From Owenia fusiformis (Eukaryota > Annelida > Polychaeta > Sabellida > Oweniidae): DNA of 64,000 nucleotides. Under the pieces are notes generated by a model. The model saw nothing but the letters and a program-made list of their open reading frames with translations, had not been told where the DNA came from and searched no databases. Positions 1 to 64,000 of the stretch are shown piece by piece. The stretch lies in the NCBI GenBank assembly GCA_903813345.2, contig CAIIXF020000002.1, positions 4,256,001-4,320,000 on the forward strand. The letters are read 5' to 3'. Position 1 is the first letter of the stretch. Each line of letters opens with the position of its first letter. Both the position numbers and the translations under genes were made by a program.

Positions 1-984
1 TTATATTGTAAGAGTGGATCTAGATGGACCCAAAAAATACTTTAGACCCCCAGGGGAAGTGTATCAAGGTCAAGAAAATATGAATTTCAGTTAATCTTTA
101 TGTTTATTATTATCCTAAAATCAAAGGTACAGGGTGGGCCAAAAAAGGTAACCCAAACAAATCTTAATAACTCAATCATCCTAATGGGTTTTAAGTCATA
201 GTTGGTATAATAGAACCTTGTTCAATGTTCTTTCATGCAAGTTCTAGCAAGTTTTATTGGTTTATTTTAAATGGTCACGATTTTATGGCTATTTTACAAA
301 ACATGCTCCTAATGCCAAAACGTACCAAAATCACCCTGTTTTATACACTAGTTATCATTACATATTGAGGACCAAATTTCCATGATCTACAAATTGTACG
401 AGATAATCTGAAAACCTCGAGAAATGCAAAATATGGAAATTTATGAGAAATTTTGAGACCTCAATAACACCTTCAGTATTATGCAAATCAAATGTATGTA
501 AGAGTAGATTTCAAGTACAAATTATAGCTCAATTGAACTTTGATCAATGCATGTCTCCTTGCTTTAATAAACTGGCCATGGGGATATATATTAATTTGGA
601 GGTGTTTGGATACAGGTTTTACTGTATCATGAGATCTTTCACATTAGTTACGATCTACAGTGAAAGCATGTCTAATAACAATTGCCACTAGGATGAGACA
701 AAAGTGTTCAGATTAGGAGGTATTCAAATTCCAAGGTTTCTTAATATGTGGGTCAGCGGGAGTTAACTTTTTAGGACAGAAAAAATTAGCATTGAGAGGT
801 GTTCCGATTAGAAAGGTGTTCTGATATACAATAAAACCTATGTTATTGAACATTTTGCTGAGAAGGGTGTTCACTAGATCTAGAAAGAGGTGTTCACTAA
901 GACAGGTTTTACTATATTGGTTTTGAGTGGTCTACAGATATTTACATACTAAGTCAATGGGAGATTACAAATTTGGGATGAAGA

Positions 985-1150
985 AAAAGTACACTAAAAC
1001 CTGTTCTAGTGGAACACCTTTGGTACCTGTGTTCCACTTATCGAGGTTCATTTAACATTAAGTCAGTTGGTCTTGGGGCGCTCAAAAGTGTTCCACTAAC
1101 AGAAGTGTTCCACTTTTAGAGGTGTTCCACTTTACAGGTTTCACTGTATT
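985..1150. repeat. GTGTTCCAC-type dispersed element
   Basis: The ends read AAAACCTGT... and ...ACAGGTTTCACTGTA, an imperfect inverted terminal repeat. The inside repeats GTGTTCCAC and contains a TTAACATTAAGTCAGTTGGTC core. Recognisable relatives, in either orientation, are at about 5400-5460, 14567-14692, 16250-16560, 18300-18340 and 25690-25895. A variant with GTGTTCA instead is at about 700-920, 26070-26175, 27130-27330, 29990-30150 and 42950-43135. It looks like a non-autonomous DNA transposon (MITE) family. Confidence 0.6.
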
Positions 1151-2540
1151 CTCATTGAGATATATCTGTATCGAATGTGTTAATTAAACTATGATTTATC
1201 ACTGAGTAATAGCACATGTTATATATACGACATTTCACATGTTTTTGATGTTACCACTCAGAGCTGAAAATTGACATACCAGACCTATGCTTAAAATATC
1301 TAGTGGTCATATATTACTATTTAAAATATAATGACGATATATAGTGAAATTGCCATACAATGGAGCTAGCAGAAAATAAGCATGTATTCTGAAATATAGG
1401 GACTCCATCGTGCACCTACATAGTTGATTTTTAGAAAGGAACTCGGTGGAATAAGGATATTTCTAGTGACATTTTAAGAATAAAATTGAAATACAGGTAT
1501 CGTGATACAACTAGCTGTAGATTGCAAAACTATGAAAATTAGAGTCAACCTACTTTTACATTTAGGATGCATTGAATGAAATACAGAGACTAAAGCATTT
1601 TTGGAGGAATTTGAGTTTAGAAAGGATATTTTCACTCAGGTAGGACACTCCTCTAGTGTCAGGGCTTGGAATGTGTTTCATTCTCTCTGAACAAGGAAAA
1701 CTGGGGTAAGGGATGTGAGGCAGGGGAGGCAATTGCCTCGCTAAAATTTTACAGAGAATATTAATTCAAACATTTTTTCATTTCATTTTAGAGATTGATA
1801 GGGTCATTGCGCTTTAATTAATCCCTTCAAACGAAGTTCAGAGGGATACAGGGAATGCCTCCGTCCGTCTGTACATCCATCCTTCCGGGCTATAACTCAA
1901 ATACCGTTGGCCCAATTTTGTTCATATTTTGTAAACATATACCCTATGGGGGTAGAAGTTCTGCTTGAAAGCCAATTTTCAAAATGGCTGCTCATTCAAA
2001 AATGGCTGCCATTTTAGTGCAGATTTTACAAGCCTTGTCAAATTTTAGGTTATATGCCTCCAGCTATGTCCCTCAGCCTGTGAGGTATGGAGTTCAGTCT
2101 CAGTGATGTTTTTATATTTGACAAAAATACATTTAAAAATGCATTCATAGTGACTCTATACTTTCATTAAATATGTTACATTTATGATATAATTGTGATT
2201 ATGATCAAAATGCCTTGCGGGTGTCATTTATATGAATTAGGTAATGCTATTTCATAAAAAATGTATCAAATGCGTCATGCTTTTATTCAAAAGATGTTAT
2301 GAAGATTCAGTTCAATAAGAAATAGCGTAACTTCAACATTGAATATTTAAATGTACATTTGGTGTACTTTTGACATGTTTTATGTGCAAGAACTGAATAT
2401 AAATCTTTTAAGGACTAAATCTGAGAGGTAAAAGTAAAAATATGTACATTAAAAATATGAATTAAAAAAAATTTGAAAAAAATGTTTCACTTGTAAGGTC
2501 AGTTGGTCACTGTGCTTTGAATTTTTTTTTACTTTTGCAC

Positions 2541-2797
2541 ACCGGAATAGCCTGACAACAGTTGTCACAAACGGCGGACATAACCGTCGCTTCAACTCTT
2601 TAATCACTTGGTCCTCATTTCATGGGATTTTATCGTCTAACTGTACAATGAGTATAAAGACACTTTGATTGATTGTTGTTCCAAAAGAATTTAGTCTAGG
2701 TGCTCTATTAAGCGAAAATCTAATTGAAGTGACAGTTATGTCTGCCATTTGTGACAACGGTATCTGACTTTACCGTTGTCAGGCTGTTCCGGTATGT
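2541..2797. repeat. Foldback element, ACCGGAATAGCC family
   Basis: The left arm begins CACCGGAATAGCCTGACAAC and includes GGCGGACATAACCGTC. The right arm is the reverse complement, ending GTTGTCAGGCTGTTCCGG. The centre is unrelated AT-rich sequence. Relatives are a near-perfect palindrome at 49181-49306 and a one-armed copy at 62353-62470. Confidence 0.75.
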
Positions 2798-3425
2798 TAT
2801 GGATGTATTCTACAGAAGTAGACCATTTGACTCTCGTTTTATGTAGCCATTCTATATTTCACAACAGATATGTGGTACATTGCAATAAAGGAAATGATTG
2901 ATCATGTATGAAAAATTCTAAACACTAATTATCATAATGATTTGCTAAGTAGGTGCTTGTGCATTTAAAATTGTTGACAATGTGATATCCTTACAAAAAA
3001 GTTTCTTGTTTGATTTTCTTTCTTTTCATGTCTCTTGTAAGTTTATATTGTATGAAAACTAGAATTGAATAATAAATTGAATTGAATTAATGATTTGTGA
3101 TTAAAAAATTAGCAATAAATTGGGACTGTTTCTATACACTCTAAAAGTCAGCCTTGCAACATCGGGAAAAAGAATCCATTCAAGAACGTGTTCATTAAAT
3201 TCACCAAAAGTTCATTGAGCCCTGGGCTTCAATCTTTTACTTTAACATACATCGCAATCTGTTTGTTTTCCTTCATAGGATTAAAAAGGGAAAGAAACAT
3301 TCTGAAACTCATCACATTTTCTGACAAATCAAGACTGAAAAGGAAAGATAACATGGTTTATCATGATATAAAACAAAACTTCCTCATTGTGTATAATCTA
3401 CATCTTCTTCTTCCAGGATGTAGCA

Positions 3426-6400
3426 ATGAGTTGGCTGAAGAAATCCAAGGCGCCTGCTGCAGAGGCTAGCCCTCCCCCGGGGTTACCCAATGGTCGTCCC
3501 CGGAGCGAGACTGACCCTGAGACGTGCCTTGAAGTGTTTAAATCTCACTGGCATCAGGCGATTGTTATCATTCGGGATATCAATAATAGCCCAAACCCAG
3601 CAAAAAGTAAAGCCCCTGCCCAGGGAGTCAAATCCGATGATGTAGACGCAGTTATTAATTACATAGACCAGATGGTCCTCCTGTTAATCCGTGAAGCTAA
3701 AGAGGAGGACGGCTCCCAAGGATTAATGCTGGATTATTTACTAACCAATGGCATCTTAGATCTCCTTTTTGATTGGAGCGAAAAACAGAAGGAATTTCGA
3801 CTTAAACTTTTCACGCATCAATTGAAGGTCTATGAGATGTTGATCAGTCAAGCCCAGCAAAGTCTATTAGTGCATAAACCTTTGATTAAACCTATGATGC
3901 GATTGATAAGTCAATGTGCCGATCATCCTGGTACTATCGAACATCATCTAGTTTTACTTCTCCACCAATTGTGTATTAACCTTAGTAATGATGCGAGTCT
4001 CTTAGAGATTTTCTTCAGTGCAAGTGCGGACCATGGTCAAACAAAATTTCTGATTTTTTCTGCGCTGATACCCTTTGTCCATCGAGAAGGCACCGTGGGT
4101 CAGTCCGCACGTGATGCTCTACTGTTGATCATGGTTTTAACGAACAAACATGAGAGTATTGGGAACTACATCGCTGACAACTCCGACTTCTGCCCGGTGA
4201 GTGTCTTGTATTACTTTTTAGCTATTTCTGACCAATTTGACCAAGTGATATTGGATCAAATATCAACTTATATTGACAATGACTCTATGTATATTCACTT
4301 TTAAGAAAAAGGGAAGTTAAGAATGAGAAGTATAAGATCCCATGAAAATTAAATTGAGTTAAAGAGAATATTGATTTACATTGAAGCAAAAGGGGCTGCA
4401 CCTAACATGAAAAAATAAGGAAAGGTCAAAATGTCTCAAATTTGTGATATTCAAAAGTCTCAACTCAACAACAAGGCAAACATGAATTTCAGTTTGAGGC
4501 TAGATCATTTTCAAATCGTCAGGTGGATGCAACACCTGGTTTGGTTATGTCAGTCCTCAGATCACTGAGACCTGTTACTATGGAGAATGCATATGAGTTT
4601 ATATTTGTGTCTCACTTAACACCATGTTATTCTCATAATTCAATAATCATATTCCAATATACATGTCCTTCATGATTGTGCCAGTCCTGTATTGATCATC
4701 TTATTACTTTTTACCCAGGGTATTTAAAATACAGTGTAGTTATCTAACTGACGGGATTTCAGAAGGGATATATGGAAACTCTATCTACTTTTATGTCTCA
4801 GTGATATTCTCAGCATTAAAGCAAGTTGACGAAGCACCCACCTGAAAATCTATTCGCACCCACTTGAAAATGAGAAAAATCATGAAAAATGGGCATGTTG
4901 GGACCAAATTTGGTCTGAATTGTGAAAATGAGAAAAAACCTGTGGAGAAGACTTATCTGAAACACAAGATGACAGATTAGGTTCAATCCTGGTGCTGAAG
5001 AATGATTTGAAAAAATATGTTTTGTTCAGTGTAATTTGCTAATCCAGGTACTACTCTTTCTCTACTAAGAAACATGTAAACAATTACATCTTTATACATG
5101 ACCTTCATATATACAAATCAGCTATTGGTCATCATTTTATCTTGTATAACTTATTAATCAGGGTATGTAATGTACAGTAGCTATAAACTGTCAACATTTT
5201 AATAACCACAATTATCTTAAATATTGATAACTGATGTAAGAGAGATGATACTGACTATTCATCAACCTATAGACAGTTCAATACAAACATGTGTACTTTT
5301 ATGTAAACCCTATGTACAAATAAAATGCCTAGCTCAAAATGTGATCAACTTGTCAGGCTTGTTAAATATATTTAGTTAATGGGTAAGTAAGAGTAATATC
5401 TAGTGTTCCTTTTGTACGTTCTTTTCAAAAGTGTTCCATGTTACAAGTTTTACCATATGAAAAATATGCACATGATTTATTGATGCAACTAAAAAATGGT
5501 CCAGTAGTTGTGAACATTATCTTTTGCTGGTGTGGAACATCATACTTTTTCAGCATGTTGCAACTCTTCTATGGCGCATCTTTTCATCTTTTCAAAATCC
5601 TTACAACACACTCTTCATTTTAGTTCATTAACTACATAATAATATAATCGAGTCATTTTGTCTTTACAGGTATTGGCTACTGGACTCAGCGCTCTCTATT
5701 CCTCCTTGCCTTATAAACTTGAGATCAGGTTTGAAGATTGGAGTCGTCTAGAGGAAGAAGATTGGAAGAGAGTTCCTTCTCTCGTTATGTTTCTTAATTC
5801 GTTAGAGTTCTGTAATGCAGTAGTCCAGGTATGTCTATCAACATAATAATCCTTCACCATCACCACCTTCACCATTAATAGGAAAATTCAATGTCTAAAT
5901 GATATGATATTTGGAATTCATTGCAATCATTCAAAACAGCACCAAATGGAGTTTAGTGAATAACACCCAATTTTGCGACTCCACTGAATTCAGTGTTGTT
6001 TCAGAATCATTTTCACCATGATATGCAGTTTACTTGTTCAGATCAAGCAGTTCAGGGTGCAAAATAAGCAATGGTCTAGTGGTCCTGACCAGGTTCTTTA
6101 ATCTGGACTAGCATACAGCTTCCATACAGTTTCAGCATATATACATAAGTATATAGGGTGTCAAATAAGTCCCGTCCCCCCTGCTACAGCGAAAACCTTA
6201 ATAGATGGTACCTCGTATCTTGGTTTAGGCTGTAGAGGGGGGGGGGACGGGACTTATTTGACACCCTGTATAGAATTTCATTTCAGCTGGTCCATATTTC
6301 ATTTTTGACCTGTCTAACTTTTTTATGATGCACCATGTTGGGCATTATGTCATTTTTTCTATTTCCAGGTTGCCAGTCCTTGTGTACGAGATCAGCTCAT

Positions 6401-9400
6401 TAAATTTATCTACCATGGCTTTCTGAAGCCAGTCATTGGTCCAGCCCTCCACCAAGTAGGTGTAATATTTGTGGTATTGAAACACCTCCTGTGCAAACAT
6501 TCTAGTTGCCTCCTTTTCTAAAATTCTTATCATTCTACCTTGCTCTAATTAAGCAAGAGCTGTGTAGTAGACTAATTTGCCTTTTCTGTGTGATAATAAT
6601 AGAACAGCAAAACTTTACTATTTAGAATATTCTAAGGCTATTTCTTATATATTAGTCCATATATATTTACTCCTTTGTGTAGAATTCAATAGCAGAGAAT
6701 TACAGTACCTATAGTGATATTTCTAGTTAGGTTCTTTTGATCTATGTATATGTTGTATATGTATAAATCACTTGATATACGATCATAATATAAATTAAAA
6801 AAAGAAATACTGAATGAATTGAATTAAAATATTAATCAAGTTTTATATCGCTCCTGAATGGCTAATAATGTTCATTGTTATAAATTCTAGGAGCTCACGT
6901 GGGTAAGGAAAATGATGCCAGTTTCTCTGTAGCATGGAATATAGTAGACAACATTTTGGTCGCTTTTTACCAGTATTTTATTTCAGTTCATAAAGCACGA
7001 TTTGATTCCCGAATGCACATTTATGTCTCCTGATATTTTAGCTTTGTAAATATGTTTTTGGGATACTCTGTATGCAACTGGGTATTTCAGCATTCCTGGG
7101 ACACCCTGTAAATATAGTTGGTGTATTTACATTGTTTGGAACCTTGCCTGTGATTTTAGCTTCATAAATATATTTCCGGGACACCCTGTAAATATAGTTG
7201 GTGTATTTACATTGTTGGGAACCTTGCCTGAGATTTAAGCTTTGTAAATATATTTTTGGGACACCCTGTAATTATAGCTGGGTGTTTTTGGATTACTGGG
7301 ACACGCTGTAAATATAGTTGGTGCATTTACATTGTTTGGAACCTTACCTGTGATTTTAGCTTTGTAAATATATTTTTGGGACACCCTGTAAATGTGGCAA
7401 GGTATTTCAACATAACTGGGACACCCTGTAAATATAGTTTGTCTATTTACATTGTTGGGAACCTTACTTGTGATTTTAGCTTTGCAAATATATTTTTGGG
7501 ACACCCTGTAAATGTGGCAAGGTATTTCAACATAACTGGGACACCCTGTAAATATAGTTTGTTTATTTGCATTGTTGGGAACCTTACCTGTAATTTTAGC
7601 TTTGCAAATATATTTTTGGGACACCCTGTAAATGTGGCAAGGTATTTCAACATAACTGGGACACCCTGTAAATATAGTTTGTTTATTTACATTGTTGGGA
7701 ACCTTACCTGTGATTTTAGCTTTGTAAATATATTTTTGAACCAACCTGTAAATGCAGCTGGGTGTTTCTGCATTGCTGGGACACCCTGTAAATATAGTTT
7801 GTGTATTTTCATTTTTGGAAACATTACCTGTGTATGCTCTCGGGAATTTACACTGGACATCTTTCACATATGGCTTTTGAAATTGCAATGCGGAAATTTA
7901 GAACGTTGAATACCCTTAAAACTTAGGAAATGTAGAAAGCAACAGAGATATTGTGGGACACCCTGTAAATGCAGCTTATAGAAAATCAATGTATTATTTT
8001 GCATGGGAATTATTTAAGACTGGTGCTTGTTACATTTGCGCTTGACCTATTCCCCTCATTGAACTGGAAATGGTATCAGTGCTATGAAAATGTCATGTAA
8101 TAAACCTTAAAGGATGCAACCCATATCCAAGGATTTTATGGGGCTTACCTAGTTAAGACATGTGGTAGACCAAATCCCCATTTGTACCATATACAAATTC
8201 AGCGAGTGTTAATGGACTGGACAGGTTCGTCCTTTGAACCAGGCTGGTTGCAGGCAGTTGAGCCTGTCCGGTCCATTATCACCTGGCATGGGCGTAGGGC
8301 TATATTTTGAGTTGGTACGCGTTTTTATCAACTTTAAATGTTGACAATGGTAAACATACAGATACGGTAGGAAGCATAAATAAATTCACAAATAAATTAA
8401 TGCATTTTAACACATTTTTAATTTTTTTTTCAAATTCATTTGGTACGCCTGTGCGTATTTTGCGTAATAGGCGCTACGCCCATGCCTGGTGTGAGTTTTG
8501 AGAAATGTTTCTGAAACGTTCATATGATTAGTCTCAATATAGAACTAGTCAAAATTAATGTAAAAATTATTGGACGAAGAGTTGAAAATCTACTCCTAGA
8601 AATTAACTTTATCATAATGATAGTAAGTACTATACATCAGTATATAAATAAGTTTTACAGAAATCATCTTGTCTTATAGAATGCTATGGATGAGGTGGTT
8701 GCCGCCACTGCGTATCTGGAATTGTTTCTTCGCAAGATCACTGAACCTGCACTCATGCACATATTTCTCAAGTTCATCTGTACTGCCAGTTGCGATGAGA
8801 TCATCATCCTGGAGTCTTTGATAACACGTATTAATAGCAATACTAGGGTACGTATTAATAGCAATACTAGGTACGTATTAAAAGCAATACTAGGTATAAT
8901 TAATAGCAATACAAGGGTACGTATTAATAGCAAAACTAGGTATGTATTAATAGGAATACTAGGTATGTATTAATAGCAAAACTAGGTATGTATTAATAGC
9001 AATAGGTATGTATTAATAGCAATACTAGGTATGTATTAATAGCAATACTAGGTACGTATTAATAGCAATACTAGGTATATATTAATAGCAATACAAGGGT
9101 ATGTAGGATTCGTAGAATATGTAATTAGGATATCTCTAGTTGAGTCAAATCTGAAAGCATTTATCATACAGTAGTTGCAAAACTAGAAAAGATGTAAAAA
9201 CTGGCCTATGTCATGTTTAAAGTTATAAAGTTTGATTCCCTGTGTGCCACATTTTAGAATTCATGACTAAGGTTGAAAACATGATTGATGAATAGAACAA
9301 ATTAAAATCAGCTTAATGTCCTACTGGTTTTTTAACCAAATTCATCGCCACGAGTGAAAAGTGATTGCTTTGGTAGTCAGGCAGTTTTGAGTTTAGAATT

Positions 9401-12400
9401 ATGAAAAATTTGACCCAAAAACTCAAAACTACAAGGTGACCAAAAGATAGAACCCACAATTCTTTGAATAAAAGTTATGGGTTGTGCTTTTTTGGTCACC
9501 CTGTATTACAAAAAGAAAATTGATAGTAATATGTGTGTTTTTGCAGCTCTGCCTGGTGTCTCTCGCTTTGTTCACGACACTAGTTGACCTGAAATGTGAA
9601 GACGTCATGTACCAGTTAGTGTTCAAGTAAGTTTTCATGTTTCAATTATATTGTATATTAGTTCTCATTCCAGGAAACTGAGGAGAAAACTGGGTGAGAT
9701 TGTAATTCTGTTTTTCAAGATTTTTCAATTGCTCAACTGGCAAAAAGATTATCATTTCACTAATTCTGACAAAGAAATTTCAAAACTGATCAAAAATCTC
9801 AATTGTTCATGATCTCCTTGGCGCTCAGTAAAAGATGTATAACTCTATTGACCATTCACCTACACAGCCAATATAATTCGGCGCTGTTTCAGCATCGAAA
9901 AAATTCGGCGCTGTTGCGGCACTGTTCCGGCACCGAAACATTTCAACACCAAAATGTGGCACCGGACTAGTCAGTCCATTTGGCGATGAAACGGCACCGA
10001 AATTTGGCACCAAAACGGCGTCGAAAATCAGATTGCATTTTGGGGGTGTAAATAATGTCAACTATATGTTGTAGATATTTGATACCGTGCACACATGTAA
10101 TGGTCAGTCAGAGGCGCTCAGTAAAGGATGTTGATCTCTATGGGAAAGCTGCAGACAAGTTGCTATCTCTAAGACCAGCTTGTAGCATACCTGATGACAG
10201 TATACCTGGAACACCTGACTCAGAAAACTCCAGGTAACGGCAGAAAAGCTTGTTATTCATGAACATTTTTATTTCATGCGTAGACTGGCCGCAAGTCTCT
10301 GTCTTCTATTTTCCAGATTTATGCATTTTTGAATAATTCCTGAACTGGGATCAGAAGTCCATAGTTGTCTTCTTAAACACTTTTTATCTCAAAATATTTT
10401 GATGAAGTGTAATATCTGGCTGTTGAATCGAAAAAAAATTGATTTTAATTTAATTAAGTGACTTATTTAGCATCCCTGAGTCAGCTCATCATATTACGCT
10501 ATTTGAAATAAGACTCATTGAGACTTGTGGCAATGTGTCTCATTTTATCTGAATATTGAGATTTGGCTAGATTTTGTGTCTGTTATGTAGTTTTGAAAGC
10601 CCCATGTCTCATTTTCATTTGATTTAACTAGGGATTGTATCAATACAGCAATGTTTGGCAAGATTTATGGTTATTTTTTGAGGAGGGTTCAATATTTTTT
10701 GTTTGGGTGTTGATTTTAGAGCTAGGTATGATATAATGTGATCTTGTAAATGTAATTTTATTTTCGTGAGAGGAATGCGAAATCCCATTTCGTTAAACAA
10801 ATACATTTAAGTGTAAAACAGTTAATTCAATAGGATTATTTTTGTTGTATCTTTATTTTACCCGTTTGGTCAAAATATCTCTGTGTTTCACCATTTTGGT
10901 AATTTTCAGATTTTTAAAATAAGGCAATGATATTTCAATTACAAATATGAAAATTCCATTCTTTGCTAGACATTGCTGTTATGATACAATCCGCCATAAA
11001 CATTACACATTATACCAGAATTAAACTAGATTAGAACCATAGCATTTTACATATTTCATTTTCTGCATGCATGTATTTTGACTATATTAACCTTCTAGTC
11101 AGCTGGGGTTTCATTATATTTCTAACAGACAAAATAAATGAAAGCAACAGGCAAAATTATTAGAAATTGGAATTTTAAAATGAAAACAGTCGCAAAATTC
11201 TTAGCTAAAGTTATAGATATTTTGGAGAAATAACAGAAAAAAATCTCCAATTGCCTGTTTTTAATGAAACTCCTGCTTCTATGTTTTACCATCCCCATTT
11301 ATATATAATTTTTATTAATATTATTATTCTTTAGTCTTACACATTTTCAAAAAGCACACACTGGTTATTTAGCTTTATTTTAAAATATTTTATATTTTGT
11401 TTTGCATGTTCAGAGCATGATAGGGTGTACCGAAAAAATGCAACGCACCTTTAATGCCACTGGCGATTTGGTCCCTCATGTTTGATCTGTATCTTAAAAA
11501 ATATGTTGTTAAAAACTTAGCAAAGTGTATCTTTTAACCAATAATACAGGGTGTCCAGAAAGTAGATGGACCATATTTTTTCCTTTTACTTCCACATAAA
11601 TGCCACAATCGGGTTAATTTTTGGCAAAAATGTACATTGGTCAATGCATGACATTATGTTAAGGTGTAAAATGTTTGAAATCTCCTTCCATTTTTATTTG
11701 ATGCCTATTTTTACATTTATGTCAATAATTAAACTGATCATGACATTTATGTGGAGGTTAAAGGAAAAATCTTTTGTCCACTTTTTTCTGGTCACCCTGT
11801 ATAAGAGTTATTTGTTGGGTTGCATTTTTTGGTACACCCTGTACAACTTGTACTTTTGAATATTGTGTGTGCCTCTTGAAAGTAAAGTAGTCCTTTCCCA
11901 CAATTCTCTTTTAGTCACGCCTCTCGTCCCTCCTTTGATAAACTGACCAATCACAGTCAACCTAAACCACGACGAGTAAGTCGTTTAATAAAGGGCAAAA
12001 ATAATATAAGGTAAAGATATTTAACCTCCGCAGTGATCTTTTTATTAGCATTCAAACTAATGGGGCTAATGACGAATTAGAAAGGTCCACTTGATTTAGT
12101 GGACTACAGTACACCCCCTACATAAATTTGGTAACTGTAAGTCCCTTTTGGAGCACTTATCATAGGCTGTTTATGTTTGGCAATTTAAAATATTCACCAA
12201 ATTTTTCATAAAGGAGTAGTAATTTGGTAATAATATTTGGTAATTTGGTAATAGGCTGTTTATGTTTGGCAATTTAAAATATTCATCAAATTCATAAATT
12301 TCCATACTATTGTAAGTATGAAACAAAATTAAGATTCAAAAATTGACAAGGCTATGATATGATATCCACAAAAACTTCCAGTTGCCAAACTTATGGAGGG

Positions 12401-15400
12401 GAGTGTACAAGAATTTTGCACATTTTGGAAATATTGGTATTTTGTGGTTCAAAGTCCACTAAAACAACTAGTCCTTAATACTTCACTTAGATATTCATTC
12501 CTAATAGGAATTTTTGAAAGATTTTGGAATAACTATGTAATTTTTTGAGAATTTTGCACCAAGTTGGCAGAAAATCCTGGAAAAAACACTGCAGGAATAA
12601 TTAACATATGCATTCTGTAGATATAGATTTATTTTATAAGCCTGTTTTCATGTTTTATATTTCATATTTACTTTTCTATGCTTTTTATTTTTTTACTAAA
12701 AATAACAATTTGTAAAAAATATGTTTTTTTCAATAACTGTTTATATTCTGTGTTAAAAATGATAACCCATCCAACTTCTACTGATTTAATAAGGATTGAG
12801 TCTTTTCAATATGATTATAATGTATTGAGTCTTTCCAATATGATTATAATGTATTGAGTTTTTCCAATATGACTATAATATATTGAGTCTTTCCAATATG
12901 AGTATAATGTAGTGAGACTTCCAGTATGATTATAATCATTTTTGTATGTGTTTTTATCGCACTTTGAAAAAGTGCTATATTGTCGTCGTCTTGTGCTGTT
13001 GGGCGGGTGTGCGGGCGGGCGGCACATAAACAATCTTGTCATCAAATTTCCAGGATAACTGCTTACCTGTTCAACTTGAAATTTTTACAGATGCAAGAGC
13101 AGACTAGTACCAACATCTGATTAGGTTAAGGGCATGCTGGGTAAACTACGTGGTGGCCATTTTGAATTTTTCAACAAATTTTGTCATCAAAATTCCAGGA
13201 AAACCACTTATCCGTTCAACTTGAAATTTTTACAGATGCAAGAGCAGACTATTGCCAAGATCTGATTAGGTTTTGGGTATGCTGGCTGAATTACATGGTG
13301 GCCATTTTGAATTTTTCAATTTGGCGGCCATTTTGGATTTTTCAACTTGCTCCAAATTGACCCAATTTTTTTTTACCTTAGATTTCAGATTTGACCTTTC
13401 ATTCACCTTCAGTGACCTTGAAAAGGTCAAAAACTTGATTTTCTAAATTGATATTTTGGATTTAAATTTAGGTCAGCTTAATTACAAAACATCTACTGAG
13501 GTCTGAAAAAGTGAAATTTTCAAGGTCGAAGGTCAAGGTCATTATTAAACTAGGTCACAAATGATGTTATCCAAGTTTCTCAAAGTTTTAGACTACAAAT
13601 CAATACTTGTCATCAAAATTCCAAGAAAACCGCTAACCTGTTCAACTTGAAATTTTTACACATGTAATAGCAGACTAGTGCCAAGATCTGATTAGGTTTA
13701 GGGCATGCTGGGTAAACTACGTGGCAGCCATTTTGAATTTTTCAACAAATCTTGTCATCAAAATTCGAGGAAAACCACTTATCCGTTCAACTTGAAATTT
13801 TTACAGATGCAAGAGCAGACTATTGCCAAGATCTGATTAGGTTTTGGGTATGCTGGGTGAATTACATGGTGGCCATTTTGAATTTTTCAATTTGGCGGCC
13901 ATTTTGGAATTTCTCAACTTGCTCCAAATTGACCAAATTGTTTTTTTAAAAACATCTACAAGTTCTCAGAAGTTCAAATCTGACCTTAGATTTCAGATTT
14001 GACCTTTCGTTGACCTTCAGTGACCTTGAAAAGGTCAAAAAGCTGATTTTCTAAATTGATATTTTGGATTTAAATTTAGGTCAGCTTAATTACAAAACAC
14101 CTACTGAGGTCTGAAAAAGTGAAATTTTCAAGGTCGAAGGTCATCAAATTAGGTCACAAACAATGTTATCTAAATTTTCCCAAAGTTCAAGACTACAAAT
14201 AAATTCTTGTCATCAAAATTGCAGGAAAACCGCTAACCTTGTCAACTTGAAATGTTTACAGATGCAAGAGCAGTGCCAAGGTCTGATTAGGTTTTGGCCA
14301 TGCTGGGTAAATTGCATGGTGGCCAGTTTGCTCTTCAAAGTGCGATATTTATCACTGTGTGTCTTGTTCCTCACATTTTCAGATTTTATATATTTAGTCA
14401 TTTAATATTCAGACTTTTAAGAAATATAAGATAATGGATGACATCAATACATGATAATCTAACAGCACATTTTAATGGCATTTATCATCACTGTCAATTG
14501 CACATAGTGTTAAAGTGAATAAATACCCTGCTATAAGTTTAAATATTACTAAAATAAATATATAGTGAAACACCTCTAGAAGTGGAACACTTCTGTTAGT
14601 GGAACACTTCAGAATGTCAGGACCAACTGACTAAATGTTAAATTAACTTCGACCATCCAAAGGTGTTCCACTAACTAGACAGGCTTTTCTGTAAGAATTT
14701 GTCAATGTTAGAGCTACTTTCAAACTTCACATATGATTATTTCAGAAGTTCATCCCCTGATAACTCCACTGCATTTCCAAAGGGCTCAATTGGGAGTAAA
14801 CTGGACCATTATGAGACAAGTTATAGCGAATATCTCCATGATGCTAGGAATAGAGTCGTCAAAACGGCACATTCATGTCAGTGTTGGAGCGCCCCCTATG
14901 ATGGTGAAACTCCAAGTCCCGATAGTTTGATAGCTGAACGTTCACCGAGTCCAGGGTTGAATAGCTCGCTAAATATTTCGGGGGTGTCATCCATATTGGA
15001 AGATTCAGTGTTAAGTGAAGCTGCCACTAGAGGGAGCACTGAAGAATCTCCAAGAACTTCAGGGTCATGTGACACATCCACTGTCGGCCATCTTGAAATT
15101 CAAAATGGAGGTAGTAAGCAAATCCAAGATAAAAGTGGTCAAAATTTGAATGCAGTAAAACAACACAGTGATAATAACAACACAGAGACTGTCATTAAAC
15201 TTCAGAACAAATCTGAACTGGATGACGAAACAAGAAATCTCATTGAAGAACATTCAGGAACTGATACAGGAGAAGGAGCATTCTCCCAAGAGGAATCCGA
15301 CCCTCAGGAATTCAATAATTTTTTGTTAACATTAAAACGAGCAAAAACACCTGATAATATCTGTGATACAATCGAAGAAAGCCTCAGTGACTTCGAGGAA

Positions 15401-18400
15401 CTTCTCGATAAATATAAATATATTGAAACGACGAGAAAACACAAATCAAAATCATCAGGATTAGAACCTAGTGAGAAAATTCAAAAAGTAGAGACTAATA
15501 TTACGACAAAACCAAGGTCAAACTTGACTGATGAAGACCTTAAAAAAGAAAGTGCCAAATCGGAAGGTCAGTCAGGGGACTTGTCATCAGGTTTAGGCCC
15601 AATGGACCTGTCAATGTTTGACTCATCTATAAGTGCTTCTACAGCTCTCAACTCAATACCAAAACAGGTAGGTGCGAAAATATAATCATACAAGTTCATC
15701 CCACTTTTTCGAAATGTGATATTGTCGTCTTGTGCTGGTGGATTGCGTCTGCGTGTGCCTTTGTCTGTCCTGCAGGGTGTCACATAGGATTTTGGCATGA
15801 TATTCATCACTATGTGTCTTGTTCTATTTACATATTATTTCAGTAGAACCGAAGAGCTCGAATTTGATCTCAATTTATTTTCTTTATTCCATTGTTATAC
15901 ATTTGAACTCAAAAATCAATCAAAAATGAATAACAAACTGGTATTTTTTTAACAAAAAATGTACATGTATTGTGAAATATGTAGTGATTCTTTTGATTTC
16001 CAGGTTTCATCCAACTCAAAGGAACCTGTCGTTACCAGTGCCTTGCCCCTACCCCCCAGCCTACTCTTCCCAAGGGTGGAAGGCCTACAGAGGCCTGACA
16101 GTAGACGTAGCATACAGCATCCCGTCTACACACCTACCAAGTACAATATTGGTACCCCAAATATAGGTCAGTGAATCAATACAGACTTTAAAGGGCTTAT
16201 AGCCATAATTCTAATACAAATATATTTCTGCTCATAATAAACCTATAAAGTGGAGCATATCTAGAAGTAGAACAGCTCTGTCAGTGAAACACTTTCCAGA
16301 GTCCCAAGACCAATTGACTTAATGTAAAACGAAACCTCTATAAGTGGAACAACTCCCATGTGGAACACTTTCTAGAGGTACCAAGGTGTTCACTTACAGA
16401 GGTTCATTTAACAATGAGTCAATATGCAAACCCAGTAAAGTGGAAAGCGGCCTCTGTTAGCGGAACACTTTTCTTAGGACTAGACCAACTGACTTAATGT
16501 TAAACAATCCTCTTAAGTGTCACAATTCACATGTGGAACACTTTTTAGAGGTACTTAAGCAGGCCCGTAAGACACTTTTCTCCAAGGGGGGTGCGGTTTT
16601 TAGCTTACTAAAGAGAATATAAATTTGTCATTTTTTTGCCGCGTAAATCAAATCGCGTAAGACAGAGGGGGGGGGGGGGGGTCAGTTACTCCCTATATTG
16701 ATTTGGAATTAACAAATGCAACTTCCAAATGTTCCAATTGTTTTGTGGGGGGTGTGAGGAGTGGTCCACTCCCCCTAGAAAATTTTACAGTTTTGAGATG
16801 CTATTTGGTGCTTTCTGGGCACCTTCATAGTGTAAGTTTCTAAGTAGTACGCCACCACCACCACGGGAATAAGAGTTGAGTGAATAAAAAACCAAGCATT
16901 CAGGGGGGTCTGGGGGTTCTCCCCCAGGAAAATTTTGAAATTTGGTTGTATTTGGAGCGAATTTGCAACCATCTGGTACGCCTGTGCGTTATGAGTCAAT
17001 AAGAAAAATGTGAATTTTTTTCAAATTCTTTTGGGGTTGTCAAAGAGGATGAGAGGGTGAAGTTGGGTGGGGTGCCAGTAGGGGAGCAAGGGGTTGTCCC
17101 CCAGAAACATTGACCATATCAAGGTGCTATTTGATGATGTCTGGGCACTTAAAAAATGTCTGAGACAATACATGAAATTCAGAATATTTTCTTTTGTTTT
17201 GTGGGGGATGTGAAAATTTTACAATTTAAAGATGATATTTGGTGCTTCTGGGCACTTTTAAAGTGTATTAGTCAATAAAAACATTGAAAAACAATCACAA
17301 TTTTTTTCACATTTTGGGGGTGTCAAAGGGGGGAGGGGTAGACAGAGGGGGAGGTGGGGCTGGGGTGCCAGAGGGGGAGCAAGTGTTTGTCCCCCATATC
17401 AAAATTTACAATATCAAGGTGCTATTCGATGAAGTTTGGGCACTTTTAAAGTGTCTGTGCCTAAAAGTGCCTATTTCCCAAGAAAATTTTACAATTTTAA
17501 GGTGCTATTTGGTGCTTTCTGGGCACTTTCAAAGGGTATGAGTCAATAAAAAAAATTTGAAAAATCTCAATTTTTTTTTTGGGGGGGGGTGGTGTTAAGG
17601 GAGGGGGGCTGCCAGAGGGGGAGGTGGAGTGGGGATGCCAGAGGGCGAGTAAGTGTTAGTCTTCCAGAATCATTAACTTTATCAAGGAGCTATTTGATGA
17701 TGTCTGGGCAATTTAAAAGTGTCTGAGACAATACATAAAACAAATTCAGAATTTTTCCATTGTTTTGTTTGGGGTGTGAGGGGTGGCCCACTTCCCTAGA
17801 AATTTTACAACTTTACGACGCTATTTGGTGCTTTCTGGGCACTTTCAAAGTGTATGAGTCTATGAGAATTTAAGAAAATCACAATTTTTTTTTTGGGGGG
17901 GGGGTCAAGGGGGGGGGGTTGCCAGAGGGGGGGGGGGGTATGCAAGTGCAAGATGCAAGAGGGGGAGTAAGTCCCCCAGAAAAACTTACTATATCAAGGA
18001 GCTATTTGATGATATCTGGTCACTTTAAAAGTGTCTGAGACAAAACTCTAAAATAAATTTAGAACTTTTCCATTGTTTTGTGGGTGGTGTGAGGGGTGGC
18101 CAATACCCCTAGAAAATTTTACAATTTTAAGATGCTATTTGGTGCTTTCTGGGTACTTTGATTTGGTACTTTCAAAGTGTATGAGTCAATGAAAAAAAAA
18201 TACAAAAAAAATATTTTTCAAAAAAAAATTTCAAATTTATTTTGGGGGGTGACAAAGGGGGGTGCGGTCGCACCCATCGCACCCCCCCCCCCATCTGACG
18301 GCCCTGTTAAGGTGTTCCACCTAGACAGGTTTTACTGTATACTGATGTTTGTCCTGCTCTCACATAGCACCCAGATGGTGTTCATTATTGCTCTGTGTAT

Positions 18401-21400
18401 TTCACAATCCAGATATATTGCCTCTGTAATCACCTATCAACAATTGTCCCTCATTGTCTATTGCTACAGCTATTGGTTGGATCCTGGAGATACTTGATAA
18501 ACTTGCCATCTGGTCCTTGGTCCGTACCCTGTGGTTAGAGAAGTCAGTCACAATGATATTGTCTGCTCTATCTGTACATAGACCATAGGGATTCAACTGG
18601 CTTTGCTTGCTACCTTCAGTCCCATACCTATACAGCTCATCACCAACTCTGGTCATACTCACTATACGATATGCTCGAGAATCAGAAAGTGAAAATTCAT
18701 CTTTACTTTTGAATGGCACTCTGGTAGGTTAATTGAAAATCACTGCTTTAGACTCGGTCTGATTTCTGCAATCAACGTGATATACAGCCTTTGTAATTCG
18801 ATCACATATAACAAGTTCCCATCTAGAGTTCAATGCAATATCTTCACATTGTATCAGTGTGGGTAGCTTTAAATCTGTGTGTGTGTACAACATCTGTTGG
18901 TGCCCTTATGGGTCAAGTGGTAGAGCATCGGACTTTGGAGTGGAAGGTCATGGGTTCGATTCCCGCACACTCCCATTCATGTCAGTACTGGCCCTCTCAG
19001 ATTGTTACATAAACACTATTCTGTCATCTAGCACTTCATCTATGTGTAATTGGAATGTTATGTTAGTGTCAAACTCAATGGCTTCATATTTAGACCACTC
19101 CTGTGATTTTGATGTGATATCATCAGCCATGTTAGCTAGCTGTGTATCATGTCCATGTTGTTTCAATGTCCGTAGCTGACTCATTGTGTTCTCAGTGGTG
19201 GCCTTTTGCATTTGTAGATGATCTAAGTGTGATGCTGCTTGTTTGGCATACGTGGCTCTTTTCTGAGCTACAAGGCTGATGTCCTTTGTATATTTATCAC
19301 GGATTGCTTGAATAGCTGTGTTCATATCATTGTTCAGTTCATGTGTCACATCATTCGCTTCTTGCTCCATTTTTTCCTTCTTTGTATGAGTGTTCTGTAT
19401 TGTTTGTACAAAAGTCTGTACACGTTTGTCACCTTTCTTGAGAAGGTCATCGATTAGTTTAACATTGTCCAGTGCAGCTTTATGGATGTCCACACATTCA
19501 TGGCCAGAGTGGTTGGTAACGTAGCATGTAGCACATGCGGTACATTTGTCTACTTTGCAGTATATCTCAAGTGGATTGTTTTTGTGTGTTTCACAGAACA
19601 CTACACGCTGTTTTATAATCTTATATGCACTCTGAGTGTCCTGTATCTTATCGCCAGTCAAGTTCAGCACAGTGTGACCTTTAATGTATCTTTTGTGATG
19701 TCGATCGCAGTCCTCACAAAACTGTTCGTTACACTCTACACATTTTGTATGAGCATCAACATCTTTTTGATCATTCTCTTTACAAACTGTACATTTAGGA
19801 TTATCTCCTAAAATGTCAATAGATTGAAGTAGATCCACTAAGGAACTTGTGGTGAAGTTGACCTTAAACTTTGCCACTCCCCCTTTAGGTATTTGGTGGT
19901 CTTGTCTACACTCTGGGCAGCTTAGACTTTGTTTCCAGCCTTGTTTCTTCTTTTCCAGCTTATCCAGGCACTTGCAACAATATGTGTGCATACATGGTAG
20001 TGCCCTTGGGTCTGTTAGTGTCTCATAACACACCTTACATATTAATGTCTCTTTGACGTGTTCCTCCATTGCAGTTGCCATTTTAATTTCTAAACGTCAC
20101 ATGATGTTTTATACATACTTGAGTTTTTGTCCCGTAACAACATTACTTATTAATAAAAACAATCGTGCTGATATTTCAATAGACTACAACTTCAAGATAT
20201 ATTTTTACAGTGCATTAATTGTTAACTAGTCTAAGAGAACATTTCCAGTTAAGATATATCTTTGGCCTGTCGGGTCATAATATTCTCATAGTCATGCCCT
20301 AGGCAATAATTATGAGAAATCAGGATGTGTACATACATGTATGTCACCAATTCATTACTAAGTGAATTGTATCAAGTGTAGTGCTCTCCCACGTTGAGGT
20401 GCAGCATCTCCATGTACAGCACCTTCATGTACAGCGCCTCCATGTACAGCACCTTCATGTACAGTACCTCCATGTACAGCACCTCCATGTACAGTACCTC
20501 CATGTACAACACCTCCATATACAGTACCTCCATGTACAGCACCTCCATGTACAGCACCTCCATGTACAGCACATCCATGTGCAGCACCTCCATGTACAGC
20601 GCATCCATGTGCAGCACCTCCATGTACAGCACATCCATGTGCAGCACCTCCATGTACAGCGCCTCCATGTACAGCGCCTCCATGTACAGCGCCTCCATGT
20701 ACAGCGCCTCCATGTACAGCGCCTCCATGTACAGCGCCTCCATGTACAGCGCCTTCATGTACAGCGCCTCCATGTACAGCGCCTCCATGTACAGCGCCTC
20801 CATGTACAGCGCCTCCATGCACAGCGCCTCCATGCGCAGCGCCTCCATGTACAGCGCCTCCATGCACAGCGCCTCCATGTACAGCGCCTCCATGTACAGC
20901 TCCTCCATGTACAGCGCCTCCATGTACAGCGCCTCCATGTGCAGCGCCTCCATGTGCAGCGCCTCCATGTACAGCGCCTCCATGTACAGCGCCTCCATGT
21001 ACAGCGCCTCCATGTACAGCACCTCCATGTGCAGCACCTCCATGTACAGCACCTCCATGTACTCGCCTCCATGTGCAGCGCCTCCATGTACAGCGCCTCC
21101 ATGTACAGCGCCTCCATGTACAGCACCTCCATGTACAGCACCTCCCTGTGCAGCACCTCCATGTACAGCACCTCCATGTACAGCACCTCCATATACAGTA
21201 CCTCCATATACAGCACCTCCATGTACAGTGCATCCATGTGCAGCACCTCCATGTACAGCGCATCCATGTGCAGCACCTCCATGTACAGCGCCTCCATGTA
21301 CAGCACCTCCATGTACAGCACCTCCATGTGCAGCACCTCCATGTACAGCACCTCCATGTACAGCGCCTCCATGTACATGTAATTCATGATACCAAAATGC

Positions 21401-23262
21401 TTCTTCATTTAGTAGTTTAGTGATTGTGTCTCTTAAAATGTTACAATAGAATATCAGAAAGTCTTAAAATATTGCACTAAAAATTCTCCACAGAAAATCC
21501 TTGGGATCTGAGCACTGAGATACAATTTCCTATTTGATTATTAGGTCTTATCATATGAAACCTAGATTTGTACATTACTTAGTTCTTGATGTCAATCTTT
21601 GATACAATTGTCAATGAAACATTGAAAAGCAATTCAGTATTTCAGTGTTCGGTATTATTTCTCGATATATTCAATAAATTGTACAAAGCTATGCTTTTTT
21701 CATTGTTCTTTGGGGCCTATTTCTGCATTTTCATTATCCATTCGGGCCTATTCTGTATTTTTCATAATTCTTCAGGCCCATTTCTATGTTTTTCATTGTC
21801 ATTTCAGGCCCATTTCTGACTGTGCTACTGAACAAGCTGGAAGGGATGCAACAGAACACACTCTACGTGAACTTCCTACTGACTGGCCTTTTGACAAGGC
21901 TCTCCTGCTACCCCCAACCATTACTAAGGTCGTTCCTCCTCAATCACAGTCTCGTCTTCCAGCCGACTGTAAAGTCATTATTTCAGGTAATGCCTGATTC
22001 ACATTTGCTCAATCTTCAACACCAGTGCCCGGCTGATGAGTATTTTGTTCAAAACTGAATGCAATTGTGAACAAAATACTCATCAGCTGGGTGACAGTAG
22101 TACTGAATTTTGGACCAAATGCGACTGAGGCTTTGTAACGTGTCTCCATGTTATCCGAGTTACAGAAACTTAGCACTTGTCAAGTAGTTTGACCAGTTTC
22201 TTGTGGTCTTGACCAGCTTACTTTTTTGAACAGCATAAATAGGAAATCAACTGGTCTATAGTTCATTCATGACCAGCATTTCTGAAGTCCATATATTGGG
22301 TTTAGTAAAGCATATAGTTGACTACCTAAAGATGTTATGTTTGCCCTCAGGATAAATCCAGTATTCTGTCCCTCCAAGTAAATAATCATTTTTTCCATAC
22401 GCAGGTGTTGGGTTCAGTGAAACACAAAGTTGACTGCTACTCGTACACAGTTGATAACTTTGACCAGATGCTTCTAAAGGCTTAGATATATTATATTTGC
22501 CCTCAGGATAAATCCAGTATTCTGTCCCTCCAAGTGAATAATCATTTTTATTCCATACGCAGGTGTTGGGTTCAGTGAAACACAAAGTTGACTGTTACTC
22601 GTACACAGTTGATAACTTTGACCAGATGCTCCTTAAGGCCCGAAGATGGTTAGTTTGGCGCGAACAGGCCCATTTACATGGCCTTGAGGCCCCAAAAATG
22701 GTAGACATGGGTCACCAAGGGGGTGCAGAAAAGAATACTAAAGCTCCCCCTGTTGTTGAAGTCAAGAAAGGTAGTATTACCCTGAGAAATATTTTTGCAA
22801 ATTATGTTTTAAATTTCAAATACTTATAATCTGGTGGCCACATTTTAAAAGTTACTACATGTAAAGTATCTCTTTGTATGTCATTATGTTAATACAAAAA
22901 AAAAAGTACTTATACATCAATGAGAATGAACAATTCTGTTTCTAGCCTTAATTCTGTAATTTTGATATAAATACAATAAATTCTTTATCCATAAAAAACT
23001 ATTTTCAGATAAACGAAAGAGTCTTGGCGATTTATTTCGAAGAAGCAATAAAGACATTAAACCTGTTCACCCAGAGACACCTATGTATAAAGATGGCGCT
23101 GGGTATCGTTTCATTAATAAGAAAACCCCCGATGGACCTGAAGCAGCGATCGAGAGCATTCGTACGAAGAATGTTGTTTACTGTACGCTAGTTTTGGAGG
23201 AATTTCTGAAGGAACTAGCAGCAGTTGCATTAGAACATTCAGTTTTACATTTGGAAGAATAA
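3426..23262 (+). CDS. FHIP1: FHIP1-like FTS and Hook-interacting protein (FAM160A family), 11 coding exons
   Basis: Coding exons by splice consensus: 3426-4196, 5670-5828, 6369-6455, 8680-8847, 9547-9626, 10075-10233, 14746-15667, 16004-16166, 21808-21986, 22563-22770 and 23009-23262. All phases join and give 1049 aa, within the family's usual size. Family signatures are DPETCLEVFKSHW, FVHREGTVGQSARDALLL, GLSALYSSLP, SLEFCNAVVQ, RDVDLYG-like KDVDLYGKAADKLLSL, WSAPYDGE, YVNFLLTGL, PQPLLRSFLLN and VVYC...EFLKELAAVA near the stop. Known family role: FHIP1 proteins join FTS and Hook proteins (the FHF complex) and link endosomal cargo to dynein-dynactin. The start ATG (MSWLKKSK) is preceded by an acceptor at 3417, implying an untranslated 5' exon. 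Exon 7 is long and low-complexity, the variable middle of the family. Introns carry many repeats; the donor of exon 4 and the acceptor of exon 10 are tandemly duplicated. Confidence 0.93.
4830..4935. repeat. Dispersed repeat, CACCCACCTGAAAAT family
   Basis: Contains CACCCACCTGAAAAT, CACCCACTTGAAAATGAG and a GACCAAATTTGGTCTGAATT core. The reverse complement of the same ordered motifs is at about 43310-43475 in the MTMR2 gene, so this is an interspersed element found in two introns of the window. Confidence 0.6.
6152..6272. repeat. Palindromic MITE with TAYAGGGTGTC ends
   Basis: TATAGGGTGTCAAATAAGTC at the left is matched by GACTTATTTGACACCCTGTA at the right, with C- and G-runs completing the stem and a loop of about 60 bp. 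It belongs to a loose superfamily in this window with TACAGGGTG ends and a flanking TA. Other members are at 9433-9508, 11421-11843, 23490-23660, 26894-26967 and 48711-48787. It lies in FHIP1 intron 2. Confidence 0.8.
7035..7990. repeat. 120-bp minisatellite built on GGGACACCCTGTAAAT
   Basis: A unit of about 120 bp, with two GGGACACCCTGTAAAT motifs per full unit, repeats about six times and decays at both ends. The CACCCTGTA motif matches the terminus of the TACAGGGTG MITE family, so the array probably grew from a MITE end. ORFs of 217 aa on both strands are by-products of the period being a multiple of three. It lies in FHIP1 intron 3. Confidence 0.85.
8189..8490. repeat. Two adjacent foldback elements
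   Basis: The first is a stem of AATGGACTGGACAGG with CCTGTCCGGTCCATT (about 8210-8281). The second has arms GGCATGGGCGTAG and CTACGCCCATGCC (about 8285-8487) around an AT-rich centre. Both lie in FHIP1 intron 3, about 200 bp before exon 4. Confidence 0.55.
8828..9108 (+). repeat. 23-bp array duplicating the exon 4 splice donor of FHIP1
   Basis: The last 20 or so bases of exon 4 plus the donor (TTAATAGCAATACTAGG then GTACGT) repeat about 12 times into the intron with small changes. Most units keep a GTACG or GTATG donor-like start after AGG or AG. The exon's reading frame stays open to about 8973. Confidence 0.85.
9433..9508. repeat. Short MITE, GGTGACCAAAA ends
   Basis: CAAGGTGACCAAAAGATA...TTTTTTGGTCACCCTGTA is a short inverted repeat of the TACAGGGTG superfamily. 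It sits about 40 bp before the acceptor of FHIP1 exon 5. Confidence 0.6.
9861..10054 (+). repeat. 190-bp GGCACCGAAAC element abutting a 3' splice site (copy 1)
   Basis: Runs from TACACAGCCAATATAATT to GCATTTTGGGGGTGTA, with the short terminal repeat TACAC/GTGTA and internal runs of GGCACCGAAAC and GGCGCTGT. It is far more GC-rich than its surroundings. A second copy is at 30333-30514 on the other strand. Both are sense-oriented relative to their host genes; this one ends 20-22 bp before the AG of FHIP1 exon 6. Confidence 0.85.
11421..11843. repeat. MITE nested within a MITE
   Basis: The outer pair TAGGGTGTACCGAAAAAATG / CATTTTTTGGTACACCCTGTA encloses an inner pair TACAGGGTGTCCAGAAAGT / CTTTTTTCTGGTCACCCTGTA at about 11545-11802. 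The outer left arm contains about 40 bp (ATGCCACTGGCGATTTGGTC) that reappears inverted at about 31135-31170, next to the LINE fragment. It lies in FHIP1 intron 6. Confidence 0.75.
12955..14346. repeat. Composite tandem element with GCACTTTGAAAAAGTGC end
   Basis: Two copies of a unit of about 571 bp contain TCATCAAAATTCCAGGAAAA, TTGAAATTTTTACAGATGCA and GGTGGCCATTTTGAATTTTT blocks plus AGGTCA-rich segments. It is bounded by GCACTTTGAAAAAGTGCTAT on the left and CAAAGTGCGATATTTATCAC on the right. A short deleted relative lies at about 15700-15815, just after FHIP1 exon 7. Non-coding and intronic. Confidence 0.75.
16561..18303. repeat. G-run-rich degenerate repeat block, GGCCCGTA family
   Basis: The phrase GATGCTATTTGGTGCTTTCTGGGCAC and its variants recur about every 120-300 bp, alternating with long G-runs and CCCCCAGAAA motifs. 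The block starts AGGCCCGTAAG and ends GACGGCCCTGTTAA. Related sequence with GGCCCGTAGCCAGG-like ends is at 24262-24470, 28885-29075, 42100-42270, 42425-42520 and 61570-61745. Non-coding; FHIP1 intron 8. Confidence 0.65.
18402..18900 (-). pseudogene. Decayed NHL-repeat tail of the TRIM gene
   Basis: On the minus strand, coding-like sequence continues past the RBCC stop. One piece reads LPTLIQCEDIALNSRWELVI, then CDRITKAVYHVDCRNQTESK, an in-frame TAA near 18733, and then a second piece including LNPYGLCTDRADNIIVTDFS, NHRV and PIAVAIDNEGQLLIGDYRG. The GLCTD..DNIIVTDFSNHRV and VAIDNEGQLLIGD patterns resemble NHL beta-propeller blades of TRIM2/3/56-type proteins. The in-frame stop, the tRNA-like insertion between this part and the RBCC part, and the short propeller argue for a pseudogenised C-terminus. 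A divergent intron structure is the alternative. Confidence 0.6.
18901..18978 (+). repeat. tRNA-like sequence (tRNA pseudogene or SINE head)
   Basis: An A-box-like GGTCAAGTGGTAGAGC and a perfect B box GGTTCGATTCC are spaced as in a tRNA. The acceptor ends (TGCCCTT and ACTCCCA) pair poorly and the anticodon arm is irregular, so this is probably a tRNA-derived SINE or dead tRNA. It sits exactly between the intact RBCC part and the NHL remnant of the antisense TRIM gene. Confidence 0.6.
19005..20081 (-). CDS. TRIM-family RING, B-box, coiled-coil protein, intronic and antisense
   Basis: A single-exon ORF of 358 aa. RING finger at about residues 15-59 (CKVCYETLTDPRALPCMHTY then CCKC and CPEC, C3HC4 pattern). 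B-box 1 at about 97-140 (CTVC...CVEC...CEDC...H). B-box 2 at about 163-196 (CETH...C...C..C...H..H). A coiled-coil region rich in K/E/Q runs from about 205 to 330. Known for the family: RBCC proteins are usually ubiquitin E3 ligases, and those with NHL repeats include TRIM2/3/56/71. Here the ORF stops after DDRIVFM and the NHL-like sequence further on is broken, so the expressed product may be a propeller-less RBCC protein. It lies wholly inside FHIP1 intron 8 on the opposite strand; the intronless form suggests retrocopy or lineage expansion. Confidence 0.85.
   Translation of the reverse strand: MATAMEEHVKETLICKVCYETLTDPRALPCMHTYCCKCLDKLEKKKQGWKQSLSCPECRQDHQIPKGGVAKFKVNFTTSSLVDLLQSIDILGDNPKCTVCKENDQKDVDAHTKCVECNEQFCEDCDRHHKRYIKGHTVLNLTGDKIQDTQSAYKIIKQRVVFCETHKNNPLEIYCKVDKCTACATCYVTNHSGHECVDIHKAALDNVKLIDDLLKKGDKRVQTFVQTIQNTHTKKEKMEQEANDVTHELNNDMNTAIQAIRDKYTKDISLVAQKRATYAKQAASHLDHLQMQKATTENTMSQLRTLKQHGHDTQLANMADDITSKSQEWSKYEAIEFDTNITFQLHIDEVLDDRIVFM
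20395..21382. repeat. 15-bp minisatellite, about 65 copies
   Basis: Unit CATGTACAGCGCCTC, with variants AGCACC, GTGCAG and ATATACAG, repeated almost without length change. Because 15 is a multiple of three and the unit lacks stops in most frames, ORFs of 217-333 aa appear in several frames on both strands; none looks like a gene. It lies in FHIP1 intron 8, about 310 bp upstream of the TRIM start codon. Confidence 0.95.
22032..22087. other. Perfect 20-bp stem hairpin in FHIP1 intron 9
   Basis: GCTGATGAGTATTTTGTTCA is followed after 16 nt by its exact reverse complement. It starts 45 bp after the donor of FHIP1 exon 9. The arms are perfect and match no repeat family seen elsewhere in the window. 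Confidence 0.85.
22322..22562 (+). repeat. Partial tandem duplicate of FHIP1 exon 10 acceptor and exon start
   Basis: A 158-bp unit holding about 80 bp of intron end (from GCCCTCAGGATAAATCCAG) and the first 78 or so coding bases of exon 10 occurs twice in tandem. The upstream copy (acceptor at 22403-22404) runs into a TAG after encoding DQMLLKA and has no nearby donor. The authentic exon is therefore the downstream one at 22563. Confidence 0.9.
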
Positions 23263-24653
23263 TATTTCCTATATTGTAATAATTAGTAATTACATTCAAA
23301 TATATCACAGCGCATTTGGTGAATTTTCTTACCCCTATAAAATAATACCCAGAGTGACAGATATAAGAATTATTCATTAAAATGGCTCTAACTATAAAAT
23401 ATTTAGTTATTTATTTAATCTATAAAAGTAAAGCAATACGTGAATAAGTTTTCTCAATGAAGTAAAAACCCTTGATCTTAGGTGTCTACATGGTGTCCCG
23501 AAATGCCTGTAACTTTTTTTCCATTTGTGAGTTGTACCATGATACTTGGTAAATCAATGTAACTTTGGATGAGCTTTAAAATGATATATGACGCATACTA
23601 TTGAGACATTGATATATGTCTGCCTAGGGGGAGGCCCATACTTTCAGGACACCCTGTATAGTCCTACATATAACCATTTGATACATAAGCTGTTTCTTGC
23701 CTGTATTCAAGACTATCTGATTTTTTTAACTCGGTGTCAAAATCCACGAATCATTAGTTGAAGGAGCCAAATCCACTGTGATATATTTTGAATGGGTTAC
23801 CCTTACACAAAAGTTTGCATCAGGGATTGAGGGAAACATTATTGTAAGGGTATTCGATTACTAGGGCATGTGTAATAATAACTAAAAAATTAATTTGTTA
23901 AATGAGTTATGGAGTAATTTTGAAATGGTAAATACTACATTTATTTTATAACACAATCATGTATTTCAGTATTCTATTTTGAATTAATATCATGCTTTTA
24001 TTATAAAACCAGTTAATTAAGTATTTTTATTTCTTATTGAAATGGTGGCATAATTGGATGTGTAATCGTTCAAAACGATATAATATCTTCTACAGAGGTT
24101 TTCTTCTGTATTGCTTGGGTCTATTACTCACAATATTGTATTCAAAATAATTGATGAGGTAGTTGTCATGACAACGTTTTGTTATTGTCACCAAAATAGA
24201 GCACTTTGATTGGCTGTACAATGTCATGAAATTAATTTCAATATCCCTTGTTAGTAGTGATTGTACAAGCCTGTAGCCAGGAGGGTTCGATGGATTCGAG
24301 CAACCCCCCCCCCCCCCCCCGGCCAAAAATTCATGCAGGTTTTCACCATTCTGAGCACTTTTAAAGTGATTTTGGCCATTATTGGACCAAACTTGTCAAA
24401 AGTGAACCCCCCTGGAATTTGTTCAAAAAGTGAACCCCCTCTTGGCAAATCCTGTCTACAGGCCTGTTGTATTAATATTCTAATGTCTTATATTTTCACT
24501 ATCACATTCTAGTAAATGTGTTTATCATTATGTAGAGCTGATATGTAAAAGCTTTGAGTAATTCTAGATTATATTTGAATTCCACCCATGGGAATATTGT
24601 TTCAGTGGTCATGTTTTGGATTCCGAACTAAAGTAAAAAGGAGGCTTCAAATG

Positions 24654-24920
24654 TGCACCATTCAAAGTTTTGCGTGAGCCCCCACGCAGAAAGGGTGTGG
24701 TTTTGACAAAATAAAAATTGGGCTGGCGATTTCCAACCCTGGGAGCAATAATAGCTTGTCAAATATTGTCAAAGTTCTCATTTTCGGGAATGTGACTTCA
24801 GAAGTTCCAATTATCAGAACATAGTATCCCATTAAAATCCCAACCCCCAGGACGATATTGCATATCAAATTCCTGACCCCCTCTTGTGGGGTGGTCCCAC
24901 GAAAATCTTTGAATGGTGCA
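24654..24920. repeat. Foldback-ended element, TGCACCATTCAAAG termini
   Basis: TGCACCATTCAAAG at the left end is mirrored by CTTTGAATGGTGCA at the right, with further pairing of CCCCCACGC-like and GTGGGG-like stretches inside. Non-autonomous; no coding sequence. Confidence 0.7.
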
Positions 24921-26569
24921 TTAATTGCTAGCAGTAAATACTCTGAATTGTATTGAATATGTGACATTATAGGAGTTCAAGAAATATCCAAAATTGAATT
25001 TTAAAAAATCTCTAATCATTGTTGTTCACCAACACTTTACTTATTGAAAGAATTAGCATGGAAAAAGCATGACCAATGGGACAATATTATCATAGGTTTT
25101 AAGTGCTCCTAGTGCTGTGTAGAGGGTTCATCTGGTGTTTTCTTATCTTTGAAATATGTACTCATTTTTCATGCACTCATTTTAGTGCACTCACTTTGTT
25201 TGCACTCACTGTATACACATTACTTGATATATGCATTAGGGTTCTTGTGATAAATCTATTCTCAACCCTTCAGTTTACCAGTAAAACCTGTATTTAAAGG
25301 TGCTACAAATAGTGCAGGGGGGGCCATTCAACGATCATCGACAAGTGTCAAAATATATTTAGGTTTGGATATTTCATCAAGACTAACATATATTTTCATT
25401 ATCAACAAAGAAACCCTCTGGATGAACATTATTTCAGCTGATATTCCTCTTGAAACATGGTGGATCTTAAAAATCTATAAGTGGGACTCCCTTTATAGAA
25501 GCTTTGAATTGAATTTACACTTCTTAATGCTGAAATTGATAGTTTATACATACATTTTATGAAAATAGGTATGTCAAAGAAGGTATTAAGCCAAATATTG
25601 ACCTGATAGCTCAGAAAAAATAAAAAATTTCGAATTTTCTCTCTACAGTCCTTATTGCCTCTTTAAGTACAACACCTTTGGTACCTAAAAATAGTGTTAC
25701 ACATTGGGTTCACTTTATATTAATTTAAGGGTATAAGGACATGGTTCTTAGAGAGGTGTTCCACTTAACACTTAGAGAGTTGTTCCACTTTGAAAAGTGT
25801 TCCACCTAGAGAGGTGTTCCACTTTGAAAAGTGTTCCACCTAGAGAGGTGTTCCACTTTGAAATGTGTTCCACCTAGAGAGGTGTTCCACTTTACTGTGC
25901 TCATTTTGGTCTTTCCCTGGTGTCTATGAGACTGATAAGAATCATAAGTATATTCATATAGTTGAAAAAAATCAGATTACAACTCCAAATGAAGTGAAAT
26001 TGTCCAAATTGCTAAAAGAGAAATTGATAACAGTAAAATTTCACCGCACCACTCTGGAACCATTTGTTGGATAAGCCTGAGTTCAAGGTTTCTTAATGTG
26101 AGTCAATGGGATATAACAAAATTGGGATCGAGAAAAGGTGTTTGTATCATTATTCAGATAAACAGGTTTTACTGTATCATTCTCAGGGGTCCGTTTTTGG
26201 AACTGTCTTTACTTACGATTTGGTCGCAAGTCATTGTTTGTCAGAAAATAGACAATGGTTTTCTCGGAATCGTAAGTTAGGACCGTACTAAAATTGAACC
26301 CCTGTATATTATAATACAAAACCAAAGGAAATGGAAAAGTTAAAAGTGAGAATGCTTCACAGGACCCCAAATGTATGTATCATAACTTGCAATATAGGTA
26401 TATCTTGATATGTTGTATTTTATTTATGACTCACTTTGTGTGTTTTATGGAGAACTTGCGGAGTGGAGTGGATTTGAAATAGGTGAAGATGTCCCATGTT
26501 TTAGTAGTTCATGTTATTTAATATACTAATATTACTATTGAAGATGTATATCTGAAATGAATAAATATG

Positions 26570-26800
26570 AACATATTGGTTCACAAATATGGACATATTG
26601 GTCAGAAATATGGAAATATTTGTAAAATGTGGTAATATTGGTCAAATATATGACATATTGGTTCACAAATATGAACACATTGGTCAAAATATGGAAATAT
26701 TGGTAAAATGTGCTCATATCAGTCAAAAATTTGAACAAATTGGTTCACAAATATGGACATATTGGTCAGAAATATGGACAATTTGGTCAAAATAATAGAC
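26570..26800. repeat. Degenerate AT-rich tandem repeat, TATGGACATATTGGTCA
   Basis: A phrase of about 21-24 bp (AAATATGGACATATTGGTCA and variants) repeats about ten times with drift. Non-coding; open frames on both strands are by-products. Confidence 0.75.
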
Positions 26801-26893
26801 ACACTTCATATCTTGTTATAGTCTGAATGACATAATTTTAACAATTCATTTGCATTATATGTTGTACAAGAACACAATATTTGTATAAAAAAA

Positions 26894-26967
26894 TACAGGG
26901 TGCCCATAAAGTGACTTCACGCTTACTTTGTATTGTAATTAAAAGAGACTTTTTGGTCACCCTGTAT
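26894..26967. repeat. Short MITE, TACAGGGTGCCCATAAAG
   Basis: TACAGGGTGCCCATAAAGTG ... TTTTTGGTCACCCTGTA. It shares TTTGTATTGTAATT with the copy at 48711-48787 before exon 2 of the first Ly6 gene. Confidence 0.65.
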
Positions 26968-27370
26968 GACTATTTTAGTAGGACAGATGGGATATTTATT
27001 ATATGATGCCAAATGACTGAAGGTCTGTGTATATATATTTTCAGACTATATATGTGTTCAAAAGGGATATACAATGTTTTAATAGCTTTATAATATATAG
27101 GCATATGGTCTACTTAAACTACTTTTGAAATGCAGTAAAACTTGTCTATAGTGAACAATGGCTCTATCTTTAAAATAAAAACTTTCTGTGTATGTATTGT
27201 ACTTTTCTTGAATTAAATATATTTTTTGATTAGCACATGTTGAACTAACCCATCTATACTGAACACTTAATTACAAAAAACATATGTTCTTCACCTTGGA
27301 GGTGTTCACTGTAAACAGGTTGCACTGTTTTATTGTTCAATCATTTGGGGGTATAATAGCCCATTAGATC

Positions 27371-27577
27371 TTGAGGGACCTGTATCTCTGCCAGAATATT
27401 TGTTCCCAATCAATGGAATCCACAACAGGCCTCCTAGACCTCATAGTTGCTGACCTCGATCCTTCTACCCGAACAACGTTCTCGTTCATGAATATCAGTT
27501 CTTTAGTCGCAAAACACCAGTTCCTCTATGGTTCGGGTGAATGGAACAAAGGCAGCAACATCACCACTGGCAACCGC
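27371..27577 (+). other. Possible orphan coding exon
   Basis: A stretch that is more GC-rich than its flanks is open for 69 codons and stops precisely at a consensus donor (CGC then GTGAGT at 27578). The peptide includes DLYLCQNICSQSMESTTGLL and FLYGSGEWNKGSNITTGNR, which looks like real protein rather than repeat. I do not recognise the family, and no joined exons were found nearby. Confidence 0.3.
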
Positions 27578-29754
27578 GTGAGTGGAAGTCTTGGAGGCCT
27601 GCACAAGTTATTTTCTGAATTCACAAGACAATGTTTCCTTGTCTAAGCATGTATCAGAATACAAAACCTTAATTTCTGCTTGAATACCAATATTTTGCCC
27701 TAAACCATTTGGGCCTAGTATTTAATCATGTGACATTTTTTCCTCATCCTATCCAAACATCTTTCTTGATACAAAGTTGCAAGTCTGAAGTTTTTTTTCA
27801 AAATTCCGCCCAAAATTACTTTCTGAAAAGGTTGGGTCTCTCAAAATCCACTGGTCAGCCATTAGTTTTGTACCCCATAATATGAATATTTGTTAATCTA
27901 TCCTGTGTATGGATGGTTGTATTAAGCATAATAATACGAGGAATGGAATGAGAAAATATAATGTATAGCACATTACATGTATAGTGTACAATCTTATACT
28001 AATAGGGGGTTGGTGATTGTGTTTTTGTTTGATTAAATGGTTTTCTAAAAAGAATTAAAATGAAGGAGTGTTTTGTATCTCAGTCGCAAGTCTTGCACCA
28101 AGCCCCTTATGACCCATTTTGCCCCGTATGGTTACCCATGACCCATTTTGGCCAATATGGTTATTCTGATATAGGTCATACTGAAATTCATTGAATGGAT
28201 ATCCTTATTATAAGTGTCTGTTGGTTAAAACATGCTTTATGCAAATTATGCTTTTCAGTAGCCCTTTGTTAACCTCAACACCATTTCAAACCCTATTTTT
28301 TTTATTTATTAAAGTTGTTATATTTTATGTGTTAAATTAAAGTCTATAACACTTGATAAAATATAAATAGCTATGCTGTGACCTCACTTATAAACCAGCT
28401 CAGACTTGACAAAATCGTAATGGTTTTCTGGTCTATATGCAGGACTGTGCTGTAAAACTTCTTAACTTGGTGAGAAAACCAAATCAGAGTGGCAAAAACA
28501 AGGGACTTGACGCAAGACTATCTATATGATGATTTAGTATTATGGTACCATTATCTGTTTATCCACCCATGCTTAAAGTGTTACACTGCCATATGACAAT
28601 GGCATTTTATTCATGGGGGTCAATTTATAATGAATTGTGGGATTTTGGTGTTTTATGTCATTTAAATTGATGACAATAATAAACTAAATAAAATATATAT
28701 AAACTTGTTATTGTGTTTATTGTAGGATTTATAAATACAATATATACATGGGTACTATATACAGGATATCAATGTTCATATAATACAATCAAATGCCATT
28801 CTCCAAATGCCATCTGTCAATTTTCCTTGTATTACCTCTGCTACTGCAAACAAACATCATTGCACTTTTCAAAATGATCATACATCAGGTCCGTAGCCAG
28901 GATTTGCCAAGGGGGGTTCACTTTTTGAAAATTTCCAGGGGGGGTTCCCTTTTGACAATCTTGGTCCAAAAATGGCCAAAATCACTTTGTATGTGCTCAG
29001 AATGATGAAAAACTGTGTGATTTTGAAAGCTGGGGGGGGGGGTCCATCAAACCCCCCTGGATACGGGCCTGTAAATTGCATACTGTTGAGTGTAACATGG
29101 GACAACGATTTGTCCAATTTTGATTTGCCACCTGCAGATGTAAGGCCAGGTGATAACCCTACAACATGCATAAAAGAGGGAATGGAACAATTTTCAATTG
29201 GAGTTTAATGAATACCCAAAATCACTTGAAGTGCGCAAAATGTTTTCTTACTTCTCAGGAGTTGACACTTTATATACATCTTTTATATCACGTGTTTTTC
29301 TTTTTATATTAAGAGTTTCTTTTTGATACATTGCACAATCCCTAGTTTCTATATGTCACTATATGAATGGATATATCAACGACTTGGTCTACAATCCATA
29401 AATTTTTTCAGATTTTCTCATTAAAATCCTACATATTTCTTAAGATTCTAGTCTATCATCATTCCAGTCCTTTTTAGATTCTAGTCTATAATTACTCTAC
29501 TATACCTTACCCCTAGAAATGCATAAGATACTCTGTCCAATTGTATTGTTTAGTATATTTTTGAAAGTACCTTATTCACATCTAACAGTCGTCCAATAAA
29601 CCATTAAGGATCAGACAAATAAAAACAAATAACACAATCATTACTAATAAGCCAAATGGGTTGCTCATGAACACCAAATGCAAGGTATAGTAGCGAGATA
29701 ATCACACTTGGTCACATCATGTGGCACTATACAGTCTCCTTTCATTTTTTATCT

Positions 29755-29856
29755 AAAGCTAAGTTCACACCAATGGCGCTTTAATGGCGTGTGAAGTGGC
29801 TTTGCATGTCGCATTAAAGCGCCATCAAAGCGCCATTGGTGTGAACTTAGCTTAAA
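29755..29856. repeat. Foldback MITE, TAAGCTAAGTTCACACC ends
   Basis: AGCTAAGTTCACACCAATGG then CGCTTT pairs with AAAGCG and CCATTGGTGTGAACTTAGCT across about 40 bp. This near-perfect stem is one of the youngest-looking foldbacks in the window. Confidence 0.8.
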
Positions 29857-30164
29857 CATCTAGTTCAACTTCCTCATCGAATCAGAAGATAAAGGTCCCA
29901 AGTATCATTAAAAACAGACGAGACAATTGCTCCTTTTTCTGCCAAGTGCTACAGTTGTGGCCATTCTAATAATTTATGATATGAAGTACAGTAAAACCTG
30001 TGAAATCTGAACATTTCTTGGGCCAGGTGTTCACATTTCAAGGTTACTTAATATATGATTTAATGGGAGCTAAAAAACTGGGACCAAGAAAAGGTATTCA
30101 CATTACGAGATATTGAGATTAAAGAGATGTTCAGATATAGGTTTTGCTCCACATTTGTATTGTT

Positions 30165-33100
30165 TCAACCATTCACTGGGGAGCTAAGTCTTGGTGCATG
30201 TTCGGAGCCTCTTAGATTTTTAGCATCCAGTTCTCGCTGTAGCTCATCAACACGTCTCTGAAGTTGTTCCTTAAGCATTGTTAGTTCTCTGTTACGTAAT
30301 TGCACTGGTTCCTGGAGAAAAAACAAATTGGTATTTACACCCCCAAAATGCAATATGATTTTCGACGCCGTTTCGGTGCCAAATTTTGGTGCCGTTTCGA
30401 CACCAAATGGACTGACTAGTCTGGTGGCAAATTTTGGTGTTGAAAGGTTTTGGTGCCGGAACAGTGCCGAATTTTTTCGATGCGGAAACGGCGCAAAATT
30501 ATATTGGCTGTGTATATATCTCATCAATTAATTCTGGAACTATGCTGATCTTGATTTATAAGAAATTCAATTTAAATTTATTTTTCATGAGTAATTCCTA
30601 CATGCATTTAATACATGGCTTAATAAAAAATAAATTTAATTTATCAAAAATTTAATAAAAAATCATACCTGTGGTTTCATTCTAGGGTTCCACCTCAGAT
30701 AGTATCCAGTCCATAGTTCTATCCTCCTAAGACTCGCAACAGGGTATAGCACGTGGTGATGTATGTAGTCCGCATATAGGGGATTCTTGAACTCATCCAG
30801 CTGGTTGTTAACATAGGACCATAAAGACACTGTCTTATGTTTTATATCCTATAGAAAAAAATATTAACTATACTTAAAGGGGTAAAAACAAAATGCAATT
30901 ATCAGTAACATTATTTCAAGTGAACTTTTAACATCGAGAAAGTCAGCCAATAAGTTCAATCAAACATGAATTACCAAATATTAACGAATTCTGGTAATAA
31001 TATAATAGTTTATAAGGCCTACCAATATATGAACAATGGTCTACAACATGTTCAATGAGACAACTCATTCCAAAAACTTTTTTTTTTCATCAAGAGATTT
31101 TATTGCCATTAATCATTATAAGTACATATCATACATGAGGGACCCAATCGCCAGTGGCATTATAGGTGTCCCTCATTGTAGTAATTAATTACAATTTGTA
31201 AACATGGTTTATACACAATTATATATTATAAGAAGAATAAAAAAGAAAGCATCTGCATTTTAAAATTGGAGTGTGGGGGGCTGCTGCCTCTGCCTATAGG
31301 GTCCTGTGGTCTAAATCCTGGAAGTTAGATTTCAAACCTGAAAAAAGTAAAGAAGTCATTTTTTCTAAGAAAAACACCCATAATTATGAAGTCTTTTTGA
31401 ATAATCAGCCAATAACTAGGCATAATCAGCATAAACATCTAGGCTTCTATTTTGACAGTAAACTCAGCGGCTCTGAACATATAAACTATCTTGTTGACAA
31501 AATTCAAAAAGCTTTAAATCCAATGAAACCACTCAAAAGCAAACTTAAATCTAAACAGCTCAACATTATGTACAATTCTTATATCCAATCACTTTTCGAT
31601 TACTGTGACATACTCTATCACTGTGCAACACAGGCCAATCTAAAGAGACTGGACAAGCTCCAATACCAAGCTTCATTGATTGTCTCTGGTTGCTTACCAG
31701 GATCTAATGCAAAGAAAGTCCTTGATTTGCTAAACTGGTCAAGTCTAAATGAAAGAAGAATTTTTCATTTCAAAAAGCAAATGTATAATATATTTAATCA
31801 AAATACTCCATCATACATTAGCGACATATTTCATCCTTTTAAAAAGACAAACATTAGAATGTTGCGAGATTCATTGGACTATAGTATACCAATCACAATG
31901 CCAAGGAAATCACCTGTTTATAATATGATGAATATTTGGAATAAAATTCCAAGAGAGCTAAAATCATTACCAAGTATAGCATCATTCAAGTACAACTTGA
32001 AAAAATTACTCTTCCAAGGTACAATCTCAACAATGACCTTAAAACTCTCAAGGAAACAAGAAATTATTCTAAATCGTGCCAGATCAGATCTTATTCTCAA
32101 ATCACAACTTAAGGCCCACAACTGGACAACTGTTGACTCTCCAAACTGCGAATGCGGAGCCCCTGAGACTTTCCGCTATTTGTTTTTTAAATGCCCATTG
32201 AAAACCGAACAAATTCTTAAATTTAATAGAGATATTGAACTAATCACTGGAAACCAATCTCAGTTCAGGACCCAGATGGACAAAATAAACCTTTACTTAT
32301 TTGCTCACCCTTCACTTACTCAGGAACAAATTGACAATCTTTTATCAGTGGTGAGCCTTATTCTTATTGAGCACGCATAGATACATGTATTTGGAAGCTC
32401 GTGTACTTTTGTTTTCAGCCCTACCACTCCTTATCTCTACTGCTTTTCTCCCCTTGTTTCATTCTCTTACATTATACTGTAGTACCATGAAGTCTTCTTT
32501 GTGCCTCATAGAAGGTACAGACCAGTCACATGCTTTAGTCATGGGAGACTATGGCGCGAACCTCTTTTCCCTACTCATACTACTATATCTTTGTTTCCAA
32601 AAACATCTAAATTATCTTTTACAATTTATTCAATTACTTTGTGAAAACCTTTCACCAGGCAAATCCCCTCCCGATAATATTCTTGATAATAGGCCACGGA
32701 GCTTTATTATCAGAAATATCATAAGAAATGTTAAACAGGGCCTTTTTCTGTGCACTCAGTATGAAATTGTACCTCTTTGAACTCTATGTTGGGATTTCCA
32801 TTGAAATTATTCTGTATCGCAGAGGAAAGTCCCAAAAAGGCAGCTGTAAGGATGGTCCGATATGGTGATAACATAAAAAATGAAAAATGCATTCATATTT
32901 CATACCTCTTTAACTCTCTGTTGCTCTGTATTGCAGAGGAAAGTCCCAAAGAGGCAGCTGTACAAATGGTCCAATATGGTGATCAGGAGTTGTTCGTTGA
33001 ATTCAAAGGCAGTCGGAAACTGAAAAATAAAGTATCAAAATATGTCCACCTCATTTCTTGCCCTAAAATAAATAACAATCTAATGGGTTAGAATGTGTTG

Positions 33101-36100
33101 ATTACAGTGAAGCACAGTATTACTATGAAATCACATCAGCAGTATACAAGTTACCTTTAACTACAGGTCATGTAATGTTAATATTTTCGAGACACTCTGA
33201 ACTTGGTTCATTTCTCCTGTACTTTACATTTGAAAACCTGTCCATTATTCCATTTTTCTTACCTGTTTGGTCATCTGCCACACACAGTCTATAAACTGTA
33301 GGAATACAGGAGATCTGTCTGCGTCTGAATGTTTGTCTTCTCCATGGCCTATCCTCTATAATATACCAATATAATATATATATTTACATAAGTTTCTGAA
33401 ATATATCAACATATAATAGTCTATAAACTGTAGGAATACTGGGGATCTGTCTGCGTCTGAATGTTTGTCTTCTCCATGGCCTATCCTCTATAATATACCA
33501 ATATAATATATATATTTACATAAGTTTCTGAAATATATCAACATATTACAGTCTATAAACTGTAGGAATACAGGGGATCTGTCTGCGTCTGAATGTTTGT
33601 CTTCTCCATGGCCTATCCTCTATAATATACCAATATAATATATATATTTACATAATTCTCTGAAATATATCAACATATTACAGTCTATAAACTGTAGGAA
33701 TACGGGGGATCTGTCAGCGTCTGAATGTTTGTCTTCTCCATGGCCTATCCTCTATAATATACCAATATAATATATATATTTACATAAGTCTCTGAAATAT
33801 ATCAACATATAACAGTCTATAAACTGTAGGAATACTGGGGATCTGTCTGCGTCTGAATGTTTGTCTTCTCCATGGCCTATCCTCTATAATATACCAATAT
33901 AATATATATATTTACATAAGTCTCTGAAATATATCAACATATAACAGTCTATAAACTGTAGGAATACTGGGGATCTGTCTGCGTCTGAATGTTTGTCTTC
34001 TCCATGGCCTATCCTCTATAATATACCAATATAATATATATATTTACATAATTCTCTGAAATATATCAACATATTACAGTCTATAAACTGTAGGAATACG
34101 GGGGATCTGTCAGCGTCTGAATGTTTGTCTTCTCCATGGCCTATCCTCTATAATATACCAATATAATATATATATTTCCATAAGTCTCTGAAATATATCA
34201 ACATATAACAGTCTATAAACTGTAGGAATACGGGGGATCTGTCAGCGTCTGAATGTTTGTCTTCTCCATGGCCTATCCTCTATAATATACCAATATAATA
34301 TATATATTTCCATAAGTCTCTGAAATATATCAACATATAACAGTCTATAAACTGTAGGAATACTGGGAATCTGTCTGCGTCTGAATGTTTGTCTTCTCCA
34401 TGGCCTATCCTCTATAATATACCAATATAATATATATATTTACATAATTCTCTGAAATATATCAACATATTACAGTCTATAAACTGTAGGAATACAGGAG
34501 ATCTGTCTGCGTCTGAATGTTTGTCTTCTCCATGGCCTATCCTCTATAATATACCAATATAATATATATATTAACATATGTCTCTGAAATATATCAACAT
34601 ATAACAGTCTATAAACTGTAGGAATACGGGAGATCTGTCTGCGTCTGAATGTTTGTCTTCTCCATGGCCTATCCTCTATAATAAACTAATATAATATATA
34701 TATTTACATACGTCTCTGAAATATATCAACATATTACAGTCTATGAACTGTAGGAATACAGGAGATCTGTCTGCATCTGAATGTTTGTCTTCTCCATGGC
34801 CTATCCTCTATAATATACCAATATAATATATATATTTACATAAGTTTCTGAAATATATCAACATATTACAGTCTATAAACTGTAGGCATACAGGGGATCT
34901 GTCTGCATCTGAATGTTTGTCTTCTCCATGGCCTATCCTCTATAATATACCAATATAATATATATATTTACATAAGTTTCTGAAATATATCAACATATTA
35001 CAGTCTATAAACTGTAGGAATACAGGGGATCTGTCTGCATCTGAATGTTTGTCTTCTCCATGCCCTATCCTCTATAATATACCAATATAATATATATATT
35101 TACATAAGTTTCTGAAATATATCAACATATTACAGTCTATAAACTGTAGGAATACAGGAGATCTGTCTGCATCTGAATGTTTGTCTTCTCCATGGCCTAT
35201 CCTCTATAATATACCAATATAATATATATATTTACATAAGTTTCTGAAATATATCAACATATTACAGTCTATAAACTGTAGGAATAAAGGGGATCTGTCT
35301 GCATCTGAATGTTTGTCTTCTCCATGCCCTATCCTCTATAATATACCAATATAATATATATATTTACATAAGTTTCTGAAATATATCAACATATTACAGT
35401 CTATAAACTGTAGGAATACGAGAGATCTGTCTGCGTCTGAATGTTTGTCTTCTCCATGGCCTATCCTCTATAATAAACCAAAAAAATAATATTTTTTCAT
35501 TATCCTCTAAAAAATAGCAGCATTTCAGGCTTCCAGAGAATTTTACATGCAACCCAATACATGTTTTAACTTACAAAGATGCATGCAGTTGATCTAAAGT
35601 GGAATAATCAGATTGGACTTTATCCAGCCGTACCAAAATGCAATTATATCTGGCAACTTGTATCATTATTAATTTAAATAAATAAATGGTTCTGTTGCTA
35701 TAGTAATGACAAGGACTATCAACTGTTGCTATATATGGACTATCAAAACTGCTGCAATTCGCTGAACTCTATTTATTAAATGTTTATATTGAATAAAAAT
35801 TTGCTATAAAACCTACCTGAGCAAACTTGTGGCCATAACTGGTCCATTCCTTTTCTATGAGCACCTCAAGACCTTCAATGGTTCTGTAATAAGGATCTAA
35901 CATCAACATGGCAAGACCTGTCAGCTGAAATATTAAGAATATAATTATTAATAGCTGGTCCATTCCTTCTCTATAAGGACCCCCAGACCTTCAATGGTTC
36001 TGTAATAAAAGTCTAACATCAACATGGCAAGACCTGTCAGCTGAAATATTAAGAATATAATTATTAATAGCTGGTCCATTCCTTCTCTATAAGGACCCCC

Positions 36101-39100
36101 AGACCTTCAATGGTTCTGTAATAAGGGTCTAACATCAACATGGCAAGACCCGTCAGCTGAAATATTAAGAATTCTCAACTAAATTACCCAGAAATTGAAT
36201 TATGAAGAGAAAATGTAATATTTAATTAAACCACATGTATATGCCCCATGGCGTCTGTGTGAGATAATTGTAACTCAAATGAAATGAAATATGATTGATG
36301 AATCCTAGCTCCCATTGGGTATGTCATTTTCAATTAACAGAGGAGAGAGTGAAAATGGATGCTTTACAAATGCAATAAAAATTTTCAAATAGTCAACTGC
36401 TGACAGTCTCTGGTTGTTTCAATTCTAGGAAGATTTGTTTGAATAATCTTCAAAGGCGTAAAGAATTTTCCCAACCCTCCCATATCCAAATGTTGGGATA
36501 TTACTCAATCCCAATTTTGTTATTATCACCTATAGGCTCAAATGTTAATAAAAACCTAGAAATGCAAAGACCTACTAATCTGAATATGTTTGACTTGTCC
36601 CAGTTGCATTTTAATTAGACAGCTTTTATTGTAATAATTTAGTCCAATTTTTAAATCTGTCAATTAGACAGCTTTTATTGTAATAATTAAGACTAATTTT
36701 TAAATCTGCTAATTAGACAGCTTTTATTGTAATTCAATTTAGTCTAATTTTTAATAAATCTGTTAATTAGACAGCTTTTATTGTAATAATTTAGTCTAAT
36801 TTTTAAATCTGCTAATTAGACAGCTTTTATTGTAATTCAATTTAGTCTAATTTTTAATAAATCTGTTAATTAGACAGCTTTTATTGTAATAATTAAGACT
36901 AATTTTTAAATCTGCTAATTAGACAGCTTTTATTGTAATTCAATTTAGTCTAATTTTTAATAAATCTGTTAATTAGACAACTTTAATTGTAATAATTTAG
37001 TCTAATTTCTAAATCTGTCATAATATCCAAGGATTATACCTGTGCAGTTCTGTCCCATCCATCACTACAATGAACAAGTACAGATGTCTTATTGCTCTCC
37101 ACTTTATCTGCGATCTTCACAGCCCCAGCAAGAATTTGCTGTAAGAGATAAGATATTATTTAGGTATAGTGCCAATTGTGGAAACATTTTAGGGTATTTG
37201 GTTACGAAAGTGTTATAGCCTATTACAGGGTGGGCAAAAATCATTATTTGGTCCATCCAGTATATCTAATACCCTTTATAAAGGTATTCTTTAGGTATAG
37301 TGCCAATGAAAAAACATCCAGTAAATACTTCAAGCAAGCAGGAAACATTTTAGGGTCATTGGTTGACCATATAACCTATATACAGGGTGAGGAAATAAAA
37401 ACATTATTTTGGCACATCCAGTATATCTAATACCTTTAACAAAAGTATATGGCATGAGGTTGTTCCAATTAATACTATCAATTATTCTAAATGCACATGT
37501 AACCCCTTGTACCCTTACACTCCTTATATCCTTATACCCTACCTTATACCCCTTACCTTTATGTGCTCCAGCCAATGTGTAGATTCAATATGTGACAACC
37601 AATGAGTGTCATCAATGGTTGGGAAGCAGATTTCCTTCAGCTTACGTAAACTGGGGATAAACATAATAAAACATAATGAGTTGATTCAATATGTGACAAC
37701 CAATGAGTGTCATCGATGGTCGGGAAGCAGATTTCCTTCAGATTACGTAAACTGGGGATAAATATAATAAAACATAATGAGTTGATTCAATATGTGACAA
37801 CCAATGAGTGTCATCGATGGTCGGGAAGCAGATTTCCTTCAGCTTACATAAACTGGGGATAAATATAATAAAACATAATGAGTTGATTCAATATGTGACA
37901 ACCAATGAGTGTCATCAATGGTCGGGAAGCAGATTTCCTTGAGCTTACGTAAACTGCAGATAAACATAATAAAACATAATGAGTTGATTCAATATGTGAC
38001 AGCAAATGAGTGTCATCAATGGTTGGGAAGCAGATTTCCTTGAGCTTACGTAAACTGCAGATAAACATAATAAAACATAATGAGTTGATTCAATATGTGA
38101 CAGCCAATGAGTTTCATCGATGGTCGGGAAGCAGATTTCCTTGAGCTTACGTAAACTGCAGATAAACATAATTACATAATAAATAAAAAACATGATAACA
38201 TACTCCCCCCTTGGGTGGGCCCAGAAAATGTTTTGGGTGAAAGGCCTCAATTATTGAATTGAATTGAATAAAAATGTTTCCTGAACGGAATGGTGGAGGC
38301 AGAAGGGGGGGGGGGTGTTCAAAAATGTTTCTCTGGACATCATCGTCATCAATTGGGATACTAGAGATTTCTTTCCCTATAAACAGTTTTACTCTTAAAT
38401 GGTCCTTTTTCTAACTGTATTTTTGAATACTATTTTTTCTTTTTGTTTACATCTAAAATGTTATAAAATAACTCTTAATACCTCTCTCTCATGACGTGGA
38501 TATTGTGTATATCTAAGAAGACTAGCTCCATGTTCTGGTATTGACTATCCTCATAGCCTCCTCCTTTGGCCTGTAATGTAAAACATGTGAGCTAAAAACA
38601 TGGTCAATAAGCACATTTATTTCCACAGATTTCTTTTATTTTCAACGTTGCACCTAAACAATCTATAACAATCCAATGCAATGCGTTAATGGGCTATAAT
38701 GCACTATAGGAGTTACAGAGTCAATGTTCATACATCTCTGTGATTGATGGTAAATGCATTTGATGAAGTGAGTCAATGTTCATACATCTCTGTGATTGAT
38801 GGTAAATGCATTTGATGAATCAATGTTCATACATCTCTGTGATTGATGGTAAATGCATTTGATGAATCAATGTTCATACATCTCTGTGATTGATGGTAAA
38901 TGCATTTGATGAATCAATGTTCATACATCTCTGTGATTGATGGTAAATGCATTTGATGAAGTGAGTCAATGTTCATACATCTCTGTGATTGATGGTAAAT
39001 GCATTTGATGAAGTGAGTCAATGTTCATACATCTCTGTGATTGATGGTAAATGCATTTGATGAAGTGAGTCAATGTTCATACATCTCTGTGATTGATGGT

Positions 39101-42100
39101 AAATGCATTTGATGAAGTGAGTCAATGTTCATACATCTCTGTGATTGATGGTAAATGCATTTGATGAAGTGAGTCAATGTTCATACATCTCTGTGATTGA
39201 TGGTAAATGCATTTGATGAATCAATGTTCATACATCTCTGTGATTGATGGTAAATGCATTTGATGAAGTGAGTCAATGTTCATACATCTCTGTGATTGAT
39301 GGTAAATGCATTTGATGAAGTGAGTCAATGTTCATACATCTCTGTGATTGATGGTAAATGCATTTGATGAAGTGAGTCAATGTTCATACATCTCTGTGAT
39401 TGATGGTAAATGCATTTGATGAAGTGAGTCAATGTTCATACATCTCTGTGATTGATGGTAAATGCATTTGATGAATCAATGTTCATACATCTCTGTGATT
39501 GATGGTAAATGCATTTGATGAAGAATCCAGGGGTTTCACTAGAATTTCTCAAAACAGGCTAAATATATGAAAACAGGCAAAATTAATGAAAATCAAACTT
39601 AACATGAAAAAGTTGAAAAATCCCTAAAAAGAACAGGCGATTCTGTCAAAACAACCAGTGAAAATCGCCTGTTGCTAATGAAACCCTTGAATTCAAATGT
39701 GACTGCTTTCACAGTCCTCATATGTGCAATAAATACTGTAAAACCTAAAGGCATTTGACATGGGGCATGTTTAATTCCATTCAAAGCCCCTCTCTCCAAG
39801 GTTACAATTTGTATCAGAATAAATTTAATATCAATATTTAAAAAAAGTATTATATTTTTCACAAATTACCATGTTTGCCACAGCATTGACATTAGGCCTA
39901 GCATCCATGATGTAGAGTTTATGCGACTGAGCATTGGCGTCCATAATGTATTGAATGTACTTTTCATCCTCGGAACATGTCTTACGTGTGATTCCGACCA
40001 ATGGCTGACTAGATCTGGTTATTGAGGCCTGGCTCTCTGGATGAATCCACGATAATATCTGAAAATTTTACAAGTAATGTAATCGTCAAAAAGAGTTCAT
40101 TGAATTAACACATTAAATTGTCCTCTCAGAAATTCTCAAGTAAGTTGCGAGATGACTTTCTAATATTTTAATTTAGAAGTTTTTCAATATGTGTACCTAA
40201 AATGGGTCAAGGTAAATATAATGTTTTCCACCCATAAACAGGCTTCATTATAATTGTTTTATTGATCTTTGGAGGAAGCCACTTATGTTTTGTGTAACAC
40301 CAAAATAGTGATGGGATCATGTTTAAATCTTGGCATCAAAACAGTCCCTGAAATGTTCAAAAAGACTAGCCTTCAAATACTTACTGGAATTCTAGCCCTG
40401 CTTCTGAAGGCACCTACTCTCTTTAGGTCATCATCTGACATTGCAGAGGGAACAGCAAACTGAAAATCAAGCAAGTACATGAGGTCATCATCTGACATTG
40501 CAGAGGGAACAGCAAACTGAAAATCAAGCAAGTACATTAGGCCATCATCTGACATTGCAGAGGGAACAGCAAAATGAAAATCAAGCAAGTACATTAGGTC
40601 ATCATCTGACATTGCAGAGGGAACAGCAAAATGAAAATCAAGCAAGTACATTAGGTCATCATCTGACATTGCAGAGGGAACAGCAAACTGAAAATCAAGC
40701 AAGTACATGAGGTCATCATCTGACATTGCAGAGGGAACAGCAAACTGAAAATCAAGCAAGTACATTAGGCCATCATCTGACATTGCAGAGGGAACAGCAA
40801 AATGAAAATCAAGCAAGTACATTAGGTCATCATCAGACATTGCAGAGGGAACAGCAAAATGAAAATCAAGCAAGTACATTAGGTCATCATCTGACATTGC
40901 AGAGGGAACAGCAAACTGAAATCAAGCAAGTACATTAGGTCATCATCTGACATTGCAGAGGTAACAGCAAACTGAAAATCAAGCAAGTACATTAGGTCAT
41001 CATCTGACATTGCAGAGGGAACAGCAAACTGAAAATCAAGCAAGTACATTAGGCCAACATCTGACATTGCAGAGGTAACAGCAAACTGAAAATCAAGCAA
41101 GTACATTAGGTCATCATCTGACATTGCAGAGGTAACAGCAAACTGAAAATCAAGCAAGTACATTAGGCCAACCTCTGACATTGCAGAGGTAACAGCAAAC
41201 TGAAAATCAAGCAAGTACATTAGGTCATCATCTGACATTGCAGAGGTAACAGCAAACTGAAAATCAAGCAAATACATTATGCAACATTCAAAGGTTTGAA
41301 TGAGGCCCCTCCCGATGCAATGAGATGCGAATTAATATTTTGATCTAAGAAAACTCAATCTCCAGCAAACATATTATTCTAATTTTATCTACTTTGAGTA
41401 TCATATAGTATATATTAATTGTCTTGATTGCAAAATCTTCTTACCTGTTTAGGGTATGAATCACAAAACTCATAATTCTCGTTTATATCAGTTATTCTCC
41501 AGCTCTCGTTTGGCATATTTTTTACCCCCTAAAAATAGAATGTAAAGTGTATATACAATGTACAAATATAACAGCTATTATTGCCTGTTTCACTGTACCA
41601 ACCACAATCTTTGATGATAAAGAAAGTTCATTACTAATTCTCATTGCTGGAACATGCTAAAGATGACCACAAATTTGAAAAAATGTGCATCAACAGCAGT
41701 ATATAGCACACATTAAATTGCAATCAAGCCATGGTGGGTTTTGTATAATTTTTGCTGCACAATTCAACAAATATAAAAAGGTTACTTTTTTCTTGCGAAA
41801 GTTTACTTCATTGATTTACTTATTAATCAAGGAATATGATATGTCCATTGTAAAATGTGTCAGAGCTTTTTTTGCATTGCTTCATTTTAACTTTTCACTC
41901 TAAATCAAGCAATTTTTAAATCATTAACTATGTTTTTATATTGCCCCTTGTGTTTCTAATGAATGAGTTTCTTTGTTATGTACCTGTCTGCTGAGTTCCT
42001 TTATGGGGTCATATACCTGCCAGCCATTATTGTCAAATGACTCTTTGTACTCAAATGCAAATAGACGCTGAAAGAATACAATTTCACAATTTGTTAGAAA

Positions 42101-45100
42101 GCTAATGGCAAGGCCCAAAGCCAGCTTTTGCCATGCGGAGGAGGTTTAGTTTTTTTTAAATTGAGGGGGGGGGTCAAATTTGACAATTTTGACCAAAATC
42201 ATTTGGAAAGCACTATCAATTGTGAAAAACTGCATGATTTTGAAAAAAATTTCGGCCAAAGGAGGATGTGGCACTAGCTATTTTTTCTTCTCCAAAAAGA
42301 TTTTTAGGTCATTTTTTACCAACATATTTAAATCTTTCAGTTACAAACATACATGACAAATATCTTTGTCCATCGAATGTTCATTTGGAGATATAAATGA
42401 TATCTAGTATATACACCTCATATAAGACCCGTAACCAGCTTTTGCCAAGTGGGGTACAGTTTTTAAAAAAATTCCAGCTTCCTCAAACCCCAGAACCTCC
42501 CCCCCTGGCTACATGCCAGATTATCTATCCATCTACTGAAGTACTACTTACCAGTTTATTGGTTATAGGAAAGGCGAACTGTGTCAGTTTTTCAAATACT
42601 TCACGTCGTGAGTGATTTTCTTGTTTATGGGCAAACCTCAAATTGCGTAAATCCTGAAAAAGCAAATAAGATTAAATCCTTAATTATTTCATTTATTGAG
42701 AATGGCTATGTTGCAACCTGATTGGATGAGAGATTCAAATGAGGCATGGACGTGTTTAAATAATATTTTATCCATGTGTACTCCCCTACCTTGCATACTA
42801 TATCAATGCCATAGGAATTTTCTCCAGAACTTCTTGCTTTACCCATTTTCTCTATCCTACTGATCACACCCAGAGGTACGTCCAAAATGAATGGTGGATC
42901 CTGAAAAATAAGTGTATATTCATAGAATAAATGATCTTTAATATAATAGTATACAGTACAACGTGTTTTCAGTGAACACCTATGGAGCCACAAAAATGTG
43001 TTCACTATAGGTAGGTGTTCACTACAGAAAGGCAATTTTATACAGAAGTCAACGGACTATATGCTGAGAAGAGGTGTTCATTAGACACAGGTGTTCACTA
43101 GAGAGATGTGTTCACTAAGAAGACAGGTTTTAGTGAAGTCAAAATTAGAATTTTGCACTGAGATAATATTTCTGAGCGGAGTATTGAACAATATGCACGG
43201 GGGTCAACCAAACCTCATGACACTAAGAGCTTACTTGGCACTAATCATTGCTAAATTAAGGCAAGAGTTATATGTTAGTGATCTCCCAAGGATTTTTTCT
43301 CAGGTGGGAACAAAATTCTCATTTTCGCAATTCAGACCAAAATTGGTCAAAATATGCCAATTTTTCATGATTTTTTCTCATTTTCAAGTGGGTGCAAATG
43401 GATTTTCAGGTGGGTGCAAGGCTGTTTTCAAAATTTCAGGTGGGTGCTGCGTCCACTTGCTTGAATGCTGGGGGACCACTGTATATATAAGCAGCTCAGT
43501 GGTGTTTTAAACTTATTGTGGATCCTGAAATGCTCATGCAGCTAGGCTCATGGTATGTTGAGGTCTGGTTTTACCCGAGAATATGAATTAATTTACAAAT
43601 TAACTTACTTTGTCACTTGACTTAAAAAACATTCTGTAATTAGTCACAGTGATTGTGCCCCTTATGGCCCCATTATTATAGGGACATAGGTAGGTGACAT
43701 CTTTAGCTGAAATAAAGAGAAAAAAATATAGAATCATAGTGTATATGTACACTGTACAGGGTGGACCAAAAAAGGGATGCATCACATTTTTCTGTTTTAA
43801 AACATGAATATCTTTCGAGAGAGTAAATGATACAGTTAAAAGCAGCAGTTTCTCATGATGTCTTAAATACAAGCACATAACGTCAATCTTACAAAATGAT
43901 CAAACTTCCTGGATTTGAGATTGGTAAGATTTTTGTTTCAATGATTCAAACCTTCTTTTAAACCAAGTTGCACATTATGATTTGGCACAAAGTAAGACAA
44001 TATAAAATAGCTTTAAAAAAGCTTTCGGTTTTGAATTTGCTTTTTAAATGTAGCCGTAGTTAATTCATGTTAGTTAGTGATTATAGTGATGATAGGCAAA
44101 TATCTGAAAGGTACATACCTTTTCCTTGTACCTCTTCTCCAGGTTTCAATTGTGGTCCATCTGTGATAAATTTCGTGCTTTCTTTAGTCGCCTAAATAAA
44201 ATACAATTCCAACATAAATAAAAACAAAATAAATACTAAAAACAATGTTATACACAAATTTGTATTCTTAAACATGTTCTTCAGATCAGTTATTCAAACA
44301 CAAAAACAGTTTTCTTCTTTACCCAACCTTTATTATTTGAAATCACAGACATTTCGAATCCTGTCTGGATTCTTTATCAACTGTAATATAACTGAAATGA
44401 GGTGCTATAAAGGAGCTATAAAGTATTTTCACAAGTCTTTTCTAGTGCAAACCTGGAAGATGTAGACAATGTGGGGTAGGAGTAATTCTTGTTTGAAAAA
44501 TAACATGTGACTCAATTGAGGAATGCAGAAAATTTCCCAACATGCACCCTGGTTACTGAATGTTCAAATATACCGTCTTGTGAAGTGGTTTTCTCCAACT
44601 TCCAGCAAGCGCGCTGGAATAAGTAACGGTATTTAAGAAGATAATTGAATGTAACTTGCCCTTTTCATGACACGTGGTGACAAAAAGTCCTACTTGTTGT
44701 GTAATTTGCAGTTAAAGTGGAGAAATTCAGACCTGTTGCGCACCATTTTTTTAACTTTTTGCGCATATGTGCACACGCGCATTGTACTTTACATGCGCAT
44801 GGGCATTGCCGCTGAAAGATCACGTGACTATTCATATTTAGCTAACGCGAGTAGCTAACGCGAGTTATTTTGTAGCAAATCTTTACTTTCAAAAGTCATG
44901 AGATCTCGTGAGACCTAAAATGGCTGTAATCTAAATTCAAAAGTTTTGTTGTCTAATAGAACATTGATTTACTACAACAAAAGACTATTGAAGGAACAAA
45001 ATAATAGGGTAACATTAAATACATTATGTATTGATTTAAATATATAGCGTATTGTAAACGCTACTCAGCACAGCCTTTAGTCAAAATGGGCTTTTTCTCT

Positions 45101-45987
45101 TCAAGAATTTTCAATCCAGCCTCCCAGAAGTCAGCTCGGTAGAGTAACACCCTTAGTATGTATCCAACAGACTGACTAGAAGTCAGTCTGTTATGATGTA
45201 CTACTTTCCTGTGGAAATTGCAGTGAAATTTTTTGCACAAAATTATCAATTAGAGGAACCATTTCTTCAATAAAATAAACATAACAAAATTTCAACTAAA
45301 TAGTAAGGTACAATTAAATGCAATAAAAAGTAACACAGCATATCATCAAGTGGAAATAAAGCTAGATGAAGTAACAAATGTGCAAATTAATTTTACCCAA
45401 TCGGCCATTTTGAATAGCACTTCCTATGTAAGCCAATATTTAGAATTACCAAACTTTAACATAGGTGCCTTATAGTCTGAGTATAATTCAGACTAAATAG
45501 GATATAGTCTAGTAGATCTAGATTCTAACACCCTGGCCTAACAAATGTATGTGTGTCACCATGATTTACAAATATTGAATACCAGGGGGGCTGTAACAAT
45601 TACTCATGGCTAGAATATCGAGAAGGCTTTTGACATAAATAAGCCTGAAGAATTGTTGGAGCGCGAGCGTACGACGACAACGTAGTAGCTAATATGATAG
45701 TCTAGTCTAAAGCCAAAAGTGATTGAAAAGTAAAATGTGCAAAGAAACAGAAAGTTAAACATTTGTTTCACGTAATACGAAAAGAAAGTGATACATCTTA
45801 CCTTCATTTCTAGACTGTTTACATTTTCAGTTGATGTTGAAGCGGACGAACACAGGGATTTTGAGGGCGAAGCAGATCCCTTCGAAGCCGTTTCTAAACT
45901 CCCTGATTTATCCATCATTGATAAAGAATCTTGACTTGTTGAATCAACAAATTGATTCTGAGAACTTAGTGTACTAGACCGATCCAT
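30165..45987 (-). CDS. MTMR2: Myotubularin-related phosphoinositide 3-phosphatase (MTMR2-like), 17 coding exons
   Basis: Exons in transcript order: 45802-45987, 44119-44191, 43609-43706, 42790-42900, 42552-42653, 41984-42067, 41445-41528, 40385-40459, 39870-40058, 38482-38570, 37557-37650, 37040-37138, 35817-35924, 33263-33355, 32906-33019, 30669-30848, 30165-30311. All phases agree and give 641 aa, the usual MTMR2 length. A Ser-rich N-terminus is followed by the PH-GRAM domain (about 70-190; [18 protein letters not shown]), then the phosphatase domain ([49 protein letters not shown]) with the active-site loop HCSDGWDRT (Cys419, Arg425), [18 protein letters not shown], and a C-terminal coiled coil ([16 protein letters not shown]). 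Known role: removes the 3-phosphate from PI3P and PI(3,5)P2 on endosomes. Catalytic residues are present, so it is predicted to be active. Five exon junctions are tandemly amplified. Confidence 0.95.
30333..30514 (-). repeat. 190-bp GGCACCGAAAC element abutting a 3' splice site (copy 2)
   Basis: The reverse-strand relative of 9861-10054, bounded by TACACCCCC-type and TACACAGCC ends. On the MTMR2 sense strand it reads in the same direction as copy 1 does in FHIP1. Its end lies about 20 bp before the AG of the last MTMR2 exon. Confidence 0.85.
31260..32770 (+). mobile_element. 5'-truncated non-LTR retrotransposon (LINE), reverse-transcriptase C-terminal part
   Basis: An ORF at 31271-32380 (369 aa, probably open further upstream) matches the end of LINE reverse transcriptases: [57 protein letters not shown] and RIPRE-like [10 protein letters not shown]. 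Near the end is a [17 protein letters not shown] zinc-knuckle-like motif in which the usual His is Tyr. The catalytic palm (YADD region) and the endonuclease are missing, so it is dead on arrival. The 3' tail after the stop is untranslated LINE sequence. It lies antisense in MTMR2 intron 15. The absence of internal stops suggests recent insertion. Confidence 0.85.
32775..32880 (-). repeat. Degenerate duplicate of MTMR2 exon 15 (3' half plus donor)
   Basis: On the minus strand it reads [20 protein letters not shown] followed by a stop, paralogous to [20 protein letters not shown] of exon 15. It is 114 bp downstream, the exact exon length, and ends in the same CAAAGAG/GTA donor context. It has no acceptor of its own and carries substitutions, so it is probably not spliced in. 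Confidence 0.85.
33286..35480 (-). repeat. 132-bp array duplicating the acceptor and start of MTMR2 exon 14, 17 copies
   Basis: Each unit holds the first 67 bases of exon 14 ([20 protein letters not shown]...), its acceptor (TATTATAG) and about 65 bp of AT-rich intron. The phrase CTATAAACTG starts at 33289 and again at 35401, exactly 16 x 132 bp, so there is no net length drift. Only the copy at 33263-33355 has the rest of the exon and a donor. Reading through a unit in frame meets a TAG formed by the next acceptor. Confidence 0.97.
35817..36170 (-). repeat. 116-bp array duplicating the acceptor and start of MTMR2 exon 13, 3 copies
   Basis: The acceptor context TCAGCTGAAATATTAAG recurs at 35921, 36037 and 36153 (period exactly 116). 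The two upstream copies carry the first 87 or so exon bases ([10 protein letters not shown]...[16 protein letters not shown]) and then return to intron without a donor. Confidence 0.92.
36600..37020. repeat. 49/55-bp AT-rich minisatellite
   Basis: AATTAGACAGCTTTTATTGT units, each followed by TTTAGTCTAATTTTTAAATC, recur about eight times and alternate between two lengths through a small indel. It ends 20 bp before the exon 12 donor of MTMR2 but does not include it. Confidence 0.9.
37557..38170 (-). repeat. 101-bp array duplicating the acceptor and start of MTMR2 exon 11, 6 copies
   Basis: GATTCAATATGTGACA recurs at 37582, 37683, 37784, 37885, 37986 and 38087, always exactly 101 bp apart. Each unit has the acceptor (TTATCCCCAG or TTATCTGCAG) and about 69 bases of exon 11 ([20 protein letters not shown]). 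Only the copy at 37557 continues to a donor. The period is not a multiple of three. Confidence 0.95.
38712..39522. repeat. 47/52-bp intronic minisatellite, about 16 copies
   Basis: TCATACATCTCTGTGATTGA then TGGTAAATGCATTTGATGAA, with an optional GTGAG insert that makes two unit lengths in an irregular order. It lies in MTMR2 intron 9, between exons 9 and 10, and does not include a splice site. Confidence 0.95.
40425..41277 (-). repeat. 57-bp array duplicating the acceptor and start of MTMR2 exon 8, about 15 copies
   Basis: Each unit holds the acceptor TTGATTTTCAG, the first 35 or so bases of exon 8 ([12 protein letters not shown]) and a short linker. The unit is 19 codons and in frame with the exon, so it reads [19 protein letters not shown] repeatedly with no stop for about 8 units, until a 56-bp unit near 40918 shifts the frame. 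The exon itself is 40385-40459. Confidence 0.95.
42950..43135. repeat. GTGTTCA-type dispersed element
   Basis: Multiple GTGTTCACTA phrases end in AGACAGGTTTTAGTG. It is related to the elements near 700-920 and 29990-30150. MTMR2 intron 3. Confidence 0.6.
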
Positions 45988-46277
45988 GATGTATTAATTT
46001 GAGCTCAAATATTTGAGTAAATGTTGAATGATTGAAAGTTTCTGAAAAAATCAAGAAGAACTTTCCACCATTTTGATGACGTCACCAAACTTCCGGCATA
46101 CCTTCCGTGTCAGTATTTCCCATATGTCTCTCTTATTCACGCTATTGCAGATAAAATCTCATGGTTATGAAAACTTATTGCATATGTTAATTCATATAAA
46201 TAGCAATAATTAAATTTCAAAATTAATAATTTGTGATTTTTATAAGTTTGTAAAATGTCTACAACGTTTAAGCCACC

Positions 46278-46375
46278 GCCGAAATAGCTCAGTTGGGAGA
46301 GCGTTAGACTGAAGCGGTTTGATCCATGATCTGCCAGGAATCTAAAGGTCCCTGGTTCAATCCCGGGTTTCGGCA
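46278..46375 (+). tRNA. tRNA-Phe (GAA) with a 25-nt intron
   Basis: The spliced form is a textbook eukaryotic tRNA-Phe of 73 nt. The acceptor stem GCCGAAA pairs with TTTCGGC and A73 is present. The A box (TAGCTCAGTTGGGAGAGC) and B box (GGTTCAATCCC) are intact, and the anticodon GAA is at 46311-46313. A 25-nt insertion, 46315-46339, lies exactly at the canonical intron site between positions 37 and 38. G at intron position -3 can pair with C32, as expected for the anticodon-intron pair used by the splicing endonuclease. T-runs from 46397 can terminate RNA polymerase III. It is transcribed away from the divergent MTMR2 gene, whose start codon is about 290 bp away. Confidence 0.92.
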
Positions 46376-46396
46376 TGGAAAATAGGCTTGGCTTCA

Positions 46397-46409
46397 TTTT
46401 TATTTTTTT
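46397..46409 (+). terminator. RNA polymerase III T-run terminator of tRNA-Phe
   Basis: TTTT at 46397, then A and a run of seven T, about 22 bp after the tRNA 3' end, as expected for RNA polymerase III. Confidence 0.75.
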
Positions 46410-48116
46410 AATTATTTTACTTCAATGGTTTAAATTATTTGTTTTAATACATTCGTACCTTGCGCGAAGAGTCTAGTTATAAACTACGATATTTTTTAAA
46501 TGTTAGGTTTATATTGTATTCCATTCAAAATCTATCACTGTTAAACTGTATATCTGCTTTAAATGAGCTTGTTAGCCTTTTGCAGATTATTGATGTAGGT
46601 GATATGTAGATGTAGAATAGAAGACGAAGCTCTCTTTTAAGAAGTGAAGTCAAACGAATGCAAAGGGTATTCCAGACCATGGTGATTTGAGACTTCATCA
46701 TATTTCCAATAATGTCGACTAGATACACATCCCTTCAAGTTTTGTATATTTTACATTTTGTATACTCGCATCCACTGATGTATTATAGCCTCTTGAAAAT
46801 TATCTTCTTTTTAACATGGGAAATCCTCACTTCAGCAAATCCAGGTGTCATTTATTTATGGTGAGCACTGTAGTTCACATCACAAAATCAGTGATGAAAA
46901 CTACAAATCAATTTGAAAAACACAAAATCAAGGGTCATTCTCTCCCGTCTCTGATGATAAAATACCCAAGGAGTTTCGGATTATGCTTAGAAATTTGACA
47001 CTGGCTGCCTTTACACATTTTTAAGCATGCATTTTTACATAATACTTTACTTCAATGGTTTGGTGCTTTTAAAGATTCTCGCAATCTTTATCCAATCAGC
47101 GTTTGCGATGTGTACCGGCTCACGTATAAAAGGCGAATCCAACTCAAATCCATGCAGGGGTGTATGAGGTACTCGAATAGGAAAGAGCTCGTGAAATCTG
47201 AATTTATATGCACATGTTCAATGTGTACACATGTTTGGAGTTATTGAAGAAAATGAAATATGGGTGTGGTTCCGAATTTGAAGTCATTGCTGGAAAATAT
47301 GATTTTAATACGTGAAATTATATCTATAAATACATAACTAAAAATAACAGTACACATGAAGTACATGTATGATTGTGTCTAGAAATGTTTGAAACCCTTA
47401 CGGAAAATTCTGTCTGCATTTTGTCACCATTGCTCTTTCTTCCCGCATTCTAGTGCTGTTTGAATGAATATATTTATTAATATATTTCTAACTAAAATAT
47501 ATCACATTTTTTTATAAACCACAAACATTTAGATCATAAAAAAAATTATAAAAAAAATTATTCAATACTTGAGTGAGCACAATATGCAAGGGCTACTAAG
47601 TTGACACAGTAAATGACCACTGATATTGTGTTAGTTCATGCACACAGCGTATTCTGCTAATTATACACATTTGCTAACACCCCTTACTTTCATAGTGAAG
47701 TGACTAATTGGTTTGTGTCTACGTTTTTATATGTGTTTTGTGTTCCTTGTTACAGCAAGGGGGGCCAGTAAAGTAGACTAACATGTTTGCATGGCAAGTT
47801 TTGATCGAATATGTGAGACACTTTAAGGCGATGGGTTGAGGGGTATGTAAATATACAATCAATACGAGGCGGAGAAACGTACCGAACGAACTGCTGAGGA
47901 GACATGTTGCATTCCAAAGTAGTACAGCTTTCAGTTCTGCGAAGTCCCGGGTGCGAAGTCCATTATTGATTGATCATTGACTAAACATTGCGCTTGCTAA
48001 ATTGGGTGATACTAATATATAATATTATTATACAAATGTGACACGAGGACGTGTAGAGAGAACCCCTCAAAGAACATATGCTCAAACTGAAGAGGGTACA
48101 CTGACATTCATTGAAG
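46410..48116. other. Upstream region of the first Ly6 gene
   Basis: No coding sequence was recognised. A segment near 46620-46665 (AGCTCTCTTTTAAGAAGTGA then CGAATGCAAAGG) resembles about 59850-59890, upstream of the second Ly6 gene. A CAAAGAACATATGCTCAA leader precedes the first exon in both genes. The duplicated block may therefore start about 1.5 kb upstream. Confidence 0.5.
47091..47132 (+). promoter_or_regulatory. Candidate CCAAT plus TATA core promoter
   Basis: CCAATCA at 47091-47097 and TATAAAAGG at about 47125-47133 are spaced like a classical core promoter, in a local island less AT-rich than its surroundings. It could serve the first Ly6 gene, with a 5' UTR of about 0.9 kb, or an unseen transcript. 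Position is the only support. Confidence 0.35.
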
Positions 48117-51100
48117 ATGGCAAAAAGGATTCTACCATTTGCTTTGATACTAGTAGGATTATTTAAGAGTGGTAAGTAACCGTAGTCATAAATTAATCAA
48201 ATCATTTAAAATCCAACTGCGATAGGTCTGCGAAACAGCTCACAGTAGTGGTTAAAACGGAAACCCGTATTTGCCTCATATCTTTGTCAGTTTAGGGAAT
48301 TACTCCCAGATAATTGGCACATTTGTACATTATTCAATTTCCTACTTGCCTACTGCGTTTCATAACCATAAGACCTATAGTGACAATGTAACAGCACTTT
48401 AAACAACATGCTCCAGGTGTGGTCAATGGCCATCATCAGCAGGTATGGCCTGAATAATACGGGTTTGAAGTTTGATTTGTTTGAATAACGTTTTTCTGAA
48501 TATAAACAAATTGATTTGGTTACTTCGGCTTCTTACTTCTATAAACAGATATATATTTGGTGTTCTATCTATGTCACGAAATATAATATAGCAAAGCTCA
48601 TAAACATAATTCAGGAAAATATCACCGCCATGTTTGGACTTTAAATTCTTGATATCAATTATCCTAAAAAGGCCATCACGATTAAACAATGTTTGCAAAT
48701 TCATAATATTATAAAGGGTGTCCATAAAGTCTCTTTAAATAGACTTTGTATTGTAATTGTAAAATGACTTCTTGGACACCCCGTATATATTATTGTAGTT
48801 GAATGCCTCAGCTGCTACAGTTGTATCGACATCAACTCCAACAAAATCATATCAAGACTATCAACGATGGGACACACGGCCCAAAATTGTCAAAACAGTC
48901 CAAGCAAAAGAAAACAATGTCAGGTTGGCCAAGTGTGTGGATATGTTTATGGAAATGTAGACGTGGCAGTCAATTCATCAGGTTTAGGTAAGAATGTCTG
49001 TAAAAGTTTGTAAAAGTGTAAGAATGTTTGTAAAAGTACATGTGTCAATACGAAGAGATGATTAAAATGTCTGTCAAGACCGAGAGCTCACATATTTCAA
49101 AATGAACATCCAAGTAGAACACTGACTTGCTTTGGTATATGACATGGTGATAAAATTAAGGGTTTCAAATGCCAAGTCACACCGGAACAGCCTGACTACG
49201 GTAAAGTCAGATACCGTTGTCATAAATGGCGGACATAAGCGACAGTTACGTATGTCCGCCATTTGTGACAACGGTATCTGACTTTACCGTTGTCAGGCTA
49301 TTCCGGAGCCAAGTGCAGATATCTGAGCAAGGACAACACGTCCTTCTAGAATCATTGTTGAGGTGTTCAATAAGCCCACTAGCCCCTTCTAGAATCATTA
49401 TGTTGAGGTGTTCAATAAGCCCACTTGCCCCTTCTAGAATCATTATGTTGAGGTGTTCAATAAGCCCACTAGCCCCTTCTAGAATCATTATGTTGAGGTG
49501 TTCAATAAGCCCACTTGCCCCTTCTAGAATCATTATGTTGAGGTGTTCAATAAGCCCACTTGCCCCTTCTAGAATCATTATGTTGAGGTGTTCAATAAGC
49601 CCACTAGCCCCTTCTAGAATCATTATGTTGAGGTGTTCAATAAGCCCACTTGCCCCTTCTAGAATCATTATGTTGAGGTGTTCAATAAGCCCACTAGCCC
49701 CTTCTAGAATCATTATGTTGAGGTGTTCAATAAGCCCACTTGCCCCTTCTAGAATCATTATGTTGAGGTGTTCAATAAGCCCACTTGCCCCTTCTAGAAT
49801 CATTATGTTGAGGTCTTCAATAAGCCCACTTGCCCCTTCTAGAATCATTATGTTGAGGTCTTCAATAAGCCCACTTGCCCCTTCTAGAATCATTATGTTG
49901 AGGTCTTCAATAAGCCCACTTGCCCCTTCTAGAATCATTATGTTGAGGTGTTCAATAAGCCCACTTGCCCCTTCTAGAATCATTATGTTGAGGTCTTCAA
50001 TAAGCCCACTTGCCCCTTCTAGAATCATTATGTTGAGGTCTTCAATAAGCCCACTTGCCCCTTCTAGAATCATTATGTTGAGGTGTTCAATAAGCCCACT
50101 AGCCCCTTCTAGAATCATTATGTTGAGGTGTTCAATAAGCCCACTTGCCCCTTCTAGAATCATTATGTTGAGGTCTTCAATAAGCCCACTTGCCCCTTCT
50201 AGAATCATTATGTTGAGGTGTTTAATAAGCACACTTGCCCCTTCTAGAATCATTATGTTGAGGTGTTCAATAAGCCCACTTGCCCCTTCTAGAATCATTA
50301 TGTTGAGGTGTTCAATAAGCCCACTTGCCCCTTCTAGAATCATTATGTTGAGGTGTTCAATAAGCCCACTTGCCCCTTCTAGAATCATTATGTTGAGGTG
50401 TTTAATAAGCCCACTTGCCCCTTCTAGAATCATTATGTTGAGGTGTTCAATAAGCCCACTTGCCCCTTCTAGAATTATTGTTGAGGTGTTCAATAAGCCC
50501 ACTTGCCCCTTCTAGAATCATTATGTTGAGGTGTTCAATAAGCCCACTTGCCCCTTCTAGAATCATTATGTTGAGGTGTTCAATAAGCCCACTTGCCCCT
50601 TCTAGAATCATTATGTTGAGGTCTTCAATAAGCCCACTTGCCCCTTCTAGAATCATTATGTTGAGGTGTTCAATAAGCCCACTTGCCCCTTCTAGAATCA
50701 TTATGTTGAGGTGTTCAATAAGCCCACTTGCCCCTTCTAGAATCATTATGTTGAGGTCTTCAATTAGCCCACTTGCCCCTTCTAGAATCATTATGTTGAG
50801 GTCTTCAATAAGCCCACTTGCCCCTTCTAGAATCATTATGTTGAGGTGTTCAATAAGCCCACTTGCCCCTTCTAGAATCATTATGTTGAGGTGTTCAATA
50901 AGCCCACTAGCCCCTTCTAGAATCATTATGTTGAGGTGTTCAATAAGCCCACTTGCCCCTTCTAGAATCATTATGTTGAGGTGTTCAATAAGCCCACTTG
51001 CCCCTTCTAGAATCATTATGTTGAGGTGTTCAATAAGCCCACTTGCCCCTTCTAGAATCATTATGTTGAGGTGTTCAATAAGCCCACTTGCCCCTTCTAG

Positions 51101-52266
51101 AATCATTATGTTGAGGTGTTCAATAAGCCCACTTGCCCCTTCTAGAATCATTATGTTGAGGTGTTCAATAAGCCCACTAGCCCCTTCTAGAATCATTGTT
51201 GAGGTGTTCAATAAGCCCACTTGCCCCTTCTAGAATCATTATGTTGAGGTGTTCAATAAGCCCACTTGCCCCTTCTAGAATCATTATGTTGAGGTGTTCA
51301 ATAAGCCCACTAGCCCCTTCTAGAATCATTATGTTGAGGTGTTCAATAAGCCCACTTGCCCCTTCTAGAATCATTGTTGAGGTGTTCAATAAGCCCACTT
51401 GCCCCTTCTAGAATCATTATGTTGAGGTGTTCAATAAGCCCACTTGCCCCTTCTAGAATCATTATGTTGAGGTGTTCAATAAGCCCACTTGCCCCTTCTA
51501 GAATCATTATGTTGAGGTGTTCAATAAGCCCACTTGCCCCTTCTAGAATCATTATGTTGAGGTGTTCAATAAGCCCACTTGCCCCTTCTAGAATCATTAT
51601 GTTGAGGTGTTCAATAAGCCCACTTGCCCCTTCTAGAATCATTATGTTGAGGTGTTCAATAAGCCCACTTGCCCCTTCTAGAATCATTATGTTGAGGTGT
51701 TCAATAAGCCCACTTGCCCCTTCTAGAATCATTATGTTGAGGTGTTCAATAAGCCCACTAGCCCCTTCTAGAATCATTATGTTGAGGTGTTCAATAAGCC
51801 CACTTGCCCCTTCTAGAATCATTATGTTAAGGTATCCAATAAGCCCACTAGCCCCTTCTAGAATCATTATGTTAAGGTATCCAATAAGCCCACTTGCCCC
51901 TTCTAGAATCATTATGTTGAGGTGTTCAATAAGCCCACTTGCCCCTTCTAGAATTATACTGTTGATGTGTCGGTGTACATATCCCAAAATATAATGATGT
52001 AAAAGTACAACACTGGTTTGTCTTATAGAGACACCAACTAATGAAACTTTCACCATACACGCGAGAGATTGTATGAAAGTCCTCGCCAACACGACTATGA
52101 ATTGTCACAAGTACCAAGGCCGTACGGACATCTTAAATGAGCCGCTGTCTTTCATTACTGGCCTGACTGATGTAAAACTTGATGGAAATATGTGTTTCTG
52201 TAATACTGATGCGTGTAGGCCTGATACCAATCCAGATTGTCCCGATGTAAACATTTTTGGAATATG
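48117..52266 (+). CDS. Ly6/uPAR-domain secreted or GPI-type protein, copy A (3' end not found)
   Basis: Three exons are clear: 48117-48171, 48799-48987 and 52029-52266, with introns in phase 1. Exon 1 is a signal peptide (MAKRILPFALILVGLFKS). Exon 2 begins VECLSCYSCIDI and continues with CQNSPSKRKQCQVGQVCGY. Exon 3 carries DCMKVLANTTMNCHKYQG and MCFCNTDAC, the C-terminal Cys pattern typical of the three-finger Ly6/uPAR fold. The family binds extracellular partners at the cell surface, often through a GPI anchor. Exon 3 ends in phase 2 at a GTGAGT donor, so a last exon with the tail and possible anchor signal must lie downstream; I could not identify it. The exon 2 donor has shifted by 6 bp relative to copy B. 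Intron 2 is swollen by a 2.6 kb array. Confidence 0.85.
48711..48787. repeat. Short MITE ending just before Ly6-A exon 2
   Basis: AAGGGTGTCCATAAAGTCTC ... TTGTAATTGTAAAATGACTT then CTTGGACACCCCGTA. The right half (TAATTGTAAAATGACTT..TGGACA) is also present before exon 2 of Ly6-B at about 62637-62670. The insertion therefore predates the gene duplication. Confidence 0.8.
49181..49306. repeat. Near-perfect palindromic foldback in Ly6-A intron 2
   Basis: The arms begin ACCGGAACAGCCTGACTACG and run about 60 bp into their reverse complement with almost no loop. The element is flanked by GCCAAGT on both sides, a possible target-site duplication. It is a compact version of 2541-2797. Confidence 0.88.
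49347..51960. repeat. 45-bp minisatellite, about 58 copies
   Basis: Unit TGTTGAGGTGTTCAATAAGC then CCACTTGCCCCTTCTAGAAT and CATTA. Most units are exactly 45 bp; about four lack AT (43 bp), near 49349, 50475, 51194 and 51371. Variants (G/C in GAGGTSTTC, T/A in ACTWGCC) are interspersed. ORFs of 212-429 aa on both strands are by-products of the 45-bp period. Every unit contains a strong acceptor-like string (TTGCCCCTTCTAG). It lies in Ly6-A intron 2, ending 65-70 bp before exon 3. Confidence 0.97.
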
Positions 52267-53261
52267 GTGAGTATGCATATGGTGTGGTGAATAATAGGAA
52301 GGTTAAAGGCAGAACAAGATCTATATGGGGAGTGACAAAATTGCAAGCAATATGTACACTTGATCTACCAATGAATTCCTTACAAGCTCAAAGATGATGT
52401 CTCCCAAAAGATCCGTGATATGTTATCAATTGGTGAAGTTATTTAAGATCCAAAGTGCAATAATGGGGGAAAAACATTTAAATTCTCCCAAATAATATAA
52501 ATGGTAACCATTCTCATGGACAAAAAATGATTGCATTATTATAAAATTTTTAATTTCCCCCAAATAAAGTATATACTTGTAGACATGTCTTGGACATGAC
52601 AGAGAATGATATGAGCCCAACATATTGTTAAATTGAAACAATTTTCGTCGAGATGAAGCACCATAAATTGCTAGATCTGATTCTGCCTTTAAGCTCTCAC
52701 TATTTCAGAGAACGTCAAAGTGTGAAAAGTGTAAAATCATGGACTAAATTGTCAATTCAATGACTTGTATTTGCTCGATATGAAGGTTAGAGAAAAAAGT
52801 TATAATAAGGTCCCCTTTAAACCGATTGAACCAATTCCAGGAGGTCACAATTTGACCCGTTTACGTTCAAGTCCTCTCAGCTGCGGGTGACTTAAACCTC
52901 TTAATGTCACAAGTAGAACTAGAATGTCTTCACCATTAAACCATGCGACACTGTTTTCAGTTTTCCCATCTGGAGTCTTGTATTGGCTGGAATAGGACTT
53001 GTCCTGATAGTATGTTGTATATGTTGCTGTTGCTGCTGCCGTATATGCAAGACTTATACATACATAAGATTGGAATAGGTAATAGAGAGCTTTAGATATA
53101 AGTTTTAAGCCAAACTTATACCGCAACTTTACTTTTAAATAACATAAACTGCACCACTTGGGAGAAAGGTTTCTCAAAGAAACCAGGAAAGTACATGGTG
53201 TTTCATATGTATGCTCCCACCTCTGAACTCATACATGTAGCATTGCCAACATACCATGTTA
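52267..53261. other. Downstream of Ly6-A exon 3, last exon unresolved
   Basis: AT-rich sequence without a recognisable domain. A 110-aa minus-strand ORF at 52845-53177 resembles nothing I know and has no splice context I trust. The terminal exon of Ly6-A should lie here or further on. Confidence 0.4.
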
Positions 53262-54265
53262 TACGAGGGGTGATCAATAAGTAATGGACGCTTTTTTAAA
53301 CGGATGCTTTTTATGGACCAGTCTCTTTGATTTTTTCACCAGTGATACATCATTCAATTATCTATCAACTCTGAAGATCTAAAGACAAGATATGTAATCC
53401 GTGTTGATATATCTTTATTTTCGCGAAGGGGGTACAGGTACCCCGGGACCGACATTTACGTCACATATTCTGAAGTAATGCCAATTTAGCATATCAGTTA
53501 GATTTGAACTTTTTGATATGCCAAAAGATTTGTGTTGTTTGAATATCATGTTGCCTGTGGTAACACATAAAAGATTATAGTATTGTGATGTCAAAGTGTT
53601 GTATGGTCAGGGTTTGCAGGTTGATTTGAGAATGCACTGTGGAAGAAGGGGCTAGTAAGAGGAGGTAAGACCGTACTCCATGCGGATAATGCCCCTGCCC
53701 AAATATCTCAAACTGTGCAGGATACAATATCCCTGGACCTGAACATGAAGCCCTTGACCCATGCAGCCTTTAGTCCAGATCTGGCCACATATTATGACTT
53801 ATTTATTTCTATACTACTTATTTCTGTAGAGAAAGGATGCAGATTTAATGACATTGATGAAATAAAACCAGCTGTGTAACTGCAGCTTGTTACCATGTCA
53901 GAGAATGGATTCGGCCTTGACTTTCAATCTTGGGTTGAGAGGATAATGAGGAGTGTGTAGCACTTGATGGAACCTATGTAGAGGGCCCTGTAGAATGAAG
54001 GTGGCATGGATCCCACAAAGTGATGACAAAATATTTAAAATTAGTTATGGCGTATCGAAATGGTGTAATTCATAATCACCATGGTTCGTTTTGTACCTCC
54101 TTCACAGAAATAAAGATATATCAACATATATTACATGCTTTGTCTCCAAATCTTCAGAGCTGATAGAAAATTGAATGATGTATCACGGTGAAAAAATTAA
54201 AGAGATTGGTCCATAAAAACCATCTATGTAAAAAAGCGTCCATTACTTATTGATCACCCCTCGTA
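53262..54265 (+). mobile_element. Dead mariner-type DNA transposon with long terminal inverted repeats
   Basis: Bounded by TACGAGGGGTGATCAATAAG and its reverse complement. The inverted repeats are about 165 bp at roughly 85-90 percent similarity by eye. The interior encodes relics of a mariner transposase C-terminus: HADNAPAQISQTVQD, FSPDLATYYD (the SPDLAP-like motif) and GCRFNDIDEIKPAV, followed by stops. The N-terminal half is mostly missing, so it is a non-autonomous remnant. TA at the borders fits mariner insertion. Confidence 0.88.
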
Positions 54266-54418
54266 TATCATTTTGTTCCTTATTGGAAGTTACATAAGAT
54301 TGCAAAGTTTCGGAATCAAGGACTGTCCCTGAAAAAATACAATGTATCAAAGTATGTGGGTACGGGGTATTGAGAGAGCAATTTCTGGTCATTTTGAGGG
54401 CAAATTAAATGACAAAGT

Positions 54419-54703
54419 TTGTTTACTTATTACACATTTCTAGCAGTTGTCAATGTGGCAGAGTTCAGTTCAAATGTCTGTGACAGTTATGCACAAAGAT
54501 ATATTGCCAGGATTCGCACAGTGGTTTATAGGAAGGCTAGGGACCACGATACCACATTATCAGTCAAAAAGGGCAGTGGACAAAGTGAACAGAGGACTGG
54601 ACTGCATGTAAAAATTCTTATAAATGACCCCGTACCTGCATACTTGATACATTTTATCTTTTTTTCAGGGATATCCCTTGATTCTGAAACTTTCCACAAG
54701 TAA
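54419..54703 (+). other. Unassigned open reading frame
   Basis: A 94-aa open stretch preceded by an acceptor-like CATTTCTAG at about 54443. It contains FSSNVCDSYAQRYIARIRTV and TTLSVKKGSGQSEQRTGLHV, which look protein-like and faintly recall a netrin-type (NTR) module, but the evidence is weak. It might be an exon of an unrecognised gene or of Ly6-A in another frame. Confidence 0.2.
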
Positions 54704-55786
54704 CTTTCCATAAGGAACCAAATGATATATAACATGATGTGGTGGCAATGCTACATGTATGAGTTTAGAGGGGTACATACACATGAAACACCCTGTACAT
54801 TTCATAAGAAGACTTCTCTCGTTTCCTAATCGAGGAAATTAATTTGTGTGTGTCCCAGCAATGGCAGAATTAATTTCTAAGTTGTAATCATATTTTGAAA
54901 CGGGAAATCACGAACTTCATACTTTCCGAATATTTAGACCTCTGCAAGAAGCACACAGCACTAGCAAACCTAAGTAGGCCTAGTTGATATCTACTAGATC
55001 GAAGCCTGAAACATAAAGAACTAACACAACAAGGCCAACAAGCTCATCACTTCTAGAGAGACAAGTCACTGTACAACTGCAGTTCTACAAGACCTTTTGA
55101 TTGAGATTCATGGACATTTTCTCCCCTCATATGGCGGAATATCAATAAATCCAAAATATTTTTATATTTTTCCTGAAAATGTTATTCATTCATTCAAGAA
55201 ATTTTATTAGAACTTATGGAAATACCCTCGTATGTCTATATCGTGGCAAAATGCTAAGGTTTCTCAAATCCAATCATAGAACTCTCTTATGAGCCATGGC
55301 CCAAGTCAGGTAATACTGGACTTGGCCCATCCTTTATAGTTAAAGGGTATCTCAGTGCTCTCTATAGCTGCTTTAGTAGTGAACCCCGAACTTGAAGGAT
55401 GGACTTGGCGGGAAAAACCTTATTGAATGCTTATCGTGCACGAGCTGAAATCAGTCTATGTGTAGCTTGTACATGTAAATTAACAATATGTATATTTCAA
55501 AGATGTCAGATATGTACATCAATTAGGGTGAGTAAATGTAATTATTTAGATCAGAAATTAATTCATATAATATAAATAAAAATAATAATGACAATGTACT
55601 GTTTGTAAAAAATACTGTGTAAATCGATTCGCTGTTATAATCCAGCATAAAACATTTAGACACAGCATGATGGATTACCTCTCCCTAAATATATAACCTG
55701 GTTCTTGTTTACCGTTTGCTCAATTATGATTTTCAGTATATTTCAGAATTTCAAACTATGTAACAGAAATAACACCTTGAACAATT

Positions 55787-57967
55787 TTATACATATATTT
55801 GTCCCTTAATTATCACCTTTGCAGCGCCCCCTACGTTAACACGGCCATCTTGTCGTATACTTATGACAAGATCACCGCCTCTTTTGGAGCATTGGCGGGC
55901 GTATAGTTCTGTCTTTCCGAGTTGTTTTCCCCAGTAAGGACCGAGCACAGTGTGTGCTGACCCTGTCACTGGATCTTCATTGATACCAACCCATGGGGCA
56001 AAATATCTGGATATGAAGTCATATTGTTGACCTTTGTGGTCTATGGCTCCATTTTCGGTACTTCCTTTTAATGTTACCCCAACGCCTTTCACAACCCCAG
56101 TTGTGTGCAACTCCAACATTTTCTCGAAATTAGGAGTGATGTTTTCCAAGGCTGTTCTTTGTGTGTCGTCTCTTAGTCTGATCAGTAGTTTCTTAGTAGT
56201 AGCTGAATATTGGATATCTTTTACGACATCAATGAGGTCACCAATCACTGCTATGATTAGATCTAAAACAACAAATTTGTCGATTAATGCAATTTATGCA
56301 GTTTGCATATAACATGCTTACCTGGTGAATTGATTGGTAAAAAGGGAAAATTAATTCTATATCTATCTAGTACATCTAAGTTTTTGTTTCCTAAATGACG
56401 GGAAATTCAAATATTTGAAAATTATTAGATGAACGACTTTTTACAAAGTTATATTTTTAAAATGTGTCTCAAATGGTTTTTAAGTCATAAAAAGTAATAT
56501 TCGAATGACAAACTTTACACGGGGCCTTTAATACTCTGAAACATACGTGTGACAGTGTTACATCTAACAACCTTGTTTGAAATGTTGTGTTATTTGGTTT
56601 CATTCAGTTGACAGTAGTTGACAGTATCCTGTGCAACGTTAAGGCATTAATATGGAACATGTCACCACCTACCATTTGTTACAGACGCCAACCACTGAAC
56701 ACCGAACGCCGAACACCAAGCGCCGAACACCATTCGCAAAAAATGGAGACTATAACAATTATCTCCACTTGTCAAAAATCATGTATCAAATAATACAGGG
56801 TGACCCGAGATGATGCAAACAATCTTATTTCGAAATAACATTCTCAGTTGTAAGGAATTGAGTATATATTCTTTGCATCAATGTATTTGAGATTTGAAGA
56901 AACATGCTTTTTCATAATAGCATTGACATTGACCAAGAAAAGAAACTGAAATATTGATGTAATTTTCGAAGACAATCAAGAGCTCATTCAAATACTGACA
57001 AAAATCAGAAACGGTAACCCCATATTTTAACTTGCTCTTTCTATGTCTAACATCCAGACATCAAAACTGGGAAAATTATCACAAAATGTAAGGTATATTT
57101 TCGGTCCCGGTTTCGGGTTTTACCTTAGATTTTAACACGAACCTGAATAGTTCACCTCAGTAGGTTCTGGTGGATTTAGTGGAAGATCTAGCATAATTTT
57201 GTTGCCATCACGTGTTGCAAACAGATCCCCACTCAATGTCTTAAAGCCTAGCTTCTGTGACGTATTTCCTTCACACATAAAGAGGGCAGACGCGGACGCC
57301 AAAGTAGCATGACCACACAAGGGCACCTCGTTGGTAGGCGTGAACCAACGTAGACCAAAATAGCTAGAAATAGATACAAAATGAAACAAATCTAGTGAGA
57401 CTTTCAATTTTTACCGTTTCATACTTGGCAATCTATTTTTGGACATATATCACGAGTGATCTTAATAAAAATAGAGTTTTTGCAATAAAACAGTTCTGAG
57501 TTTCCTTCATTATTATTCAGGGGTGTAGTCAGCTTTCAGTCAAGGGGGGATGCGACCAATAATGTATATGCCGGTCAATAGGCTAAAGTTTATATCTTGG
57601 TATGGTATTATAATATTAGCCATAATCCTTCTGAAATCACTGCTAAAAATGTGAGACTCTATGCTATGATTATAACAATAGTGGAATAAACTCTATTGAT
57701 ATTATCGATTGCAGTGCAGTATTCTCAGTGGTATGGATCAACAATTGAACATATAATATAATATGCGTGGTTAGCACCATATACTGACCTTGAACTCTTG
57801 AAAGAATCCAAAGGCGTGATTTTCGTGATGAAAGCAGTCTCAGATATGTTCATTTCTGCAGCGATTCTTTGTCTTATTTCGTCTGTTAGCACCTGATCGC
57901 CATTAGTTTCCTCCAGGCATACTGCAGCAGAATTACCAGCAAATGGGATTTCAGTAAAGGCATCCAC
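55787..57967 (-). CDS. PBLD: Phenazine biosynthesis-like (PhzF-fold) protein PBLD
   Basis: Three exons: 57789-57966 (first recognised exon), 57143-57363 and 55787-56264 with the stop. The joined protein shows the PhzF fold: DAFTEIPFAGNSAAVCL, the conserved catalytic-type Glu in EMNISETAF, LRWFTPTNEVPLCGHATLAS, and in the second half SRYFAPWVGINEDPVTGSAH and RGGDLVISIRQDGRV. The length of about 290 aa fits the family. Family role: a PhzF-like isomerase fold; the animal substrate is not settled and a role in growth signalling has been proposed. No in-frame ATG lies before VDAFT, but a good acceptor (CATTTCCACTGTACACAG) ends at 57967, so the start codon should lie in a short upstream exon I could not place. 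It sits between the two Ly6 paralogues on the opposite strand. Confidence 0.93.
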
Positions 57968-58299
57968 TGTGTACAGTGGAAATGAGATCGAAACATTGTC
58001 TTTGTCTTCGAGGGCGCAGCCATTTTTTATGATTGTGAATACCCGGATGTTACCTACTTATCTATTGGGCGAAAATACCATATGCGAAATGTACAATGAC
58101 TATCTACATGTTACTGTACATTTAGTAGAATGACCTCCAGTCAGTTTCTAAATCGATGAGTTAAGTTATCAACTCATCGAGTCCTATGTACTACGTTGTT
58201 AAAGTACTTACTGTTGAGCACTTGATTCACAATATTTACCACTCAACCCCCGGGCTCAACCCTCTTTGTTAAAATAATTATTTTCGATACAGTAGTTTG

Positions 58300-59690
58300 A
58301 TTTTGCTTTTTAAAAATAAGCGACATCAACATTGTAGGCTATATATCTCGAAATTTTGCACATTTAAATTGGGCTCCATGTTAATTTATCAATCTTCAAA
58401 AGTCCCCCTGCAGAACAGTCCTAGAGTAATAATGCCCATATTCCTAGTATGTTATAATAACATGATTATATTCAAAATAAGAAGGGTTAATTTTTTTCTT
58501 TTACCTAGTTCAAAAGATACTGGCGTTTGAATTTTGGAAAATCCCCATCGGCTGCCATTATAAACCGCTATCAATATGGGTTAACTATAGTGTCCTTTTC
58601 TCAAAACGTCCACTATGGAATTTTCTAATATCCACTCCCCTCTCCATCCAATATTAATTTATTTCGATAATTTTTTGTATAACGCATGGAAACTAACTTT
58701 AAAAAGTGAGCAATGTCATAAGTATTGTGATAATAACGTCCCTTATACCTATTTATTACAGGCCGTATAGACCATATGTTGCCAGATTTATAGCAAAAAC
58801 TTTGACTTTTGCACGTCGGTGATGATGCGCCTTTTTTACTAGATCTCATATGTTAGCTCGGAAGGGTATCAGTTCAAAAAAATATTAGATAACCTAACAT
58901 ATTTTGCAATGCACTGCGCCTATTCAATTGACAATTCAGTTGTAAATTTTCTCTTGAAAAAATAAATCTTCCAAATTTGTTGAGTTTTCTTGCAGAAATC
59001 GCCTAATTCCCCCTCCATCCATTTTGTACGATCACCAGGCGTGATGTAACTGTTTGATTTATATAAATCTACAATATTAGAAAATTTTATATATTTTTCA
59101 GAAAAGAACACTTAAAGTAAGCCTTATTGATAGCGGTTTATACTGGTATCCAATGGGGATTTTCCAAAATTTCAACACCAATAACTTTGAAACAAGGTGA
59201 AAGAAAAAATTGAGCCCTTCTTATTTTAAAGATAATCATGTAATTGTAACATCTTAGGAATATGGGCTTTATCACTTCTGAACTGTTTTGCAGGGGGTCT
59301 TCTGAAGATTGATAAATTAACATGGGGCTCAATATAGGTTTTTCATAGTTTTTAACGGCTAGATATATCAAAAATAATAAATGTTCAGAAATGTGTCTGT
59401 TTGATTTTCTTTACACTTATATATTAACTATCAAAATCTACAATATTAGAAAATTCCATAGTGGACTTTTTGATAAAAAATGCACTTTAGTAAAGCCATA
59501 TTGGTAAAGCCAGTATCTTTTGAACTAGGTAAAAGAAAAAATTTAACCCTTCTTATTTTGAATATAATCATGTTATTGTAACATACTAGGAATATGGGCA
59601 TTATTACTCTAGAACTGTTCTACAGGGGGAGTTTTGAAGATTGATAAATTAACATGGAGACCAATGTAAATGTGCAAAGTTTTCGAAGCC
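58300..59690. repeat. Large foldback cluster downstream of PBLD exon 1
   Basis: The left arm, about 58350-58525 (GGGCTCCATGTTAATTTATC, AAAATAAGAAGGGTTAA, CTAGTTCAAAAGATACTGG), is matched in reverse complement by 59508-59678. A second right-arm copy is nested at 59140-59345. A shorter stem, CCACTATGGAATTTTCTAAT, pairs 58612 with about 59445-59465. This looks like a DNA-transposon-derived inverted repeat with an internal duplication. No coding sequence. Confidence 0.8.
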
Positions 59691-60151
59691 TGCTATCATC
59701 AACTGGGGCCACGTTTCAACATCACTTCGTTAGATATCAAAAATATATGTATTTAATATACTTATGTCAAAAGATGGTGCCATATATATAGCAAGTGCAA
59801 TTCATATAAATGATTCAAGGGTTTAATGTCATAACTGACTCCACTATTCAAGCTCTCTTCTTTTAGAAGTAAAGTTGAACGAATGCAAAGGCGAATTAAA
59901 CTTTGATGTAGGCTAGAACTTCAACCCCCCAAAGAAAATGAAAATGAGATTGCATTCAAAGCGTTCCGGGCATAGTGAACACCATCCATTCAATCAATCC
60001 CTGAATGGATGGTTCTGCGAAGCATTGATCGATCGTCGACATCGACATCCACTTGTATAATATACAAATGTGAATGAGAGAACGTGTAGAGAACCCCTCA
60101 AAGGACATATGCTCAAGCTGACGAGGGTACACTGAGTGATTCATGTCAAAG

Positions 60152-63100
60152 ATGGAAAAAGGGATTCTACCATTTGCTTTGATAATAGCAGGATTATGTA
60201 AGAGCGGTAAGTTTCTTAGACTAATATAGTATCTCTAGACTAATATGACATAAACTTCAAATCATTTAAAATTCAACTACGATACAGCAACACAGTACAT
60301 TGTGGTCAAAAAACGGAAACCCCGTTTCGTATTTAATTTTCCTCACATCTTTGTAAATTTAAGGAATTACTCAGGCTGATAACAGAGGGGGATTAACACC
60401 AGAGTTAAAAGATGACATACGCTTATAATGTAAACCTGTATTGAGATGACATACACCTCTAATTGGTCCAAATCGATAAACAGAAATGGCGGATTCAAAA
60501 TTTTCTAATAACGCTTCGAAAAATATTAGGTTGATTCCTGGCATATTAACCAATATCATAGCTTGGTTTTTCACATCAAGATAAAGAAATATGTAAGGAT
60601 TATGTTTACATCGATTAAAACATCACGACGACGCGCTTTGTTCGAATATTAACTGGTGAGAATTTGCGCAAACGAAGGTGGTACGCAAGAGACGTATTAT
60701 GTCAGTCATCGCTAAAGCTCTGGGGCTTTCCCTCCTCTTGGATGATAATCGGCACATTTGTACATTTAGTCTTCATATAATTGTAGCAACCCCACAAGGG
60801 GATCACAGAGTCTTGTAGCTAGACTAACCTTGTATTCGCGAATGCAACTAACGCCTGTCGGCTTCCGGATTAATCTACTATTTTATGACCAACTCATTTA
60901 AATATGATTGGTAGAGTGGCAGGCACTATTTGTTTTGAATTGAAATTCTATATGACTGTTGATACCCATATGAGCACATAAGATGGATAGGTCTGTCAAT
61001 AGACTAGATGCGAATAGAAATGATCTTGATTTACGTCATTAAATATTCAAAATTCAGTCAAAGTGGTGTCATATTTGAAATCTACATGTAAAAATACATC
61101 CAAAATTATGGTTTTGGAAATTGTTTATTAACTTTGAAAATTTGAAAAATGTGACTTCTAGTTCGGGTTGATTCCCCCATATTACAAAATCACAAAAAGT
61201 GAAATATCTTTTCTTGTATTGGACATATAACATTTTCTTATACTGGACATACTTTAATTTGCATAACTATTCGATACATAAAGGCTATATGAAAATTGAA
61301 CCACTAAAACAGGTGTAATTTAAGTTAAAGGGAACTTTCTACTATACCCGCCATGCTATCTGACCCGAGCGAGCCACCTGGTGGTGAAACTGGTAACTAC
61401 CTACTCGCATTTGCGTTATTACGTGAACTCGAGAGCAACGTTTGAGGTAAACATTAAACTTGTATTTCAATCCATTGAGTTATACATTCTTTATTCAATT
61501 TTTTTTTCAAGTTTATATATTGCAATATTTTAACTTAATCTAAAGTGAAGTTCTTTAACTGGAAATAAAAGACATTGGCATAGCCAGGGGGGTGTACCCC
61601 CCACAAAAAAGAAAAACATCAATTTTTTGAAAAAACATGAACAAACAAATTATAGTTTGAAATGCGTAGAATGCACTTTATACAATGTAAATTTCAAAAA
61701 ATTCCGAGGGAGAACCTCCTATCCCCCTTTTGGGCTCACTTCACTGGCAGTGATGCAAACCCAAACATTCACAACATCCCTTGACATTTGCTGACTACGT
61801 CCCCGAAAGATATATTGATATTCCCAGTCCATGTTAAAGGTCTTTGACACAAATGTAAAAAAATTGTGGAAACACTTGCACTACTTCAATCGATATATAA
61901 CATCCTAAAGTATTGTTGTTCTAACCATATCACGCTATCCGGAGTGGTAGAGTAAATCTATTGACAAAAATGTTATCGAATATTGCCTCATTTTCTCAGA
62001 AGAACTCAAGTTGATCGAGTCTCAATAAGTAGATTCATGTTGGATAGTATTGCTAGAATCCATTTTCAAAAGTAAGAATAGGGTTTTTTAAACAGGACAT
62101 TGGGCTTGCTTTTCGGAACTTTTTGTTGGTACTATTTATTTGATAACAGTCAATAATATAGGGTATCATAAGTACAAGTTGTAAAAATATGAAATAGATC
62201 GGTTATTATGTGAGAATTGATGAATCCAAAAATGCATTTAAAAAAAGCCAATATCAGAGCTGCGCAATCAGACCGTCATTAGTTTGTGCCTGTTGCCAGG
62301 TGATAACAATTGTAAATCAATTTTACTCTCAAAAACAGCTTGTCTGTGTCATACCGGAATAGCCTGACAACGGTAAAGTCAGATACCGTCGTCACAAATG
62401 GCGGACATAACCGTCGCTTCAACTCTTCAATCACTTGGTCCTCGTTTCATGGGACTTTATTGTCGCTAATTCTGTGCATGTATTAAGCTCTTGTGATGAT
62501 GTATCATATGAAATCCCAATTTCGATCAAATTGGGTCGGGAATCGCCACAATATAGCGTCTTCATTATATAGTCAACGACAACGGAATCTGAATTTGAGA
62601 TATTTTACAAGACAACGGCATATGGTAAATTTGTATTTTAATTGTAAAATGACTTTGTGGACATCCTGTGTATCGTTCTAGTTGAATGCCTCAGCTGCTA
62701 CAGTTGTATCGACATCAGGTCCGATAGCCTCATATCAACGATTGTACCAACAGACCAAAATTGTCAAAACAGTCCAAGCAAAAGGAAGCAATGTCAGATT
62801 GGCCAAGTCTGTGGATATGTTTATGGAAATGTAGACGTGGCAGTCAATTCATCAGGTAAAGGATGTTTGTAAAAGTACATGCCTCAATATGAGAATGCTC
62901 AGTTTTTGCTAAATGAACATCCTTAATCATTTGCCTTTGTGTATGTATGGTGATGAAATTGAGCGAGTTAACTAGAGTCCATTTCACTGCTTCAGTTCGT
63001 CAGTAGAATGGCAAAAATAAGAAATTGGGAGACCACTTTGCAATAATATATGGAAAAGTATATTCATAATGTACATGAATGACATTTGTATATTTCAGAT

Positions 63101-63835
63101 TTTTTAGTTTTTTGTGCAATAAGCCTGTGCCTTCTTGTAATTTGAAGAATTTCAGCCATGTTAATCTTATTGAAAATAACATGGCAGAGAAACATCCAAA
63201 TATAAGAGGCCACACACTTTATACTTTATAAGCCAAACTAGAAGCAATCCAAGATATACAAATGTCATTCATGTACATTATGAATATACTTTTCCATATA
63301 TTATTGCACAATGGTCTCCCAATTTCTTATTTTTGCCGTTCTACTGACGAAATGAAGCAGTGAAATGGACTCTAAGCCCTAAGCTTTTAGAATTATTGTT
63401 TGAGGTGTTGAGCAAGGTCACTAAGCCCGTCTAGAATTCACACTGTTAAGGTGTTAAATAATGACACTAAGCCCTTCTAGAATTATACTGTTGAAGTATT
63501 GAGCATGGCCACCATATCCTTCTAGAATTGCACTGTTGTGGTGTCGGTGTATATATCCAAAACATAATGATTTTAACAACACTAAATTATCTTACAGAGC
63601 AACTAACTAATGAGACTCTCACCATACACGCGAGGGATTGTATGGTAGACCTCGCCAACACGACTATGAATTGTCACAAGTACCAAGGCCGTACGGACAT
63701 CTTAAATGACCTACTGTCTTTCATTCCTGGTTTGACTGATGTAAAACTCGATGGAAATATGTGTTTCGGTAACAGCGATGCTTGGAGGCCTGATACCAAT
63801 CGAGCTTGTTCAGGCGTTCAAATACTCGGAATATG
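60152..63835 (+). CDS. Ly6/uPAR-like protein, copy B (3' end outside window)
   Basis: Exons 60152-60206, 62682-62855 and 63598-63835 have the same phases and nearly the same sequence as copy A. The signal peptide is MEKGILPFALIIAGLCKS. Exon 2 is VECLSCYSCIDIRSDSLIST and so on, and exon 3 contains DCMVDLANTTMNCHKYQG. Odd feature: the C-terminal motif MCFCNTDAC of copy A is MCFGNSDAW here, so two cysteines that normally close the last small loop are both gone, while the remaining Cys pattern is kept. The frame is intact and the splice sites are good (GTAAGT, GTAAAG, GTGAGT). The fold may be less stable or the gene may be changing role. The last exon lies beyond the window. Confidence 0.85.
60207..62681. 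other. Intron 1 of Ly6-B
   Basis: 2.5 kb against 0.6 kb in copy A. It holds a GGCCCGTA-family relic (about 61570-61745) and a one-armed ACCGGAATAGCC foldback copy (62353-62470). No coding sequence was recognised. Confidence 0.6.
62974..63374. repeat. Foldback with 120-bp arms in Ly6-B intron 2
   Basis: Left arm 62974-63098 (AGAGTCCATTTCACTGCTTC ... TGACATTTGTATAT) pairs with 63253-63374 almost perfectly, around a 150-bp centre. It is absent from the same intron of copy A. Confidence 0.88.
63390..63545. repeat. Low-copy ancestor-like version of the 45-bp array
   Basis: Three degenerate units of about 45-50 bp (AGCCCTTCTAGAATTATACT, GTTGAGGTGTT-like) lie at the position equivalent to the 58-copy array of Ly6-A. 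They run into the same GTGTCGGTGTATATATCC flank. The array seed therefore predates the gene duplication. Confidence 0.85.
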
Positions 63836-64000
63836 GTGAGTATCGATATGGCGTCGTGATTAATATGGAGGTTAACTCGAAATATTCTAGAGTTACGTCA
63901 GTGTGTGAAACGTGTAAAGGATCTTGTACACCTGCCATTATAATCTCCCCATGAACAAAATGAATCATTTTTAGGTGTAATATAAAGAATACAATGTTAC

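Follow-up and report, generated by a model that had tools for sequence, protein, structure and literature searches.

Tandem arrays span splice junctions in MTMR2 and FHIP1

Why do the tandem repeats of two neighbouring genes so often take in the edge of an exon? The question is raised by a 64,000-nucleotide stretch of the Owenia fusiformis genome (the window), which carries MTMR2 and FHIP1. An earlier note reported junction duplications at seven of the 28 coding exons of the two genes; this total and the FHIP1 exon numbering are that reader's count from the sequence. We found all seven duplications (Table 1). They are TRF arrays with a splice site inside each unit, except for the degenerate duplication of MTMR2 exon 15, which has no regular unit, was missed by TRF and was read by eye. 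The arrays had been said to begin at splice junctions; instead, they span them. Their units contain both exon and intron sequence, at either the 5' or the 3' boundary. By our own division, each unit holds 22-81 nt of intron sequence and 35-127 nt of exon sequence in 15 of 16 acceptor arrays. As the earlier note had also observed, some arrays in the same introns avoid the junctions, and two of these are listed as counter-examples. The GC content is about 35% across the window.

Table 1. MTMR2, the junction duplications of both genes and two arrays lying off exons, in window positions
Feature	Positions	Strand	Unit and copies	Exon limits and content	Basis
FHIP1 exon 4 array	8828..9105	+	23 bp x12.1	last ~20 nt of exon (8680-8847) + donor	TRF + sequence; PF10257 exon match
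FHIP1 exon 10 duplication	22335..22639	+	158 bp x1.9	~81 nt intron with acceptor + ~77 nt exon	TRF + sequence
MTMR2 gene, 17 coding exons	30168..45987	-		first exon 45802-45987, last exon 30168-30299	PF06602 exon matches
MTMR2 exon 15 extra copy	about 32767..32869	-	single, diverged	3' half + donor; exon 32906-33019	read by eye
MTMR2 exon 14 array	33284..35500	-	132 bp x16.8	acceptor + ~70 nt of exon (33263-33355)	TRF + sequence
MTMR2 exon 13 array	35835..36172	-	116 bp x2.9	acceptor + ~90 nt of exon (35817-35924)	TRF + sequence
Counter-example, MTMR2 intron	36611..37018	-	49/103 bp	off exons	TRF
MTMR2 exon 11 array	37574..38172	-	101 bp x5.9	acceptor + ~77 nt of exon (37557-37650)	TRF + sequence
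Counter-example, MTMR2 intron	38718..39523	-	52 bp x16	off exons	TRF
MTMR2 exon 8 array	40423..41279	-	57 bp x15.1	acceptor + first 35-37 nt of exon (40385-40459)	TRF + sequence

AG and GT sites are visible beside the exon peptides of MTMR2. When the last copy of each array is used, exons 8-15 encode an intact protein, and their joined peptides gave a PDB MTMR2 match over 284 residues (E 1.6e-152). We infer that the splice site chosen in the RNA is the one adjoining the exon body. The AG is retained in all 17 copies at exon 14 and in 11 of 15 at exon 8, and the exon 13 array yields three matches to the same PF06602 segment. In FHIP1 exon 10, where the DUF5917 match is weak and below the cut-off, the real exon starts at 22563.

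Arrays of this kind could be produced by faulty assembly, and one lancelet mirage is noted as aberrantly assembled in the draft genome (PMC3087553, in the portion available). However, the copies described here have their own variants, and unrelated loci each use local sequence. Genome searches with the units of MTMR2 exons 11 and 14 at E 0.001 returned 6 and 17 matches, respectively, all in the unit's own array and none elsewhere in the genome. We therefore consider an assembly artefact very improbable.

Junction-spanning arrays exceed random placement

To the earlier reader, the frequency of these duplications looked too high for random placement. MTMR2 alone bears this out, with four of its six large arrays at junctions against 1.39 expected (P 0.025). 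We extended the count to 279 exon matches in 291 kb outside the window. They comprise kinesin (94 of 148 rows used), USP (40 of 92), TBC (49 of 49) and myosin (74 of 92) exons, together with MTMR paralogues (16 of 27, 8 of the 27 being in the window) and the FHIP family (6 of 13, five being in the window and two more repeating a single exon). The C9 cluster is among the myosin rows left out, and the USP rows left out were mostly those with several internal stops, that is, matches running over introns. Eighteen kinesin rows and 11 USP rows were copies inside one array each, and each set was counted as one exon. A search with the AMP-binding domain gave 14 scored matches, each spanning almost the entire domain, and was not taken into the sample. 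TBC and myosin served as check families, picked after the results of the first two batches. The arrays of loci L038, L049 and L079 were already apparent from the exon matches, and the sequence analysed at these loci was chosen to include the arrays in full.

For the null, arrays were placed at random, with positions wholly within listed exons disallowed and exon limits set to the limits of the Pfam matches; one unlisted exon was added in each of L004 and L065. Arrays were classified by eye. An array with about 4 nt of exon only (L057) was counted as spanning, while two that start at a donor with almost no exon (L029 and L113), and one with acceptor-like sequence in its unit and no assigned exon (L106), were counted as non-spanning.

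Of the 69 tandem arrays, 23 lie across a listed splice junction, compared to 6.97 expected (P 2e-8). The excess persists without the three loci seen beforehand (20 of 66 against 6.43, P 6e-7). It is strong for the kinesin and USP/MTMR/FHIP loci (17 of 40 against 4.42) and weaker for TBC and myosin together (6 of 29 against 2.55, P 0.03; 4 of 13 against 1.98 for units of at least 40 bp). Roughly 8% of the sampled exons thus bear a repeat run from their own splice junction, which is above chance.

A simple account would be that duplications arise anywhere, that those internal to exons are purged and that those at junctions survive like intronic ones, the window being a lucky draw. Neither check family is significant by itself (TBC 3 of 14, P 0.1; myosin 3 of 15, P 0.14), and the figure for MTMR2 alone is modest. 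Yet this account is the null that we used, with exon-internal placements excluded, and it is rejected by the full count. Raising the expectation 1.3-fold for missed exons, and also counting the two arrays at unlisted exons known at that stage, still leaves 25 arrays against 9.06 (P 1e-7), and we regard tolerance with chance as improbable.

Alternatively, tandem duplications might form preferentially across splice junctions, above all acceptors, for example when staggered breaks are repaired or when replication slips where an AT-rich intron end meets the exon. The earlier note likewise listed, among its options, a preference of the repeat-forming process for exon borders. Acceptors do outnumber donors 22:8 (P 0.016; 17 acceptor and 6 donor arrays at the listed exons, 5 and 2 in the window), and both ends of the unit in L040 share at least 11 nt. 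Low-copy arrays also lean to junctions: among units of at least 40 bp with fewer than three copies, 6 of 17 are spanning against 3.00 expected, or 9 of 17 with unlisted exons. However, the low-copy excess (6 of 17) on its own reaches only P 0.053, and the excess is stronger among units of at least 40 bp with three or more copies (13 of 21 against 2.84). Moreover, the non-spanning arrays are placed at random with respect to exons: the 30 of 42 that no locus end truncates have a mean rank of 0.491, and we reject a diffuse hot spot near exons. An ungapped microhomology scan was misled by indels in the AT-rich intron parts and could not be used in favour of preferential formation. Such a bias at birth is conceivable but rather unlikely.

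Spare copies appear to carry the imprint of a selected exon

We compared the exon parts of the spare copies with the working copy in 15 of the 26 acceptor arrays (5 in the window and 10 sampled), acceptor arrays being the only ones used. Eleven arrays were left out because the exon part was short, the unit irregular or an end truncated: L004 (the 42-bp array), L017, L040, L045, L046, L057, L065, L104, L125, L139 and L144. The changes comprised 51 synonymous, 31 non-synonymous and no stop, against a neutral expectation of 22.3, 57.4 and 2.3 (P 4e-11). The variants differed by how widely they were shared. Those fixed between all spare copies and the real exon were 14 synonymous to 1 not (arrays of at least three copies), and those common to several spare copies were 22 to 9 (arrays of at least four copies). 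In contrast, variants confined to one copy were 9 to 17 in arrays of at least four copies, which resembles neutrality (P 0.38). Thus, variants that spread appear to have been filtered by passage through the selected exon, unlike those that arose recently. Sequence therefore seems to move between the spare copies and an exon under selection. The earlier suggestion of gene conversion gains support, as the exon variants point to recombination of the real exon with its copies, by conversion or by unequal exchange.

The overall richness in synonymous changes could also mean that the copies are functional, either as alternative splice sites or as translated repeats under selection. Long open frames do run through the arrays of L049 (150 bp) and MTMR2 exon 8 (57 bp), so translation of some copies may occur. 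On the other hand, one-copy variants are neutral-like, and 4 of the 15 MTMR2 exon 8 copies have lost the AG. Unit length shows no clear preference for multiples of three (14 of 33, P 0.18; 12 of 26 acceptor arrays, P 0.12, and 2 of 7 donor arrays; MTMR2 exon 15 left out, as it has no regular unit), and thus gives no sign of translated copies. Functional copies are in our view highly doubtful.

The arrays also differ between their interior and their edge. In 9 of the 12 arrays in which the outermost copy was reached, its intron part was 16-38% diverged from the rest and its exon part 1-6%. This count was made without L049 (9 of about 11 copies obtained by the script), L105 (2 of 5), L063 (running beyond the locus) and L144. 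In seven of the nine arrays, interior intron parts differ by less than 10%, which fits exclusion of the edge from homogenisation; in L120, divergence is just as high among the interior intron parts, and L054 has no interior. Recent expansion, as had been suggested, could thus apply at most to array interiors and not to the outermost copies with their diverged intron parts. Nor is exon sequence better kept than intron sequence within the units: with the outermost copy set aside, divergence is higher in the exon part in 8 of 12 arrays and in the intron part in 4. A contrast between exon and intron obtained by ungapped end-matching disappeared once gaps were allowed and the outermost copy was set aside.

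A model for the excess

We somewhat favour a reading of these sequences in which tolerated junction duplications are sustained by exchange with the selected exon, their longer life producing the excess. The array would start as a short local tandem duplication covering the splice site and adjoining exon and intron. It would be tolerated because the splice site beside the exon body still yields a normal exon, and the spare copies would turn into intron. In the working copy, purifying selection would hold the exon part, which would continue to trade sequence with the neutral copies through conversion or unequal exchange; this would keep the array recombination-competent, homogenised and growing. 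Wholly intronic duplications would meanwhile erode, so that arrays with an exon edge in them would come to be over-represented. We infer both the exchange process and longer life, rather than preferential birth, behind the excess. Several observations count against the reading: the excess is uneven among gene families, similarity to the working copy shows no gradient along the array (9 arrays, P 0.20), L120 and L054 do not show the edge pattern, long open frames run through two arrays, and the acceptor surplus is not predicted by the model.

Relation to mirages and other systems

The earlier note knew of no established name for the pattern; such repeats are called mirages in amphioxus, where they were described in Adh3, the globins BflGb6 and BflGb9, troponin C and PGBD5 (PMC3087553, PMC3902484). 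Their splicing appears to be normal, judging by Adh3 data and by RT-PCR of the globins (PMC3087553). In the portions of these accounts available, mirages are minisatellite-like tandem duplications across either intron-exon boundary, with units between 10 and about 160 bp long, splice signals retained in many copies, and homogenised interiors with distinct outer copies. The Owenia arrays resemble them in boundary position, unit size and retained splice signals; a homogenised interior with a distinct outer copy is seen in seven arrays, and not in L120 or L054. The arrays are best read as mirage-type minisatellites. The lancelet accounts, as available, proceed gene by gene, while the present one covers 279 exon matches in Owenia fusiformis and, unlike the mirages as described there, includes a random-placement control and a synonymous/non-synonymous test.

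In a potato RdRp gene (PMC4974935, in the portion available), a segment was likewise duplicated across an intron-exon boundary and the spare exon piece became intronic; there a new intron was demonstrated, whereas the Owenia arrays lie at existing junctions. The dual-specific splice sites of polyubiquitin UBC (PMC10809524, in the portion available) resemble the arrays in that each tandem copy has splice signals. However, the UBC copies are coding, and the number of them that is spliced varies, while Owenia units have no frame preference and only some start the exon with GT (by eye, with no background count).

Implications

It is possible, though we advance it tentatively, that splice junctions in the Owenia lineage are a standing substrate for tandem arrays, at about 8% of the sampled conserved-gene exons, which swap sequence with the working exon. 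If so, exon edges would evolve partly via conversion from an adjoining store of unselected copies. The arrays would also steadily give rise to longer introns and to new positions for introns, and this in a phylum distant from the lancelets. Exon edges in the Owenia genome could be clipped when repeats are masked and genes predicted. The arrays would offer a countable system for two open questions, namely the lengthening or origin of introns by tandem duplication, and the reach of gene conversion from unselected copies into coding exons. Mirages at this frequency in an annelid would turn a lancelet oddity into a more widespread way in which introns and exon edges evolve.

Tandem arrays at splice junctions of MTMR2 and FHIP1

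TRF run on the window recovered the arrays that an earlier note had named at exon borders of two neighbouring genes, MTMR2 and FHIP1. The MTMR2 exons were placed on the minus strand using Pfam PF06602, reading frames, and adjoining AG and GT sites; the second gene is presumably FHIP1, based on a PF10257 match, and its exon numbering is that of the earlier note. Reading of the sequence placed the starts of MTMR2 exons 8, 11, 13, and 14 inside the last unit of their arrays, the units consisting of intron end, acceptor, and exon start. The peptides of exons 8 to 15, joined via each array's last copy, matched the MTMR2 structure 1zsq (284/285 residues, E = 1.6e-152); thus, the last copy is plausibly the working copy, and we refer to the other units as spare copies. 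In genome searches that pass over very common words, the exon 14 and exon 11 units gave 17 and 6 matches, respectively, at an E cut-off of 0.001, all within their own arrays. Within the FHIP1 span lies an unbroken TRIM-like frame of 363 aa that carries RING and B-box domains, adjoined by an array with more than 330 codons open in several frames on both strands. Another array, with 97% matches, lies outside both genes.

Arrays and other features (bare positions refer to the window; L, sampled stretches elsewhere in the genome; G000, contigs outside the window)
Feature	Position	Strand	Unit	Basis
MTMR2 exon 8 array		-	57 bp	TRF + sequence
MTMR2 exon 11 array		-	101 bp	TRF + sequence
MTMR2 exon 13 array		-	116 bp	TRF + sequence
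MTMR2 exon 14 array		-	132 bp	TRF + sequence
FHIP1 exon 10, intron end + acceptor + exon start			two 158-bp copies	sequence
FHIP1 exon 4, exon 3' end: exon end + donor			23 bp	sequence
MTMR2 exon 15, exon 3' half + donor			single diverged copy	found by eye
RING/B-box frame	19005-20096	-		
Array adjoining RING/B-box frame	20408-21377		15 bp x 65	
Array outside both genes	49342-51970		45 bp x 58.6	
USP exon with donor and acceptor arrays	L063:1-1232 (G000:C4:3647217-3648448)		54 bp x 10.8 (donor); 81 bp x 7.4 (acceptor)	
Open-frame acceptor array	L049:1682-3360 (G000:C9:8171950-8173628)		150 bp	
Myosin-head matches	G000:C9:37986009-37994334	-		
Degenerate minisatellites	25769-25893; 43072-43117; L021:421-525; L077:804-1238		~16-34 bp	

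The observation is real and unusual. The earlier note knew of no established name for the pattern; however, such duplications are already called "mirages" in amphioxus. Two papers describe them in globin genes, citing Adh3 (PMC3087553), and in PGBD5, citing Adh and troponin C (PMC3902484), with splicing apparently undisturbed in both; the globin paper calls the generating mechanism unclear. A boundary-crossing duplication in a potato gene is described as having created a new intron (PMC4974935). The mirage literature that we covered yielded neither a genome-wide count nor an annelid report, which does not prove their absence. Junction arrays are a known kind of feature; what is new is the place, the scale, and the evidence on how the copies relate to the working exon.

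Junction-spanning arrays exceed random placement

In MTMR2 alone, four of six large arrays spanned a junction against 1.39 expected (P = 0.025; a rough count in which each array contributed a single unit to the gene length). Because the window had been picked after the fact, we sampled exons of other genes, located as Pfam family match rows over the whole genome (498 Mb, 525 contigs). We fetched 147 stretches around 279 exon rows, picked regardless of arrays apart from dropped rows and three further cases already visible in the Pfam rows, namely, a FHIP paralogue (3 rows), a kinesin (18 rows), and a USP (11 rows). TRF (score at least 100, period at least 15, one row per array) found 69 arrays; the sequence was read for those near exons, and 12 others were re-read. 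The genome-wide myosin rows included 12 matches to one myosin-head segment (profile ~27-81) with starts ~300-1950 bp apart, which looks like an alternative-exon cluster of a muscle myosin gene.

Twenty-three of the 69 arrays straddled a listed-exon junction (17 acceptors and 6 donors), four more (in L004, L065, L054, and L125) straddled acceptors of exons that the Pfam rows do not include, and 42 straddled none. When one unit per array was relocated randomly in its locus, with wholly exonic placements barred and a minimum of 5 bp on either side of the junction, 6.97 were expected to straddle (P = 2.1e-8). To allow for missed exons, we also multiplied all expectations by 1.3; against these, 25 arrays counted as straddling still gave P = 1e-7. 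The excess was found with units of at least 40 bp (19/38 versus 5.84) and with shorter ones (4/31 versus 1.13, P = 0.025). The kinesin and USP/MTMR/FHIP loci gave 17/40 versus 4.42; the TBC and myosin loci, a later check sample, gave 6/29 versus 2.55 (P = 0.03), so the check points in the same direction but more weakly. The earlier note's suspicion that the frequency was too high for chance thus holds outside the window as well as in MTMR2, and chance is a poor explanation of these arrays.

The straddling arrays sit at 22 of the 279 exons (7.9%): 8/94 in kinesin, 8/62 in USP/MTMR/FHIP, 3/49 in TBC, and 3/74 in myosin genes. One USP exon, in L063, is flanked by two arrays. The L049 acceptor array lies in a frame open for 666 codons, making it a candidate for repeat translation; unit lengths showed no clear frame preference (multiple of 3 in 14/33, P = 0.18).

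Spread variants in spare copies carry a signature of selection

Fifteen of the 26 acceptor arrays from window and sample were used to compare the exon parts of spare copies with the working exon, read in its frame. The 82 distinct changes comprised 51 synonymous, 31 replacement, and 0 stop, against neutral expectations of 22.3, 57.4, and 2.3 (P = 4e-11). Synonymous-to-replacement counts were 14:1 for changes in all spare copies (arrays of at least three copies), 22:9 for those common to several and 9:17 for those in a single one (both in arrays of at least four), and 5:1 in two-copy arrays. Single-copy changes were compatible with neutrality (P = 0.38) and differed from shared changes (Fisher P = 0.008). 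Thus, current selection on the spare copies is not apparent, but variants that have spread through an array bear the mark of selection. The simplest account is that the selected exon and its spare copies exchange sequence, with transfer running either way.

Possible old founders and continuing turnover

Divergence was measured by gapped alignment in 12 arrays in which the outermost copy was reached. In nine, its intron part was 16-38% diverged from the rest and its exon part 1-6%; in the other three, the intron part was 5-8% diverged. Interior intron parts were less than 10% diverged in seven of the nine; in L120 they were as diverged as that of the outer copy, and L054 has two copies only. 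Across interiors and working copy, neither part was consistently better kept, the exon part having the greater divergence in 8 arrays of the 12. The outer and interior divergence suggests that founders are old and turnover is continuing, although an appearance of age could also come from flanks that were replaced or rearranged. In amphioxus BflGb6, interiors are described as homogenised and outer copies as distinct (PMC3087553). Similarity to the working copy followed no gradient along the arrays (P = 0.20).

Proposed persistence of exon-anchored arrays

Non-spanning arrays were placed randomly relative to exons (mean rank 0.491; 30 of the 42, uncut by the locus end). Degenerate minisatellites with a GGTGTTC or GTGTTT core also occur outside exons. 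Among units of at least 40 bp, arrays of at least three copies straddled junctions in 13/21 cases versus 2.84 expected and those with fewer in 6/17 versus 3.00. Random placement and the copy-number contrast fit persistence of exon-anchored arrays better than a diffuse hot spot. Both would also fit a duplication process targeting the junction itself, and the bias of junction-spanning arrays toward acceptors over donors (22:8, P = 0.016) is unexplained by persistence; we consider such biased birth rather unlikely. With modest confidence, we favor the account in which tolerated junction duplications are kept alive through exchange with the selected exon: arrays anchored in this way would live longer, and this would produce the excess at junctions.
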